Shown piece after piece: positions 1-64,000 of a stretch of 64,000 bases of DNA. The stretch spans positions 1,054,001-1,118,000 of the forward strand of contig NZ_CP093340.1 in the NCBI RefSeq assembly GCF_022637415.1. Reading direction: 5' to 3'. Position numbers and translations under genes: made by a program. Below the pieces are notes generated by a model, which made no database searches, was not told the DNA's origin, and saw only the letters and a program-made list of their open reading frames with translations. The stretch comes from Luteimonas sp. S4-F44. GTDB lineage: Bacteria > Pseudomonadota > Gammaproteobacteria > Xanthomonadales > Xanthomonadaceae. Within the stretch, counting starts at the first letter, position 1; the number at the start of each line of letters is the position of its first letter.

Positions 1-2
1 CA

Positions 3-746
3 CAGCGTTCGCCGGAGGTCGTCGCCGAGCAGCTGCGCAAGCTGATGAAGCTGCGCACGCCGGCGATGGCGCCGCGCCCGGCCGCGCCGGTCGATCGCAG
101 GCTACCGGGCGAGGAGATCGCGCCGGGCCTGCGCTATCTCGAGCAGGTCGCGGCCTGGTCGCACGACGATGCCGAACTGGCGCTGCACGACATTCGCCAC
201 GACACCGCGCGGCGCGGCGACCTGCTTGCGTTCGACACCGAGACCACCGGCCTGGCCGGCGGCACCGGCACCCGCGCCTTCATGATCGGCGCGGCGGACT
301 TCGTCGACGGCCGGCTGCGGATCCGTCAGCTGTGCATCACCACCCTTGGCGCCGAACGCGAGATGCTGAAGGTCTTCGCCAGCTGGCTGCGGCGGCAGAC
401 CGTGCTGGTGAGCTACAACGGGCGCTGCTACGACCGTCCGCTGCTGACCACGCGCTACCGTCTGGCGCGGATGCGCGATCCGCTGATCGATCTGCGTCAC
501 GTCGACCTGCTGCACCCGGTGCGGCGGCGCTATCGCGGCGTCTGGGCCAATTGCCGGCTGGCGACCGTCGAGCGCGAACTGCTCGGCGTGCTGCGCGAGG
601 ACGACCTGCCCGGCAGCGAGGCGCCGGCGGCGTGGCTGGGCTATCTGCGCGGCGGCAGCGCCGACAAGCTGCGGCGCGTCGGCCTGCACAATGCGCAGGA
701 TCTGCGAAGCCTGTTCGGGGTGCTCGAGGCGATGCGCGACCGCTGA
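3..746 (+). CDS. RNase H-like (YprB-type) exonuclease domain protein, 5' truncated
   Basis: The reading frame is already open at the first complete codon, so the gene begins upstream of the window. The visible 247 residues contain a DEDD-type exonuclease fold: motif I FDTETTGL, motif II around VSYNGRCYDRPLL, and a late acidic motif in HNAQDLRSL. This matches the YprB RNase H-like family, proteins of unproven substrate that probably trim nucleic acid in the cytoplasm. An internal Met at position 45 could start a shorter product, but the upstream codons read as ordinary protein. The first helices suggest a longer N-terminal region outside the window. Function is inferred from the fold only. Confidence 0.75.
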   Translation, partial: QRSPEVVAEQLRKLMKLRTPAMAPRPAAPVDRRLPGEEIAPGLRYLEQVAAWSHDDAELALHDIRHDTARRGDLLAFDTETTGLAGGTGTRAFMIGAADFVDGRLRIRQLCITTLGAEREMLKVFASWLRRQTVLVSYNGRCYDRPLLTTRYRLARMRDPLIDLRHVDLLHPVRRRYRGVWANCRLATVERELLGVLREDDLPGSEAPAAWLGYLRGGSADKLRRVGLHNAQDLRSLFGVLEAMRDR

Positions 747-788
747 CGCGCGCGATCGCCTTTGGCGGCTCGCCCCCACCCCGGTCCG

Positions 789-804
789 CCCCCGCAAGCG
801 GGGG
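789..804. repeat. GC-rich perfect palindrome in a gene-free gap
   Basis: The 303-base gap at 747-1049 holds no convincing gene. Its main feature is the palindrome CCCCCGC-AA-GCGGGGG, followed by GAGGGGAAA. Short C-rich/G-rich hairpins of this form are often dispersed repeats in xanthomonad genomes, but I see only this copy here. It could also end transcription of the upstream gene, although no T-run follows. Confidence 0.4.
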
Positions 805-1049
805 AGGGGAAACGCGCACCGATCCGAAAGCGGTCCTCAGTCCGCCGCCACAACGCGCGTCGCCGCTTCCGTGGGCGATGCCTGTGCGTGCGATCGCGCG
901 TCGCGCCTCAATGCGCGCGCGTCGTCAGCGGCGTGCAGTGCGGCGGCCGCGTTCACATGACTGCCATCGAGGCAGTGGTTGAATCGGATGGCCCAGCAGT
1001 CCCGCGCCGCCGGTTCGCCGTCGGCGACCTCCCGTCACTCTGGAGCCTC

Positions 1050-2408
1050 ATGGACGCAAGCGAACGCCGGCCCGAGATGGCCGACCCTGCGCCCCCGCGC
1101 GCCACATTACGTGCGCGCGATGCGTTCGCGATCACGATCGGCATCGTCGTCGGCGCCGGCATCTTCCGGACCCCCTCGCTGGTGGCCGGCGCCTCCAGCA
1201 GCGAAGTGGCGCTGCTGCTCGCCTGGATCGCCGGCGGTGCCCTGTCGATCGTCGGGGCGCTGTGCTACGCCGAACTGGCCACGACTTACCCGCAGGCGGG
1301 CGGCGACTACGCCTACCTGCGCCGCGCCTACGGGCCGCGCATGGCCTTCCTGTTCGCGTGGGCGCGGATGGCGGTGATCCAGACCGGATCGATCGCGTTG
1401 CTGTGCTTCATCGTCGGCGACTACATGGCGCAGCTGTTCGACCTGGGCGGCGGCGCATCGGCGCTGGTTGCGGCCGCGGCGGTGATCGCGCTATCGGCGA
1501 TCAACTGGATCGGTACGCGCCAGAGTGCGGCGGTGCAGACGTGGCTGACGATCGTCGAGATCGCCGGCGTGCTGTTGATCGTCGTCGCGGGGCTGGCGTT
1601 CGCGCCCACCGGCATCGCACCGGTGCCCGGCAGCGACGGCGACAGCGCGATCGGCCTGGTCCTGGTGTTCGTACTGCTGACCTACGGCGGCTGGAACGAG
1701 GCGGTCTACATCACCGCCGAGGTCCGCGACGCGCGCCGCTGGATGCCGCGTGTGCTGGTGCTCAGCCTGATCGCGATCGCCGCGCTGTACGTGCTGGTCA
1801 ACCTGGCTTATCTGCGCGTGCTCGGCCTGGGCGGCATGGCGGAGCACAACGCCGTCGCGGCCGAGGTGATGGGCCGGGTCTTCGGGCCGAGCGGCGCGGC
1901 GTTGATGAGCGCGATCGTGGTCGCCGCGGCACTGACCTCGGCCAATGCGACGCTGATCACCGGCGCGCGCAGCGTGTATGCGGTGGGGCGCGATTTCCCG
2001 GCGCTGGGCGTCATCGGCCGCTGGGATGCACGCAGCGGCGCGCCGCGCGCGGCGATCCTGGTCCAAGGCGTGCTGGCACTGGCGCTGGTCGTGCTGGGCG
2101 CGTTCGCGCGCGATGGCTTCGAGGTCGCGGTGGAGTACACCGCGCCGGTGTTCTGGCTGTTCTTCCTGCTGGTGGGCATCGCACTGTTCGTGCTGCGCCG
2201 GCGCGACCCCGACCAGCCACGCCCATTCCGGGTACCGCTGTATCCCGCGCTGCCGCTGCTGTTCTGCGCGACCAGCGCCTACCTGCTGTATGCGAGCCTG
2301 GCCTACACCGGGCGCGGCGCGCTGGTCGGCGTCGTCGTGCTCGCCATCGGCGGGCTGCTGTTGCTCCGGCTTCGACCGTCCACCCGTCCTGAGGAGACCT
2401 CGCCATGA
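1050..2408 (+). CDS. APC-family amino acid permease
   Basis: A 452-residue inner-membrane transporter of the amino acid-polyamine-organocation superfamily. After a short polar N-terminus the first membrane helix carries the family signature GIVVGAGIFRTPSLV, where the unwound glycine-rich segment binds the substrate amino group. About twelve hydrophobic segments follow, ending with the PRPFRVPLYP loop typical of the family. The ATG at 1050 is chosen because GGAG lies 4 bases before it; a longer reading from 762 would add a basic, non-conserved leader that runs through the GC-rich hairpin. The stop overlaps the next start (ATGA), so the two genes are probably co-translated. Substrate is not predictable from the sequence. 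Confidence 0.85.
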   Translation: MDASERRPEMADPAPPRATLRARDAFAITIGIVVGAGIFRTPSLVAGASSSEVALLLAWIAGGALSIVGALCYAELATTYPQAGGDYAYLRRAYGPRMAFLFAWARMAVIQTGSIALLCFIVGDYMAQLFDLGGGASALVAAAAVIALSAINWIGTRQSAAVQTWLTIVEIAGVLLIVVAGLAFAPTGIAPVPGSDGDSAIGLVLVFVLLTYGGWNEAVYITAEVRDARRWMPRVLVLSLIAIAALYVLVNLAYLRVLGLGGMAEHNAVAAEVMGRVFGPSGAALMSAIVVAAALTSANATLITGARSVYAVGRDFPALGVIGRWDARSGAPRAAILVQGVLALALVVLGAFARDGFEVAVEYTAPVFWLFFLLVGIALFVLRRRDPDQPRPFRVPLYPALPLLFCATSAYLLYASLAYTGRGALVGVVVLAIGGLLLLRLRPSTRPEETSP

Positions 2409-3088
2409 TCCGATCGACCTCGTCCCGTCCCGCGCTCGCGCTGTGCGTGCTGGTGCCCGCTTTGATGACGGCCTGCACGCGGGATCCGCAGCCATCGCAG
2501 GCCACGGCCGATGCCGGCGTCCCCGCAGCGACGAGCGCAGACGGCGCGCCCACCGCGGTGCCGACGGTCACCGCGCAGATCGGTCCGGACTCGCCGTTCG
2601 CCGAAGGCGCGCCGCCGCCGTCGCGCGAGCCCGATGTGATCTACGTGCCGACACCCGAACCGGTGGTCGATGCGATGCTCAATCTGGCCAAGGTCGGCGA
2701 GGGCGACGTGCTCTACGACCTGGGCTCGGGCGATGGCCGCATCCCGATCGCGGCGGCGCAACGCTTCGGCGTGCGCGCGGTCGGCATCGACATCAACCCG
2801 GTGCGCGTACGCGAGGCGAACGCCAACGCCGAAGCGGCCGGCGTCACCGACCTGGTCACGTTCAAAGAGGCCGACCTGTTCCAGGAGGACATCAGCGAGG
2901 CCAGCGTCGTCACGCTGTATCTGCTGCAGAGCCTCAATGTGAAACTGCGCCCGAAACTGCTCGCCGAGCTCAAGCCCGGCACACGGATCGTCAGCCACGC
3001 CTTCGACATGGCCGACCAGTGGACGCCCGAGGCCACGCAGGAGGTCGACGGCACGCGCATCTATCTGTGGACGGTGCCCGAACGCTGA
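2405..3088 (+). CDS. Lipoprotein with class I SAM-dependent methyltransferase domain (FAM173/ATPSCKMT-like)
   Basis: 227 residues. Residues 1-24 form a lipoprotein signal with Cys24 after MTA. A low-complexity linker follows, then a Rossmann methyltransferase: motif I YDLGSGDGRIPIAAA, an acidic motif II in VGIDINP, and the TLYLLQSLNVKLRPKL and LKPGTRIVSH segments. That pattern resembles the FAM173 lysine methyltransferases. The odd point is location: SAM is cytoplasmic, yet the N-terminus predicts export and lipidation. Either the signal is a membrane anchor of unusual topology or the enzyme has no ordinary SAM supply. The start overlaps the permease stop by 4 bases. The domain assignment is firm; substrate and compartment are open. 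Confidence 0.8.
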   Translation: MIRSTSSRPALALCVLVPALMTACTRDPQPSQATADAGVPAATSADGAPTAVPTVTAQIGPDSPFAEGAPPPSREPDVIYVPTPEPVVDAMLNLAKVGEGDVLYDLGSGDGRIPIAAAQRFGVRAVGIDINPVRVREANANAEAAGVTDLVTFKEADLFQEDISEASVVTLYLLQSLNVKLRPKLLAELKPGTRIVSHAFDMADQWTPEATQEVDGTRIYLWTVPER

Positions 3089-3150
3089 GCCGGTCGCACC
3101 GCCGGCCGCCGATGGCATCATCGTCGATGCACGCCTGTACGAGGTTTCCC

Positions 3151-4146
3151 ATGCCGCGCTTGTGTTCGCTCTTCCTGTCGCTCGCCGCACTGTCGGCCGC
3201 GTCCGCATCCGCCTCGCCCGACGGTGGCGAGTTGCAGGACTTCGAGTCCCCGTACCCGCGCCAGGCGCATGCGCTGACCTCGCAGGGCCAGGCGCTGTCG
3301 ATGGCCTACCTGGACGTGCGGCCGGAAGGGCCGGGTAATGGGCGCACGGCCGTGCTGCTGCACGGCAAGAACTTCTGCGCGGAGACCTGGGAGGACACGA
3401 TCGCGGCGCTGGTCGGCGCCGGCTGGCGGGTCGTCGCGCCCGACCAGGTCGGCTTCTGCGGATCGAGCAAGCCGCGCGGCTACCAGTTCTCGTTCGCCCA
3501 GCTCGCCGCCAACACCCACGGCTTGCTGCAGGCGTTGGGGGTCGAGCGCCCGGTGCTGATCGGCCACTCGATGGGCGGCATGCTGGCGACCCGCTACGCG
3601 CTGCAGTATCCCGATGCGGTCGCGCGGCTGGTGCTGGTCAATCCGATCGGGCTCGAGGACTGGCAGGCCGAGGGCGTGCCGTACGCGACGGTCGATCAGT
3701 TGATGGAAGGCGAGCGCAGGACGACCGCCGAGAGCATCCGGGCCTATCAGCGCAAGTTCTATTACGACGGTCGCTGGGACCCGCGCTACGACCGCTGGGT
3801 CGAGATGCTGGCCGGCCTGTACGCCGGCCCCGACGGCGAGCTCGTGGCCTGGAACCAAGCCCAGACGTCGGAGATGGTGTTCACGCAGCCGGTGGTGCAT
3901 GAGTTCCCGAAGCTGCGCGTGCCGACGCTGCTGATGATCGGCGGCAAGGACCGCACCGCGCCGGGCGCCCACCGCGCGCCGCCGCAGATCGCCGCGCGGC
4001 TGGGTGACTACCCGGCGCTCGGTCGACGCACGGTCCAGGCGATCCCCGATGCCGAACTGGTCGAGTTCCCGGCGCTGGGGCACTCACCGCAGGTCGAGGC
4101 GCCCGAGCAGTTCCACGCGGCGCTGCTGCCGCGGCTGGCGCGCTGA
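3151..4146 (+). CDS. Secreted alpha/beta hydrolase
   Basis: 331 residues with a Sec signal peptide (about 1-21, ending SASA) and a full alpha/beta-hydrolase fold. The nucleophile elbow is GHSMGG, the acid is probably the Asp of GGKDRTAPG, and the base is the His of ALGHSPQ. The oxyanion region is LLHGKNFCAETW. Family members include esterases, haloalkane dehalogenases and epoxide hydrolases; the cap region, rich in Trp and Tyr, does not settle the substrate. The start at 3151 has GAGG 6 bases upstream; an ATG at 3127 in frame is possible but would spoil the signal peptide. Predicted to act in the periplasm. Confidence 0.82.
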   Translation: MPRLCSLFLSLAALSAASASASPDGGELQDFESPYPRQAHALTSQGQALSMAYLDVRPEGPGNGRTAVLLHGKNFCAETWEDTIAALVGAGWRVVAPDQVGFCGSSKPRGYQFSFAQLAANTHGLLQALGVERPVLIGHSMGGMLATRYALQYPDAVARLVLVNPIGLEDWQAEGVPYATVDQLMEGERRTTAESIRAYQRKFYYDGRWDPRYDRWVEMLAGLYAGPDGELVAWNQAQTSEMVFTQPVVHEFPKLRVPTLLMIGGKDRTAPGAHRAPPQIAARLGDYPALGRRTVQAIPDAELVEFPALGHSPQVEAPEQFHAALLPRLAR

Positions 4147-4262
4147 GCACGCCTTCGGCGCGGACGGTCCGGCGGCATTCACATCGCATTCGGACGGTCG
4201 CCGGCCAAGTCCCTACACTGGACGGATCATTTCGCGCCCCCTAGCCGGAGTCCGTTGCGTCC

Positions 4263-5564
4263 ATGTCGTCCTGGCGTTCGTGCCTGCCGTTGATCCTGTG
4301 TCTGGCCGTGGTCGGCTGCCAGCGCGCGCCCGCCCCGGTCGACCAGGCGGTGGAGACCGTCGAGGTGTCCAGTCCGGAGGAGGGCGGCGCGGTCAGCACC
4401 GCACCGCTCGCGACGGAGGACTTGCCCGATGTGGCGCCGCCGCCTGTCGAAACGGCCGATCCGGCCGAAGTCGACTGGTCGCCGATGACGCTCGAGGGCG
4501 CGACCGCGTCGCTGAGCTGCGAACTGGACTACGCCACGGCCGGCGATGGCGACGTGCTGAAGGCGTTCGACCGCGCGGCGCTGCGCGAGGCAATGGCGCC
4601 GTGCGCCGAACGCGGGGTGTTCCGGCTGCGCTTCAAGGGCCGCGTGACCCAGGACTTCACCCGGTTGATGCAGCGCCTGGCCGCGGTCGCCGATGAGTTG
4701 AAGATCGACAAGCGGGTGCTCGATCTTGACTCGAGTGGCGGCATGGTCGAGGAAGCGATCCGTGCCGGCGACGTGATCGCCGAGTCGCGCTGGACGATCT
4801 GGGTGCGCGAGGGCGCAGCCTGCCACAGTTCCTGCGTGTTCCTGCTCGCCGGCGGCGACACCCGGCTGATCGGCGGACGGGTCGGCATCCACCGGATCAT
4901 CCGCATGAGCTCGAGCGCGTCGACCCGGGCCGAGCTCAACCGTGAGCTGCGGGCGGTCTACGGCCGGGTACGCGATTACCTGGAGCGCAATGGCGCCGCA
5001 GTCGCGGTCGCCGACCTGATGATGGCCGTGCCCAACCGCAGCCTGCGCATCCTCACCCCCGACGAGCTCAAGCTCTATGGTCTGGACGGGGTGAATCCGG
5101 CGCAGGACGATCTCGACCGGCTGCGGCTGATGCGCAAGTGCGGACAGGACTTCGTCGCGCGCCGCGATTCCTACATCCGCGCCTTCGACGCGACCTGCAA
5201 TGCGCCCGACCGCGACGTCGAGGCGATGACCGCCTGCGGCCTGGAACTGCGCGGGCGCTTCGGCTTCCCGGACGCGCAGTGCCCATCGGAGAGTCCGCTG
5301 TCGGAGTTCGACCTGGTCGGGGAGATGACGGCGGCTGCGGGCATCGCCAGCCGGCTGCGCATCCTCGGCGTGCCCACCGGGACGGCCCGCCGCGCCACCG
5401 AGCCGGCGCCCGCCGCGCCAGCGCCGCGCGATGCGCGCACGCCGACCGCGCAGGGCGGCGACACGCCCGCCCGGCCGTCCGAGACCTCGGCCGACGACAG
5501 CGAGGCGGCCGCGCCGACCGACGGTGCCGATCGCACCGAGACCCCGGCGCCGACGCCAGGTTGA
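4263..5564 (+). CDS. Lipoprotein with ClpP/crotonase-like fold (COG3904-type)
   Basis: 433 residues. The lipobox is VVGC (Cys19), so the protein should be anchored in an envelope membrane. Residues about 85-260 carry a ClpP-like core: LDSSGGMVEEAI, then ACHSSCVFLLAGG with the Ser between two Cys at the position of the serine nucleophile in this family, then GRVGIHR. The family is described as predicted periplasmic ClpP-like proteins with no well-defined substrate. The last 80 residues are Ala/Pro/Thr-rich and probably disordered. GGAG is present upstream but 12 bases from the ATG, so initiation may be weak. Protease activity is inferred, not shown. Confidence 0.7.
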   Translation: MSSWRSCLPLILCLAVVGCQRAPAPVDQAVETVEVSSPEEGGAVSTAPLATEDLPDVAPPPVETADPAEVDWSPMTLEGATASLSCELDYATAGDGDVLKAFDRAALREAMAPCAERGVFRLRFKGRVTQDFTRLMQRLAAVADELKIDKRVLDLDSSGGMVEEAIRAGDVIAESRWTIWVREGAACHSSCVFLLAGGDTRLIGGRVGIHRIIRMSSSASTRAELNRELRAVYGRVRDYLERNGAAVAVADLMMAVPNRSLRILTPDELKLYGLDGVNPAQDDLDRLRLMRKCGQDFVARRDSYIRAFDATCNAPDRDVEAMTACGLELRGRFGFPDAQCPSESPLSEFDLVGEMTAAAGIASRLRILGVPTGTARRATEPAPAAPAPRDARTPTAQGGDTPARPSETSADDSEAAAPTDGADRTETPAPTPG

Positions 5565-5594
5565 GCGACGGGCGCGGCCCGTCGCGGCGTGGGC

Positions 5595-7433
5595 TCAGGG
5601 CGCGTCGTCCTGCAGGAAACCGCCCGACTGCCGCCGCCACAGTTGCGCGTAGATGCCGTTGGCTGCGATCAGCGCCTCGTGCGTGCCCTGTTCGACGATC
5701 CGGCCGCGCTCCATGATGATCAGACGGTCCATCGCTGCGATCGTCGACAGCCGATGTGCGATCGCGATCACCGTCTTGCCTTCCATCAGCCGGTAGAGAT
5801 TCTCCTGGATCGCGGCTTCGGCCTCGGAGTCGAGCGCCGAGGTGGCCTCGTCGAGCACCAGGATCGGGGCGTTCTTCAGCAGCACGCGTGCGATCGCGAT
5901 GCGCTGGCGCTGGCCGCCCGACAACTTGACGCCGCGTTCGCCGACCTGGGCGTCGTAACCGGTGCGGCCCTTGGCATCGCTCAGGCCGAGGATGAATTCA
6001 TGCGCTTCGGCGCGCCGCGCGGCCTCGATCATCTCCGCCTCGCTCGCGTCCGGGCGGCCGTAGAGGATGTTCTCGCGCACAGAGCGGTGCAGCAGCGAGG
6101 TGTCCTGGGTCACCATGCCGATCTGCGCACGCAGCGAGTCCTGAGTGACGCTGGCGATGTCGATGCCGTCGATGCGGATCGCACCCGCCTCGCGGTCGTA
6201 GAAGCGCAGCAGCAGGTTGACCAGGGTCGATTTGCCCGCGCCAGAGCGCCCGACCAAGCCGATCTTCTCGCCGGGCCGCACGTGCAGATCCAGGCCCTCG
6301 ATGACGCTGCGCTCGGCCTGGCCGTAGTGGAAGTTGACGCCCTCGAAGCGGATGTCGCCGCGCACCGGCGGCAGCACCTGCGCGGCGGGCGCATCGTCGA
6401 CGGTGGGCGCCAGCGAGATCGAGTTGATGCCGTCGCGCACCGTGCCGATGTTCTCGAACAGCGCCGAAAGCTCCCACATGATCCATTGCGACATGCCGAG
6501 CATGCGCAGTGCCAGCGCGATCGCCACCGCGATCGCGCCGGTGCTGATCGCCCCGCCATGCCACAGCCACAGGCCGAGCCCGCCGACCGAAGCGACCAGC
6601 AGCATGTTGAGCACGTAGTTGCAGACGTTGATGATCGTCACCAGCCGCATCTGCCCGTGCACGGTGTCGAGGAAGCCGTCCATCGCCTCGTAGGCGTAGG
6701 ACTGCTCGCGCGAGGAATGCGAGAACAGCTTGACCGTGGCGATGTTGGTGTAGCTGTCGACGATGCGCCCGGTCATCACTGCGCGCGCATCGGCCTGCTT
6801 TTCGGAGATCTTGCTCAGCCGCGGCACGAAGACGCGCATCAGCGCCGCGTAGCACAGCACCCAGCCCAGGAACGGCAGCATCATCCGCCAGTCGGCCGAG
6901 GCCGCGACCACCAGCGCGCCGGTCAGGTAGACCAGCACGTAGTTGCCGACATCCAGCAGCTTGATGACCGTCTCGCGCACCGCCAGCGAGGTCTGCATCA
7001 GCTTGGTCGCGATGCGGCCGGCGAACTCTTCCTGGAAGTAGGTCATCGACTGCCGCAGCAGGTAGCGATGCACGTTCCAGCGGATCCGCATCGGGAAATT
7101 GCCGAGCAGCGTCTGATGGATGATCAACGAGCTGAACAGCGTCATCACCGGCAGGCCGATGAGCACCAGCACGGCCATCGCCGCGAGCCGGCCGCCCTCG
7201 GCATCGAGGAACGACGCGGGCGTGTGCGACGCCAGGCGATCGACCAGCGAGCCGACGTAGGCGTAGAGCACAACCTCGGAGATCGCGATGGCCGCGGTGA
7301 ACAGGGCCATCAGCAGCAGCCAGCGGCCGCTGCCGCGCACGTAGTGCATGCAGAACGCGAACAGCGTCCGCGGCGGCTGCTCGGGCGGGGCGGAGGGGAA
7401 CGGGGCGATGCGGTTTTCGAACCAGCGGAGCAT
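5595..7433 (-). CDS. ABC exporter, fused permease and ATPase
   Basis: About 612 residues in the MsbA/Atm1 arrangement. Six membrane helices lie in the first 330 residues, then a nucleotide-binding domain with Walker A GRSGAGKST, Q-loop VTQDTSLL, signature LSGGQRQ, Walker B ILVLDEATS and the switch His in AHRLS. Half-transporters of this kind work as homodimers exporting lipids, peptides or drugs. I prefer the start MLRWFENRIAPF at 7433; an ATG 57 bases further out (7490) keeps the frame open. The gene is convergent with the ClpP-like gene, 30 bases apart. Substrate unknown. Confidence 0.85.
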   Translation of the reverse strand: MLRWFENRIAPFPSAPPEQPPRTLFAFCMHYVRGSGRWLLLMALFTAAIAISEVVLYAYVGSLVDRLASHTPASFLDAEGGRLAAMAVLVLIGLPVMTLFSSLIIHQTLLGNFPMRIRWNVHRYLLRQSMTYFQEEFAGRIATKLMQTSLAVRETVIKLLDVGNYVLVYLTGALVVAASADWRMMLPFLGWVLCYAALMRVFVPRLSKISEKQADARAVMTGRIVDSYTNIATVKLFSHSSREQSYAYEAMDGFLDTVHGQMRLVTIINVCNYVLNMLLVASVGGLGLWLWHGGAISTGAIAVAIALALRMLGMSQWIMWELSALFENIGTVRDGINSISLAPTVDDAPAAQVLPPVRGDIRFEGVNFHYGQAERSVIEGLDLHVRPGEKIGLVGRSGAGKSTLVNLLLRFYDREAGAIRIDGIDIASVTQDSLRAQIGMVTQDTSLLHRSVRENILYGRPDASEAEMIEAARRAEAHEFILGLSDAKGRTGYDAQVGERGVKLSGGQRQRIAIARVLLKNAPILVLDEATSALDSEAEAAIQENLYRLMEGKTVIAIAHRLSTIAAMDRLIIMERGRIVEQGTHEALIAANGIYAQLWRRQSGGFLQDDAP

Positions 7434-7572
7434 GGGCGATCCAGTGCGGCGCGCGAGCGCGCGCGGGGTGTCGTCGGGGAGAGCGGGCATTGTCGGCGAT
7501 GCGCCTGCGGCTGTCGCGGCGCGGGCGGCCGTTTGCGTTCAGCCGGCGTGCGCAACGGTCCGGGTGCGCCGT

Positions 7573-8601
7573 CTAGGGGATGTCGAGCACGACACGACCC
7601 AGATGATGCGCGGTGAGCGCGCGCTCGGCATCGGCGATCCGCGACAGCGGCAGGCGTGCGCCGACGTGCAGATGGAACGGCCCGCGCTCGATCGCGCGGC
7701 AGGCCGCCTGCACCGAGGTCGCGCCGGCATGTGCGCCGAAGCCGGTCGCGGCGATGTCCGCGCGCACCGGCGGCGGCGTCACGCCATGCGGCCAGGCGAT
7801 GCGGCCGCCGGGCTGCAGGGCATCGACCACGCACCGGGCGAGCGCGGCATCGCTCGCGGTCAACAAGGCTGCGGTCGGGCGCTCGGGGGCGAAAATGCGC
7901 AGCGCCGCGGCGAGGTCGTGGCGCCGTCCATCGATCGCCATGTCCGCGCCGAGCCGCTCGGCCAGCGCGATGCCATCGGAGCCCGAGACCACCGCCAGCA
8001 CCCGCGCGCCGCGCTGGCGGGCGAACTGCAGCGCCATATGCCCGATGCCACCGCTCGCGCCCAGCAGCACCAGCGTATCGCCAGCGCCCAGCCCCAGCAC
8101 CTGGGCGACGGCGTGCATCGCCAGACCGCCATCGACCGGCAGCGCGGCGGCATGCGGCAACGGCAGGCGCGCCGGAATGCGCCATGCACGGTCGGCATCG
8201 ACGAGCGCGAATTGCGCGTGGAAGCCGTGGCGCGGGGCGCGCGGCAGCGTCAGGCCGCAGACCCGATCGCCCTCGCGCAGCCGCTGCACGCCCGCGCCGA
8301 CCTCGACCACCGTCCCGGCGCCTTCCGCGCCGCCGATCCAGGGGCCGGGGGGCCGCAACTCCGCGCCGGGCAGGCGGCCATCGCGTTCGAGGATGTCCCA
8401 ATGGCCGAAACCCGCCGACAGCACGCGGATCAGCACCTGGTCGGGGCCGGGCAACGGAATCGGCGTCTCCACCGGGCGCCAGGCGCCGCGTGCGCCCGGT
8501 GCGCAGGCGATTGCCTGCATCGTCTCCGGCTCGGCATCGGCCTGCGACCAGGCGCAGGCCGATGCCTGGATCGAGGGCGAGGAGAGAGTCTCGAGTGTCA
8601 T
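7573..8601 (-). CDS. MDR-family NAD(P)H quinone oxidoreductase-like protein, predicted SoxR target
   Basis: 342 residues with a GroES-like N-domain and a Rossmann domain carrying [16 protein letters not shown] for NADP. There is no cluster of zinc-binding cysteines, which points to the zeta-crystallin/quinone reductase branch rather than a true alcohol dehydrogenase. The start at 8601 is supported by AGGAG five bases upstream; a later Met at 8520 matches the usual family N-terminus but has less support. The gene is divergent from soxR, and its promoter has the 19-base spacer and dyad of SoxR-activated genes, so it should be induced by redox-cycling compounds. Direct reduction of quinones is a reasonable but untested role. 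Confidence 0.8.
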
Positions 8602-8637
8602 GCGGGCTCCTGTCGGATTGCGGGGGCGATACCGGGC

Positions 8638-8668
8638 AGGGTAAAACCTCAATAAATGTTGAGGTCAA
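8638..8668 (-). promoter_or_regulatory. SoxR-dependent promoter and SoxR box
   Basis: Read on the minus strand: -35 TTGACC (8663-8668), a 19-base spacer (8644-8662) and -10 TACCCT (8638-8643). The dyad CCTCAA-N6-TTGAGG at 8647-8664 matches the SoxR box of the enterobacterial soxS promoter and overlaps the spacer and the -35. An overlong 19-base spacer untwisted by the activated regulator is the hallmark of MerR-family control. The promoter points at the oxidoreductase gene; soxR starts 17 bases beyond the dyad on the other strand and could be autoregulated. Confidence 0.85.
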
Positions 8669-8681
8669 GAGGGCGGAGGCG

Positions 8682-9137
8682 ATGGGCCAGAACGGTGTGG
8701 GGACGCACGAGACGTTGTCGGTCGGCGAACTGGCCGCGCGCAGCGGGGTCGCGATCTCGGCCCTACATTTCTACGAACGCCAGGGCCTGCTGCGCAGCAC
8801 GCGCAACGCCGGCAACCAGCGTCGGTATCGGCGCGACGCGCTGCGGCGGGTCGCGGTGATCCGGGTCGCGCAGCGGGCCGGCATCCCGCTGGCCGCGATC
8901 GGCGAGGCGCTGGCGACCCTGCCCGACGGACGGACGCCGACCCAGGCCGACTGGACGCGCCTGTCGCGCCGCTGGCGGGCCGACCTCGATGCCCGCATCG
9001 CCCAGCTCACGCGATTGCGCGACCAGCTCGACGGCTGCATCGGTTGCGGATGTCTGTCGCTGCGGGTCTGCCCCCTGCGCAATCCGGGCGATGTGGCCCG
9101 CGCGCGCGGTCCCGGGGCGCCGTATCTCGAGCCGTGA
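8682..9137 (+). CDS. soxR: Redox-sensitive transcriptional activator SoxR
   Basis: 151 residues, MerR family. The N-terminal winged helix ([20 protein letters not shown] ...) is followed by a dimerization helix, then the [2Fe-2S] ligand set C-x2-C-x-C-x5-C in [12 protein letters not shown] and the usual CPLRNP sequence. Oxidation of the cluster by superoxide or redox-cycling drugs converts the DNA-bound protein into an activator. The ATG at 8682 has GGAGG only 2 bases upstream, which is tight; a GTG at 8697 in frame is an alternative. A SoxR box lies in the short gap to the divergent oxidoreductase. No soxS is visible, as expected outside enterics, where SoxR controls effector genes directly. 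Confidence 0.93.
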
Positions 9138-9196
9138 TCCAGTGGCCGGGCGCGCGTCGGTGCGTCGGCCGCGCGGGCGGCGGGCGCCCGCTGCGA

Positions 9197-10948
9197 TCAG
9201 CGCGACGCGTCGCCCTCGGCCTGACGGCGACGCCGCCTGGTTCGGCGCGCGGCGGGCGTGCGCGCAGCGGCGATGCGCCGGGCCAGGCCTTGGCCGACCG
9301 AGCGGCAGAAGCGCTCCAGATCGGTGACGACCACGCCCCGGTACCAGGGCAGATCGGCGACTGAGGCGCTCGCGGCCGCAGGCCCGGCCGCCGCGACGAA
9401 CCTGCGCGTCCAGGCCGCCTCGACGTCGAGCGCGACGGCGTACGGCAAGAGGTGCTCGTAGTGGTGGACATCGAGCAATGGCGGTGCGGCCTCGGCGCCG
9501 GACATCCGGGGGTCGCCGGCCAGATAGCGGCGCAGGCCCTGGACGTGCGCGAGCAGGCGATCGCCCTCGGCCGTGGGCGATCGCGCGCGCATCGCGAAGG
9601 CCACCAGCACCAGGCCCATCGCCGCGACGATCGCGAGCGTCGGCGCCCAGAGGCCGGCATCGGCGGACAGCCACAGCGCGGCCGCCGCTGAGACCAGCGC
9701 GACCGCGAGCGCCGCCAGCAAGCGGCCGCCGCGGGCGCCGAACAATGCCGGCTGGAAGCGGCGGCGCAGGGCGCGCTCGTGCGCCCGCCAGGTCGCGCCG
9801 ACGGCCTCGGCCTGCGCCGGCTCCAGCACGATCGCGTCCTGCGTGCCGGGCAGCAGTGCGGTCAGCAGCGCGCGCTGCTCCAGCGTGGGCAGGCGGTGTG
9901 CGCCGGTGCGGGTGCGCAGCACGCGCCAGTGCATCCCCTCGCTCGTGCGCTCGCGGACCAGGTGGACGTGGTCGTCGACCGCGGCCGCCAGCAGGTCCGA
10001 CGACAGACAGCGCGCGTCGTAGCGCATGCGCTGCAGGTAGCGCAGCCCGCCCGGCGAGAATCCAGGTGGGGGGACATCACGCAGCGTCGTATCGTCGGTG
10101 GCATGGCCGCGGTGGTGCCGGCGTCTTTGCAGGGTGTACAGGACGAGCAGCGTCGCCAGTCCGGCGAGCGCGACCAGCGGGCCGCGGTGGTCGTGCAGCC
10201 ACCAGGCCAGGCGTTGCTGCCGGCTGGGTGGCGCGATCAGGCCCTTGGGGAAGGCCAGCGAGACCGTCCAGCCCGCCTCCGGCGGCAGCGGCCGCGCAAG
10301 CGTCCAGCGCGCGGTCCCGGCGGCCGACAGTGCGACGTGGAAGTCCCGTCCCGGTGCGCCCGCGGTGCCGGTGGCGCCATCGGCGTGCAGCGTCTCGACC
10401 GGCACCGCGTCCGGCAGCGCGATGGCGATGCTGCCGCGTGCGATCTCCACGTCCCGGGCAGGCGCCAGCGCCGGCAGATACACCGTATCGTGATCGTCGA
10501 AGAAGCCGAGCTGGCGCGTGGTCCGGTAGCGCAGGGTGTAGACCGGCGTGGACGGGGTCGGCAGGCGGCGAGCGTCGCCGACGCGCACGCGCATGCGGTT
10601 GCCGGCGCGCTCGACCGTCCAGGGGGCCGGTCGGCCGTCGCGCAGCACCTCGTACACGTCCAGGTCGACCATGACCCGGGTGCCCGCCGGGTCGCGATAG
10701 CGGACCGGGATGTCGCGCACGACGCCATGGCGGAAGATCCGGCCTTCGGCGCGGATCGCGATGCGTTCGGTGACATCGAGACGGCCGTCGGCCAGGACCC
10801 GGACTTCGATGTCGTCCGACAGGATGCGTTCCTGTGCCCAGGCGGTCGGCACCGCGAGTAGCCACGCCAGCATCTGCCATCGCAGTGCCCAATCCCACCC
10901 GCGCTTAGGCGGCCGGCCGCCGGACGTGGCCAACGGCGGCCCAGGCAT
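9197..10948 (-). CDS. DUF2207 membrane protein
   Basis: About 583 residues from the ATG at 10948 (558 from 10873). A signal or anchor segment (MLAWLLAVPTAWA) leads an extracytoplasmic beta-rich domain with the DUF2207 start RILSDDIEVRVLADGRLDV and ERIAIRAEG. A membrane helix follows near residue 285, then a cytoplasmic stretch, paired helices near 410-450 and a basic, Arg-rich C-terminus. The family is common in bacteria and lacks a known activity. It is convergent with soxR, 59 bases away. Neither start has a strong ribosome site, so the N-terminus is uncertain. Confidence 0.7.
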   Translation of the reverse strand: MPGPPLATSGGRPPKRGWDWALRWQMLAWLLAVPTAWAQERILSDDIEVRVLADGRLDVTERIAIRAEGRIFRHGVVRDIPVRYRDPAGTRVMVDLDVYEVLRDGRPAPWTVERAGNRMRVRVGDARRLPTPSTPVYTLRYRTTRQLGFFDDHDTVYLPALAPARDVEIARGSIAIALPDAVPVETLHADGATGTAGAPGRDFHVALSAAGTARWTLARPLPPEAGWTVSLAFPKGLIAPPSRQQRLAWWLHDHRGPLVALAGLATLLVLYTLQRRRHHRGHATDDTTLRDVPPPGFSPGGLRYLQRMRYDARCLSSDLLAAAVDDHVHLVRERTSEGMHWRVLRTRTGAHRLPTLEQRALLTALLPGTQDAIVLEPAQAEAVGATWRAHERALRRRFQPALFGARGGRLLAALAVALVSAAAALWLSADAGLWAPTLAIVAAMGLVLVAFAMRARSPTAEGDRLLAHVQGLRRYLAGDPRMSGAEAAPPLLDVHHYEHLLPYAVALDVEAAWTRRFVAAAGPAAASASVADLPWYRGVVVTDLERFCRSVGQGLARRIAAARTPAARRTRRRRRQAEGDASR

Positions 10949-11100
10949 CGCGGTCCGCTCGCTCCGGCAGGCAGCGTCTCGGTGCACGCGAGCACGCAAC
11001 ATGGTGTCGGCGGCAGGGCACGGTCGGCGGGTGCTGCAGGGCATGGCGGGCAGGGTGGTCAAACCCCGAGCATACCCGCGCCAGGCGTCGCCCGGCCCGG

Positions 11101-11128
11101 TTGCCGGCCCCGGCCCGAGGCGTACACT
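11101..11128 (+). promoter_or_regulatory. Possible sigma-70 promoter for the DUF4019 gene
   Basis: TTGCCG (11101-11106), 16-base spacer, TACACT (11123-11128), 40 bases before the ATG at 11169. Spacing and the -10 are reasonable; the -35 matches four of six consensus bases. Confidence 0.4.
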
Positions 11129-11168
11129 CGAGCCCTTCGACCCGTCTGCCGCCTGGAGCGTCACGCCC

Positions 11169-11693
11169 ATGAACAAGCTGCGCCTGTCTCTGTCGATCGC
11201 CATGCTCGCCGCGGCCGTGTCCGCCGCCTATGCCCAGCAGCCCGCCCCGACGGCGCGGCCGGCAGTGGCGCAACAGCCCGCGCAACAACCCGCGCAGCAG
11301 CCGGCGCTTACCGCCGAACAGCAGGCGCAGATCGCGCGACAGGATGCCGAGATCAGCGCCGCCGCACTGCAGATCATGCAGATGATCGATGCCAACCGCG
11401 CCGGCGAGGTCTGGGACGGCGCCTCGGCGACGATGAAGGGTCTGGTGTCGCGCGAGGACTTCGTGCGTCAAGTCGCCGCCGACCGCAGCCGGCTGGGCGC
11501 ACCGGCCTCGCGCGACCGTCCGGTGGTGAGCCGGTCGAGGTTCGGCGCCGGCGAGTCCGTGCCCGAAGGGATCTATCTCAACGTCGCCTCGCCGACCAAG
11601 TTCGCCAACAACGCGCAGCCGATCCGCGAACTGGTGTCGTTCCGCTTCGACGACGACCGCACCTGGCGCGTATCGGGCTACAGCGTGCGCTGA
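11169..11693 (+). CDS. Exported DUF4019 domain protein
   Basis: 174 residues with a clear Sec signal (about 1-22, ending AYAQ). A glutamine/alanine/proline linker with QQPAQQPAQQP repeats follows, then a compact domain with the pattern AALQIMQMIDANRAGEVWDGAS, closing with LVSFRFDDDRTWRVSGYSV. That layout matches DUF4019, a small periplasmic family of unknown role. The start is supported by the signal peptide. It is a single gene, transcribed away from the DUF2207 gene. No catalytic residues can be named. Confidence 0.72.
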   Translation: MNKLRLSLSIAMLAAAVSAAYAQQPAPTARPAVAQQPAQQPAQQPALTAEQQAQIARQDAEISAAALQIMQMIDANRAGEVWDGASATMKGLVSREDFVRQVAADRSRLGAPASRDRPVVSRSRFGAGESVPEGIYLNVASPTKFANNAQPIRELVSFRFDDDRTWRVSGYSVR

Positions 11694-11750
11694 AGCTGGC
11701 CTGCTGCGGCGATTGTGCAGCCTGATCGATCGCGCGCGCGGCGCGCGCGA

Positions 11751-11972
11751 TCAGCCCGCGACCACGCGGATCGTGTGGTCGCCGACTTGCACGGTCTGGC
11801 CTGCACGGATCTTGCAGGTCTTGCGCAGTTCGACTGCGCCATCCACGCGCACCGCGCCGCTGGCGACCAGGGCCTTGCCCGCGCCGCCGCTCTCGCACAG
11901 CCCCTCGAGCTTGAGCAACTGATTGAGTTCGACATGCTCGCCTTCGAGCTGGAATTCGACGGGTGCGGGCAT
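11751..11972 (-). CDS. S4-domain RNA-binding protein, YbcJ-like
   Basis: 73 residues consisting almost only of one S4 fold: FQLEGEHVELNQLLKLEGL, then GGAGKALVASGAVRVDGAVE and a closing beta strand. The alpha-L motif region (ELNQLLK ... SGGAGKALVASG) is the RNA-binding face. Small stand-alone S4 proteins of this type are thought to bind structured RNA or ribosomal particles. Size equals the YbcJ family. It lies downstream of the EamA gene on the same strand, 93 bases apart. Confidence 0.85.
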   Translation of the reverse strand: MPAPVEFQLEGEHVELNQLLKLEGLCESGGAGKALVASGAVRVDGAVELRKTCKIRAGQTVQVGDHTIRVVAG

Positions 11973-12065
11973 CGGGGTCCTCCGGGCGGGCGGTCATTAT
12001 CGTCGTGCGCGGGCAGGCTTGCGAGCAGCGATCGGCGGCGTGAGCGCCGAGCGGCGCAGCCGCGC

Positions 12066-13007
12066 TCAGCGGGTAATCGACTTCGCCTCGCCGGTGCCGA
12101 TGTTCTCGGCATGCACGATCCGGCGCGGGCGCGCCAGCACCGGATACACCAGCACTGCCGCCAGGATGATCGCAACCCCGGCGTAGAAGCCCGGTGCGAG
12201 TTCGCGCTGCTCGCCCAGCAGCACGATCGCCAGCGCGATCGCGTAGACCGGTTCGAGATTGACCGCCAGTTGCGCGGCGAACGCGCTCATGTGGCGCAGC
12301 GCGACCAGCGACAGCGCGAACGGCAGCAGGGTGCAGGCGAAGGCGAGCAGCAGCAGCCAGGCGCCGTCCTGGGCGCCGGGCAGGGTCAGCAGGCTGCCGG
12401 CGAACGCCGGAAACAGCAGCGGCATCAGCGGCGCGAGCAGGGTCAGCGTCAAGGTGCCGGCGCCCAGTTCGAGTGCGGTGACCGTGAGCGGATCGGCGCG
12501 TTCGACCAGGCGCTTGTTCATCGCGCCGAAGCAGGCCACGAACAGCGCCGACAGCGCACCGACCGCGATGCCCACCCGCATGCCGTCCGGCACGCCGCCC
12601 ACGACGAGCGCCACGCCGGGCAGCACCGCCAGGCCCAGGGCCAGCTCGCGCCACGAAAAGCGGCTGCGTGCGACCAGCGGTTCGATCAGCGCCACGAACA
12701 CCGTCGCCAGCGCCATGCAGGTCGCCGCGACCGAGGCATTGGCCAGCTTGACCGCGCCGTAGAAGGTCAGCCAATGCAACGCGACCAGCGCGCCGACGCC
12801 CGAATAAGCCAGCAGCAGGCGGCGGGGCAGCGCGCGCAGCCCGCGCCAGACCCGGGGCAGCAACAGCAGGGTGCTGGCAACCAGCAGCATCCGCCACCAC
12901 ACCAGCGGCAGCGCGGGCAGGCTGATCAGCTTGCCGAGGATCGCGGTGAAGCCCCACAGCAACACACACAGATGGATCTGCCACTGGGCTCTGGCGGTGG
13001 GTGTCAT
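12066..13007 (-). CDS. EamA/DMT-superfamily transporter
   Basis: 313 residues with ten predicted membrane helices in two five-helix EamA repeats, each with the typical start (LLWGFTAILGKLISLPALPLVWWRM... and a second repeat near residue 150). Drug/metabolite transporters of this type export amino acids, nucleosides or other small metabolites. Start MTPTARAQWQ is used. The downstream S4 gene may share the transcript. No substrate-specific residues can be read from the sequence. Confidence 0.82.
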   Translation of the reverse strand: MTPTARAQWQIHLCVLLWGFTAILGKLISLPALPLVWWRMLLVASTLLLLPRVWRGLRALPRRLLLAYSGVGALVALHWLTFYGAVKLANASVAATCMALATVFVALIEPLVARSRFSWRELALGLAVLPGVALVVGGVPDGMRVGIAVGALSALFVACFGAMNKRLVERADPLTVTALELGAGTLTLTLLAPLMPLLFPAFAGSLLTLPGAQDGAWLLLLAFACTLLPFALSLVALRHMSAFAAQLAVNLEPVYAIALAIVLLGEQRELAPGFYAGVAIILAAVLVYPVLARPRRIVHAENIGTGEAKSITR

Positions 13008-13082
13008 CGGGGCGTCTCGGCAAGGAGGCGCATTATCCGCGAGTTGCCCGCGAGCGGAAGGCGCTGGGGCCGAGGCGTGGCG

Positions 13083-13670
13083 CTAGCTGCGCAACCGCGC
13101 TGCGACGCTGTCCCAGCTGACGAGCTGCCAGAACGCGTCGAGGTAGCGCTGGCGGTTGTCGCGGTAATCGAGATACCAGGCGTGCTCCCACAGCGAGGCA
13201 GCCAGCAGCGGCGTGTCCTCGCCGGTCAGTGGCGTCGCCGCATTGGCGGTGACGGCCAGGCCCAGCCGGCCGTCGCGACGCTGCAGCAACCAAGCCCAGC
13301 CGGCGCCGAAGTGGCGTTGGGCCAGCGCATCGAAGCGACTGCGCAGCGTGGCGACATCGCCGAAGTCGCGCGCGATCGCCTCGGCCAGCTTGCCCTTGGG
13401 CGCGCCGCCGCCGGCTGCCGCGGGCTTGAGCGAATGCCAGTAGAAGGCGTTGTTCCAGGCCTGGGCGGCATGGTCGAACAACTCGCCATGCGCCTTGCGC
13501 ACGATCGCCTCCAACGGGGCCTCGGCCAGATCGGTGCCCGCCACCAGCGCGTTGACGCGCTCGATGTGCGCGAGCTGATGCCGGCCGTGATGCTGGTCCA
13601 GCGTCTCGCCGGACAGATGCGGCTCGAGCGCGGTGCGATCGTAGGGCAGGGCGGCGAATTCGACAGGCAT
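13083..13670 (-). CDS. Fe/Mn superoxide dismutase-fold protein with two metal ligands replaced
   Basis: 195 residues that align without gaps to E. coli SodB over the first 73 positions. In mature SodB numbering His26 and His30 are present and Gln69 (AAQ) marks the iron type. Metal ligand His73 is Asn (AWNNAFYW), ligand Asp156 is Ser (AASLWEHAWY), and gateway Tyr34 is His. His160 of WEHAW is kept. I checked the codons AAC and TCG directly. With two of four ligands gone, normal dismutation is unlikely unless other residues rescue the site. The Met at 13670 fits the family start. The neighbours Grx4 and SDR, transcribed divergently, also have altered active sites. Confidence 0.85.
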   Translation of the reverse strand: MPVEFAALPYDRTALEPHLSGETLDQHHGRHQLAHIERVNALVAGTDLAEAPLEAIVRKAHGELFDHAAQAWNNAFYWHSLKPAAAGGGAPKGKLAEAIARDFGDVATLRSRFDALAQRHFGAGWAWLLQRRDGRLGLAVTANAATPLTGEDTPLLAASLWEHAWYLDYRDNRQRYLDAFWQLVSWDSVAARLRS

Positions 13671-13786
13671 GGGGCGCGCAGATCTCCGTGGGACGATGGC
13701 GTCGGGTGCGACGCGATAGAATGGCCGAATTCTAACCCCGACCGTCGCTGCCACCGCTGGCGACGCGCCCCTTTCGGAGTCGCCTC

Positions 13787-14107
13787 GTGTCGATCCTCGA
13801 ACGCATCCAGGCCGAAATCGACGGCCATGCCGTCGTGCTGTTCATGAAAGGGACCCCGCAGTTCCCGATGTGCGGCCATTCCGCGCGCACCGCCGAGGCC
13901 CTGGCTGCGGCCGGCGCGCGCGATTTCCGCACCATCAACGTGCTCGAAGAGCCGGAAATCCGCGCCAATCTGCCCCGGTTCTCGAATTGGCCGACGTTTC
14001 CGCAGTTGTTCGTCCACGGTGAGCTGATCGGCGGCTGCGACATCACCCTGGAACTGCACGAATCGGGCGAATTGGCCCGCATCCTGGCCGAGGTGCTGAA
14101 GCCGTGA
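13787..14107 (+). CDS. grxD: Grx4-family monothiol glutaredoxin with CGHS active site
   Basis: 106 residues matching the single-domain monothiol glutaredoxins: VVLFMKGTPQFPMCG, then NWPTFPQLFVHGELIGGCDI with the cis-Pro and glutathione-binding residues. The family normally reads CGFS and carries a bridging [2Fe-2S] cluster held by Cys and glutathione; here it is CGHS (codon CAT). The start is GTG at 13787 with GGAG seven bases upstream. The next gene starts inside its stop (GTGA), so the two are translationally coupled. Cluster carriage is probable from the rest of the fold; the effect of His at the third position is unknown. Confidence 0.9.
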   Translation: MSILERIQAEIDGHAVVLFMKGTPQFPMCGHSARTAEALAAAGARDFRTINVLEEPEIRANLPRFSNWPTFPQLFVHGELIGGCDITLELHESGELARILAEVLKP

Positions 14108-14862
14108 GTGTGCCGGTGCTCGACATTCCCGTGCGCCCCGCCGGGCTCGCCGGTCGCACGATCCTGATCGTTGGCGCCCACGGTGGTCTGGGCGAGGCCG
14201 CAGCGATGGCGTGTGCGCAGGCCGGTGCCTCGCTGGTGCTGCTCGGCCGCAAGGTGCCGCGCCTGAACCGGCTGCACGACCGGTTGCAGGCGCACGGCCA
14301 GGCACCGGCGCTGTATCCGCTCGATCTCGAGGGCGCGGGCCCGGACGACTACGCGCAGATGGCCGAGCGCATCGAGGCCGACACCGGCCGCCTGGACGGC
14401 GTGCTGCACGTGGCGGCCCAGTTCTCCGGGCTGACCCCGCTCGAGCACACCGACCCGGCCGCGTTCGCGCGTGCGCTGCACGTCAACCTCACCGCGCGCT
14501 GGTGGCTGACCCAGGCCTGCCTGCCGCTGCTGCGCCGTGCGGCCGACAGTGCGGTGGTGTTCGCGATTGATTCGCCGACCCGCACCGGCGGCGCCTACTG
14601 GGGCGGCTATGGCGTCGCCCAGGCGGGGCTGGAGACGCTGGTGCGCATGCTCCATGCCGAACTCGCCAATTCGCCGGTGCGTGTCAGCGGCCTGTACCCA
14701 CCGCCCATGCGCACCGGCTTGCGCAGCCGCGCGCATGTGGAAGAGGACGACCGGCTGGCGCAGGACCCGGCGCGGGTCGCACCGCATTGCGTCACGCTGC
14801 TGGCGGCGGCCGGCGCCGCCCATCGCGGCCAGGTCTGGTCGCCCGACGGAGTCGCGGCATGA
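14104..14862 (+). CDS. SDR-family protein, YciK-like, lacking the catalytic lysine
   Basis: 252 residues with a Rossmann fold: GAHGGLGEAAAM for nucleotide binding, the LDGVLHVAAQ strand, and the active-site Asn in HVNLT. The usual YxxxK is YGVAQ, so the lysine that positions the nicotinamide ribose and lowers the tyrosine pKa is Gln (one base from AAG to CAG). The catalytic Ser of IDSPTRTGG and the Tyr are kept. It is coupled to the glutaredoxin upstream (GTGA) and to the MarC gene downstream (ATGA). The fold is clear; oxidoreductase activity is doubtful. Confidence 0.85.
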   Translation: MSVPVLDIPVRPAGLAGRTILIVGAHGGLGEAAAMACAQAGASLVLLGRKVPRLNRLHDRLQAHGQAPALYPLDLEGAGPDDYAQMAERIEADTGRLDGVLHVAAQFSGLTPLEHTDPAAFARALHVNLTARWWLTQACLPLLRRAADSAVVFAIDSPTRTGGAYWGGYGVAQAGLETLVRMLHAELANSPVRVSGLYPPPMRTGLRSRAHVEEDDRLAQDPARVAPHCVTLLAAAGAAHRGQVWSPDGVAA

Positions 14863-15458
14863 CCGTCGCTTCGGCCGCACTGCTGCTGTTCCTGATCCTC
14901 GATCCGCTGGGCAATATCCCGGTGTTTTTGAGCATGCTGCGGCGACTCACGCCGCAGCGCCAGCGCGTGGTGCTCGCGCGCGAACTGCTGATCGCGCTGC
15001 TGGTGCTGATGCTGTTCCTGTGGGGCGGCAAGTACGCGCTGGAGATCATGCACCTGCGCCAGGAATCGGTCGCGATCGCCGGCGGCATCGTGCTGTTCCT
15101 GATCGGCATCCGCATGATCTTTCCGCCAACCGGCGGATTGATGGGCGAGATCCCCGACGGCGAGCCCTTCATCGTGCCGATGGCGATCCCGCTGGTCGCC
15201 GGCCCCTCGGGTATGGCCGCGGTGATGCTGATGGGCAGCAACGAGCCGGACCGGTTGGGCGAATGGAGCCTGGCGCTGCTGATCGCCTGGGGCGCGACCG
15301 CCGCGATCCTGTTCTCGGCCACCTACCTCTACAAGCTGCTCGGCGCCCGCGCGCTGACCGCGCTCGAGCGGCTGATGGGCATGTTGCTGGTGGCGATCTC
15401 GGTGCAGATGCTGCTCGACGGCATCGTCGGCTTCCTGCGCGACGCACCGGCGGTCTGA
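14859..15458 (+). CDS. MarC-family (NAAT) membrane protein
   Basis: 199 residues, six predicted membrane helices, with the family signatures LDPLGNIPVF in the first helix and IPLVAGPSGMAAVM in the middle. MarC proteins were once linked to antibiotic resistance, but that role is not supported; true function is unknown. The ATG overlaps the SDR stop by 4 bases, making it the last gene of a three-gene unit. Length is normal for the family. Confidence 0.88.
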   Translation: MTVASAALLLFLILDPLGNIPVFLSMLRRLTPQRQRVVLARELLIALLVLMLFLWGGKYALEIMHLRQESVAIAGGIVLFLIGIRMIFPPTGGLMGEIPDGEPFIVPMAIPLVAGPSGMAAVMLMGSNEPDRLGEWSLALLIAWGATAAILFSATYLYKLLGARALTALERLMGMLLVAISVQMLLDGIVGFLRDAPAV

Positions 15459-15717
15459 TATCTCGGCGATGTGACCGGATCGCGACGGGCGGTCCGGCGC
15501 GTCGTGCCGTGCCCAGAGAAAAGCCAACGGATTCAGCTGGTTGCGGAACCGGGCCAGTGTCATGGCACTGTCACCACGCCCCGCTACCGTGTTAACCTGT
15601 TCTTAACCACTCGCGCGGTAGCGCGCGCCGTGGCAGGGGACCCCACTCGCTTACCGACCTGACTTTCGCCGCGCCGTGAGGCGCGCGCCGCTATCCACGC
15701 ATCGAGGCTAACCACCC

Positions 15718-18700
15718 ATGAAACACCCGAATCGCGCCCGACTTTCCAAATTGTCGCTTGGCCTGATCGTCGCACTCGCCGCTGCGCCTGCCTTCGCGCA
15801 GAGCACCTCCGCCGGCGTCGGCGGCCAGGTCACGGGCGCTGGCGGCCAGCCTGTCACGGGCGCCGAAGTGACCATCGTCCATACCGAGTCGGGCACGGTC
15901 AGCCGCGCCACCACCGATGCCAGCGGCCGCTACAACGCGCGCGGCCTGCGCGTCGGCGGTCCCTACACGATCACGATCACCAAGGCGGGCGAGGGCACTA
16001 AGACCGAAGACAACGTCTACCTGTCGCTGAGCCAGATCAGCACGGTCAACGCCTCGCTGGACAACGACATGACGACGCTCGGCACCGTGGTCGCCACGGC
16101 GATCGGCGGCGGCTCGGAAGTCTTCAGCGCCACCAAGATGGGCACCGGCACCAACGTCAACCGCGACGTCATCGAGGCGCTGCCCTCGGTCGGCGGCAAC
16201 ATCCAGGACTACATCCGTCTCGACCCCCGCGTCGCCCAGGTCAACAAGGCGGACGGCCAGATCTCGGTGGGCGGCCAGAACCCGCGCTACAACGCGATCC
16301 GCGTCGACGGCGTGTCGGTCAGTGACACTTTCGGCCTGGAAGACAACAACCTGCCGACGCGCCGCCAGCCCGTCGCCATGGACGCGCTCGAAGCGATCAA
16401 CGTCGACATCTCCAACTACGACGTGACCATCGCCGGCGCGACCGGCGCGGTGATCGATGCGGTCACCAAGTCGGGCACCAACGAGTTCAGCGGTTCGGTC
16501 TACGGCGCCTATCGCGACGGCGACTGGTTCGGCAAGGACCCCGAAGGCTTCAAGTTCGACGGCTTCGAGAAGGAGCAGACCTACGGCGTGACGTTTGGCG
16601 GCCCGATCGTGAAGGATCGCCTGTTCTTCTTCGCCAACTACGAGAAGCAGGAATGGAAGGCACCGGGCTCGAGCCTGGCCGACAGCGCCGTGGGTACCGG
16701 TGCGATCTCGCAGGCGCAGGTCGACGAGGCGGTCCGGATCGCCCGTGACGTGCACGGCTTCGACGCCGGCGGCCTGGGCGACACCGACGGCAGCACGACG
16801 ATGGAAGAGCGTGCAGTCAAGATTGACTGGAACATCACCGACAACCATCGCGCCAGCTTCCGCTACAGCGAGGTCGACCAGAGCCAGCTGCGGACCCCGT
16901 CAACCAGCGGCACGATCATCAACCTCAGCTCGACGCACTACCAGCAGGAAAAGTCGATCAAGAACTACGTCGCGCAGATGTTCAGCGACTGGAGCGAGAA
17001 TTTCTCGACCGAGTTCAAGGTGTCCTACCGCGACTACGTCTCCGAGCGCGTGAGCCCGAACACACTCGCCAACATCAAGATCTACTTCGAAGGTGACGAG
17101 GCCAACCCGACCGGGCGCTTCATCCAGATGGGCCAGGACGTCAGCACCCCGCTCAACCTGCTCACGACCGAGACCTGGACCGGCTACGGCGCCGGCGTGC
17201 TCTCGTTCGCCGATCACGAACTGAAGTTCGGCGTCGACTACAGCACCAACGACGTCTACAACATGTTCGTCCAGAACGCCTACGGTACCTACGAGTTCTA
17301 CGAGAGCGGTCTGCTCGCCGAGGGCAACTTCGCCAGCGGTCGCTGGAGCACCTACCAGCTGCACGCCCCGCAGCCGGGCGCGAGCATCGACTCGGTCGGC
17401 GCGGCGTTCAAGTACAAGGAACTCGGCCTGTTCGTGCAGGACACCTGGTTCGTCAACAACAACCTGACCCTGACCTTCGGCCTGCGCGCCGACAAGCCCA
17501 GCGTCGGCGGCCGCCCGGGCTTCAACCAGGCCGCGCTCGACGCCTTCGGCTACGACAACAGCTACGCGCTGGGCAAGGACGAGTGGCTGGTGCAGCCGCG
17601 CTTCGGCTTCAACTACACCTTCGACAGCGAGCGTCCGACGCAGCTGCGCGGCGGCATCGGCCTGTTCCGCGGCACCTCGCCGCAGGTGTGGTTCGGCAAC
17701 GCCTACAGCAACACCGGCCTGAACTACGTCCGCTACGACCTCGAGCTCGGCGACGATGTCGACTGGCGCACGCTGCCGTTCGAGCCCAACGGTCTCGACC
17801 AGACCCGTCCGTCGGGCGCGGCCGCTGGCGGCGAGATGAACGTCAACTTCGTCGGCCCCGATTTCGAGCAGCCTTCGGTGTGGAAGGCCAACCTCGCCAT
17901 CGATCACGAACTGCCGTGGTACGGATTGGTCGCGTCGGCCGAATTGCTGGCCACGCAGGTCAAGAGCGCGCTGTTCTACCGCAGCATCAACATCGGCGAG
18001 TCGGTCTTCAAGGGCCCCGATGGGCGCGACATGTACTACGACCCGGCACGCATCGGCCGCAGCTGGACCTCGGGCTCGAACCGCTATCGTCGCAACACCG
18101 ATTTCGGCCAGGTGTTCTTCCTGGACAACACCGACAAGGGCGAGAGCCAGCAGTTCACGCTGTCGCTGGAAAAGCCCTGGTCGCCTGACGGTCACTGGTC
18201 CTGGAACGTGGGTTACACGTTCACCAATTCGAACTCGGTCAGCGACATGACCAGCTCGACCGCCGGCTCGACCTGGAACTACAACTACATCTTCAACGCC
18301 AACGAAGACGTGGCCTCGACCTCGCGCTACGAGATCCGGGATCGCTTCTCGGCGTCGTTGAACTGGCGTCACAACTTCTTCGGTGACTACAAGACCTCGG
18401 TTGGCGTGTTCTACGAGGGCCGCACCGGTCGTCCCTTCAGCTACGTCTTCACCAACGACGCGAACGGCGACGGCCGTGCCGGAAACGACCTGTTCTACGT
18501 CCCCAACGCACCGGGCGACGTGCTATTCGGCAGCCTGAGCGCGACGGGTGTGTTCACGCCGGATCCGGCGATGGAAAGCCGGTTCTTCGAGTGGCTGGAG
18601 CAGAACCAGGATCTGCAGCGTTACCGCGGCGGTCATGTCGACAAGAACGGCGGTCGCGCCAGCTGGGTCAACAGCTTCGACATCCGTGTGAGCCAGGAAC

Positions 18701-18978
18701 TGCCGGGCTTCTTCAACGGCCACAAGTCGGAGATTTGGCTGGATATCATGAACGTCGGCAACCTGATCAATTCCGATTGGGGTCACATCTACGACTACGG
18801 CTTCTTTGCCAACCGTCGTGTGCTGACCGCCGCCGGGATCTACGACGGCAAGTACGTCTACAGCAACTTCGATCCCAGCCGCGTCGAGCCGCCGACCATC
18901 GCCAACAACTCCAACAGCATCGGCAACACCGGCGTGTCGCAGTGGTCGCTGCAGTTGGGCTTCCGCTACAAGTTCTGA
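15718..18978 (+). CDS. TonB-dependent receptor with carboxypeptidase-regulatory-like N-domain (Oar-like)
   Basis: 1086 residues. A signal peptide (about 1-28, ending AFAQ) leads a CarboxypepD-regulatory-like beta-sandwich (about 30-110, GAEVTIVHTESGTV, ARGLRVGGPYTITI), then the plug domain (about 125-245, NPRYNAIRVDGVSVSDTF) and a long outer-membrane barrel that ends in LQLGFRYKF with the terminal Phe needed for assembly. This is the Oar/OmpA-related branch common in Xanthomonadaceae, with unassigned ligands. GAGG lies 10 bases before the ATG. The 259-base gap upstream has TTAACC repeats near 15593-15608 and an inverted repeat CAGTG-N6-CACTG, but no promoter I can name. Confidence 0.9.
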   Translation: MKHPNRARLSKLSLGLIVALAAAPAFAQSTSAGVGGQVTGAGGQPVTGAEVTIVHTESGTVSRATTDASGRYNARGLRVGGPYTITITKAGEGTKTEDNVYLSLSQISTVNASLDNDMTTLGTVVATAIGGGSEVFSATKMGTGTNVNRDVIEALPSVGGNIQDYIRLDPRVAQVNKADGQISVGGQNPRYNAIRVDGVSVSDTFGLEDNNLPTRRQPVAMDALEAINVDISNYDVTIAGATGAVIDAVTKSGTNEFSGSVYGAYRDGDWFGKDPEGFKFDGFEKEQTYGVTFGGPIVKDRLFFFANYEKQEWKAPGSSLADSAVGTGAISQAQVDEAVRIARDVHGFDAGGLGDTDGSTTMEERAVKIDWNITDNHRASFRYSEVDQSQLRTPSTSGTIINLSSTHYQQEKSIKNYVAQMFSDWSENFSTEFKVSYRDYVSERVSPNTLANIKIYFEGDEANPTGRFIQMGQDVSTPLNLLTTETWTGYGAGVLSFADHELKFGVDYSTNDVYNMFVQNAYGTYEFYESGLLAEGNFASGRWSTYQLHAPQPGASIDSVGAAFKYKELGLFVQDTWFVNNNLTLTFGLRADKPSVGGRPGFNQAALDAFGYDNSYALGKDEWLVQPRFGFNYTFDSERPTQLRGGIGLFRGTSPQVWFGNAYSNTGLNYVRYDLELGDDVDWRTLPFEPNGLDQTRPSGAAAGGEMNVNFVGPDFEQPSVWKANLAIDHELPWYGLVASAELLATQVKSALFYRSINIGESVFKGPDGRDMYYDPARIGRSWTSGSNRYRRNTDFGQVFFLDNTDKGESQQFTLSLEKPWSPDGHWSWNVGYTFTNSNSVSDMTSSTAGSTWNYNYIFNANEDVASTSRYEIRDRFSASLNWRHNFFGDYKTSVGVFYEGRTGRPFSYVFTNDANGDGRAGNDLFYVPNAPGDVLFGSLSATGVFTPDPAMESRFFEWLEQNQDLQRYRGGHVDKNGGRASWVNSFDIRVSQELPGFFNGHKSEIWLDIMNVGNLINSDWGHIYDYGFFANRRVLTAAGIYDGKYVYSNFDPSRVEPPTIANNSNSIGNTGVSQWSLQLGFRYKF

Positions 18979-19002
18979 TCCGACGCGCTGTCAGGCGTCA
19001 AG

Positions 19003-19036
19003 GGAAACGGCCGGGGAAACCCGGCCGTTTCCGTTT
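19003..19036 (+). terminator. Intrinsic terminator after the Oar-like receptor
   Basis: A perfect 13-bp stem (19003-19015 with 19020-19032) closed by a GAAA tetraloop and followed by GTTTG. It sits 25 bases after the receptor stop. The stem is strong, the T-run short. Confidence 0.7.
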
Positions 19037-19093
19037 GTGCGGGCGGCTGCGCTACAGTGCCGCACCTGTGAAAACAAGACGAAGAAGACGCAG

Positions 19094-20482
19094 ATGAGCG
19101 AGACGAGCGTGGCGGCGACGGGGCTGCCGGTGGTGAATGCCTACGTGTACCCGCGCGGCGGGCTGGATGTGCTGTCCCGCGACGAGGTCGCGCGCCTGAA
19201 GGACGCCTCCAGCGGCGGCATGCACGACCTGCTGCGGCGCTGCGCCCTGGCGGTGCTGACCAGCGGCAGCGCGTCCGACGACCCGCGCGCGGCGCAGGAG
19301 CTCTACCCCGATTTCGACATCCAGGTGCTGCAGCAGGACCGCGGCATCAGGATTGAACTGATCAATGCGCCCGGCATGGCCTTCGTCGACGGCCAGATCA
19401 TCCTCGGCGTGGCCGAACTGCTGTTCGCGGTGGTCCGCGACCTGGCCTACACCGCGATCGAGCTCGGTCCCGAGTACGCGGCCGACCTCGAGTCGTCGTC
19501 TGGCATCACCAATGCGGTGTTCGGCCTGCTGCGCAATGCGCGCCTGCTGCAGCCCGGCGACCCGAACATGGTCGTGTGCTGGGGCGGCCACTCGATCAGC
19601 CGCGCCGAGTACGACTACACCAAACTGGTCGGCTACCAGCTCGGCCTGCGCGGCATGGACATCTGCACCGGTTGCGGCCCGGGGGCGATGAAGGGCCCGA
19701 TGAAGGGCGCCAACGTCGCCCACGCCAAGCAGCGCCAGTACCCGGCGCGCTACATCGGTATCACCGAGCCGGGCATCATCGCCGCCGAGTCGCCCAATCC
19801 GATCGTCAACCAGCTGGTGATCATGCCTGACATCGAGAAGCGCCTCGAGTCGTTCGTGCGCCTGGGTCACGGCATCATCGTGTTCCCCGGCGGCGTGGGC
19901 ACCGCCGAGGAAATCCTCTACCTGCTGGGCCTGCTGCTGCAGGAGGAGAACCGTGACATCCCGTTCCCCTTCATCCTGACCGGGCCGACGGCGTCGGCGC
20001 CGTACTTCGAGCAGATCGACCAGTTCATCCGCCTGACGCTGGGCGAAGAGGCCGCGTCGCGCTACGAGATCATCGTCGCCGACCCGGAGAAGGTCGCCAA
20101 GCGTATGTCGGCCGGCATCCGCAAGGTCAAGGAGTACCGGGTCGCGCACAAGGACTCGTTCTACTTCAACTGGTCGCTGACGATCCCGCTGGACCTGCAG
20201 CGCCCGTTCGTGCCGACCCACGAGGCGATGGCCGCGCTGGACCTGCACCACGGCCGGCGCCCGCACGAGCTGGCGGCGGACCTGCGCCGGGCGTTCTCGG
20301 GGATCGTGGCCGGCAACGTCAAGGAAGACGGCCTGCGTCGCGTCGAGGAGTACGGCCCGTTCCAGATCCACGGCGACAGCGACATCATGCAGTCGCTCGA
20401 CGCGCTGCTGCGCGCATTCGTCGAGCAGCGGCGCATGAAGATCTCCGGCGAGTACCACCCCTGCTACGAAGTCATCGCCTGA
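19094..20482 (+). CDS. ppnN: Pyrimidine/purine nucleotide 5'-monophosphate nucleosidase
   Basis: 462 residues of the PpnN (YgdH) type: an N-terminal domain, a central LOG/Rossmann core with CWGGHSISRAEYDY, CTGCGPGAMKGPMKGA and the family motif PGGVGTAEE, and a C-terminal domain seen in long PpnN proteins. PpnN cleaves nucleoside monophosphates to base and ribose 5-phosphate and is stimulated by (p)ppGpp in E. coli. Length agrees with the family. The start MSETSVAATG is preceded by GAAGAAG, a weak ribosome site. It is convergent with the sensor kinase, 24 bases apart. Confidence 0.92.
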   Translation: MSETSVAATGLPVVNAYVYPRGGLDVLSRDEVARLKDASSGGMHDLLRRCALAVLTSGSASDDPRAAQELYPDFDIQVLQQDRGIRIELINAPGMAFVDGQIILGVAELLFAVVRDLAYTAIELGPEYAADLESSSGITNAVFGLLRNARLLQPGDPNMVVCWGGHSISRAEYDYTKLVGYQLGLRGMDICTGCGPGAMKGPMKGANVAHAKQRQYPARYIGITEPGIIAAESPNPIVNQLVIMPDIEKRLESFVRLGHGIIVFPGGVGTAEEILYLLGLLLQEENRDIPFPFILTGPTASAPYFEQIDQFIRLTLGEEAASRYEIIVADPEKVAKRMSAGIRKVKEYRVAHKDSFYFNWSLTIPLDLQRPFVPTHEAMAALDLHHGRRPHELAADLRRAFSGIVAGNVKEDGLRRVEEYGPFQIHGDSDIMQSLDALLRAFVEQRRMKISGEYHPCYEVIA

Positions 20483-20506
20483 GCCTGACGGCCGCCGTCC
20501 GGCGCG

Positions 20507-21526
20507 TCAGGCGCCGGTCGGCAGCGTGACCGTCGCACTGAAGCCGTCGGCCTCGGGACGGGTCACCAGCGAGGCCCCCGGTGCCAGCGCGGTGAGCCGC
20601 GCGCGCACCGCATCCAGTCCGATGCCGTGGCCGCTCGACGCGGTCTGCGCCTGCGCCGCGCGCGGATTGCCGATCCGGATCGTGACCTGACCCGGCTGCA
20701 CCGACACCTCGATCTCGACCGTGCCGCCTTCCAGACGCGGCTCGACGCCATGCTTGATCGCGTTCTCGACCAGCGGCTGGATCGCCAGCGCCGGGACGGG
20801 CGTGGCAGCGACCACGGCCGTCGTCTCGGGCAGCGTCCAGCGCACGTCCAGCCGATTGCCGAAGCGCAGCGATTCGATCTCCAGGTAGCGCCGCACGAGC
20901 GCCAGTTCCTCCGAGAGCGGGATCACGCCCGGGCCGCTGAAGGCAGCGCGGAACAGGTCGGCCAGGTCGAGCAGCAGGCGCTCGGCTTCCTCCGGGCGGT
21001 CGTGGACCAGTGCCGCACCGGTGTTGAGCGTGTTGAACAGGAAATGCGGATGCAGACGCGCGCGCAGCAGTTCGAGTTCGGCGGCATCGGCGCGTGCCGA
21101 CGACTGCAGCGCCCGCCAATAGTTCTGGTAGATCAGCAGCGCCAGCAGCCCCGCGATCGCGGCCAAGGCCACGACCCGCGCCAGAAACCGCAGCGGCGGC
21201 TCGGCGGCCATCGGCCCACCGGCAAGCTGCCAGCCGGCCCAGGCGACGCTCGAGGCGACGACCACCAGCAGCGCGAGCATCGCCCAGGACCAGGACTGTG
21301 GCGGCAGACGCAGCAGCAGCGGGCGCGCGAGCCGCACCGCGCCGAGCAGCATCAGCACGATCCACAGCACCGCCAGCGACGTGAGCCCGAACCGGATGGG
21401 CCAGTCGGCATCCAGCGGCCGGGCGAGGCTGAGCATCGCCGCCAGCGCCTGGCTCGACAGCACCACCGCGACCAGCACGGGCGCGGTGAACAGGGCGAGT
21501 AGCGGGTGGGGCCGGGGCGCGGGCAT
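20507..21526 (-). CDS. Orphan LytS/AlgZ(FimS)-type sensor histidine kinase
   Basis: 339 residues: four membrane helices in the first 135 residues, then a His_kinase domain with LHPHFLFNTLN holding the phosphoacceptor His, and an ATPase domain with LVENAIKHG and GHGIGLDAVRARL. This class pairs with LytTR-type response regulators such as AlgR; none is present in the window. In Pseudomonas aeruginosa the FimS/AlgR pair drives the fimU-pilVWXY1Y2E operon, and here the kinase is divergent from the matching operon. The start may instead be at 21556 (ten residues longer); neither site has a clear ribosome sequence. Confidence 0.85.
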   Translation of the reverse strand: MPAPRPHPLLALFTAPVLVAVVLSSQALAAMLSLARPLDADWPIRFGLTSLAVLWIVLMLLGAVRLARPLLLRLPPQSWSWAMLALLVVVASSVAWAGWQLAGGPMAAEPPLRFLARVVALAAIAGLLALLIYQNYWRALQSSARADAAELELLRARLHPHFLFNTLNTGAALVHDRPEEAERLLLDLADLFRAAFSGPGVIPLSEELALVRRYLEIESLRFGNRLDVRWTLPETTAVVAATPVPALAIQPLVENAIKHGVEPRLEGGTVEIEVSVQPGQVTIRIGNPRAAQAQTASSGHGIGLDAVRARLTALAPGASLVTRPEADGFSATVTLPTGA

Positions 21527-21581
21527 GGGGTCTGACAGAAGGGACGGGACCACCATCGTGCCGCAAACCGTGCCGGCGCGA

Positions 21582-21590
21582 CCGTTCGGC
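21582..21590 (+). promoter_or_regulatory. Weak match to an AlgR box upstream of the pilin operon
   Basis: CCGTTCGGC matches eight of nine bases of the P. aeruginosa AlgR consensus CCGTTCGTC, 84 bases before the first pilin ATG and between the divergent kinase and pilin genes. In GC-rich DNA such a match can arise by chance. Confidence 0.2.
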
Positions 21591-21673
21591 GCGCCGCAGC
21601 GACCATCCGTCGGCCACCGCTGGCATCCGGGCCGGGCGACCTCTAGTGTGCGGCCGATCGGATCGGGGGTGCT

Positions 21674-22201
21674 ATGCGCAGTGGTGGACGTGGCCCGCAG
21701 GGGCGCATCGAAGCGGGCGGGTTCTCGCTGGTCGAGCTGATGGTGACAGTCGCGGTGCTCGCGATCCTGTCGGCCGTCGCCGTACCGTCGATGACCGGCC
21801 TCATCAATGCCAACCGGCTGTCGAGCACATCGAGCGATCTGGTGGCCGCCGTGCAGTTCGCGCGGTCGGAGGCTGTCCGCCGCAATGTCCGAGTCAAGCT
21901 GTGCGGCACCGCCGACGGGGCGACCTGCACCAAGGCGGCGGGATGGTCCGGTTGGCTGGTCGTCGACGAAAGTGGCGACGAGCCCGAAGTGCTGCGCACC
22001 CTGGTCGCGCCGGAGAGCCTCCAGATCAAAGGCCCGGCCAACGGTGTCGTGTTCCGGCCCTCGGGCCTGCTGTCGGAGGCATCGTCGCTGACCGTGTGCA
22101 TGCCCACCACGAACCCCTCGAGCAACCAGCGCGTGATCAATATCAACGTCAGTGGAAGCGCACGCAGCAGCAGCAAGGACGGGAGGGGACAATGCGCCTG
22201 A
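21674..22201 (+). CDS. Type IV pilus minor pseudopilin, FimT/FimU-GspH family
   Basis: 175 residues. A prepilin peptidase site GG|FSLVELMVTVAVLAIL has Phe+1 and Glu+5, followed by the long hydrophobic helix and a GspH-like globular domain (NVRVKLCGTADG ... GWLVVDESGD). It should be cleaved by PilD and enter the priming complex at the pilus tip. First gene of a tight operon; its last codons overlap the pilV start. A second FimT-like gene lies on the other side of the phage element at 48.2-48.7 kb. Confidence 0.88.
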   Translation: MRSGGRGPQGRIEAGGFSLVELMVTVAVLAILSAVAVPSMTGLINANRLSSTSSDLVAAVQFARSEAVRRNVRVKLCGTADGATCTKAAGWSGWLVVDESGDEPEVLRTLVAPESLQIKGPANGVVFRPSGLLSEASSLTVCMPTTNPSSNQRVININVSGSARSSSKDGRGQCA

Positions 22202-22695
22202 CCGGATACCCAAGACGCACCCTGATGTCGCCGCGCGGTCAGCGCGGTGTGAGCCTGATCGAGGTGCTGGTCGCCGTCGTCGTGCTGGGGATTGGCCTGC
22301 TCGGCACTGCGGCGTTGCAGACGGTCGCAATGCGTGCGGGCCAGAGCTCGCTGGAGAGCAGCATGGCGGTGGTTCAGACCAACTCCATCATCGAAGCGAT
22401 GCGCGCGAACATTGCGCAGGCCAGCAGCTACAACATGGCAATGACGTGTAAGGTCCCGACCGCAGCTAACACATTGGCCCAGCGCGACCTGCGCGACTGG
22501 ATGATCGCACTCAAGACCACCGTAGGCGCCGGTGCGGCCAACGCCGCCGGCGGCGCGACGGCCGCTGCCCTGGATACGACCACCTGCGCCAGTATCGACG
22601 GTTGCCCAGGCGCCTGCTCGGTCATCGTGCAGTGGGACGACACGCGCGCCCGTGGCGATGCGAAGCGTCAGATCGAAATGGTGACGCGGCTATGA
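22192..22695 (+). CDS. pilV: Minor pilin PilV
   Basis: 167 residues. RG|VSLIEVLVAVVVLGIGLLGTA is the PilV-type prepilin N-terminus with Glu+5. The PilV-like globular part contains four Cys (CASIDGCPGAC region) that could form disulfides. GGAGGGG lies just before the ATG, which is inside the fimT-like gene; the stop overlaps pilW (ATGA). PilV joins FimU, PilW and PilX in the minor pilin complex that starts pilus assembly and presents PilY1. Confidence 0.88.
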   Translation: MRLTGYPRRTLMSPRGQRGVSLIEVLVAVVVLGIGLLGTAALQTVAMRAGQSSLESSMAVVQTNSIIEAMRANIAQASSYNMAMTCKVPTAANTLAQRDLRDWMIALKTTVGAGAANAAGGATAAALDTTTCASIDGCPGACSVIVQWDDTRARGDAKRQIEMVTRL

Positions 22696-23546
22696 TCCGG
22701 CCCGGTGTCCAGGCGCGCGGCCGCGCCGCCGGCATGGCGCTGGTCGAGCTGATGATCGCCATGGTGCTGGGGCTGCTCGTCGTCGGCGCCGCGTTCGCGA
22801 TCTTCCTGTCCAACCAGCGCAGCTATACCGCGAACGAGGATCTGAACCGGATCCAGGAGAATGCGCGGATCGCGCTGGACCTGATCGCACGCGACATCCG
22901 TGCCGCGGGCGGCTCCGCCTGTTCGAGCGCGTCGGAAATCGCCAGCTCAGACAGCAATGCGCTGTTGTTCCGTGACAGCCCGATCTCGGGCGATGCCAGC
23001 ACGTTGCGAGTTGCGTCGGGTGAGGATGCTGCGTACAAGATCGCGTCCGCATCGACCACCAGCCTGACGCTGGCCCCCGACCAGCTCACCAAGGCGTCCA
23101 ACGTATTCAGCGCGGGTGACGTGCTGCTGCTGTGCAACGCGCGCAAAACCTTCGTCGTCACCGCGACCGCCGTCGGCGATCAGACCATCAGCTTTGCTGC
23201 GCTGCCGTCCGGATACGACTTCGCGGCCGACCCCTATGCGTCCCTGGCGACAGTGGCGCTGGCGCGGTTTCGCGACGTCACCTGGTCTGTCGCCAACAAC
23301 GCCAACGGCAAGCCGTCGCTGTTCGTCAAGCGCGGCGCCGCCGCCTCCGAGGAAGTGATCGAGGGTGTGCAGTCTGTCGCTTTCTCGTATCTGGACAGCA
23401 GCACCGGCCAGTACTCGGCGGTGCCGAACTTCGCGAACGTGATCGCAGTGCGGGTCGAACTCGTGCTGCAGGGCGCGGCCGTCGATGGCAGCCCGCTGCT
23501 GCGGCGTGCATCGAGCGTGATCAGCGTGCGTGGGAGAGCCCTATGA
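22692..23546 (+). CDS. pilW: Minor pilin PilW
   Basis: 284 residues. AG|MALVELMIAMVLGLLVVGA is a PilW-type prepilin leader with Glu+5, then the PilW helix NEDLNRIQENARIALDLIARDIRAAG and a large beta-rich domain. Length is normal. Both ends overlap neighbouring genes by 4 bases, so the operon is translationally coupled. It is expected at the pilus tip with PilV, PilX and PilY1. Confidence 0.9.
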   Translation: MIRPGVQARGRAAGMALVELMIAMVLGLLVVGAAFAIFLSNQRSYTANEDLNRIQENARIALDLIARDIRAAGGSACSSASEIASSDSNALLFRDSPISGDASTLRVASGEDAAYKIASASTTSLTLAPDQLTKASNVFSAGDVLLLCNARKTFVVTATAVGDQTISFAALPSGYDFAADPYASLATVALARFRDVTWSVANNANGKPSLFVKRGAAASEEVIEGVQSVAFSYLDSSTGQYSAVPNFANVIAVRVELVLQGAAVDGSPLLRRASSVISVRGRAL

Positions 23547-24124
23547 CCGTTTCAGGACGATGGATGCCGTCAGGTGTTCGCCTTGCGTCCGGCCGCGCTT
23601 CCGAGCGCGGCATTTCTCTGATCGTGGTGATGGTGCTGTTGGTCATCACCGCGCTGCTGGGTATCGCGATCCTGCGCAGCGCCACGCTGCAGGAGCGCAT
23701 GAGTGCGAATACCCGCGACCGCGGGCTTGCGTTCGAGGCCGCTGAAGCGGCCTTGCGTTACGCACAGCAGAACGTGCTCGACGCCGCGCCCGATACCGAA
23801 ACGCCCAACCTGACCTGGGCCAGCATCGTGCCGACCGCCACGCACTGCACCAACCTGGGCGTGTGCCCGACCGGGTCCGCCGCTGCCTGGAAGCCCGTAC
23901 CCATTGAGGCATTCAACACCAAGGGTCTGGTGTCGCAACCGGAGTACTGGATCGAGTACCTGGGGACGGGGCCGGGTTATCAAGGCAGCTGCGAGGTGGT
24001 CCCTGTGCCGCTCGATTGCCAGAGCCCGATTTTCCGCATCACCGCGAAAAGCCAGGCTGAGGGGCGTGCAGAGGTTGTGCTGCAGGCCAATGTCGTCAGC
24101 CGCATTCCGCAGCCGGGAGCCTGA
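23543..24124 (+). CDS. pilX: Minor pilin PilX
   Basis: 193 residues. RG|ISLIVVMVLLVITALLGIA starts a PilX_N domain; as usual for PilX, Glu+5 is absent (Val). The conserved LQERMSANTRDRGLAFEAAEAALR follows in spirit, here at residues about 50-75. The remainder is a variable domain with paired cysteines. It overlaps pilW by 4 bases and is 3 bases from pilY1. PilX links PilY1 to the minor pilin complex. Confidence 0.88.
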   Translation: MTVSGRWMPSGVRLASGRASERGISLIVVMVLLVITALLGIAILRSATLQERMSANTRDRGLAFEAAEAALRYAQQNVLDAAPDTETPNLTWASIVPTATHCTNLGVCPTGSAAAWKPVPIEAFNTKGLVSQPEYWIEYLGTGPGYQGSCEVVPVPLDCQSPIFRITAKSQAEGRAEVVLQANVVSRIPQPGA

Positions 24125-24127
24125 AGC

Positions 24128-27100
24128 ATGTCCGTCTCCCTTCCTGTGCATCGTCGCGCAGCCACTTCGCAGCGCCGCTGGTGGTCCGGGCCGACAGCTT
24201 GCCTGGTGACGTTACTGGCGCTGCCTGCCAGCGCGGGGATCACCATCCCCGACGATCCGTTGACCACCGCCAGTCGCGTCGCGCCGAACATCCTGTTCAT
24301 CCTCGACGATTCGGGGTCGATGGCGTTCGAGACGATGCCGGACAACCCGCCGAGCACCTCGACGCCGGATGTCTCGGACTACGCGTACACGCGCAACTCG
24401 CTGGCCTACGACCCGGCGCGGAACTACTTCACCTGGCGCCGGGCCGACGGCAGCCGCATGACGGGCGGTACGAGCTTCAACGCGGTCTACGGCAGCTTCA
24501 ACCTCGTGGGCGGGGGCACGATCAACTTGGCGAGCGGGTCGAGCTGCCGGCGCTACAACCGCAACAACTCCAATGCCACGACCGACGAGTTCTCGTCGGG
24601 CGGCACGCAGGTATGTGGTGGCGTGCAGACGTTCTATGTGCCAAAGGACAGGTCGCAGACGTCAGCGGCCTATCTGGGCAATGGCGAGAACTACTATCGC
24701 TACCAGATCACTGCCGACGACGTCATCCGCAGCGAGTACGGCGCGGCGCAATCGGGATCGGGCAATGCGACCGGGTTTCCCATCAGCAACCTGTCGCAAT
24801 CGGCCGGCAACTGGCTCCGCTACAGTGTGACCGTGCCTGCAAACACCCAGACGCTCCGGGTCACGACGTCTGGAGGACTGTTTTCAGGTAATGCCGATCT
24901 GTATGTCCGTCCTGGCGCGGCCCCGACGCTGACCACATTCGAGTGTCGTTCGAGCTCGCTTCTTACGAGCAATAAGGAATGCCTGATCTCTTCGCCGAGT
25001 GCTGGTGCCACCTATGAGATCGGGGTGTATGGAGGCGGTTTTTTTGGCTTTTCGGGCATCACCCTCAACGCACAGATCACCACCAACAATCGCTGCGGTA
25101 CCGGCACGGCCGCTCGCGACTGGATCAATTGCCAATCCGCGACTCCGACCGGCCGCAGCGTCGCGGCCGAGCAAGCGAACTACGCGACCTGGTTCTCTTA
25201 TCACCGCACCCGCATGAAATCGGCCAAGGCAGGCGCGTCGGAAGCATTCAATGATCTCGACAGCAGCGTCCGCGTGGGCTTTCGCACCATCTGGGATCGC
25301 AACAGCTTCGATATCCCGGTCACCGACGGCAATGATGGCCGCTTTGTCGACAACCCGAGTGGCCAGGGGACGAGCGCCACGACCTCGCGCTCGACGTGGT
25401 ACGACCGGATGCAGAACGCGATCGGCTACAACGGCACGCCTCTGCACGGCGCGCTCGATTCCGCCGGCCGCTACTTCAGTCTCGCGGATGCGAAGGGACC
25501 TTATGGTCCACAGGCGACATCCGGCCAGTTCTCGTGCCGTCAGAACTTCGCGATTCTCACGACTGACGGTTACTGGAACGACACGAGCACTAACTACGGT
25601 ACCAAGGTCGGCAACCAGGACGGCGTCGCAGGCGAGAAGATCACGGGTCCCAACAACCAGAGCTATCAATACAGTCCGAGCGCGCCCTACAAGGATGACT
25701 ACACGAATACGCTCGCTGATGTCGCGATGCGTTACTGGAAGGCCGACCTGCGGACGGATCTGGTCAATAACGTGCCGAACAACTCGGCCAACCCTGCCTT
25801 CTGGCAGCACATGGTGACGTTCGGCATCTCCATCGGCCTCAGTGGCAACAAGCCGTGGTCGAGCGTCGCCGCAGTGCCGTCGAACGCCACCTGGGAAGAT
25901 CCGACGGATCGCGAGGATGCCGACCGCATCGACGATCTGCTGCATGCAGCCGTCAATGGCCGTGGTGCGTTCGTTGCCGCTTCCAACCCAGAAGAGTTCA
26001 GCGCAGGGTTGCAGAGCGCGCTGTCGGTGATCTCGGCACGTACCAGTTCTTACTCGAACGTGACTTCCAACTCGGTGTCGCTCGATACCGGCAGCCAGAT
26101 CTTCAATGCCAGCTATGTGTCCGGTACGTGGAGCGGTGCGGTCACAGCGCGCGCGGTGACGCCGGCCGGCGTGGTGAATGCGGTCAGCTGGACGTCTTCC
26201 ATTACCGAGGATTGGGCGAATCGCAAGGTCTTCACCGTCAGCGGGGGCGCGGGCGCCAACTTCCCGAGCACCGCGCAGGTCACCGCGTTGGGACGGCAGG
26301 GCGGCGTATCGAGCTTCCCGGTGACGGGCGTCGACAACGCGAACTATCTCCGCGGCCAGCGGACGCTCGAAAACAACCGCGGGGGCGTGCTGCGCAACCG
26401 GACGTCCGTTCTGGGAGACATCGTCGGCTCCTCGCCGGCGTATGTGGCAGACACCAACACCCTGTACGTCGGTGCGAACGACGGGATGCTGCATGCCTTC
26501 GACGCGGCGACCGGACAAGAGCTGTTTGCCTACGTGCCGGGTATCATCGACATCTCCGCGTTGTCGACGCTGAGCCGGCCCGACTACACACATCGCTACT
26601 TCGTCGACGGACCGGTGTCGGTCACCTCGCGGGCACTGACGCCAGGGAAGAATCTGCTGATCGGTACGCTCGGCCGCGGCGGCAAGGGGGTGTTCGCACT
26701 TGATGTGAGCGCACCTCGGACAGCGACCGCCGCGAGCGTCTACAAGTGGGAGCTGCGCGACACCGCGACCGGTACGGATGGCAACATGGGGCTGGTGCTG
26801 GGTAAGCCGCTGCTGTCCAAGGTTGCCGGTAACCGGGTCGCAGCAGTACTGGGCAACGGCGTCAACAGTACGCGCGAGCGGGCGGTGCTGATCGTGCTCG
26901 ATGTCGAGACCGGGGAGATCATCCGGCAGATCGATACCGGCGCGGGTTCGACGCAGGCGCCAAACGGGCTGTCGGCACCGGTCGGCGTCTACAGTGCCGA
27001 CGGACAGACGCTCGCCTACGTCTACGCGGGCGACATGCTCGGTAATGTCTGGAAGTTCGATCTGACCAGCACCAATGCGACGCAGTGGAGCGCCAAGCGG

Positions 27101-27808
27101 CTGTTCACAGCCCAGGATGCGAACGGCACCGCGCAACCGATCACCGGCGCGCCGACCGTCGCCACCAATCCGACGACCCGCAAGCGCTGGGTGTTTTTCG
27201 GCACCGGTCGCTACCTCACGGCCGAGGATGCCGACGCCCGGAATACCGCGGTGCAGACGCTCTACGGCCTGATCGACGACGATCCTGCGACCCCGCCAAC
27301 CCGCGCGAACCTCAAGCGGCGCACGATCACTGTGCAGAGCACGAGCGTTAACGGTTTCGACGCGCGTGCATTCGAAGCGCGCACCGCGTTGCCGGCCAAT
27401 GCGAAGGGGTGGTACATCGACCTGCCTGGCAGTGGCGAACGGATCGTCCAGGATGCACAGATCGTGTCTTCGTTCCTGGTCACGGCCAGCGTGATGCCAT
27501 CGGGCAATGCCTGCGATGCCGGCGGTTCTGGCTACATCAATGCGCTCGACGCGTTCACCGGCACCAGCGCCGGTGGCTCGTACTTCGACCTCGATGGCGA
27601 CGGGAAGACAGACGATGCCGCTGTGAGCTCCTCCAGTGGCCGATTGCCGGTTGGCTCGGTCAATCCCGGCGTCGGCATGCCGACACTGCCCAACCTGCTG
27701 CGCGGCCGTCTTGTGGTCGGCGGCACCGGCGGCCCTGAGGTGCGGACGATCGACACCTCGCGTCCGCGCTGGGATCGCGTATCGTGGCGCGAGCTCCGAG
27801 GAGACTGA
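24128..27808 (+). CDS. pilY1: Type IV pilus tip adhesin PilY1 with an inserted PPC-like domain
   Basis: 1226 residues. After the signal (ending LPASAG, about residue 36) a von Willebrand A domain begins with [12 protein letters not shown], the MIDAS motif. At about 220-317 it is interrupted by a beta-sandwich that looks like a bacterial pre-peptidase C-terminal (PPC) domain: [48 protein letters not shown]. The A domain then resumes ([20 protein letters not shown]). From about 759 a PilY1 beta-propeller runs to the end, with a calcium loop [10 protein letters not shown] near 1155. PilY1 supports pilus extension, adhesion and surface sensing. It is within the operon, 2 bases before the pilE ATG. 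Confidence 0.9.
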
Positions 27809-27810
27809 CG

Positions 27811-28239
27811 ATGACGCATGCGTTCTTCGCCCGCTGGCATGCGCGCCGTCGCGCGCAGACCGGTTTCTCGCTGATCGAATTGATGATCGTCGTTGCGATC
27901 ATCGGCATCCTGGCCGCGATCGCGTATCCGACGTATACGCAGCATATCGTCAAGACCCGCCGGGCGGCGGGCACTGCATGTCTGATGCAGGCGGTGCAGA
28001 AGATGGAGCGCTTTTACACGACCAACCTAACGTACACGGGTTCTCCGTCCAGCTTCCCCTGCGACAACGACGTGGCGACGTTCTACACCGTGAGCCAGGT
28101 GTCGGGCTCCGCTGGTGCCAGAACCTACAAGCTCAGCGCGGTTCCCAAGGGGGGGCAGGAGAATCAGGACAAGACGTGTGGCACGTTGACCATCGACCAC
28201 ACGGGCGCGCGTACCCCGACAACCAGCGAGTGCTGGTGA
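27811..28239 (+). CDS. pilE: Type IV pilin PilE-like
   Basis: 142 residues. [22 protein letters not shown] is the classic type IVa prepilin start with Phe+1 and Glu+5; a PilE-like globular domain follows with the [17 protein letters not shown] helix and two pairs of cysteines. GAGGAG is six or seven bases before the ATG. It is the last gene of the operon, and the phage-like element begins about 110 bases later. It is more likely the minor pilin PilE than the major subunit, given its position after pilY1. Confidence 0.88.
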
Positions 28240-28352
28240 TGTTATCCAACCGCAGGCACTTGTCTACGGAGCAGGGCGGAGCGGTTGGCGGTCATGCATC
28301 GTATGCCTCCGCTTTGCGAGCAAGTGAGCGATTGTGGACGTCGAGCTAGCCT

Positions 28353-28742
28353 TCACGCCGCCCACCTGCCTGCTGCGCTTGTCTCCGCCTGCATATCGGC
28401 AGCTTCTTCACTCTCTCGCTGTAATCGATCTTCAGCCATATCGCGCAGCCGAGCTTCGCGGGCTTCGCCATGGACTTGCGCGAGTCGATACAAGCGGATG
28501 AGAAGGTCTGAGCCGAGGAGGTCGGACGGCTCCACTTGATGCAAATCAGCAAGTGCGCGCTCGATGGCGCTGTAGTGCTCGCCATCGAAGGCGCCGTCGT
28601 TCCAGCTGTCCGCTTCCTCGACCGAGCTGGGATCGGTACGCAGTTGCTCGACGAGCTCATCGATCCGCTCGTTCTCGGCTTCTTGACGCTCGACTTGCGA
28701 GAGATGGGTATCTAGGTCCACGGAGATCGCGCAGTGCCACAT
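28353..28742 (-). CDS. Hypothetical protein of the phage left operon
   Basis: 129 residues, acidic, mostly helical (RQEAENERIDELVEQL, LADLHQVEPSDLLGSDLLIRLYRLA), with no family I recognise. The start is well supported by AAGGAG seven bases before the ATG. It is driven by the leftward operator-controlled promoter at 28782-28810, so it corresponds in position to the first gene of a lambda PL operon, where antiterminators and recombination or anti-host functions sit. It is the only gene left on that operon. Confidence 0.65.
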   Translation of the reverse strand: MWHCAISVDLDTHLSQVERQEAENERIDELVEQLRTDPSSVEEADSWNDGAFDGEHYSAIERALADLHQVEPSDLLGSDLLIRLYRLAQVHGEAREARLRDMAEDRLQRESEEAADMQAETSAAGRWAA

Positions 28743-28781
28743 CTATCTGCTCCTTAGACGCCGGCTCCTCCGGCTGCCTCA

Positions 28782-28823
28782 ACTATAGGCTGACCTATAT
28801 ACTGGGTCAATAGGTGAACCTAT
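28782..28823 (-). promoter_or_regulatory. Leftward phage promoter PL with two repressor operators
   Basis: Minus strand: -35 TTGACC (28805-28810), 17-base spacer, -10 TATAGT (28782-28787). Two 14-base near-palindromes of the form ATAGGnnnnCCTAT lie at 28785-28798 and 28810-28823, 25 bases apart, one over the -10 and one over the -35. The same boxes occur at the rightward promoter. Confidence 0.85.
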
Positions 28824-28944
28824 GACGCCGGGCCAGGGCCTTGCGTGAACAAGGCCACAGGCAGCAGATGCTTACTTGATGATCTAACTCGCCGAATCAG
28901 CGTGAGAGATCGAAAATTGGCGAAAAGCGCGGACGCGTTCTACA

Positions 28945-29388
28945 TCAACAGGCGGGTAAACAGTCAGGCAAACTGGCCCCTGTTTCCGCGGCGTCCACAT
29001 ATCCATGCATGCGACTCAGCAGGTCGTCCAGCTGCGGATCGGTCAAGTCCGACAGGTAGCGAACGCCTTTTGTCACTAAGAAGTGGCGTACGGCAATCTG
29101 CCAGTTGTAGGCGTTCGCGATGTGCATGATCTCGTGCATCTTGGTAGCACGGGGTGAGACGTCAACTGCTTCAAGCGCAGTCCAATCCGCAAGAGCGGAA
29201 CGAATCGAAGACAATCTAGGCGACTGAGGCCCGTTAGGCGCGCTTTCGTGTCCGACCAAGCGCAGGTCGCGCGGAACCCCCATTTTTCTTTTCGCGCGCT
29301 GCGCCACCAGTTGAGCCATCCTTTCTATCCTTTGATCCCTGTCCAACACGATCTCCTGACTGCACTCGTTGCACAAAACGTTCGGCAT
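28945..29388 (-). CDS. Hypothetical protein downstream of the phage repressor
   Basis: 147 residues if started at MPNVLCNECSQEIV (29388). The N-terminus has a CNEC pair that could bind metal; the C-terminus reads LSDLTDPQLDDLLSRMHGYVD and ends in Cys. This start overlaps the repressor gene by 155 bases in another frame; later Met codons at 29319 and 29283 would reduce the overlap. The protein reads as real, with normal amino acid use. It is probably co-transcribed with the repressor from PRM and expressed in the lysogenic state. Confidence 0.55.
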   Translation of the reverse strand: MPNVLCNECSQEIVLDRDQRIERMAQLVAQRAKRKMGVPRDLRLVGHESAPNGPQSPRLSSIRSALADWTALEAVDVSPRATKMHEIMHIANAYNWQIAVRHFLVTKGVRYLSDLTDPQLDDLLSRMHGYVDAAETGASLPDCLPAC

Positions 29389-29794
29389 CAGCAGGGGAGG
29401 CTTCAAGCGTGTCTCCCTCCAGCACCGCCTCCAAGGCGAGGGCCAGAAGCTCCGCATCCTCTGGATCGGCAGGGTCCAAAGGGTGCGGATCGACGAGCGA
29501 GGTCTCTGCCAATCGAGCCGCGGCGCGGATGATGTCGGCGTTCAGTCGCTTGGGCTGCGACTGATCGCTCTGACCCGTCATGATCCACATCGGGCTGACA
29601 CGAAGGTACTTGGCAGCAGCCATCAGGTTGTCCGCCATGATCATGGCAGTCGCAGGCTTTGAGTCGGTGTCGTTGAACCACTGGTTGATCGACGGCTGGC
29701 TCTTGCCGCATGCCTTGGCAAGCCCGAGCTGCGACAAGCCATGAGGCTTGCCCGCGTCGAGCTTCTCTTTGATCCGTTTGGCCCAGGGCTGCAT
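29234..29794 (-). CDS. Phage CI-like repressor without a peptidase domain
   Basis: 186 residues. An N-terminal XRE helix-turn-helix (LSQLGLAKACGKSQPSINQW, residues about 20-40) resembles P22 C2/lambda CI. The family usually ends in an S24 (LexA-like) autoprotease with a Ser-Lys dyad; here the C-terminus is a helical acidic stretch followed by a basic tail (ALGRTRKRA), with no S24 motifs. RecA-triggered self-cleavage is therefore not expected. Three operators precede the gene and two more lie by the left promoter, the arrangement of lambda OR and OL. Confidence 0.85.
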   Translation of the reverse strand: MQPWAKRIKEKLDAGKPHGLSQLGLAKACGKSQPSINQWFNDTDSKPATAMIMADNLMAAAKYLRVSPMWIMTGQSDQSQPKRLNADIIRAAARLAETSLVDPHPLDPADPEDAELLALALEAVLEGDTLEASPADAERFVQRVQSGDRVGQGSKDRKDGSTGGAAREKKNGGSARPALGRTRKRA

Positions 29795-29860
29795 TAGGCC
29801 AGCCTACCTAAACCGGATATAGGTTGGCCTATTGACCTCTGAAATAGGCAAGCCTATAGT
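29794..29860 (+). promoter_or_regulatory. OR region: three operators, PR and probable PRM
   Basis: Operators at 29794-29807 (TTAGGCCAGCCTAC), 29819-29832 (ATAGGTTGGCCTAT) and 29844-29857 (ATAGGCAAGCCTAT) repeat at exactly 25 bases. PR is TTGACC (29832-29837), 17 bases, TATAGT (29855-29860), identical to the left promoter. On the minus strand a TATATC -10 (29816-29821) without a good -35 suits an activator-dependent PRM for the repressor. Confidence 0.88.
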
Positions 29861-29866
29861 CAGGCC

Positions 29867-30172
29867 ATGGACGCAGCCAAGATCATCAACTTGTTAGGCG
29901 GGACAGTCGCGGTGGCCCGGCTATGCGAAGTCAAGCCGCCTTCCGTCAGTGAATGGAAGCGCAAAGGAATTCCTCGCGCACGGCTTCAGTACCTGCGCGC
30001 GATCAGACCTGATGTCTTTGTCGATCGGGCTGCTCGTCGTCGAAAAGCCCAAGTCGCGAAAAGGAGCTCTGCCAGCTCGCTCTTGCCCCCCACCGACCTT
30101 CAGGCAGGAACCACATCTAGGCCCGGTCGTCAGGTCGTCCCCGTTCCGTCTTTGGCTATGGATCAGCATTGA
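29867..30172 (+). CDS. Cro-like regulator, probably translated from a leaderless mRNA
   Basis: 101 residues. The first 50 form a Cro/YdaS-type helix-turn-helix (LLGGTVAVARLCEVKPPSVSEWKRKGI), which reads as a small DNA-binding protein competing with the repressor at the shared operators. The tail is basic and low complexity. The ATG lies six bases after the PR -10, exactly where transcription should start, so the AUG is expected at +1 and there is no ribosome site. It is the first gene of the rightward early operon. Confidence 0.8.
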   Translation: MDAAKIINLLGGTVAVARLCEVKPPSVSEWKRKGIPRARLQYLRAIRPDVFVDRAARRRKAQVAKRSSASSLLPPTDLQAGTTSRPGRQVVPVPSLAMDQH

Positions 30173-30306
30173 GTCGAAACACATGCGAGACGTTGGTCAG
30201 CAGGTCGATCTTCGGCCGCTGGAGCCATCTGTGCGCGCAGAGCTAGTCGAGCTTGTCAGCAACTGATTCGGGCAGCCATTGCGGGTGCCATAGGAAGGAT
30301 CGCAGC

Positions 30307-30657
30307 ATGAGTACGCAACCCGATCTCGTATCCGGAGATCCCATCGATGCGATGCTATGTGAGAACGCGTCGGTCTTCCGTCCAGGATTTCAGGCCTGGG
30401 TGAAAGACAACCGCCACATCTGGCGTGCGTTTTGTCGGGAGGCCGACCGTGCCTGGGCTCGCGGACGTCAGCACTATTCGGCGCGGACCATCATCGAGTA
30501 CCTACGGCATGAGACGTCCATGTCGGAATCCGGCTGCATATTCAAGATCGATGGCAATTGTGTGCCCGACATGGCGCGGCTCTATCGCCTGATCAATCCG
30601 GACCGCGCCGGACTGTTCGAAGTCCGGGTTATGCCCGGTAGCGTGCGGGCGGCCTGA
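30307..30657 (+). CDS. Conserved phage early protein, function unknown
   Basis: 116 residues with a compact, Trp/Tyr-rich sequence (FQAWVKDNRHIWRAFCREAD, HYSARTIIEYLRHET) that reads as a conserved phage early protein, though I cannot name the family. AAGGA precedes the ATG at 30307. Its stop is one base from the start of the replication-type gene, so the two are coupled. A DNA-binding or replication-accessory role is possible from position only. A 27-codon frame at 30184-30266 between this gene and cro is not convincing. Confidence 0.6.
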   Translation: MSTQPDLVSGDPIDAMLCENASVFRPGFQAWVKDNRHIWRAFCREADRAWARGRQHYSARTIIEYLRHETSMSESGCIFKIDGNCVPDMARLYRLINPDRAGLFEVRVMPGSVRAA

Positions 30658-30658
30658 C

Positions 30659-31498
30659 ATGGCGGATTGGATCAAGATGCGCGGAAACCTGTGGGACGAC
30701 CCTCGGGTGTCGGCCATTTGCGATGTCGCAGATAGCACAGAGGCGGCCGTGATTGGAGCTCTGTACTGGCTGTGGGCGTCGGCCGACCAGCACACCGAGG
30801 ACGGTGAATTGCCAGGTTTGAGCCTGCGCCAGATCGATCGAAAGACCGGGCTGCCCGGATTCGGTGAAGCGATGGTGCAAGTCGGTTGGTTGGAGCCAAC
30901 CGAAGGCGGCGTGCGAATCGTGAGATTTGAAGAACACAACGGCTCTTCCGCAAAGCGTCGGGGCCTCGATGCGCAGCGAAAGGCAAGTGTCCGCAAGATG
31001 TCCGCATCCGATGCGGACAAGGTAAGGACGAATCTTGGAGGGATTGCGGAGCCAGAGAGAGAAGAGAGTGAGAAGAAGCAAGAACAAAAGCTATCTCCTT
31101 CGCTTCGCTCAGGAGAAGCGCGCAAGCGCGCGGCCACTCAGTCCCTTCCTCCCGATGGCGTTGACTCGCAGATCTGGCAGGACTGGCTCGCGCTACGGCG
31201 GGCCAAGCGCGCTCCGGTGACAGAAACCGTGCTGCGCTCGGCGCGAGCTGAGGCCGGTAAAGCAGGCATGTCGTTAGATCAATTTCTCAGCATCTGGTGC
31301 GCGCGCGGTTCCCAGAGCCTGCAAGCCGAGTGGCTCAAGCCTCATGAACGAGCGGGGCCAGCGCCGCTCGTGCAGCAGTTGAGCAAAACCCGTAACGCAA
31401 TCCAGAAGCTGCAGGCGATGAAGATTGATGAACGTCGAGACGTGGATCCACAACGAGATTATGGATGGCCTGAGCAAGCTGCTTTGCCTAGGGCTTGA
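30659..31498 (+). CDS. Phage replication protein, lambda O/DnaT-like
   Basis: 279 residues. The first 110 (MADWIKMRGNLWDDPRV, VIGALYWLWASADQHTEDGE, GWLEPTEGGVRIVRFEEHNG) form the winged-helix region seen in phage replication initiators. A charged linker follows, then a DnaT-like helical domain (GVDSQIWQDWLALRRAKRAP, LDQFLSIWCARGSQSLQAEW). Such proteins bind the phage origin or load the helicase. The linker may hold the origin, as in lambda O, but I see no iterons. It is coupled to the upstream gene and overlaps the next by 71 bases. Its presence means the element descends from a replicating phage. Confidence 0.7.
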   Translation: MADWIKMRGNLWDDPRVSAICDVADSTEAAVIGALYWLWASADQHTEDGELPGLSLRQIDRKTGLPGFGEAMVQVGWLEPTEGGVRIVRFEEHNGSSAKRRGLDAQRKASVRKMSASDADKVRTNLGGIAEPEREESEKKQEQKLSPSLRSGEARKRAATQSLPPDGVDSQIWQDWLALRRAKRAPVTETVLRSARAEAGKAGMSLDQFLSIWCARGSQSLQAEWLKPHERAGPAPLVQQLSKTRNAIQKLQAMKIDERRDVDPQRDYGWPEQAALPRA

Positions 31499-31853
31499 TC
31501 GTGTGCCTGCCGCTGACCTGATCGAGGGAACCGCCGCGACGTGGGGGCAGGCGCTGACGCTGGGAAAGCAATGGGATCGCGAGCTCGATGCACCGCGGTT
31601 TCGACACGCCTTCATCGCCCTGGCTGCACGGCAGAAGACATGGCCCGCACCTGCCGATTTCGTGGAGCATCTTCCGCCACGTCGGCAACTCGTACTTACC
31701 AAGCAGCATATCCCCGCCGATCCCGAGCGGACTGCGGTCGCCGTCGACGAGATCGCGAAGATGCTTCGTCCCTGCAGGACTCGGACGAGAGTGCGCGGAA
31801 GACAGGTACGGGGGGCGCACGACGAAGATGAGAACTGGGAAATTAAGCGATGA
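31428..31853 (+). CDS. Phage replication accessory protein, lambda P-like position
   Basis: 141 residues from the ATG at 31428 (a TTG sits one codon earlier). The core DAPRFRHAFIALAARQKTWPAPADFVEHLPPR is a pattern met in phage proteins placed after the initiator, in the helicase-loader slot. There is no Walker motif. The overlap with the initiator and the ATGA overlap with the next small gene support translation. The helicase-loading role is inferred from position only. Confidence 0.6.
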   Translation: MNVETWIHNEIMDGLSKLLCLGLDRVPAADLIEGTAATWGQALTLGKQWDRELDAPRFRHAFIALAARQKTWPAPADFVEHLPPRRQLVLTKQHIPADPERTAVAVDEIAKMLRPCRTRTRVRGRQVRGAHDEDENWEIKR

Positions 31854-31984
31854 AGGCCGCGACGATCGTAGATCGAGGCGGGGCTGCTGCCATCAGCAGC
31901 GCTTTGTTTATGCGCATGTCGGATCCGGAATCGGACGTGCGTGGCCAGTCGGGCCAAGCAACCGATAGAACGAGGTGGAAATGA
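31850..31984 (+). CDS. Small phage early ORF, 44 codons
   Basis: 44 residues (MKAATIVDRGGAAAISSALF at the N-terminus). The ATG overlaps the preceding stop (ATGA) and its own stop overlaps the next ATG, so the frame is part of a coupled chain. No recognised domain. The overlaps at both ends argue that it is translated. Confidence 0.45.
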   Translation: MKAATIVDRGGAAAISSALFMRMSDPESDVRGQSGQATDRTRWK

Positions 31985-32100
31985 ACAGCTGCACGCAACA
32001 CGAGATGGGCCAACGATGCGCGTGCCGCGCTCGCTCACGGGGCTCGGCAATCACGCCCGTCGCGCCTCTGTTTGCGAGAGGAGCGCTGTATGCAAATTGA
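31981..32100 (+). CDS. Small phage early ORF, 39 codons, Cys/Arg-rich
   Basis: 39 residues with three cysteines near the start (SCTQHEMGQRCACR). GAGG lies five bases before the ATG. It overlaps the 44-codon frame on one side and the antiterminator-position gene on the other. Lambda-like phages carry small Cys-rich nin-region proteins in this place; identity is not known. Confidence 0.45.
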   Translation: MNSCTQHEMGQRCACRARSRGSAITPVAPLFARGALYAN

Positions 32101-32518
32101 CACCTTTGGTATTTATGTTCGTGCAGAACTGGATCATTGGGGTTTCGAGTTTGCGCTGCATCGAGACGTGGAGTACCTCGGTTATGCCAGCCGTAGTGTT
32201 CTGCAGATGCTGATCGACCATCGCGGAGAAATGCCGGAACTTTCGAAGGGCTACAAGCCGCTGGAGACCGACAGTAGGGCGCAGAAGATCGAAGATATCG
32301 TGACGGCGATTTCCAGGACACACCGGTCGATGGCAATCTGCCTGCGAGGCTATTACTGCGCTCGAGGCCGCAGGCGAGTGGAACGATACGAGACCGCGCT
32401 GATGTTGCTGACCAACGCCGGTGAGCCCGTGATGAGCGCAACCGCTTATCTGGACTTGTCGCGGCGTGGCGAAGAGCGGGTGAGAGGTATCTTGGAAGGG
32501 TTGGCGATGGCGGCCTAG
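32090..32518 (+). CDS. Candidate late-gene antiterminator (Q position)
   Basis: 142 residues from the ATG at 32090, with AGGAG seven bases upstream. The sequence is basic and helical (KIEDIVTAISRTHRSMAICL, GRRRVERYETALMLLTNAG), like small phage Q proteins that lack clear signatures. It is the last gene of the early operon, followed 235 bases later by a strong promoter with a dyad between -35 and -10 and a terminator just downstream. That is the lambda Q-pR'-tR' layout. The Q assignment rests on context; no homologue is recognised with certainty. Confidence 0.5.
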   Translation: MQIDTFGIYVRAELDHWGFEFALHRDVEYLGYASRSVLQMLIDHRGEMPELSKGYKPLETDSRAQKIEDIVTAISRTHRSMAICLRGYYCARGRRRVERYETALMLLTNAGEPVMSATAYLDLSRRGEERVRGILEGLAMAA

Positions 32519-32752
32519 CTGGCTGCGATGGGCGGAGGATCGCGCAGCTTCGCGACCGGCAGGCAATGGCGCGTCTGCAGGTATGAGCATGAATCGGGTC
32601 GCCGCGCGCCTTGCAGCGGCGTGGGCAGGGGGAATCGAGTGACACCGTCGCGATTCGACAAGCGCGATCGCCATGTCGATGGCGCACAGCGCTTCCGAGT
32701 TCCCGGCTTGGATCAGTGACTTACCTTGCTGTTGGATATTTGCTCTGGAGTC

Positions 32753-32781
32753 TTGACAGGTCGGACCTGTGTCTGTATACT
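32753..32781 (+). promoter_or_regulatory. Late promoter (pR'-like) with a dyad in the spacer
   Basis: TTGACA (32753-32758), 17 bases, TATACT (32776-32781): five of six and six of six against strong consensus forms with ideal spacing. The spacer starts with AGGTC-G-GACCT (32758-32768), a perfect dyad. In lambda the Q-binding element lies in the same place. The 234 bases before it hold no convincing gene. Confidence 0.85.
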
Positions 32782-32804
32782 TCATGGCAACTTGAAGTAA
32801 GTCT

Positions 32805-32830
32805 GCCCAGCCACTGCGCTGGGCTTTTTT
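32805..32830 (+). terminator. Intrinsic terminator just after the late promoter (tR'-like)
   Basis: GCCCAGC (32805-32811) pairs with GCTGGGC (32818-32824) around a six-base loop, followed by T6. The transcript from 32788 would be only about 40 bases, like a reduced lambda 6S RNA. The rest of the 599-base gap at 32519-33117 contains a second hairpin and no supported gene. Confidence 0.88.
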
Positions 32831-33073
32831 GTGGTTGCTTGCTCATACTGCGCACGCTTTCTTTGGTGATAAGCCGCTGCTGACGTCGCCACGTTTCTAG
32901 TGACGGATCCTGCTGTGAGAGCAGGTGCTTGCGAACTGCGACGACATTGAAGGCGTGCCCCATCATCGACTTACAGAGCGGTGGTGTCGCACGGCCGCGC
33001 TGCTCTTAGGGTCGGCGGCCTTCAGGCCGGCCTTCCCGTTGATGCTGTTATGAACCACCACGATGACCTCTCA

Positions 33074-33110
33074 CGCCCTGGCTTGCCGCCGGGGCGTTTG
33101 CATTTTGAGT
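33074..33110 (+). terminator. Second terminator-like hairpin before the lysis genes
   Basis: A 9-bp stem (33074-33082 with 33088-33096, one U-G pair) with a five-base loop, followed by TTTGCATTTT. It ends eight bases before the endolysin ATG, so late transcripts must read through it. Confidence 0.6.
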
Positions 33111-33117
33111 CCCTAGA

Positions 33118-33651
33118 ATGAGTATTGAGCGCGCGCGTGCGATCAACGAAACGGCGATCGCGCCAGCGCTGCGGCTGCTACCCGCGAGGATGGACGCGCC
33201 AGCCGCTCGTATCGTGCTACTGGCGATATGCGGGCAGGAGTCGGACTTCCGATACCGCCGACAGATTGCCAGCGCCAGGGCATTCGGGCCGGCTAAGGGG
33301 CTATGGCAGGGTGAGCTTGGCGGTGGTCTCGTCCACGGCGTGCGTCGGCATGCTGCGACCAGACAGTACGCGGCTGCGCTCTACCGCGCGCGGGCGGTGG
33401 AACCGACCAACCAGGCGATCTGGGATGCGATCGAGCATGACGATGTACTTGCAGCGGGTCTCGCGCGTCTGCTGCTTTGGAGCGACCCTCGCGCATTGCC
33501 TGCAGCCGTCGACGTTGATGGCGGCTGGCAGCTGTACTTGCGGACCTGGCGTCCTGGTGCGTACGCCCGCGGTACACCCGCGTACAGATCCCGCTTGCGG
33601 GCGAAATGGGACGGGTACCACGCGACGGCGCGCGAAGCGCTGGAGGCTTGA
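33118..33651 (+). CDS. Phage endolysin, lysozyme-like/transglycosylase fold
   Basis: 177 residues. AICGQESDF carries the likely catalytic Glu, followed by FGPAKGLWQGELGGG, the order seen in lytic transglycosylase-type phage lysins; C-terminal helices (GGWQLYLRTWRPGAY) complete a small globular protein. No signal peptide, so it needs the holin to reach the wall. The start has only a weak ribosome sequence. Its stop shares one base with the next ATG. First gene of the lysis cassette. Confidence 0.72.
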   Translation: MSIERARAINETAIAPALRLLPARMDAPAARIVLLAICGQESDFRYRRQIASARAFGPAKGLWQGELGGGLVHGVRRHAATRQYAAALYRARAVEPTNQAIWDAIEHDDVLAAGLARLLLWSDPRALPAAVDVDGGWQLYLRTWRPGAYARGTPAYRSRLRAKWDGYHATAREALEA

Positions 33652-33992
33652 TGAGTCGACAGTCGCACGATGGCCGAATCCACTTCGCTTTGGGGCAGGT
33701 CGAACGATGGGTCGTTGCTGGCGGCGCGGGCCTGTTGTCTGTGCTCGGCGGGCTGGTCTATGCGGGCGTCACGTCGAGAATTGACTTGCAAGCTCGGGCG
33801 CAAGCTGAGATGAACTCGACGTTGACCGAGATCTCAAAGCAGCAGGCGGTCACTAACGGCCAGATTCAGACACTGAGCGCACAACTCGCCGATGTGCCGC
33901 GTCTTTCTCGCGACATGGCCGAGGTCAAGGTGAGAGTGGATCAGCATGAGCAAAGCATCCGCGAGCTCAGGCAGACGAGGGCCGCGCGATGA
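33651..33992 (+). CDS. Small membrane protein with a coiled coil in the lysis cassette
   Basis: 113 residues: one membrane helix (VVAGGAGLLSVLGGLVYAGV, about 20-40) and a long heptad region after it (EMNSTLTEISKQQAVTNGQI ... VDQHEQSIRELRQTRAAR). Its place between lysin and holin suggests a holin-related or lysis-timing role. Overlap of one base with the lysin and 4 bases with the holin indicates coupled translation. I do not recognise a named family. Confidence 0.6.
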   Translation: MSRQSHDGRIHFALGQVERWVVAGGAGLLSVLGGLVYAGVTSRIDLQARAQAEMNSTLTEISKQQAVTNGQIQTLSAQLADVPRLSRDMAEVKVRVDQHEQSIRELRQTRAAR

Positions 33993-34234
33993 GCGAAGCC
34001 GTGATCGTGACGGACTGGCGCAAGGTCTGGCGCTACTACTCGACATGGGTGCTGGCGCTCCTAGCGCTGATGCCTGATCTGTACGCCACGCTGGTGGCAT
34101 CGGGATTGCTGGCTGGCGACGGCATTCCGTCCGTCGCCTCGTGGATCATCCGCTGTCTTGCCGTTGCGGGCATTGCATTGCGCTTCGTCAGCCAGGCGCG
34201 TCCGGCGAAATTGTCGACTCGCGAGCCGTCGTAA
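33989..34234 (+). CDS. Phage holin, two-helix type
   Basis: 81 residues with two membrane helices (STWVLALLALMPDLYATLV and WIIRCLAVAGIALRFV) joined by a short loop, and short polar ends, typical of small class II-like phage holins in this operon position. It would form lesions letting the endolysin cross the inner membrane. ATGA overlap upstream, TAATG overlap downstream. Confidence 0.75.
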   Translation: MSEAVIVTDWRKVWRYYSTWVLALLALMPDLYATLVASGLLAGDGIPSVASWIIRCLAVAGIALRFVSQARPAKLSTREPS

Positions 34235-34599
34235 TGCGAGAAATCCTGGTGGCTCTTCTCTTGCTTGCAGTGATGTTCGGCGGTGTGCAGTCATGCAGGC
34301 TGTCCATCCGGAAAGAGGTACTCGCCGAGCAGGGAAGGTCGCTCGCGCGCTCCGACGTCGAGCTCACGCAATGCCAGGTCTCGCTGCGTGAAGCGGGCCG
34401 CGGTCTGGCCTACGGTCAAGCCAGAGCTGATGCGCGGGAGCAAGCCGGGCGCGCCGCATTGGAGAGGATCGGGAGCGTAACGGAGGCCATGACGAGCGAG
34501 CGCGTTCGCGTCGAGCGCGTACTGGTCGAATCCAAGCGCGATCTGACGTGTGTTGAGCAATTGGAGGTGAAACTGTGCCCAAGTATCCCTTTGCTCTGA
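34234..34599 (+). CDS. Inner-membrane spanin (Rz-like)
   Basis: 121 residues: a single N-terminal membrane anchor (REILVALLLLAVMFGGVQSC) followed by a periplasmic coiled coil (RSDVELTQCQVSLREAGRGL, RVRVERVLVESKRDL). This is the i-spanin design. The Rz1-like gene starts inside its end in another frame, the classic Rz/Rz1 arrangement. Together they fuse inner and outer membranes at the last step of lysis. Confidence 0.78.
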   Translation: MREILVALLLLAVMFGGVQSCRLSIRKEVLAEQGRSLARSDVELTQCQVSLREAGRGLAYGQARADAREQAGRAALERIGSVTEAMTSERVRVERVLVESKRDLTCVEQLEVKLCPSIPLL

Positions 34600-34865
34600 T
34601 GCTGCCGCTCCTGACCGGATGTAAATCGGTGCCGAGCGTGTCGGCCGCTATGCAGCCTAATGTGCACGTCGTCACGCGCCACATCCCAGTGCCAGATTCG
34701 CTGACTCGTCCTTGTCCGATCGCCGATCTCGATGATCGCAGTGTGGAATCAGTCGTGCGCGCGGCTAACGCCCGTCGATTGGCGCTCGAACACTGCAACG
34801 CTCAGTTGCGGGAGATTCGAGACTTGGATGCGCAGACGCTGCCTATGCCTGAGGTTACGCGCTGA
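34575..34865 (+). CDS. Outer-membrane spanin lipoprotein (Rz1-like)
   Basis: 96 residues starting at GTG 34575. The lipobox LLTGC puts the lipidated Cys at residue 16. The mature part is unusually long for an o-spanin and ends in a helix (VESVVRAANARRLALEHCN). It overlaps the last 25 bases of the Rz-like gene. It is the last lysis gene; head genes would normally follow. Confidence 0.78.
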   Translation: MPKYPFALMLPLLTGCKSVPSVSAAMQPNVHVVTRHIPVPDSLTRPCPIADLDDRSVESVVRAANARRLALEHCNAQLREIRDLDAQTLPMPEVTR

Positions 34866-35044
34866 TACATCGGCTGCACAAAAGACCGGCGTATGTAGCC
34901 GGCCGTTCTTGAGATCTGTACATCCAGATAGAAGGCTCCGCTGGGGCGCCTGGCTCCTGCAACGAAGAGTTTCAACCATATCCGGCTTGCTGCGGCTACC
35001 ACCGGCCGAGCTACCGACACGATCGAAGAATGACTAGGACGCTC

Positions 35045-35431
35045 ATGATCGAAACAATCATTCAGAGTCTGCTGACCGCGCAGCCTGCGCTTGCGGGTGG
35101 GCAGGTGTACACCGACGTTTTGCCTGATCCAGTGCAGAGCCCCTACATCACACACCGCTACCTGGGCGGCGAGCTGGGCATGACCTTCCGCGGGCCCGAT
35201 GGCAGCGAGGCAGGCAGTGTCCAGATCGATTGCTGGGCCGAGAGTGCTGGGGAGGCAACCACGCTCGCGCTGCAGGTTTACAAGCGCCTTTCCGAGCAGA
35301 ACACAGATTTCGCTGCCAGCAGTATCCGGCGGCTCCCAAGTGCGTACGACCTGAACACGAAGTTGCATCGCGTGTCGTGGGAAGTCGCCATCACCATTGC
35401 CATCGCAATCGACCAAGAGGAACAATCATGA
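35045..35431 (+). CDS. DUF3168-type tail terminator/completion protein
   Basis: 128 residues from the ATG at 35045, which has AGGA six bases upstream (an ATG at 35030 would add five residues). The sequence (VYTDVLPDPVQSPYITHRYL, GSVQIDCWAESAGEATTLA) has the DUF3168 pattern of tail completion proteins in siphophages, which cap the tail tube at its head-proximal end. It overlaps the tube gene by 4 bases. It is the first morphogenetic gene after the lysis cassette. Confidence 0.78.
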   Translation: MIETIIQSLLTAQPALAGGQVYTDVLPDPVQSPYITHRYLGGELGMTFRGPDGSEAGSVQIDCWAESAGEATTLALQVYKRLSEQNTDFAASSIRRLPSAYDLNTKLHRVSWEVAITIAIAIDQEEQS

Positions 35432-35883
35432 ATTCTAAGTTTACACGTAGCCAAGGGACCAAGCTGTTGATCTCTGCGCTCGCCATGGATGCGCTGCCGG
35501 GCACGCCGATCGTGGACGAGGACTACATCGAGCTTGGGTGCACGCTCAACAGTTACAACCGAGCAGGCGGTCAACGCACTGAGATCGACGTCTCCACCTT
35601 CTGCTCCGAGGTCGTCGAGAAGGACTTCGGTCTGAAGGACAACGGCACTGCTACCTTCTCGGGCAATTACTTTGACGGCGACGACGCGCAGGACCTGTTG
35701 CGGTCGGCCGAGCAGTCTGGCGACCGCCATGTGTTCCGCGTTATCGATAGTCGCAGTCGCGAGGCCCGCTTCGTCGGGGTCGTCACCCAGACGTCTGAGG
35801 AAGCCAGCGTCAACGGCAAGTGGAACGCCACGTTCACGGTGGCGATCGTCTCGCCGATCATCCGCGCGGCTTACACGCCGTGA
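35428..35883 (+). CDS. Tail tube protein (lambda V-like)
   Basis: 151 residues with the signature of siphophage tube subunits: SRSQGTKL-like start (TRSQGTKLLIS), a polar central loop (DYIELGCTLNSYNRAGGQRT), and beta strands ending GKWNATFTVAIVSP. AAGAGG lies seven bases before the ATG. Hexamers of this protein would stack into the tail tube. It is placed as V is in lambda, before G. Confidence 0.78.
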   Translation: MNSKFTRSQGTKLLISALAMDALPGTPIVDEDYIELGCTLNSYNRAGGQRTEIDVSTFCSEVVEKDFGLKDNGTATFSGNYFDGDDAQDLLRSAEQSGDRHVFRVIDSRSREARFVGVVTQTSEEASVNGKWNATFTVAIVSPIIRAAYTP

Positions 35884-36287
35884 TGGCCGGTAAGCAGGGC
35901 ATTCGCGCCTTGGCTACGGCCCCGCTCGCGCCTTTCAAGCACGAGCGGGTAACTGTCAACGAGTGGGGCGGCGCGACGCTGATCGTCCGACAGCTTACTG
36001 CCGGTGACTGGATCGACTACCGGGCCGCGATCGTACGTGCACGGGAAGCCATCGGCACCCGGCTGGACGAAGTATCCGAGTTGCCGATCAACGTGGTCCC
36101 TGCCACCGCGCTGGTACTGGCTCGCACGTTGTTCGACGAGGAAGGAAAGCGCATCTTGACCGATGCGGATGCCGACGATGTGGCCGCCTCATTCTCGGAA
36201 GTGCACGGCCGGCTGGTCGACAAGGCGTTCGAACTGTCCGGTATCAGTGCCGGCAACGACGAGGTCGCAGAAGCGGGAAACGGCTGA
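35883..36287 (+). CDS. Tail assembly chaperone G
   Basis: 134 residues, acidic, located between the tube gene and the tape measure, the fixed place of G. The start overlaps the tube stop (TGATG). The last codons contain GGGAAAC in the frame G GGA AAC, a -1 slippery site, so a share of ribosomes should make the longer G-T protein. The chaperone coats the tape measure before tube polymerisation and is not part of the finished tail. Confidence 0.8.
   Translation: MAGKQGIRALATAPLAPFKHERVTVNEWGGATLIVRQLTAGDWIDYRAAIVRAREAIGTRLDEVSELPINVVPATALVLARTLFDEEGKRILTDADADDVAASFSEVHGRLVDKAFELSGISAGNDEVAEAGNG
36275..36281 (+). promoter_or_regulatory. -1 programmed frameshift site for the G-T fusion
   Basis: GGGAAAC in the reading frame gcG-GGA-AAC fits the X-XXY-YYZ rule and differs in one base from lambda GGGAAAG. 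The zero frame stops 4-6 bases later; the -1 frame is open to 36559. Confidence 0.88.
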
Positions 36288-36559
36288 CGCAGGAGCCGGA
36301 CCTGCGATTTCTGTGTGACCTCGCGCTCCGGATGGGTCGAACGCTCAAGGAACTGCGCGAGACGATGGAGCCGGAAGAGCTCGTGCTCTGGATGGCGCGT
36401 GATCGTGAGTCGCCGATCGGCATGGAGCGGGACGACTTCCACGCCGCGCAGGTGGCCGCGGCCATAGGCGGCGGTCGGATCGCTGACTTGATGCCACGGT
36501 GGGGAACGGCGGGGGACGATGACGCGGACGCAGCGCTGGACCGCCTAATGGGCGGATGA
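36281..36559 (+). CDS. T extension of the G-T tail assembly chaperone
   Basis: After slippage at GGGAAAC the -1 frame adds about 92 residues: RLTQEPDLRFLCDLALRMGR, then TLKELRETMEPEELVLWMAR and DDFHAAQVAAAI, a pattern seen in T-type tail assembly proteins. Most of it lies after an internal ATG at 36332, but there is no ribosome site, so expression as the G-T fusion is expected. The T domain recruits tube subunits onto the tape measure-G complex. Confidence 0.82.
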   Translation, partial: RLTQEPDLRFLCDLALRMGRTLKELRETMEPEELVLWMARDRESPIGMERDDFHAAQVAAAIGGGRIADLMPRWGTAGDDDADAALDRLMGG

Positions 36560-36589
36560 AGTAGCCGCAAAGACCTCTGCTGGTTCTAG

Positions 36590-36629
36590 GGGGCGCCGTT
36601 CCATGAGGGGCGGCGCCCCAGCATCTTTT
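36590..36629 (+). terminator. Strong hairpin between T and the tape measure
   Basis: GGGGCGCCG (36590-36598) pairs with CGGCGCCCC (36611-36619), 12-base loop, then a short TTTT at 36626-36629. It lies 30 bases after T and about 90 before the tape measure ATG. A terminator or mRNA processing/attenuation structure is possible. Confidence 0.5.
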
Positions 36630-36716
36630 GGGTTACAGACGTCGCCTAGCACGTCGCATTACTTTGTTCGAATAAAGAACCCGGCTAGCAGTCGGGCTAA
36701 CTCTTGGAAACCTTCT

Positions 36717-37775
36717 ATGGCTACGCCGCTCCGGGATCTCATCGTTTCGGTATCTGCCGATACGACCAACTACCAGCAGGAGATGGACCGCGCTACGCGT
36801 ACAGGCGAGCAGTACTTCAAAACTATCCAGAAAGGCGCGGCAGAAGCCACGAGGTCTTGGGAGCTTCAGACCTCAGCTGCGCGCACGCACGCATCCGCGC
36901 TAGAGACGCAGGCCCGTTCGCGTGCAGAAGGTGGAGAGCGTCTTACAGCTCTCGAGCGTCAGATCGAGACCTACGGTCTTGTCGGGAATGCTGCAAAGAT
37001 GGCCTACGACACTGCGCGGGGGAGTCTGGCCAATCTATCCCAAGAGCAACGGGATGCACTCAACGACGCAGCGCGATTTCTCGACTGGCTCGATGAACAC
37101 GTGGCACCGATGGACGGCATCTGGGATCAGATCAGCGGCGAAGTAGCGGGTAAGCAGACGGAGCAGCTCGGCGAATGGTCGAAGTTCGCAGCGGAGATCG
37201 CAAAGAACGTGCAGTCGTCGTTGGGCGAAAACCTTAAGAACGCCTTGGATGGGAATTTTTCCGAGATCGGCGACTCGTTTGTAAAGATGCTCAAGCGAAT
37301 AGCTGCGGAGTATGCAGCCTCTCGGATTTGGGAGTGGCTGGGGACATCGCTTGCCAATTTTGGAGGGCAGGGAGCCTGGGGAAACATCGTGCGAGGTTTA
37401 GGCGGCGCAATCCAATCGGTCGACAGCAAGAGTATAGGCGGCGCCTTGGTCAGTTCCCCCGGTGCTCGAAACGTCGCTCAGCAGGAGCGAGCGCCGCCTA
37501 TCTACAGCGCGAGTGAAGCTCCGGCGTTGAGAACAGCCGGTAGTTTGGTAACGCCTCTGATGGATGTAGCGGGCGGTGGAACGTTCGGAGCCGGGCCTCA
37601 GATCGTGATCAATAACCACACGGGGCAGAAGCTCGCGCAACGGCAGCAGACCCAGCAGGGCCCTGATGGCCAACTCCTGCGTCAGGTCGTCGTTGATATC
37701 GGCCTGGAGGAGCTTAGCGGCGGTGCGTGGGCCGCGCATGGAAAGAGCCAGTTCGGCTGGCGGGAGGCAATCTGA
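36717..37775 (+). CDS. Very short tape measure protein
   Basis: 352 residues. The N-terminus (LRDLIVSVSADTTNYQQEMD) and C-terminus (GDSFVKMLKRIAAEYAASRI, WEWLGTSLANFGG) match the two ends of lambda-type tape measures, and helices fill the part between, but the long middle section with hydrophobic spans is missing; lambda H has 853 residues. At about 0.15 nm per residue the tail would be near 50 nm. The frame is intact, with only a weak ribosome site. Either an ancestral internal deletion or selection for a short tail. Confidence 0.75.
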   Translation: MATPLRDLIVSVSADTTNYQQEMDRATRTGEQYFKTIQKGAAEATRSWELQTSAARTHASALETQARSRAEGGERLTALERQIETYGLVGNAAKMAYDTARGSLANLSQEQRDALNDAARFLDWLDEHVAPMDGIWDQISGEVAGKQTEQLGEWSKFAAEIAKNVQSSLGENLKNALDGNFSEIGDSFVKMLKRIAAEYAASRIWEWLGTSLANFGGQGAWGNIVRGLGGAIQSVDSKSIGGALVSSPGARNVAQQERAPPIYSASEAPALRTAGSLVTPLMDVAGGGTFGAGPQIVINNHTGQKLAQRQQTQQGPDGQLLRQVVVDIGLEELSGGAWAAHGKSQFGWREAI

Positions 37776-38131
37776 TGGCAGCATTTCCGGCATACGCCAA
37801 GATTCTATTTGCCGGGTACGGCGAGAGTTTTGACCCGAGCGTTGAGACCACTGAAATGGAGCGGGGACCGCCTCAGGAAGAGGTTCTCAACACCCAGGTG
37901 ATCGTCTCGGTGCAGGCATCTATCCTGTTCAGATCGGCGGCCGACGCAGAAGCATTCGAGACTTGGTACTTCGATGAGATCGGGCGTATCGGTTGGTTCG
38001 ATCTGATACACCCGCGTACGGGGAAGACAGTCAAGGCGAAGTTTCCAGGAGGTAGTATCGGGACGCTGGTGCCTCTACTTCCGCGATTCCGGGCTTCGCG
38101 TCGTGACTTGGTGATCCAGTACATGCGGTGA
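37775..38131 (+). CDS. Minor tail protein, lambda M-like
   Basis: 118 residues, with the AFPAYAKILFAGYGESFDPS start and FDLIHPRTGKTVKAKFPGG core seen in siphophage tip proteins that follow the tape measure. ATG overlaps the tape measure stop (TGATG). Position equals lambda M at the tail tip. Confidence 0.7.
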   Translation: MAAFPAYAKILFAGYGESFDPSVETTEMERGPPQEEVLNTQVIVSVQASILFRSAADAEAFETWYFDEIGRIGWFDLIHPRTGKTVKAKFPGGSIGTLVPLLPRFRASRRDLVIQYMR

Positions 38132-38241
38132 AAAAGCTGTGCGTGGTGTCGGCTTGGCCAAGATGAGCGCTTGGAGTATCTGAGCGCCACGCTTGAGGCT
38201 ACACCCGATTTGACCTTCGACGCGTCCTGCGTCGAACTGAC

Positions 38242-38266
38242 GCCCTGCTTAATGCAGGGCATTTTT
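38242..38266 (+). terminator. Intrinsic terminator inside the tail operon
   Basis: GCCCTGC (38242-38248) pairs with GCAGGGC (38254-38260) around TTAAT, then A and T5. It ends 11 bases before the L-like ATG. No promoter is visible after it, so full tail expression needs read-through. Confidence 0.8.
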
Positions 38267-38277
38267 ATGGACGAAGA

Positions 38278-38739
38278 ATGAGTACATTCACCGAGCGGCA
38301 GCAGCGCCGCACCAAGCTTGCCGGAACTCTGCTGTTTCTCGAGATTCGGGCGACTTCGATGCCGGAGGTGTTGCGCATCGTCAATGACACGAAGAACTGG
38401 ACGAGCAACGGCGTCGAGTACATCGGTGTGCCCTTTGAGTTCAAAGCGCCAGATGACAAGGCGGGGCAGACCCCGCGTGCGCAGCTGGTCATGGCAACAG
38501 GTGGCGCCAGCATCACGGAAGACCTCGAAGCGCTTGCGCCGAATGAGTTACTCCAAGGCCGCTTGATGCTGGCTGATCGAGCGAATCCTGACCTCTATCA
38601 GCGGGTCTGGACTCTTCCGATGACCAATGTCTCGACCGGAAACGGGCAGGCGACTGCACAGCTCGGAGTGGAACACTTCATGCGTCAGCAAGCCTGCCTT
38701 CTGCGATTCAACGAATTCACGGCCCCCGGCCTTTTCTAA
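38278..38739 (+). CDS. DUF1833-type minor tail protein, lambda L-like
   Basis: 153 residues. LLFLEIRATSMPEVLRIVND, then NGVEYIGVPFEF and TLPMTNVSTGNGQATAQLGV, match the DUF1833/L-like family of baseplate-hub proteins in siphophages. Lambda L binds an iron-sulfur cluster; here only one Cys is visible (QQACLLRF), so that is not expected. It follows the terminator hairpin. Confidence 0.7.
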   Translation: MSTFTERQQRRTKLAGTLLFLEIRATSMPEVLRIVNDTKNWTSNGVEYIGVPFEFKAPDDKAGQTPRAQLVMATGGASITEDLEALAPNELLQGRLMLADRANPDLYQRVWTLPMTNVSTGNGQATAQLGVEHFMRQQACLLRFNEFTAPGLF

Positions 38740-38752
38740 GAGATTGACGAGA

Positions 38753-39160
38753 ATGGAAAACGCGAACATGGTGATGATTCAGGTCGAGGCAACGACGCAA
38801 ATCATTCGTGATCAGCTTTCGACCTGGGCTGAGCGAAACCGCGCAGCGCTTGGCGGCGACCCGTTCCCTTACACCGCGGGCGAGTTCATGTGTTTTGAGC
38901 CTGGATTGGCCAAGGCGCTCGAGCTTGAGCCGAGCAACCCGGTACTGGTTGTTTCAGTCGGCGAAGAAGCGCCGCAGGGCTTGGTTGCGTTCTACAACCG
39001 TGACGGTCTGATCCAGTCGCTGTACGTCACCGGTGCCCAGCTTGTACCGCTGGATAGCCCGTGCCCGCTTGTGGCATCCGGTGATGAGCTTAGCGGGGTG
39101 TTGGCGGCTGCGTCGATCCACGTGGAAGAGGAGCGTGAGGCCGCTGACGATGCTGATTGA
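38753..39160 (+). CDS. Hypothetical tail-module protein
   Basis: 135 residues, acidic, with no family I can name. It has a region (YTAGEFMCFEPGLAKALELE) and a beta-rich middle (ALVAFYNRDGLIQSLYV-like). Start at 38753 with GACGAG before it. It sits between L and K and may be a host-variable tail assembly accessory. It overlaps the next small gene by 11 bases. Confidence 0.5.
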   Translation: MENANMVMIQVEATTQIIRDQLSTWAERNRAALGGDPFPYTAGEFMCFEPGLAKALELEPSNPVLVVSVGEEAPQGLVAFYNRDGLIQSLYVTGAQLVPLDSPCPLVASGDELSGVLAAASIHVEEEREAADDAD

Positions 39161-39374
39161 ACCCGCAGCGGTCAGGACAAATGACTTTATGCCGATCTTG
39201 CGGGCTATCGCCGTGCGCTTCAACGCTCTGGTCAAGGCGGCTCTGATTGGAGGATCCGTGCATCGCATGGGTTGCAAGGTTGAATGGCCAGCGAACCGCG
39301 ACGGCCGCGAACTTGGGGAGGGGCGGCAGGACGTGCGTACGGCAATCGAGGGTGCAGAAGATGCAGCTGGCTGA
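39150..39374 (+). CDS. Small hypothetical tail-module protein
   Basis: 74 residues (MLIEPAAVRTNDFMPILRAI, then FNALVKAALIGGSVHRMGC). No recognised domain. Overlaps on both sides with frames that are better supported; its size and place suggest a small accessory frame, but it could be non-coding. Confidence 0.4.
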   Translation: MLIEPAAVRTNDFMPILRAIAVRFNALVKAALIGGSVHRMGCKVEWPANRDGRELGEGRQDVRTAIEGAEDAAG

Positions 39375-39747
39375 CGTCGAACGTCTGGTCGGCGTGCCCT
39401 ATTGTGCCGACACATTGGATTGTGCGGACTTCGTTGTGCTTGTGCAGCGGGAGCTGTTCGGACGCGACGTCGTGTTGCCCGACAACCGTCCAAGAGGCGC
39501 GCGCGGGCAGGTCGCTCTAGGTGAGCTGTCACGGCCTTATGGTCATCGTACCGAGGAACCTGCGGATGGCGATCTGGTCGTCATGTTCGAGGGGGGGCGG
39601 CCAGCGCACGTCGGCGTCTATTTATTCCTGGCCCATGAAGGCTGGGTCCTGCACAGCTGCGAGCAGATCGGAGAGTCGGTCTGCCACCGCGTGCGCGAGT
39701 TGCCCGATTGGGGCGCTCCGATTGAGGGGTTCTACAAATGGGTCTGA
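39361..39747 (+). CDS. NlpC/P60-like tail assembly peptidase, lambda K-like
   Basis: 128 residues. TLDCADFVVLVQRELFG supplies the catalytic Cys, RPAHVGVYL the His, the order in NlpC/P60 peptidases. Phage K proteins of this family sit at the tail tip and are thought to open a path through the wall or to process J. The ATG at 39361 is used. It overlaps the J-like gene by 10 bases. Confidence 0.75.
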   Translation: MQLADVERLVGVPYCADTLDCADFVVLVQRELFGRDVVLPDNRPRGARGQVALGELSRPYGHRTEEPADGDLVVMFEGGRPAHVGVYLFLAHEGWVLHSCEQIGESVCHRVRELPDWGAPIEGFYKWV

Positions 39748-42700
39748 TCGAGTGCCCGCCGGTCTGTAGCCGGCTGATCACCAGTCCGCATCCGGTGACG
39801 GATGATGGCCAGCAAAATCGCGTTGCCCAGCTGCTTCCAGGAGAGAAACTAGGCGACTTCCTGCGGCGGGAGGTGGATAACTGGACGGGTGACGCCTGGG
39901 AAGTGCGGATCAACGGCGTGCTGGTGCCGGTCGAACTCATGGAGCGGGTACGCCCACGCGACGGCACGCTGATCGAGGTCCGCAGCCTGGTCGGCAAGCA
40001 GGCGCTGTACATCGTCGCGCTTGCGGTCCTTACGTACTTCACGTTCGGTGGGGGTGCAACCGGGGGCGGGATCCTCGGTAATGCGACGGGTGTCGGTACG
40101 TTCTTTGGCGCAAGCGGTTTCGTGGCAGCAGGATTGGCATCCGCCACCTTTGTCGCGGGCAGCATGCTGATCAACAAGGTCTTGGGGCCCAAGCCGGCGG
40201 GTAGCGGGCAATCCCAACAGAATACGGTCTACAACGTCGGCTCGAGTCGCAACCAGGCGCGGCAGTACCAGCCGTTTGCGCTGACTTTTGGTCGCGTGAA
40301 GTTCGCCCCCGACGTGCTCAGCGCACCTTACAGCTGGTACGAGGGCGACGACCAGTTCGTCGGGCTGGTGTTGACGCCTGGCGTCAACGTGCACCGTGTT
40401 GAAGAACTCTACCTTGGCGATGCGCTGCTGTCCTCGTTCGAGGGAGTGGAGACGTTCTACGCCGGCTTCCCAGGCATGCCTGAGCAGAAGATCCCACTGT
40501 ACAGCAACGCGGACACGATCCAGGGCGGTGAGCTCAACAAGGACCGCACCTGGGTACAGCGCACAACGCCGGCGCGGACGGTCCGTATCCAGATCAACCT
40601 CGAGTATGTGCTGGGCGACCAGACGAGTAAGGGCAAGCCCTACACGAACATCGAGACGGTCGAGGTGCAGTATTGCCCAGTTGGTACGGGGGCGTGGACG
40701 CCGCTGGTGTCCCGCAATTTCGCGAACAGCGACTACAACCCCCACCGTGCGACGCTGGCGCGCGACGTGCCGGAGGGACAGTACGACGTGCGCGTCCGCA
40801 TCCAGGGCCGCGCGATCGATGGCGGCGGCTCTAACGGCCGTTCGCAGTGGCAATGGACCACGATGACCGCGGTCCAGACGGATACAACCGATTACGCCGG
40901 TATTCCCCGCATCGGCGTTCGGATGAAAGCGTCCGGTCAGCTTCAGAACGCGCCCGACGAAATTCGCTGCGTCGTCGTCAGCCGGCCGGTACCGGTCTGG
41001 ACGGGCGCAGAGTGGGTAACGCGCGAGACGAGTAACCCTGGCGCTCACCTGCTTGCATACGCCCGCGGTATCAATGATGAGAATGGCCGGCGGATCGCCG
41101 GTATCGGCCTGTCCGAGGAGATGATTGACATTGCCGGCTTGCAGGCGTTCATGGCGCATTGTGAGGCCGAGAGCTTCAGCTACAACTACGTCGTCAAGGA
41201 CGCGCGTAATCACGACGAAATGGTGAACAGCCTGGCGTTGGCCGGCTTCAGCCAAGTGACTTGGGCGCAGGGCCGGCTGTCGCCCGTGTGGGCGGCGGAC
41301 GAGCAGCCGCTGAGTGGCGTAGTCGGCATGGGCAACATCAAAAGAGGGCAGTTCCAAGTCGATTACACCTTGGCAAATGCTGCCGACGGTATCGAGTTCA
41401 CCTACTACGATGCAGAGGACTGGAGCACTAAGACGCTTCGCATCCCGGCACCCGGCGCTACCACTATGCTCAATCCTGCGCAGGTGACAGGCGAAGGCAT
41501 CACGAGTGAAGCGCATGCGGCCATGATTGCAAGGTGGCATCTTGCGCAGAGCCTGTTCCAGTACAAGAGCATCACATACGCCACAAATCTTGAGCATCTG
41601 TCCTATCGACGGCTGTCGATGCTGTCGTTGTCTCACGACCTCACACAGTGGGGGATCAGCGGCACGGTAAAGGCCGCGCGTATCGACAACGGCGTGGTTA
41701 CGATCGAGCTCGATGAGCCGGTCCCGCCGCCCGAGCAGGGCCGGGCCTATCTTGGCCTGCGCATCCCGGGTGAACGCAATTATCGTGTATTCGAAGTCAG
41801 GCCATTCGTCGAAAAGTCGAGCGTCCTGCAATTGGTTGACGCGTGGCCGAGCGATGCCGCCCTGCCGGGCGACAGCGAGGGTAATCCTGCCTGGGATACG
41901 CTTTGGTGCTATGACTTCAAGTCCACCCCCGGTTATCGCGTGCGCGTGGTCGCGATGGAACCGGAAGCGGACATGAAGGGCGCCAGGGTATCGGTTGTGC
42001 CCGAGGGGCCCGAGTTCTGGGAGTACGTGCGGACGGGGCGCTACATCCGGCCGCCGAACCAGTCGCTGCTGCAGACGCGCCCGGTCGCGTCGGACCTGCA
42101 GGTCAGCGAGCGGCAGGTGGTTCAGGGCGACACTGTCTACACGGAGCTGGTCGCGCAGTGGGAGGTCAGCGGCCCGGTCGGCGACACCGTGGTGCAGATG
42201 GCCGACGCGAACGGCCAGCTGCAGGAAGTCGCGCGCACGACGACGCGCAGCGCCGCATGGCGCATCCCGGGCGCGGGCACGTATCAGATTGCGGTGCGCC
42301 CGTTCGCGCCGGACGGCCGGCCGGGCATCGCCACGGGCACGATCTACAGCACGATCGGCGCCGACGCGCCGCCGGTGCTGATCGACCTGTTCGACGTCGA
42401 GGAGCGTTCCGGCGGCGTGCGGCTCTACACCTGGGGTTGGTTCGACGGCACGACGCGGTCGGCGGATTTCGCCGGCGTCGAGATCCGCGTCACCGCCGGT
42501 AAGGTCGCCGCGCCCGACTGGGACGCGATGCAGCCGGTCGGCAATGCCGACGGCTACCACACGGCGCCGTTCGAAGCCGTGGTGCCGGAATCCGGTGATT
42601 GGACGTTCGCGGCGCGCTCGCGCAACACCAGCGGCACGCTGTCGACCGGCATGCGCGTGGTCGCCAGGACGCTCGGCCGGAATCTTGGCGAGCAGATAGG

Positions 42701-45700
42701 CGGCATCGGCGACGACCTGGGTGCGATCGGCGACAAGGTCTCGAAGGAGATCGCCGACCGGTTCGAGGCCGACGCCAAGGTCGCGAGCGACGCAGCCGCC
42801 GATGCGGCGAGCAAGGCCGAGGCCGCACGAATCGCTGCGATCAGCGCGGCGTCGACGGACGCGACGGCCAAGGCCAACGCGGCGCGGACCGCGGCTGTTG
42901 CCACGGCATCGGCCGATGCGACGGTCAAGGCCAACGCTGCGCGGGACGAAGCCGTCGCGCGCGCGGATGCGGCGATGGCGCAGGCCGAAGCGCTGGCCGC
43001 CGAGATCGCCGAGATTGTCGGCGCCCCCGAGTGGGAGCCCGGCGCGACCTATAACGCCGGTTGGCTCGTCCGCTACGACGGCGGCCTGTACCGCGCCCGC
43101 GTGCAGACGACCGGCCAGAACCCGGCGTCGACGCCGACCGCCTGGGAAAAGCTCGGCGACTACGACAGCGTCGGCGAAGCCCTTGCGGCTGCGCTGGCCG
43201 CGACCACGCAGATGGCCACGGACCTCAACGCCGAGGTCACCCGCCTGGACGCGGTGGTAGCCCGCCTGCCCAGCGGGAATGGCGCGCTGGCGGCCCAGGC
43301 CACCGTGGCAGCGAATGAGGCCGCCAGCGTGAGCCGCGATAACGCGCTCGGCCAGCGGACGACCCTCATCGAGACGCGCATGCCGAGCGGTACCGGCGCC
43401 CTGGCCACCCAAGCCACGGTCGCCGCGAACGAGTCGGCGAGCGTCACCCGCGACCATGCCCTGGGACAGCGGACCACCGTGATCGAGGCCCGGATGCCGG
43501 CCGGCACCGGTGCGCTGGCGACGCAAGCGGTCGTGACCGCAAACGAGGCCGCGAGCGTGTCGCGGGACAACGCGTTGGCGCAGCGCGCTTCTGTCATCGA
43601 GGCGCGCATGCCGACGGGGTCGGGCTCCCTCGCGACAGCGGCCAGCGTCACCGATGCCGCGCAGGCTGCGGCGAGCGCGAACGCTGCAAACGCGGAGCGC
43701 ATCGAGGACGTGCGTGCCGTCATCGAGGGGCCGACTGTCAATCTGGTGGTCAATGGCAATTTCGCAGACGGCCTCGCGAACTGGGCGACGTCTCCGTCGA
43801 ACCAAGCGGATACGGGCGTCTTCGACAGCGCCGAGCAAGCTATGTACGCGGCCGGTGCCTTGCGCAAGGGCAACATCGTCCCGGTCACGCTGGTCCGGGG
43901 CAAGACCATGCGGATCGAGGTCACCTACAAGACCACCGCGGGCTATACCGGCTGGTCAGCAGGAGGCGCGGGAATCGTCACCGGGTTAAGTGGAACGGCC
44001 TGGATTGGCAGCACGATCAGCCCTTCAACGTTCACGCCTACAACCACCTACCGGACGGTGGGCGCCAACATCGAGATTCCATCCAACGCCCCCTCGCAAG
44101 GTTACGTGCGGATCGCGAACGCCGGCGTCACGGGCACTGAGCCAGGGGTGTGGATCAAAGAGCTCCGGCTCACTCAGCCGACCTCGATCTCTGATCTGCA
44201 GCTGCAAAGCAACACGCTCGCGCAATCATTGATCGTCACTGATGCCAAGGTCACGCAGCAGGGCACCGACATCACGTCGCTGGCGAGTCGAACCGCGGCG
44301 CTGGAAACCAAGGCCCCGGTCGACGGTGGTCGCGCCGCGAGCGAGGCGCGCGTGCTCTCGGTCGAACAGGCCGCTGCGACTGCGAACAGCGCGCTGGCGA
44401 ATCGGACCAGCGTGATTGAGGGGCGCATGCCCACCGGGAGCGATAAGCTCGCAAACGAAGCCCGGGTAATCGCTGCGGAGAATGCCGCTGCCACGGCAAA
44501 TAGTGCCCTCGGTCAGCGGCTCGACTCGGTCAGCGCGGCGTTGAGCAATGCAGGCGGCGACAATCTGCTCGCGAACTCTTCGTTTGAGGAGTGGAACGGC
44601 CAGAACGTTGCAGACAGCTTCCGGGGCTGGACCATCACCACCTCGAACATCGCGGCAGGCACACGCTTCAGCTCGCAGGTTCCATCAATCAGTCCGCGTG
44701 GAAAGGGGCTGGCATTTCGACAGGTCGGTACAGGAACCGGGACGAATACGCCTTATATCGAGGTTCGGCAAGATATCTCGGGGCTAAAAGCCGAAGAGAC
44801 CTATACGTTTTCGGCATGGGGCCAGAGCCCCACGAGCGAAGGGCCGGCCCCGCGAATTTACTTGCTGGCGTACAGCGCAGCAGGCGCTGTTGTGGGTACA
44901 ACTGTACAGTCGATTGGCGCATCAAGTCTCGAGCCGCAGTTTCTAAGCGTTACTCGAAAGTTCCCAACCGGCGCTGCGTATTTCCGAGCGATCTTGCGTT
45001 CGCAAGGCGTGCTAAACACCGCATCGCAGTTCGATTTCATATTTGATGACGCCAAGTTGCAAGTCGGCGCCACGGCTACGGCGTGGTCCGAATCGTCGAT
45101 CGACGTGAGCAGCAACATCAACGCCGTTAACACGGCGAGTGTCGATCGCGACACCGCGCTCGGCACCCGGACGACCGCGATCGAGGTGCGCATGCCGTCC
45201 GGCGCGGACAAACTGGCGACCGAGGCGCGCGTGGTGTCCGCAGAACAGGCCGCCGCGACGGCCAACTCGGCAACAGCCAGCCGGGTGACGGCCGTCGAGG
45301 GCAAGCTGCCAGCCGGCGACGGGCGCGCGGCGAGCGAGGCCAGCGTGACGCAGCTGCAGACAGTCGTCGCGACGCAGGGCCAGCAGCTCGCGCAGCAGAT
45401 CACGACCGTCGACAGCAAAGCGGGCAGCGCCCAGTCGACCGCGACGCAAGCGCTGGCGGCGGCCAACGGGGCCGCGTCCGCAATTATCGACGTGCGTTCG
45501 AATCAGACCGGCGGAGGCAACCTGCTGCGCAATGCTGATTTTGGCGGCAACGGCGGCGATATCGGTAGCGGCTGGGAATGGGGCGTTCTGATGTGGGCGT
45601 CGCGCACCGCTTCCGTAAATCTGGCTCAGCCGCAGTGGAAACCTGATGGCGTTAACTCTTTCGGAATCACCGCTTCTGGCACCCCAACTGGTGCAAATTA

Positions 45701-46301
45701 TCTGGATAGCATTGGCGTGCCTGCTGTGCCGGGCGAGAAATACATCGTTTCGGCGTACTTAGCTAATCACCGCTGCCTGGGGCACGTTGAAGTCCAGTTC
45801 TTGAACGCCAATGGCGATTTGCTGCTGTACGTTCGCAGTAATCAGTATCAGGCTGGTGGCGGCAACGCCATCGCCGCATGGGCTAGGGCAGAGGTGAGCG
45901 GAACAGCACCAAGCGGTACAACGCAAGTTCGGATGCGGTGGGGGTCGGAAAGCCCGGGGGACGGTCCGTACGCATGGATCGCAATGCCGATGCTGGAAAA
46001 GGCAGCGCCTGGGCAAACGCGGCCGTCGCCGTGGTCTGCTGGCGCAACGGGGCTCAACCAGGCCACATTCTCGCTCCAGTCAGGGCTCAACGCCAAGGCG
46101 GGCCTGTACCTGACGAACGGTAACCTGATTTCCGGGTTCGAGAGCGTCAACGACGGCGTGCGGTCGGAGTTCAATGTGTTGGCGTCGGTGTTTCGTATTG
46201 TGGCACCTGGTGGTGGCGAGCGTACAGAGTACAGTGATGGAAGCTGGCGCACCTACGATAGAAACGGGGTGCTCCGCGTGCAGTTGGGGGTCTGGGCCTG
46301 A
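39738..46301 (+). CDS. Giant central tail fibre (TipJ/lambda J-like) with I-like N-domain and mosaic sugar-binding C-half
   Basis: 2187 residues. Residues 1-160 look like a tail assembly (I-type) domain with a beta-grasp part (DFLRREVDNWTGDAWEVRIN) and a hydrophobic hairpin, fused in frame to J. About 160-1000 is the J hub, with fibronectin-like parts near the end. A coiled coil runs 1002-1090. A CBM5/12-like chitin-binding motif (WEPGATYNAGWLVRYDGGLY) is near 1098-1142. Three 38-residue repeats follow (1183-1297), then jelly-roll-like domains near 1334-1480, 1606-1790 and 1926-2100, divided by more repeat units, and a DUF1983-like end. This is the receptor-binding protein that would set host range. 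Confidence 0.82.
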   Translation: MGLIECPPVCSRLITSPHPVTDDGQQNRVAQLLPGEKLGDFLRREVDNWTGDAWEVRINGVLVPVELMERVRPRDGTLIEVRSLVGKQALYIVALAVLTYFTFGGGATGGGILGNATGVGTFFGASGFVAAGLASATFVAGSMLINKVLGPKPAGSGQSQQNTVYNVGSSRNQARQYQPFALTFGRVKFAPDVLSAPYSWYEGDDQFVGLVLTPGVNVHRVEELYLGDALLSSFEGVETFYAGFPGMPEQKIPLYSNADTIQGGELNKDRTWVQRTTPARTVRIQINLEYVLGDQTSKGKPYTNIETVEVQYCPVGTGAWTPLVSRNFANSDYNPHRATLARDVPEGQYDVRVRIQGRAIDGGGSNGRSQWQWTTMTAVQTDTTDYAGIPRIGVRMKASGQLQNAPDEIRCVVVSRPVPVWTGAEWVTRETSNPGAHLLAYARGINDENGRRIAGIGLSEEMIDIAGLQAFMAHCEAESFSYNYVVKDARNHDEMVNSLALAGFSQVTWAQGRLSPVWAADEQPLSGVVGMGNIKRGQFQVDYTLANAADGIEFTYYDAEDWSTKTLRIPAPGATTMLNPAQVTGEGITSEAHAAMIARWHLAQSLFQYKSITYATNLEHLSYRRLSMLSLSHDLTQWGISGTVKAARIDNGVVTIELDEPVPPPEQGRAYLGLRIPGERNYRVFEVRPFVEKSSVLQLVDAWPSDAALPGDSEGNPAWDTLWCYDFKSTPGYRVRVVAMEPEADMKGARVSVVPEGPEFWEYVRTGRYIRPPNQSLLQTRPVASDLQVSERQVVQGDTVYTELVAQWEVSGPVGDTVVQMADANGQLQEVARTTTRSAAWRIPGAGTYQIAVRPFAPDGRPGIATGTIYSTIGADAPPVLIDLFDVEERSGGVRLYTWGWFDGTTRSADFAGVEIRVTAGKVAAPDWDAMQPVGNADGYHTAPFEAVVPESGDWTFAARSRNTSGTLSTGMRVVARTLGRNLGEQIGGIGDDLGAIGDKVSKEIADRFEADAKVASDAAADAASKAEAARIAAISAASTDATAKANAARTAAVATASADATVKANAARDEAVARADAAMAQAEALAAEIAEIVGAPEWEPGATYNAGWLVRYDGGLYRARVQTTGQNPASTPTAWEKLGDYDSVGEALAAALAATTQMATDLNAEVTRLDAVVARLPSGNGALAAQATVAANEAASVSRDNALGQRTTLIETRMPSGTGALATQATVAANESASVTRDHALGQRTTVIEARMPAGTGALATQAVVTANEAASVSRDNALAQRASVIEARMPTGSGSLATAASVTDAAQAAASANAANAERIEDVRAVIEGPTVNLVVNGNFADGLANWATSPSNQADTGVFDSAEQAMYAAGALRKGNIVPVTLVRGKTMRIEVTYKTTAGYTGWSAGGAGIVTGLSGTAWIGSTISPSTFTPTTTYRTVGANIEIPSNAPSQGYVRIANAGVTGTEPGVWIKELRLTQPTSISDLQLQSNTLAQSLIVTDAKVTQQGTDITSLASRTAALETKAPVDGGRAASEARVLSVEQAAATANSALANRTSVIEGRMPTGSDKLANEARVIAAENAAATANSALGQRLDSVSAALSNAGGDNLLANSSFEEWNGQNVADSFRGWTITTSNIAAGTRFSSQVPSISPRGKGLAFRQVGTGTGTNTPYIEVRQDISGLKAEETYTFSAWGQSPTSEGPAPRIYLLAYSAAGAVVGTTVQSIGASSLEPQFLSVTRKFPTGAAYFRAILRSQGVLNTASQFDFIFDDAKLQVGATATAWSESSIDVSSNINAVNTASVDRDTALGTRTTAIEVRMPSGADKLATEARVVSAEQAAATANSATASRVTAVEGKLPAGDGRAASEASVTQLQTVVATQGQQLAQQITTVDSKAGSAQSTATQALAAANGAASAIIDVRSNQTGGGNLLRNADFGGNGGDIGSGWEWGVLMWASRTASVNLAQPQWKPDGVNSFGITASGTPTGANYLDSIGVPAVPGEKYIVSAYLANHRCLGHVEVQFLNANGDLLLYVRSNQYQAGGGNAIAAWARAEVSGTAPSGTTQVRMRWGSESPGDGPYAWIAMPMLEKAAPGQTRPSPWSAGATGLNQATFSLQSGLNAKAGLYLTNGNLISGFESVNDGVRSEFNVLASVFRIVAPGGGERTEYSDGSWRTYDRNGVLRVQLGVWA
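43287..43628 (+). repeat. Three tandem 114-bp (38-residue) coding repeats in the J-like gene
   Basis: Units at 43287-43400, 43401-43514 and 43515-43628 encode variants of LATQATVAANEAASVSRD followed by ALGQRTTVIEARMPSGTGA. Further diverged copies lie near 44270-44520 and 45130-45350. The pattern suits a trimeric fibre stalk. Confidence 0.85.
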
Positions 46302-46573
46302 TGCCTTCTGGGATTTGCGTGTGGAATGCTGACGGGACGCTTCAGTTCGATAGCAGCAAGCGTCTGTTCCGGTTGCTGACTGCTGCCGACATCGGCGACA
46401 CCAGTTCGGGCTCCTATACGGTCAGCGGGGTGCAGGGGACGCTCAAGGTAGTAGCGATCCCCACCGAAGAGACCGGGACCGCGCCCGTGGTGACCGTGTC
46501 CGGGAACAACGTCTCTTGGAACTATGGGGCTGGCGGGCGCCAACGTCAGAACTTGATTATGGTGGAGTATTGA
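46301..46573 (+). CDS. Small tail-fibre accessory protein
   Basis: 90 residues, beta-rich (SGICVWNADGTLQFDSSKRL, TVSGNNVSWNYG). ATG overlaps the J stop by one base. The opening pattern, with a short strand naming a property and a D-G turn, resembles that of the next gene (MPAGIKIWNDYGTIMIDD), so the two may be related tip decorations. No named family. Confidence 0.55.
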   Translation: MPSGICVWNADGTLQFDSSKRLFRLLTAADIGDTSSGSYTVSGVQGTLKVVAIPTEETGTAPVVTVSGNNVSWNYGAGGRQRQNLIMVEY

Positions 46574-46574
46574 G

Positions 46575-47249
46575 ATGCCGGCGGGGATAAAAATCTGGAA
46601 CGACTACGGGACGATCATGATTGATGACACGAACCCGTCTGTTGCCCTGCGCGAAAAGAAGATCACATCCACTCAGAATGCCTATGTCCCACCGATTACG
46701 TTCTCGGGAGCCGAGACCCCGATTTTTGCCGGGTTCCTGGAGGGCGAGTGGTGCATGAACTACACCACGATCAACGGTTCTAACCGTACGTGGGGGTGCA
46801 TTCTTAAGGCTGGGTACCAAGGGGTGAGGTCATTCACCAGCTATATATTCGACCGCCCTGTAACCCAAAACTCGAAGTCTGGCCTTGTCATCCGGGATGC
46901 CCAGGGACGCGTGACTTTCGATGCCTTGAGCAAATATGGGGTTGTTGTTGCCACCCTCAGTCAAGGTCAGACTTTCACGGGGGAGGTTGGCAGGCAATAC
47001 GCTGGAGTAATCCTCGTTCAGCGCCAGATCGAGACCTTGGAATCCACCGACATCATTGGGCAGAAGGTGCGGCGGTTCTATCGGACGGGACTCAGCATGA
47101 CTACCCTAGTAGGTAACCCGGTTCGTCCATACGTCCAGTTGGTCGACGTGATGACATCGGAGATCTACTACCCGACCGCCGATCAGAACTTTGTTCGAAA
47201 CTACGGTAGCGTCCCCCAGGCTCTAGTGCTCGATGTTACGGGGTATTGA
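46575..47249 (+). CDS. Hypothetical tail-tip protein, last gene of the tail module
   Basis: 224 residues, beta-rich with an N-terminus like the preceding gene (PAGIKIWNDYGTIMIDDTNP), then VRSFTSYIFDRPV and DAQGRVTFDALSKYG. The repeated DxxGxxxFD pattern is common in fibre-associated proteins of siphophages. It is one base after the upstream gene. Lower GC than the chromosome. Function unknown. Confidence 0.55.
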   Translation: MPAGIKIWNDYGTIMIDDTNPSVALREKKITSTQNAYVPPITFSGAETPIFAGFLEGEWCMNYTTINGSNRTWGCILKAGYQGVRSFTSYIFDRPVTQNSKSGLVIRDAQGRVTFDALSKYGVVVATLSQGQTFTGEVGRQYAGVILVQRQIETLESTDIIGQKVRRFYRTGLSMTTLVGNPVRPYVQLVDVMTSEIYYPTADQNFVRNYGSVPQALVLDVTGY

Positions 47250-47743
47250 TGTCAGCAATGAATCTTTTGATGTCGTGACCCTGCTGGTGAGCGTGAGCAG
47301 CTTCCGGTTGTCCACCAAGTAGTCCGGCGCCAAAGCGTAATCGTGTTTGGGAAAGCTGAATAGACCCGCGCGCTTGTACCTTTTCGGTCCGCCTGGCGCT
47401 TCGGTGTAGTGGTGGCTGTGCTGAGCCGCAGGAGCCGGCCAGCAGGGTCAGGATGGTGGTCCGTCGATCGGATGATAGGAAGCTCACCTTCAATGTGCTC
47501 AATAAGCCGGCACGGGTTGCAGCGTTCCATGTCGGCACAATACCGGCGCGTGCCAAGGGCTGGGTACCTTGGGCGGTGCGCAAGCCTGAGCAGAGACACC
47601 GCTTTTCGCCAGCCCTCATATCCGCGTTCACGTTCACCAGGGTGGGCTCATAGTCCTCGACAAAGTTCTTCCAGCGCTAGAATGTGCGACTCGCGGAAAT
47701 GTCTGTGAACGGCGGCACGTTGAATTTGGCTATATACAGGGAG

Positions 47744-47763
47744 AGCGCAGTGATTACTGCGCT
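47744..47763. repeat. Perfect inverted repeat in the gene-free right end of the element
   Basis: AGCGCAGT-GATT-ACTGCGCT. The 767 bases at 47250-48016 hold no gene I can support: short frames on both strands overlap each other and lack ribosome sites. The hairpin may end the tail transcript. Integrase genes and attachment sites are often next to a tRNA, but none can be read here. Confidence 0.5.
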
Positions 47764-48016
47764 TTCACAGGGGCGAAATTGTCAACTGTTACACAATGCA
47801 ATTGCAATCGACGTCTATGGCTATTAGCGAGGTGGTCTTTGCCAGGAAGGTCGCCGTGATCACATCCTATGCGTAGTCGGGTAGGAGCTGATCTGGCAAT
47901 TCTCTGCACGCAACATAGGGCTCGTCGGCTTCAAGAGCTATCCGACAAGTGCAGCTGCACCAACGGAGCAATGCTGACATCCATCTTGCTGGACATGCCG
48001 CGAAAGAACTGCACAC

Positions 48017-48042
48017 AAAAAAGGCCCGCATCGCTGCGGACC
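48017..48042 (-). terminator. Terminator of tRNA-Asn
   Basis: On the minus strand a GC-rich stem (48035-48042 with 48023-48030) is followed by T6 (48017-48022), nine bases after the tRNA 3' end. Confidence 0.85.
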
Positions 48043-48051
48043 TCTTGAATT

Positions 48052-48128
48052 TGGCGCCCGAAGTTGGACTCGAACCAACGACCCCCTGATTAACAGTCAA
48101 GTGCTCTAACCAGCTGAGCTATTCGGGC
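48052..48128 (-). tRNA. tRNA-Asn (GTT)
   Basis: 77 bases with encoded CCA. GCCCGAA at the 5' end pairs with TTCGGGC; the anticodon GTT is at 48092-48094; the T-arm has GGTTCGAGTCC. It stands at the right edge of the phage-like element with its 3' end toward it, a usual orientation for an integration target, but no second copy of its 3' end is seen on the left. Confidence 0.96.
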
Positions 48129-48218
48129 GGGGAGGCGTAGTTTAAGGGTTCGTCGCGGGAGGTCAAGCGCCCGAACGAGGCGTGGCGCCGTGGGGATGGG
48201 CGCGGGCGGGGTGGGGCG

Positions 48219-48746
48219 TCATCCCGCGCCGCATGGTGCGGCGTCCGTGGTCCGTTCGGTCCGCGCGCGCCCGGCATTGTTGACGATGAGCCGGCGCTGG
48301 ACGCGGCCGGCGCTGCAGACGGCGATGGTCAGGTTGGTCCCGACGCTGCGGCCGTCCGGTCGGTAGCGCACGAATGGGCGGTTGGCCTCGAAGGCGAGGT
48401 TGCCGTTGACCAGCCCCGGTGGCTGGGCGATGCGCAGCAGGTCGTGGTCGGCGTCAGCGGCGAGATCGCGGTCCGGGTCCCGCAGCACCAACCAGCCCAG
48501 CGTCCAGGCGCCGTCGTCGCGGCATCGGTTGTCCTCGGTGCGCGGGCAGACGACGATGCTCTTGCCGCCGGTGACAGCGGCATTGCGGGCCAGGGCCAGG
48601 TCGGCCTTGAGGTGCTCGGCCGCCGAGATCGCGCGGTAGGCCGCCAGGGCCTGCGCAAAGGCGGGAACCCCGATCAGCGTGAACACCAGAAGCACACTGA
48701 CGGTGCACATCAGTTCGAGCAACGTGACGCCGCGTTCGCGCTGCAT
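48219..48746 (-). CDS. Type II secretion/pilus pseudopilin, GspH/FimT family
   Basis: 175 residues. RG|VTLLELMCTVSVLLVFTLIG is a prepilin leader with Glu+5, followed by a GspH-like domain (KADLALARNAAVTGGKSIVV, WTLGWLVLRDPDRD). GGAGG lies seven bases before the ATG. It is a second FimT-like gene in the window, separate from the pilin operon, and divergent from uvrB. A structural or DNA-uptake-related pseudopilin is likely. Confidence 0.85.
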   Translation of the reverse strand: MQRERGVTLLELMCTVSVLLVFTLIGVPAFAQALAAYRAISAAEHLKADLALARNAAVTGGKSIVVCPRTEDNRCRDDGAWTLGWLVLRDPDRDLAADADHDLLRIAQPPGLVNGNLAFEANRPFVRYRPDGRSVGTNLTIAVCSAGRVQRRLIVNNAGRARTERTTDAAPCGAG

Positions 48747-48927
48747 GGCCGATCCTCCTGAACGGGAGCGGTCAGCATGACCGGTTCCGCGGGGCGCCGT
48801 CGCTCAGTACGGGCCGCCTCCACGGGTCGGAAACCTCCGCCTGCTATCGTCGGGGGTTCCCCGTACCGGCGGTTGTCGCCAGCGTCGGCCGCCCCCATTT
48901 GAAGTGCTCCCTCGCAGCGCAGACGCC

Positions 48928-50961
<2,034 letters not shown>

Positions 50962-51166
50962 CACGCCGGTCGCGCTGAGGTCGCCGCGGCGGGCAGCGCG
51001 ACCGGGCGTATCCGCGACGTCAGTCGCGCTCGGCGGTGGGGACGGCCAGGCCGTTCGCCGTCTCGCCGGATACGTCACGGTGGCGCGGGTCGGACCATCG
51101 TCACGCCCGCATGCCAGGCGGGTGCAATGATGGCGGCGAGGGCCGCCTGGCCCGACGGGTCATTCA

Positions 51167-54100
51167 ATGATCGCTGCGTCAAGGATGGTTCGCCGTTGGT
51201 GGCGGTTGCGCCGAAACGCGCGATTGCGGCATGCCACACTCCCCGTCGATGCCGAGGCGGAAGCACCGCTGCGCGCGCAGCTGTTCAGCGCCGAGCAGAT
51301 GGAACTGCACGGCAAGGCGCTCGCGCTGGCGCACCGGGTCCAGGTCCGCCGCGTGCCCGACCGCCTGCTGGCGCGGTTGAGCGAGAACGCGGCGCTGCTC
51401 GAAGACGCGCGTACCTTCCTGTCGCTGATGGTCCGCGACGAGATCCGCATCACCCCTGCGGGCGAGTGGCTGCTCGACAACTATCACCTGATCGAGGAGC
51501 AGGTGCGGCTGGCGCGCCGGCATCTGCCCAAGGACTACAGCCGAGAACTCCCTACGCTTTCCCACGGGCCGTCGGCCGGCTTGCCGCGGGTCTACGACCT
51601 GGCGATGGAGGCGGTGGCGCATGGAGACGGGCAGGTCGATGCGACGACGCTGAGCGGGTTCGTCGCGGCCTATCAGTCAGTGACCCCGCTGGCGCTCGGC
51701 GAGTTGTGGGCGATCCCGATCATGCTGCGCCTGGCCGTGCTGGAGAACTTGCGTCGCATGGCGGTGCGGGTGATGCGCGACGGCGAGGACCACCGCCTCG
51801 CGCGTCGCTGGGCCGAGCGACTCAATGCGACCGCCGCGCAGGCGCCGCGTCATGTGGTGCTGGTGGTCGCCGATCTGGCGCGCAGCGCGCCGCCGGCGAC
51901 CGGTGCGTTCGTCGCAGAACTTACCCGGGGTCTGCATGGGCGGGGGGCGGCGCTGGCGATGCCGCTGAACTGGATCGAGCAATGGCTGTCCGACACGGGG
52001 CTGCGCATCGACGCGCTGGTCCATGCCGAGAGCCAGCAGCAGGCCGAAGATCAGGTGTCGATCGGCAACAGCATCGGCAGCCTGCGGTTCCTGGCGACGA
52101 TGGACTGGCGCGAGTACGTCGAGACCATGAGCCTGGTGGACGCCGTGCTGCGCGAGGACCCCGCCGCGACCTATGTGCGGATGGATTTCGGCACCCGTGA
52201 CTATTATCGCCATGCGATCGAGCGGATGGCGCGCCGTGCTGGGGTCGACGAGGTCGAGGTGGCACGGACCACGCTGCGCCTGGCACAGGCGCACCCTGCC
52301 GACGCGATCGAGGCGCATGTGGGGTACTACCTCGTCGACGACGGGGTTGCGCAGACGGTCGCCGCGCTGGCGGCTGTGCACGGCCGTGCGCGGATCCGCA
52401 TCATCCCGCGGACCGTGCCATTGCCGGTCTATCTCGCGCTGATTGCGATCGTCGTCGCGCTCGCGACCAGCGGCCTCCTGGGGCAGGCCGACATGCGTGA
52501 AGTCACCTGGGCGCCCGGGTGGCTGCTTGCCGCCCTGGGCGTGCTGGTGTTCAGCGAGCTCGGTATCGCACTGACCAACTGGCTGGCGACGGTGGTGATG
52601 CCGCCAAGGCCGTTGCCGCGGCTGGACTTTTCCGAAGGCATTCCCGCCACGTCGCGTGCGCTGGTGGTGGTGCCGTGCATGTTCGGCGATATCGGCGAGG
52701 TCGATGCGCTCATCGAAGGGCTCGAGGTGCGGTTCCTCGCCAATCGCGACCCGCATCTGCACTTCGCGTTACTCAGCGACTACCTTGATGCCGACCTGGC
52801 GCAGATGCCCGGCGATGCCGCGCTGCTGGCGCATGCAGCGGCGGCGATCACGGGCCTCAACCAGCGCTATCTGGGTGACAGCCCGGCGCCGGGTGGCGAC
52901 CGTTTTTTCCTGTTCCATCGCCCGCGCACGTGGAACGCCGGCGAAGGCTGCTGGATGGGCGAGGAGCGCAAGCGCGGCAAGCTGGCCGCGCTGAACGGTC
53001 TGCTGCGCGGGGCCGGCACCGGTGCGTTCCAGCGTCTGGTCGGCCGAGTCGACGTGTTGGCGAACGTGCGCTACGTGATTACCCTCGACACTGACACCCG
53101 ACTGCCCCGCGATGCGGCGCGCGCGTTCGTCGGCACGTTGGCGCATCCGCTCAACCGGGCGCGCTTCGATCCGCGGCGCCAACGGGTCACGCGCGGCTAC
53201 GGCATCTTGCAGCCGAGCGTGGGCAGCAGCTTCAGCGGCCGCCCGATCAGCCGCTACGCGCGCATGTATGGCAGCGAGCCGGGCATCGATCCGTACACGC
53301 GCACGGTGTCGGACGTCTATCAGGACCTGTTCGGCGAAGGCTCCTTCGTCGGCAAAGGCATCTACGATGTCGATGCGTTCGAGCAGGCACTGGACGGACG
53401 CCTGCCGGACAACCGCATCCTCAGTCACGATCTGCTCGAAGGCTGCTATGCGCGCGCCGGCTTGGTCAGTGACGTGCGGCTCTACGAGGATTACCCGTCG
53501 CGCTACGCTGCCGACGTCAAGCGGCGTCACCGTTGGATTCGTGGCGACTGGCAGCTGCTGCCCTGGCTGCTGCCGTGGGTGCCCAGCGCACGTGACGGCG
53601 CGGTCCGCAATCCGCTGTCCTGGCTTTCGCGCGGCAAACTGCTCGACAACCTGCGCCGCAGCCTGGTCCCGGTCTCGGCGTTGGCGTTGCTGCTGTTTGG
53701 CTGGTTGACGCAACCCGCGCCGCTGGCCTGGACACTTTGGCTGCTGGCGGTGTTCTTCGCGCCGGTGCTGATTCCGGCACTGCGTGACCTGCTGTCGAAG
53801 CCGGCGGATATGCGCATCGACACCCATCTGCAGCAGGTCGGCGACGCCACTGGCCGCGGCCTGGTGCGCGCCGTGGTCAATTTCGCCTGCCTGCCCTACG
53901 AAGCGATGTTCAGCCTTTCGGCAATCGCGGTGACCTTATGGCGCATGCTGGTCAGTCATCGGCATCTGTTGCAGTGGAATCCCTCGAGCGAGGTCGAACG
54001 TTCGCTCGGTAGCGGCATGGCGGCCGAACTGCGCGCGATGGGGGCTGTACCGCCGCTGGCGTTGCTGATCGGGCTGCTGCTGGCGCGGATCAATCCGGCG

Positions 54101-57100
54101 GCTGTGTGGGCCGCCGGTCTGCCGCTGGCGCTGTGGGCGGTCTCGCCGCTGCTGATGGCCTGGCTCGGGCGTGCGCCGCCGCAACGCAGTGCGCAGCTGT
54201 CGACGGCGCAACTCGCGTTTCTCGGGCGGCTCGCGCGACGTACCTGGGCGTTCTTCGAGGTCAATATTCGCGAAGCGGATCATTGGCTGCCGCCGGATAA
54301 CATCCAGGAACATCCGTCACTGGCCGTTGCGCGTCGCACCTCGCCGACCAATATCGGACTGTCGTTGCTGGCGAACCTGGCCGCCTGGGATTTCGGTTAC
54401 CTGCAGACCCCGGCGGTCATCCAGCGCACCCAGCGCGTATTCGCCACGCTCGATCGGCTGGAGCGCCACCGCGGACACTTCTACAACTGGTACGACACCG
54501 AGACGCTGGCACCGTTGCCACCGCGCTACATCTCCACCGTCGACAGCGGCAACCTGGCCGGGCATCTGCTGACGCTTCGGCAGGGGCTGCTGGCACTCGT
54601 CGATGCCCCAGTGCTGGCGCCGCAGACGTATGCCGGTCTGGCCGATACGTTCGGGTTGTTGGTGGAGGCGGTTGAAACACAGGGGCGGGCGAGCGTGCCC
54701 TGGACCGTCGCGTCCGAGGCGCTGGGGGCGGCGCTGGCTGACGTCATCGCCTCGCCGCCGTCGACGATTGTCACCGCGCGCGTCGCGCTCGAGGCATTGC
54801 GCACACTGGCCGCGCCGTTGTCGGAGATGGCGCCTGCAGCCGACGACCCGCAGGCCCCCGACGAATGTGCGGACTGGGCAGCGCGCCTACAGAACGCGTG
54901 CGACGAGGCAGCCGAGGCGCTGTCGTGCTTGCTGCCCGCGGCGGTCACGGACGCGCACAGCAACGACGGGTCATTGGCCGCGGACCCGCTGCCTTCGCTA
55001 CGCGCCCTGTGTGCGCCCGGTCACGATCCCACAGTGCGCGAACGCGCTTTGGCCCGGGTGCGCGAGCTTGAGCGACTCGCCCACATCGCGGGTCAGTTCT
55101 CGTTGATGGAGTACGGGTTCCTCTTCGATCGTTCGCGGCAATTGTTGTCAATCGGCTACGACGTCGACAATCGCCGCCTCGATCAGGGCCACTACGATCT
55201 GCTCGCCTCGGAAGCTCGGCTGTGCAGCTTCGTCGCGATCGCGCAGGGCCAGTTGCCGCAGGACACGTGGTTCGCGCTCGGCCGGCTGCTGACCGAGGTC
55301 GATGGCGAAGCGACGCTGCTGTCGTGGAGCGGCTCGATGTTCGAGTACCTGATGCCGCAGTTGGTGATGCCCAGTTATCCCGATACGTTGCTGGATCAGA
55401 CAGCGCTGCATGCGGTCCGCGCTCAGATCGCCTACGGTCGCCAGCACGATGTGCCCTGGGGCATTTCGGAGTCCGGTTACAACGCCGTCGATACCCGGAT
55501 GAATTACCAGTACCGCGCCTTCGGTGTCCCGGGGCTGGGGCTCAAGCGCGGGCTCGGCGAGGATCTGGTGATCGCGCCTTACGCGACCATGATGGCGCTG
55601 ATGGTCGCGCCCGAGGCGGCCACCCAGAACCTGCAACGGCTTGACGATGCCGGTTTCTCCGGCCGCTTCGGCATGTACGAGGCGATCGATTACACCGCCT
55701 CCCGGTTGCCGCGCGGCCAGACCCATGCGGTTGTCCGCTCGTTCATGGCGCACCACCAGGGCATGGGATTCCTGGCCCTCGACCACCTGCTGCGTGAGCA
55801 GCCGATGCAGCGCCGCTTCGTCGCCGATGCGGAATTCCAGGCGACGTTGCTGCTGCTGCAGGAGCGCGTGCCGCGCACCGGCGTGGTCCGTCCACACGAG
55901 ATTGGATCGCTCAGTGTGCGCAGTACCGAGGCGGTTGGCGAGACGCAGCTTCGGGTGTTCCGCACGCCCGACGCGTCGCGACCGGCCGTGCAGATGTTGT
56001 CCAACGGCCGCTTCCACGCCCTGCTCACCAGCGCCGGCGGCAGCTATTTGCGCCGGCACGATATGGCGGTCACCCGCTGGCGGGAGGACGGCACGCGCGA
56101 CCATTGGGGCGCCTTCTGCTATCTGTGCGATGTCGAGGCGGGCGATGTGTGGTCGGCCGCCTATCAGCCGACCTGTGTGCCGGTCGAGCACTACGAGGCG
56201 ATCTTCTCCGATGCCAAAGCCGAGTTTCGCGGTCGCAAGCGCGGACTGGAGACCCATCTGGAGATCGCCGTTTCGGCCGAGGACGATATCGAACTGCGCC
56301 GCCTGCGCCTGAGCAACCGCTCGCGCCGCACACGTATCGTTGAAGTGACGACCTATGCCGAAGTGGTCCTGGCGCCGGCGATCGCCGACGAGCTTCATCC
56401 CGCCTTCGGCAACTTGTTCGTGCAGACCGAGATCGTGCGCGAGAAGCAGGCGCTGCTGTGCACGCGGCGGCCCCGCGCCCACGACGAAGTGACGCCGTGG
56501 ATGTTGCATCTCCTCGCTGCGCACGGTGCGGACATTGTGGAGATCTCCTACGAGACCGATCGCGCGCGTTTTCTCGGCCGAGGCTGTACGCCGCGCGATC
56601 CACAGGCCATGCGCGGCCCTGGCATGCTGTCGGGCACTGCAGGGTCGGTGCTCGACCCGATCGTCGCGATCCGGGTGCGGGTCGCGCTGGCGCCGGAGCA
56701 GACCGCGGTGCTCGATCTGGTCACCGGCGTCGGTGACGACCGCGACGCGTGCGCGGCGCTGATCGATAAGTACCGCGACCGCCGGCTCGCCGACCGCGTG
56801 TTCGACTTGGCCTGGACCCACAGCCAGGTCGTGCGCCGCCAGATCAACGCGTCGCAGGCCGACGCGCAGCTCTACGAGCGCATCGCGGGGTTGATGGTCT
56901 TCGTTCATCCGTTCCTGCGCGCAGATAGCGCGGTGCTGCTGCAGAACCGGCGCGGGCAGTCGGGCTTGTGGGGGCACTCGATTTCCGGCGACCTGCCGAT
57001 CGTGCTGGTGCAGATCGCCGATGCCGACAACATCGAACTGGTGCGGCAGATGGTGCAGGCCCACGCCTATTGGCGGCTCAAGGGACTCAACGTCGATCTG

Positions 57101-59911
57101 GTGATCTGGAACGAGGACCAGGCCGGCTACCGCCAGCAGTTGCAGGAGCAGATCCTGGGGCTGGTCTCCGCGGGTCCAGAGGGCAACGTGCTCGATCGCC
57201 CAGGCGGCATTTTCGTGCGGCCAATCCAACAGATCTCGCAGGAGGACCGTATTCTGATCCAGTCGATCGCGCGAGTGATCGTGAGCGACCAGAAGGGCAC
57301 TCTGGCGGCGCAGGTCGGGCGCCATACGACGCCCGAGCGCGAGGAGCCGCTGTTGATCGCGGATGCGGGCACCGCCGCACCTGCGGCCGAGAAGGGTGGG
57401 GACGACAGCCTCTATGGCCTGCCGCCGCCGGACGTGTGGCATGGTCCCGCGGAGGACCCATGGCCATTCGAGGCGATGGCCGAGGCGTCGTTGTTCGCCA
57501 ACGGCATCGGTGCGTTCTCGGCCGATGGGCGCGAGTACGTCATCGTGCTCGATGAGGGCGCTGTGACACCGGCGCCGTGGGCCAACGTCATGGCCAATCC
57601 TGCGCTCGGCACCGTGGTCAGCGAGAGCGGGCCCGGCTACACCTGGTTCGAAAACGCACACGAGTTCCGGCTGACGCCGTGGCACAACGATCCGGTCTCC
57701 GATACCGGCGGCGAAGCCTTCTATCTGCGTGACGAGGACAGCGGCCACGTCTGGTCGCCGATGACGTTGCCGCGCCGCGGACGCGGCGCTTACCGGACCC
57801 GGCACGGGTTTGGCTACAGCGTCTACGAGCACGTCGAGGACGGCATCGCCAGCGAATTGTGGATCTACGTGGCACTGCGCGATCCGGTGAAGTTCTCGGT
57901 GCTCAAGCTGCGCAATCTCTCGGGTCGAGCACGACGCCTGTCGGCGACCGGCTATGTCGAGTGGGTCCTGGGCGACCTGCGCGTGAAAACGCAGATGCAC
58001 GTGGTCAGCGAGCAGGATCCGGCGAGTGGCGTGCTGACCGCGCGTAATCCCTACAACACCGAGTTCGGCGGGCGCGTCGCGTTCTTCGACGTCGATGGCG
58101 ACCGTCGCAGCTTCAGCTGCGATCGAAGCGAGTTTCTCGGCCGCAACGGCAGCCTGCGCGATCCCGATGCGCTGCGCCGGACGCGGCTGTCGGGCCGGCT
58201 CGGCGCAGGCCTCGATCCATGCACTGCGATCCAGGTGTGGGTGGACCTGGCGCCGGACCAGGCGGCCGAGACCGTGTTCCGGCTCGGCATTGGCGACGAC
58301 AAGTCCGCAGCCCTGCAACTCGCGCAACGGCTGCGCGGCGCGATGCCTGCCCACGATGCCCTCGATGGCGTGCGCCTGCACTGGCTGCAGACGCTCGGCA
58401 CGGTGCAGGTGGAGACGCCGGAGCCGGCTACGGACCTGCTGGTCAACGGCTGGTTGCCCTACCAGACGCTGGCATGCCGCTATGTCGCGCGCAGTGGGTA
58501 TTACCAGTCCGGCGGCGCATTCGGATTCCGCGACCAGCTCCAGGACACCATGGCGACGGTGCATGCGCTGCCTGCGCTGACGCGCGCGCACCTGCTGCTC
58601 AGCGCCGCGCACCAATTTCCCCAAGGTGATGTGCTGCACTGGTGGCACCCGCCGGCGGATCGGGGCGTGCGCACGCGCTGCTCGGACGATTATCTCTGGC
58701 TGCCGCTGGCCGCCTGTCGTTATCTTGAGGCGACCGGCGACGACAGCGTGCTCGACGAGCGCGTGGGCTACATCGAGGGCAGGCTGGTCAACGCCGACGA
58801 GGAGTCGTACTACGACCTGCCGGTGGCGTCGGGGCGCGTGCAATCGTTCTACGACCACTGCGTGATCGCACTCAAACGCGGGATGTCGTTGCTTGGCGCG
58901 CGCGGGCTGCCGCTGATGGGCACCGGCGACTGGAATGACGGCATGAACCGGGTCGGCGAGGGCGGACGCGGCGAGAGCGTGTGGCTGGGCTTCTTCCTGT
59001 TCGATGTGCTGCAGCGCTTTTCGAAGGTCGCCCAGGCGCGCGGTGACGCGGCGTTCGCCCAGGTCTGTACAGATGCGGCGACGGGGCTGCGGCGCGATCT
59101 CGAAGCCCACGCCTGGGATGGCGGCTGGTACCGGCGGGCCTGGTTCGACGACGGCACCCCGATCGGCTCGCGGGACAGCGACGAATGCCAGATCGATTCA
59201 ATCTCCCAGAGTTGGGCGGTGCTCTCGGGCGCAGCCGATCCCGAACGCGCGCGCCAGGCGATGACCGCGCTCGACAGCCACCTGGTCAAGCGCGAGGCCG
59301 GCCTGATCCAACTGCTCGATCCCCCGTTCGACCGGACCACGCATGACCCGGGCTACATCCGCGGCTATGTGCCTGGCGTGCGCGAGAACGGCGGCCAGTA
59401 CACGCATGCCGCGGTGTGGTCGGCGATGGCGTTCGCGGCGCTGGGCGACCGCGAGCGCGCATGGGAGCTCGCGCGGATGATCAATCCCATCCATCACGCC
59501 GCGGATGCGGCCGGCGCGGCCGTCTACAAGGTCGAGCCCTACGTGATGGCGGCCGATGTCTACGGCGTCGCGCCGCACGTCGGCCGCGGTGGCTGGACCT
59601 GGTACACCGGTTCGGCCGGCTGGATGTATCGGTTGCTGACCGAATCGCTGCTTGGTCTGCGGATCCGTGGGCAGACGCTCGAGATCGCGCCCTGTATTCC
59701 CGCTGCCTGGCCCGGTTACCGGATGCAGTTGCGCCATGGCGCGGCGGTCTACCGGATCGAGGTCACGCAGGTCGATGCGGGCCCGCCCGCGTTGTGGCTC
59801 GATGGCGAGCGCCAGACGCACCTGGATATTGCGCTGCGCCGTGCCGATGCGGTGCATGAGGTCGTGCTGCACTGGCCACGCAGCGCCAGCAACGAGGGCG
59901 TGACTGCGTGA
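51167..59911 (+). CDS. ndvB: Cyclic beta-1,2-glucan synthase (NdvB/Cgs-like)
   Basis: 2914 residues, close to the usual 2800-2900. A long N-terminal region leads to inner-membrane helices (near 425-490 and 820-1000) around a family 84 glycosyltransferase domain with TLDTDT (about 640) and RRHRW (about 785). A glycoamylase-like domain (about 1308-1535, [23 protein letters not shown]) and GH94-type domains follow, with the catalytic Asp of GTGDWNDG near 2585. The enzyme starts on itself, elongates, cyclises and trims the glucan, which is exported to the periplasm. In Xanthomonas campestris ndvB is needed for virulence. An in-frame ATG at 51185 is an alternative start; no strong ribosome site exists. 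Confidence 0.93.
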
Positions 59912-60132
59912 ACACCCGCCTGCCCGAGACGCTCGAGGCAGCGCTGGACGAGCTGGAAGGCATGCTGCCTGTCTGGCTGGAGAAGCTGCGCGTGCGCGCG
60001 GCGTTCGATCCCCAGTTCGACGCTCTGGCGCAGCGCATCCTCGTCAAGGCCAGGACCGATGACGAACGGCGCTGCGTGCAGCGCCGTCTCGATGCGATGC
60101 TGGCCCGGCAGGGCATCGTGCGTCGTCCCTGA
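59908..60132 (+). CDS. Small protein coupled to the glucan synthase gene
   Basis: 74 residues, helical and charged (LPETLEAALDELEGMLPVWL, RTDDERRCVQRRLDAMLARQ), no signal or membrane segment. GTG start overlaps the synthase stop by 4 bases, so translation is coupled and a shared role in glucan synthesis is plausible. No family recognised. Confidence 0.65.
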   Translation: MNTRLPETLEAALDELEGMLPVWLEKLRVRAAFDPQFDALAQRILVKARTDDERRCVQRRLDAMLARQGIVRRP

Positions 60133-60242
60133 AGCGTTGTCGACTCGCCGAGCGACGTGTCTGGCCGCTTTCGAGTCGGCGGCAGGTCGGGCGATAGCAA
60201 AGATGCCGGCCTCGAACGTGCTATTAACCATCCCTGAGACAC

Positions 60243-60269
60243 AAAAATGCCGGCGCTGCGGCCGGCATT
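60243..60269 (-). terminator. Intrinsic terminator downstream of tRNA-Val
   Basis: AATGCCGGC (60246-60254) pairs with GCCGGCATT (60261-60269); minus-strand transcripts then meet a T-tract (60243-60247). It may also slow the glucan synthase transcript from the other side. Confidence 0.7.
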
Positions 60270-60349
60270 CTTGGGGGCAGTCTGGGGACAGTCGATCGAC
60301 CCCGCGCTGCGTGCTTGTCACGAAACGCCTTCAAATTGAGGCATTTTCG

Positions 60350-60424
60350 TGGTGGGCGGTACAGGGTTCGAACCTGTGACCCCTACCATGTCAAGGTAGT
60401 GCTCTACCGCTGAGCTAACCGCCC
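60350..60424 (-). tRNA. tRNA-Val (GAC)
   Basis: 75 bases with encoded CCA. The 5' GGGCGGT pairs with ACCGCCC; the anticodon GAC is at 60390-60392 inside the stem CTACC/GGTAG; the T-arm has GGTTCGAACCC. Confidence 0.96.
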
Positions 60425-60566
60425 GGTGTTGCTGCCCGCCGCTTCGGCGAGGTCGCGCATTCTAGCCCAGTCATCGGAGGCGCACAAGCGTGTCCCGGAC
60501 TGGGATGGCGTGCGCCCGACGTGGCCGGTCCCGGCCGCGCGGCGGTGCACCGCGCGGTCGGCCGGG

Positions 60567-63296
60567 TCAGAAGCGGTAGTTGACCCCCATCAGGTAGGTG
60601 CGGCCGTAATCGTAGAACTGGTTCGGGCGCTCCTGCAGGCCGTCGAAGGTCGAGCGGAAGGGCTCGTTCTCCAGGTTGTTGACCTGCAGCAGCAGCGACA
60701 GGCCCTCCAGGCGTCCGCTTTCGAAGGCGTAGCCGAGCTGCAGGTCGGTCACGGTCTCGCCGGTGAACATCACCTTGGTGCGGTCGCCGCCGGCGCCCTG
60801 GACTTCGCCGAGGAAGTCGGAGCGGCTGCGCTGCGACACGCGGGCCGAGAAGCCGTAGCGCTCGTAGTACAGCGCAACGTTGGAGACGTACTTCGACAGG
60901 CCCGGCAGGGGCTCGGAACTGTCGGGGCCGTTGGGCGCGATGTCGCTCTCGGTGTCGGAGTAGTTGCCCATGAAGCCGAAGCCTTCCAGCGGCGCCCACA
61001 GCAGGCCCAGCGGCAACGATACGGCGAACTCCCAGCCCTTGATCGTCCCGCCCTCGCCGTTGACCGGCTGGCTGTACTCGCCGATCCACGACGGCGGCAG
61101 GTTGCCCGGCAGCTCGGCAGGCAGCGGTAGCTGGCTGAAGTCGAACTCCGTCGTCTGACGGTAGATGTACGTCTTGAGGTCCTTGTAGAAATACGCCGCG
61201 CTGACGTAGCCGCGTCCGATCGACTCGTTGCCGAAGTACTTCTCGTACGAGAGGTCGTAGGCATTGGCCAGCCACGGATCGAGCTCGGGGTTGCCGCCGC
61301 TGCCGGTCCAGCGGTCGCGGCTGCGGTCGATGCTGTAGCTGCCACCCGCGGTCAACTCGTCCATGCGCGGGCGCGCCATCTGACGCGAGGCACCCACGCG
61401 CAGGAACTGCTCGGCCGGCAGGCCGAACGACAGGTTCATGCTCGGCAGGTAGTGCACGTGGTCGGCGCCGCGCTCGCTGGGCGCTTCCAGCGCAGCGCCT
61501 TCAAACGTCGCCACGCCGGTCGAGCGCTGGCTGGCGTTGACCACCTGCACGCCGACGTTGCCCTTGAGCGGCACCGGGCCGAGATCGGTGTCGATGTCGG
61601 CCTGGACATAGAGCGTGCCGATCTCTTCGTGGATCTCCCAGTTCTTGTCATTGATCGCCGCATCGTCCTTGCGCCACGGGCGATAGACGCCGGCGGCGAG
61701 CATCGCGCGCTCGTCGAGGTCGAGGAGCGAGGGAATGCCGGCGAAGCCGAACGCGCTGTTGCGCACGTACTGGCCCGGGATCGCGACGCTGAGATCGCCG
61801 GTACAGGCGTCGGTGACGCACAGCGTGTACTCGGTCGACGCGCGGCTCTTGCGGCGGTCGGTGATGTTGCCGCCGAAGCGCAGGGCGGACAGAAAGCCGG
61901 TATCGAAGCGGCGCTCGAGGTCGACCCGGAATGCGCTGATCTGGTCGCGGACCTCGAAGTTCTTCAGGTAGCCGGCCTGGTCGCGCTCGCCGCCCCAGCG
62001 GTCGGGATCGCGCAGGACGAAACCGCCCGGCGCGCCGAGGTCGTAGTCGAGGTCGATGTCGTACCAGCCCTCGGGATTGAACACGTAGCGACCCGAGGTG
62101 GTGACGCCGGCCGGCGGCGTGGCGTAGACCTCGAACAGCTGCTCGGCACGGCGCGCGCGCGAATGGCTGACGTCGGTGGTCAGCGTCCAATTCGCGTTGA
62201 CCTCCAATTCGGTATTCCAGCCGAACGACAGCAGGCGGTCGTCCATGGTGTTGCTGTCATTGCGCAGCACGATCGGCGCGATCTGCGACCAGGTCGAATC
62301 GATTGTGGTGCCGTCGGGGCTCAGTGTGGCCTCGTCGAGGGTCGCCCGGCCATAGGCCAGACCGGTCTGCAGGCCGTACTTGTTCTCTTGCCGATCGAAC
62401 TGCGAGTAGAAGAGGTCGATGGTCGAGTGCAGACGCTCGTTGGGCTGGAACTCGAGCACCGCCATGTAGCCGTCGCGGCGATTGCTGCCTTCGATCGCAT
62501 AGGCCGCGGTACCGCCGAGCACGCCGTTGCCCTCCCAGCCTGCGTACTCCTTGTTGAAGTTCCACGACTCGAACTGGTGGCCTAGGTTCGGGCTGTCGAG
62601 GCGGGCGTAACCGACGGCAATGCCGACGGTGTTATCGGCGAACTGATCGATGTACGAGATGCTGGCGCGGCTGCCGTACTCTTTGTCATCGCCGAGCTTG
62701 TTCATGTCGCCGCGCACGTTCACCGCGACCGCGCGCTCGCCGAACGACAATGGGCGGACGGTCTTCATGTTGACCGTGCCCGACAGGCCCTGGCCGACCA
62801 GCTGCGCATTGGTGGTCTTGTGCACCACGACCTGGCTGATCAGTTCGGACGGGTACTGGTCGAACTCCACGCCGCGGTTGTTGCCGAAGCTCACCTGCTC
62901 ACGGCCATTGAGCAGCGCGGTGGAGAAATCGCCGGCGAATCCGCGGATGTTGAGCTCCTGCGGGCGGCCGCCGAAACGCTGTGCCGAGATGCCGGGTAGG
63001 CGCGCCAGCGAGTCGGCGATGCTGGTGTCGGGCAACTTGCCGATGTCCTCGGCCGAGATCGCCTCGACGATGGTGTCCTCGGCTTGCTTGGTGTCCATCG
63101 ACAGTTCGATGCCGCGGCGGATGCCGGTGACACGCACGCTGTCGAGCTGCACGGCGTCGCCGGAGGCCGGTGTCTGCGTCGTGGCAGTGTCGGTCGCGTC
63201 CGTGGACGCGGTGGTCTGCGCGTGTGCGCCGGTTGCGAGCATCAGCAGCGCAGACGACAGCGCAACGCTGAGCAGGTTGCGATCGAGCTTCGACAT
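60567..63296 (-). CDS. TonB-dependent receptor, probably for maltodextrin
   Basis: 909 residues. Signal peptide (MSKLDRNLLSVALSSALLML, ending AHAQ), a short linker, plug domain (DSVRVTGIRRGIELSMDTKQ, DSLARLPGISAQR, ELNIRGFAG), and a barrel closing with LMGVNYRF. The GIRRGIE-ISAEDIGKLPD-type plug is that of carbohydrate receptors in Xanthomonadaceae and Caulobacter (MalA-like). GGAGG lies five bases before the ATG. Divergent from a secreted alpha-amylase, so maltodextrin uptake is the likely role. Confidence 0.9.
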   Translation of the reverse strand: MSKLDRNLLSVALSSALLMLATGAHAQTTASTDATDTATTQTPASGDAVQLDSVRVTGIRRGIELSMDTKQAEDTIVEAISAEDIGKLPDTSIADSLARLPGISAQRFGGRPQELNIRGFAGDFSTALLNGREQVSFGNNRGVEFDQYPSELISQVVVHKTTNAQLVGQGLSGTVNMKTVRPLSFGERAVAVNVRGDMNKLGDDKEYGSRASISYIDQFADNTVGIAVGYARLDSPNLGHQFESWNFNKEYAGWEGNGVLGGTAAYAIEGSNRRDGYMAVLEFQPNERLHSTIDLFYSQFDRQENKYGLQTGLAYGRATLDEATLSPDGTTIDSTWSQIAPIVLRNDSNTMDDRLLSFGWNTELEVNANWTLTTDVSHSRARRAEQLFEVYATPPAGVTTSGRYVFNPEGWYDIDLDYDLGAPGGFVLRDPDRWGGERDQAGYLKNFEVRDQISAFRVDLERRFDTGFLSALRFGGNITDRRKSRASTEYTLCVTDACTGDLSVAIPGQYVRNSAFGFAGIPSLLDLDERAMLAAGVYRPWRKDDAAINDKNWEIHEEIGTLYVQADIDTDLGPVPLKGNVGVQVVNASQRSTGVATFEGAALEAPSERGADHVHYLPSMNLSFGLPAEQFLRVGASRQMARPRMDELTAGGSYSIDRSRDRWTGSGGNPELDPWLANAYDLSYEKYFGNESIGRGYVSAAYFYKDLKTYIYRQTTEFDFSQLPLPAELPGNLPPSWIGEYSQPVNGEGGTIKGWEFAVSLPLGLLWAPLEGFGFMGNYSDTESDIAPNGPDSSEPLPGLSKYVSNVALYYERYGFSARVSQRSRSDFLGEVQGAGGDRTKVMFTGETVTDLQLGYAFESGRLEGLSLLLQVNNLENEPFRSTFDGLQERPNQFYDYGRTYLMGVNYRF

Positions 63297-63426
63297 CGCC
63301 CCTCCCAAGGGTGTCCAGCAGGCAGTTGTGCGGGGCGTGCAGTCCGCATCGCAACTGGATGGATCGGACACGCCTCGCGATTGGCGGCCATGGTAGTCCC
63401 GGGGTTCGGATGCGGCGGCGCACTGC

Positions 63427-63434
63427 ATACGTAT
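63427..63434. promoter_or_regulatory. Short palindrome between receptor and amylase genes
   Basis: ATACGTAT in the 201-base divergent gap. LacI-type regulators often control such pairs through palindromes with a central CG, but eight bases is short and no second copy is seen. Confidence 0.2.
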
Positions 63435-63497
63435 TCATGGCGCAACGCGGTGGCACTCGTCGACGATGTGGGCGTCGATGATGCTGGGGAGGCGACG

Positions 63498-64000
63498 ATG
63501 GGAAACGTTTACACGCGACAGCGCACGCGCGTGTGCGTGCGGGGCATTGCGCTCGCATGCCTGTGCTTGGTCGCCGGCACAGCGAGCGCGGGTGATCTGC
63601 ACGTGCCGTCGCCCGACTGGCGCGACCAGATCGTCTACTTCCTGATGATCGACCGCTTCGACGACGGCGATCCGTCCAACAACGACCAGGGCACCGGCGA
63701 GTACGATCCGAACGATCCGGCGCGCTACAGCGGCGGCGACCTCGCGGGTGTGACCCGGCGACTCGACTACGTGCAGGGACTGGGCGCGACGGCGGTGTGG
63801 ATCACTCCGCCGGTGGCGCACCAGTGGTGGAACGAGGCGACGCGCTACGGTGGCTACCACGGCTACTGGGCGGACGACTTCTCCGCAATCGACCCGCACT
63901 TCGGCACGCGCGACGACTACCGTGCCCTGTCGCGTGGTCTGCACGGTCGCGGCATGTACCTGATCCAGGACATCGTGGTGAATCACACCGCGAACTATTT
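63498..64000 (+). CDS. Secreted alpha-amylase (GH13), 3' truncated by the window
   Basis: 167 residues are visible and the frame is open at the window end. The signal peptide ends TASAG; then DQIVYFLMIDRFDDGDPSNN, LQGLGATAVWITPP-like (YVQGLGATAVWITPPVAH), YHGYWADDF and DIVVNHT (GH13 conserved region I) show an alpha-amylase/cyclomaltodextrinase-type enzyme. Catalytic Asp, Glu and Asp lie beyond the window. GGGGAGG is five bases before the ATG. Divergent from the TonB receptor, consistent with extracellular or periplasmic starch use. Confidence 0.9.
   Translation, partial: MGNVYTRQRTRVCVRGIALACLCLVAGTASAGDLHVPSPDWRDQIVYFLMIDRFDDGDPSNNDQGTGEYDPNDPARYSGGDLAGVTRRLDYVQGLGATAVWITPPVAHQWWNEATRYGGYHGYWADDFSAIDPHFGTRDDYRALSRGLHGRGMYLIQDIVVNHTANY

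Follow-up and report, generated by a model that had tools for sequence, protein, structure and literature searches.

A head-less lambda-like element with a shortened tape measure in Luteimonas: probably a young defective prophage rather than a working F-type tailocin

The F-type pyocins of Pseudomonas aeruginosa are head-less: lysis genes accompany a non-contractile tail operon related to that of lambda, and the whole lies at a fixed locus under the control of PrtN and PrtR. Compared through these general features rather than through sequence, the Luteimonas element described here likewise combines head-less tail genes with lysis genes, but it has a phage-type switch and a sporadic locus. The one sequence link to the F-pyocin side is a PA0613_fam match of the protein in the Q position, which at 19.5 bits is weak and far under the cut-off of 100. 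Going by the titles and abstract openings of the papers listed, no Luteimonas tailocin was found in print, which does not prove its absence from the literature.

Rhizoviticin, from Allorhizobium vitis, is an F-type tailocin with its own phage switch (PMC10811719). Its locus has in common with the Luteimonas element a head-less siphophage-type tail, lysis genes, a phage-type repressor and replication genes, as well as an adjoining tRNA gene and no att duplication found; both also have relatives among intact prophages that share the tail segment. Antagonistic activity is reported for rhizoviticin; similar loci occupy one site in eight strains, whereas the Luteimonas element is in one genome; the rhizoviticin repressor is of the LexA family, whereas no S24 domain was matched in that of Luteimonas; and rhizoviticin has an integrase remnant, of which none was found in the Luteimonas element (PMC10811719). 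The gutted tape measure is a feature of the Luteimonas element as judged against its prophage relatives.

The closest full relatives are prophages of Luteimonas sp. XNQY3 (G013) and BLCC-B24 (G044), with tail tubes 86% and 84% identical to that of the element, the same tail gene order and the same slippery site. Unlike the element, they have head modules: ahead of the shared tail operon come genes for terminase, portal, head and adaptor proteins. Their tape measures have 1055 and 1056 aa, they lie at other chromosomal sites, and they have no relative of the element's replication gene. More distant is Bordetella phage vB_BbrS_PHB09 (MN103401), related in its tail tube (34.5%) and in its putative endolysin (54%), which there sits after the tail fibre; unlike the element it is a whole phage that encodes terminase, portal, protease and capsid, and its tape measure has 1191 aa. 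Is the Luteimonas element a killing particle in the making? Or is it what remains of such a phage?

A lambda-like, head-less insert that encodes a tail is really present in this chromosome, which is of Luteimonas type; a pilin gene lies on one side of it and tRNA-Asn on the other. Positions are those of the window, the whole stretch of 64,000 nucleotides that was analysed.

28240..48012, no strand: whole inserted element, ~19.8 kb, bounded by the pilE stop and the tRNA-Asn terminator (empty-site comparison)
28353..28742, minus strand: protein without assigned function (phrog_14373, E 1.3e-19)
48052..48128, minus strand: host tRNA-Asn flanking the insert, present in 30/30 loci examined, source genome included

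Both of the two closest genomes lack the insert at this site. In G007 (locus L011) homology to the host stops at 28214, within pilE, and restarts at 48013; in G037 (L010) it stops at 28194 and restarts at 48047. Neither a direct-repeat search nor the empty-site comparison found a direct repeat linking both ends of the element, and loss of one end would explain the missing att repeats. The Phage_integrase profile has three matches in the genome and none in the 64-kb window, in agreement with the absence of an integrase stated in the earlier note. The right end (47250-48012) was considered as an integrase remnant and rejected: two ORFs scanned there gave no PHROG, blastn against the fetched relatives was empty, and the genome-wide integrase search places none there. 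The same blastn gave no match for 28240-29000 or 34866-35047, and blastn of 32519-33117 matched its own genome only.

Three of 52 genomes of the genus carry the tail tube, and among 395 genomes of the family it is again these 3 that have it. The other two carriers hold full prophages at other chromosomal loci, and a scan of genome contigs returned these two relatives and no further ones. Presence is thus sporadic, and the comparison between species shows that a fixed locus is not kept. Of the sporadic presence and att sites that had been named as marks of an ordinary prophage, the former was found and the latter were not.

The early region and the putative late switch comprise the following.

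28945..29457, minus strand: ORF without assigned function, overlapping the repressor ORF, start uncertain; no match in PHROGs
29234..29794, minus strand: HTH repressor in the CI position (HTH_3, E 4.7e-7; phrog_4, E 1.6e-12, residues 2-94); its C-terminal part overlaps the neighbouring ORF
29867..30172, plus strand: Cro-like DNA-binding protein (phrog_8008, phrog_409)
30307..30657, plus strand: early protein without assigned function (phrog_13625; scan covered 30253-30657)
30659..31498, plus strand: O-like replication initiator (phrog_2509, E 6.1e-46)
31428..31853, plus strand: early protein without assigned function (phrog_8159, E 1.6e-35)
32090..32518, plus strand: candidate late regulator, by its Q position; 113 homologues besides itself in the protein collection
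32753..32781, plus strand: candidate late promoter TTGACA-17-TATACT, 11/12 consensus
32805..32830, plus strand: candidate leader terminator ~24 bp downstream of the -10 element, 7-pair stem and T run

The replication genes reported earlier are borne out by the initiator. Of the lambda-style CI/Cro switch, the HTH repressor and the Cro-like gene were matched, but the CI style was not: profile searches of Pfam and PHROGs matched no S24 cleavage domain in the repressor, so a link to the SOS response is not evident. The position of the 32090 protein and the promoter and hairpin-T terminator at 32753-32830 are consistent with a Q-type late switch. The Q-position protein itself matched no Pfam or PHROGs family and found no relative in viral contigs; the closest of its 113 homologues (94%) lies on a 17.4 kb contig. 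Scans set against shuffled sequence gave no clear excess of promoters (4 found, 4.0 +/- 1.9 expected) or terminators (19 found, 12.9 +/- 4.1 expected), so what backs the late promoter candidate is its own 11/12 score and its context. The Q-type late promoter of the earlier note is a candidate by position and motif; the identity of Q was not confirmed.

A dedicated lysis cassette appears to be present, with a holin, a LysC/Rz1-like protein and a putative endolysin recognised by family or by relative, and behind it lies the place where the relatives have their head module.

33118..33651, plus strand: putative endolysin (phrog_3108, a PHROG without assigned function; a relative in Aeromonas phage 4_D05 falls within a feature labelled 'lysozyme')
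33651..33992, plus strand: lysis-cassette protein without assigned function (phrog_33341, E 6.3e-21, scan 33606-33992); one hydrophobic stretch by eye
33989..34234, plus strand: holin (phrog_1356 holin, E 2.9e-10)
34234..34599, plus strand: Rz-like protein, by position and an N-terminal hydrophobic stretch; no family match (scan 34237-34599)
34575..34865, plus strand: Rz1-like protein (LysC; PF23793, E 7.4e-13)
34866..35047, no strand: scar at the place of the relatives' head module; homology to relatives begins at 35020, in the end of their neck gene

As first described, lysis genes run straight into tail genes, with 182 bp between Rz1 and the tail terminator. Comparison with the relatives shows that the loss of the head module starts after Rz1 and extends through most of the neck gene to its end, sparing Rz1 and the terminator, and we infer a single deletion. 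No head or packaging genes were found on the element. Head genes elsewhere on it were looked for by tblastn, with 14 proteins for head, packaging and neck from the two full prophages nearest to it as queries; the best E in the window was 0.10, and none reached E <= 1e-3. In the source genome PF03237, PF03354, phrog_9, PF04860 and PF05065, families of terminase, portal and capsid, gave 0 matches, each search being positive in 3-6 of 14 control genomes; a single-protein search with one relative's terminase, run without a control, also gave 0 matches. The stated lack of terminase, portal, protease and capsid is thus upheld for these proteins in the window and these families in the genome.

The genes of a non-contractile siphophage tail follow.

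35048..35431, plus strand: tail terminator (PF11367, phrog_347)
35428..35883, plus strand: tail tube (phrog_158, E 1e-22)
35883..36287, plus strand: tail assembly chaperone G (PF06222, E 1.6e-17)
36275..36559, plus strand: GT extension through a -1 frameshift at GGGAAAC (36275-36281) (phrog_337)
36720..37775, plus strand: tape measure, 351 aa, internally deleted, lacking about residues 72-766 of its relatives; no hydrophobic segment
37775..38131, plus strand: M-position tail protein (phrog_384), 48-49% identical to G013/G044 proteins in the same place
38278..38739, plus strand: minor tail protein L (phrog_396, E 1.7e-23)
38753..39160, plus strand: accessory gene, 36% identical to a G013 relative downstream of J; no family
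39364..39747, plus strand: K, NlpC/P60 protein (PF00877), 77-78% identical to G044/G013; ORF opens at 39247
39738..46301, plus strand: central tail fibre J, 2187 aa, open frame (phrog_31, E 2.4e-132)
46301..46573, plus strand: small gene after J (phrog_2427)
46575..47249, plus strand: gene after J (phrog_4062)

The N-terminal ~1000 aa of J are 72-74% identical to those of G044 and G013, and the GGGAAAC heptamer is in the correct frame in the window and in 11/11 relatives. Terminator, tube, G/GT, M, L, K and J of the proposed full tail set were found, but no separate I gene was recognised in the operon, and the tape measure is one third as long as in its relatives, about two thirds having been lost.

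This shortening, absent from the earlier note, is the most telling point. The tape measure has 351 residues, against ~1043-1115 in the seven relatives with a complete frame, and an in-frame loss of ~694 residues has removed its hydrophobic segments. The frame would be retained after such a deletion 1 time in 3 by chance. A hydrophobic segment near residue 413 is kept in all ten relatives with tape-measure sequence; three of the ten, L047-L049, are identical in tube DNA and amount to one lineage. Searched against 7262 candidates that were 0.55-1.75 times as long, the short tape measure found no relative but itself. In phage TP901-1, mutants that lack the first hydrophobic region, or parts of the 154 residues at the N-terminus, no longer infect, and a mutant without either hydrophobic region still makes tails, separate from heads (PMC5099701), so tails may also form from the Luteimonas element. 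Truncation is visible only in genes with close relatives, and there the tape measure is seen to be internally deleted.

No internal stop was found in the seven tail segments compared, and every retained tail gene that has relatives keeps an open frame. Over these segments dN/dS is 0.24 on the window's branch, which may be largely older than the head loss, against 0.21 between the two full prophages. The tail genes with relatives add up to 10.0 kb, and the absence of nonsense changes in them bounds neutral drift at ~1.0% per site (95%), or at 1.4% if J is trimmed to its conserved part. This supersedes a bound of 0.6% from all chosen ORFs, which was partly circular in that the ORFs had been picked as open. 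Host uvrB differs from that of the closest genomes by a synonymous distance of 0.20-0.22; should the insertion date back to the split from them, the open frames would need selection. The C-terminus of the tape measure and M evolve faster on the window's branch, where recombination or relaxed selection is possible.

The element is probably a young defective prophage, more likely a decaying relic than a working killing tail. As in a defective lambda-like prophage, it is closely related to full phages but lacks whole modules, and its presence is sporadic with empty sites in its kin. A lambda-like siphophage would have integrated, or been moved, between pilE and the tRNA-Asn terminator in one Luteimonas lineage; the head and packaging module, which its relatives have between the lysis and tail genes, is gone, and an integrase is absent. 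An in-frame deletion has stripped the ~694 tape-measure residues with the hydrophobic segments. The early switch and the late promoter probably still work, and induction would express lysis and tail proteins, so that the cell would lyse and, at most, stub tails ~30-55 nm long would form (at 0.145-0.15 nm per residue). These would lack a region needed for infection by an analogous phage, and we think, by that analogy, that few or no neighbours are killed. A neutral relic of recent origin accounts for the open frames, which would persist mainly because the element is young. Points against a relic are the open tail genes, the in-frame tape-measure deletion, the kept heptamer, low dN/dS, the sparing of Rz1 and the terminator, the uvrB distance, the missing att repeats and the TP901-1 tails made without hydrophobic regions. 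If it is a relic, a prophage can mimic a tailocin exactly in gene content, and tape-measure length is worth checking before head-less loci are called weapons.

The earlier note saw a candidate F-type tailocin, perhaps at an intermediate stage of domestication. Given the deletion found here, the short tape measure of such a tailocin would yield a stub tail that binds through J and kills, released by lysis under the phage's own switch much as in rhizoviticin. This agrees with the head-less tail operon, the lysis cassette and the survival of switch and replication genes, and rhizoviticin offers a precedent with a CI-like repressor, replication genes, a tRNA-side site and no att duplication (PMC10811719). 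Yet the locus is sporadic, with empty sites, and the short tape measure is in one genome only; that tape measure is in frame, with a slippery site kept here and in 11/11 relatives and low dN/dS, but most of it is gone. Tails of TP901-1 form without hydrophobic regions (PMC5099701), which favours a functional particle, while the repressor with no matched S24 domain does not. The proposal is thus partly supported and, to our judgement, unlikely: gene content alone, which had been taken to define an F-type tailocin, is insufficient, and tests of weapon against wreck lean to the wreck. Less likely again is a miniaturised F-type tailocin in which selection shortened the tape measure to ~350 residues after head loss. 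Run by a phage repressor/Cro and a Q-type late switch, its 30-55 nm stub tail with a full-size J would kill although the tape measure has no hydrophobic segment. If functional, non-contractile tails could kill with a stub tape measure lacking hydrophobic segments, which bears on how F-type tailocins breach the membrane.

Loss of the head genes and the tape-measure middle during assembly is very improbable. The two clean deletions within one element might suggest it, but the genome is a single contig (completeness 100, contamination 0.23), and a repeat search of the element found no repeat pair at the joints, although a collapsed repeat would escape such a search. Least likely of all is a donor of tails to a head-only partner that shares its cell and is either a satellite or a defective prophage; a tail-only gene set under late control of its own would suit that role, but the five head families and one relative's terminase went unmatched in the single-contig genome, and a gutted tape measure would make a poor donor.

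The replication gene occurs in 1 of 52 genomes of the genus, namely its own, and its 27 relatives on viral contigs, with flanks compared over up to 10 kb per side, have Rep only in common with the element. Among 23 endolysin loci, 15 have only the endolysin in common with the element and 8 have at least one further gene, so the early/lysis and tail arms look mosaic.

The genome of Luteimonas sp. S4-F44, a single contig of 3.69 Mb with a completeness of 100, contains a head-less lambda-like element that extends from ~28240 to 48012. At its left end are minus-strand genes of unknown function. An HTH repressor and a Cro-like gene come next, then the early genes, among them an O-like replication initiator, and the gene in the Q position. 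To the right of a candidate promoter-terminator pair are the lysis cassette and a lambda-like tail operon, whose last genes are a 2187-aa J and two small ones. The features used to place the element are:

27811-28239: pilE, type IV minor pilin, left flank of the insert
32090-32518: Q-position protein, named by its position and matching no Pfam or PHROGs family
48052-48128: tRNA-Asn; the hairpin beside it and its 3' end form the right flank of the insert
beyond tRNA-Asn, right side: GspH-type gene
48904, after the GspH-type gene: 685-aa ORF, probably uvrB

With part of UvrB as the query, matches were found in 50 of the 52 genomes of the genus and 30 loci were obtained. The tRNA-Asn is present in all 30, including that of S4-F44, and among the remaining 29 a pilin is seen next to it in 21 (in the 3.6 kb examined). 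In the two closest genomes, G037 and G007, which have identical UvrB fragments, the distance between the end of pilE and the tRNA is ~130 and 175 bp, respectively, and the site is therefore empty. A direct repeat linking both ends of the insert was looked for and none was found. The pilE relative of G007 (locus L011, 65-444) matches as two overlapping pieces in different frames, so this copy may carry a frameshift. Immediately upstream of the insert are PilX, PilY1, and ComP/PilE-type minor pilin genes (23132-28239). Also nearby, at 51167-59911, a protein of 2914 aa combines a glucoamylase domain with GH94 supersandwich and catalytic domains, a layout like that of cyclic glucan synthases.

The closest relatives of the tail genes are in full prophages of Luteimonas sp. 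XNQY3 (G013) and BLCC-B24 (G044), both placed in the same genus as S4-F44. Upstream of the same tail operon, G013 has a terminase, a major head protein, two portal-family proteins, an adaptor, and head closure and neck genes; G044 has a terminase, portal, protease, major head protein, adaptor, and neck gene. Homology of the window to both (blastn) begins at 35020, within the stretch that ends the neck gene in both, 28 bp before the start of the terminator. None of 14 head-side proteins from the two matched the window (tblastn, E <= 1e-3; best E 0.10). Across the S4-F44 genome there were no matches for PF03237, PF03354, phrog_9, PF04860, or PF05065, for which controls were positive in 6, 3, 4, 4, and 4 of 14 genomes, respectively. 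The terminase, portal, and capsid negatives cover these five families and the G013 terminase, which as a single query, searched without control genomes, likewise gave 0 matches.

The head-less tail element that an earlier note had put forward as a candidate F-type tailocin (28353-47249) is real, yet its "full tail set" was overstated. The window tape measure is 351 aa. Its residues 1-68 align with 1-71, and 62-350 with 767-1054, of the 1055-aa G013 protein; ~694 residues are absent, with the reading frame kept. Among 11 tail relatives (G013, G044, and L041-L049, of which L047-L049, with identical tube DNA, count as one lineage), the gene is complete in seven (about 1043-1115 aa) and runs off the contig at 457-747 aa in three; the contig of the remaining one, L046, stops short of it. 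The hydrophobic segment around residue 413 is present in all ten relatives with tape-measure sequence. When segments of 19 residues with a Kyte-Doolittle mean of at least 1.4 (a threshold of our choosing) are counted, G013 and G044 each have two, near 295 and 414, and both are within the lost part. No segment of the window protein reaches 1.4 (maximum 0.88).

In phage TP901-1 (PMC5099701), infection was found to depend on three parts of the tape measure: 154 residues at the N-terminus, 60 at the C-terminus, and the first hydrophobic region. A mutant lacking both hydrophobic regions had separated heads and tails. Each residue there accounts for 0.145 nm of tail, after an intercept of 127 residues. 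By this relation the window tail is predicted to be ~32 nm; with 0.15 nm per residue and no intercept the prediction is ~53 nm. The host of TP901-1 is Gram-positive and its authors thought membrane insertion by the hydrophobic regions less likely; the analogy is therefore limited, and is no proof that stub tails would be unable to kill.

There are no internal stops in the seven tail segments compared, and at the end of G the window and all 11 relatives share an in-frame GGGAAAC, the -1 slippery site. On the window branch dN/dS is 0.24 (seven segments, 1940 codons, G and GT excluded), versus 0.21 between G013 and G044. It is 0.36 versus 0.19 for the tape-measure C-terminus and 0.29 versus 0.09 for M, and is not clearly raised in the other five. 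From the absence of nonsense changes in the ~10.0 kb of tail genes that have relatives, neutral drift is at most about 1.0% per site (95% bound, leaving indels aside), or 1.4% if only the conserved part of J is counted; the synonymous distance of uvrB between the host and its closest genomes is 0.20-0.22. Either recent loss or acting selection fits the open frames.

Is this a working tailocin with a stub tail? The open frames would suit one, and there is a precedent. As described in PMC10811719, rhizoviticin is an F-type tailocin from a head-less chimeric prophage; the locus lies beside a tRNA, keeps replication genes and an integrase remnant, and has a LexA-like repressor, with no att duplication found. 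It is presented there as possibly an early step from prophage to tailocin, so the "intermediate stage" of the earlier note is already published for another group. The element keeps a replication gene, as does rhizoviticin, unlike tailocins as described in a review (PMC12090994), which are without head, replication, and packaging genes. With the tape measure so shortened, we consider a working tailocin, its particles and killing both putative, possible but less likely. The element is probably a young defective prophage.

In collections of one genome per species, the tail tube is present in 3 of 52 genomes of the genus, the search of 395 family genomes gave these three again, and a scan of genome_contigs added nothing beyond the same two relatives. 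The replication gene was found in 1 of the 52 genus genomes, S4-F44 itself.

Family searches identified the HTH of the repressor; no S24 domain was matched in any of Pfam, PHROGs, and NCBIfam. Neither promoters nor terminators were in clear excess over shuffles when the region was scanned. A homologue search with the Q-position protein gave 113 others, one of 94% on a 17.4 kb contig; the protein may belong to a late regulator family that has no Pfam or PHROGs model. In NCBIfam it matches PA0613_fam weakly, far under the cut-off; PA0613 is a gene of the P. aeruginosa pyocin region, and the match is at most a lead.

The late regions differ in other respects. The G genes of G013 (L004, 18371-18970) and L046 (3675-4274) have an extra ~190-200 bp mid-gene that is absent from the window copy; in G013 it lies within one open frame. 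Between GT and the tape measure, L042, L043, and L047-L049 have ~0.45-1.85 kb of extra DNA; the window has a 160 bp gap with a strong hairpin (36590-36619). An accessory gene (38753-39160) is between L and K in the window, and its place differs in G013, where its relative is downstream of J.
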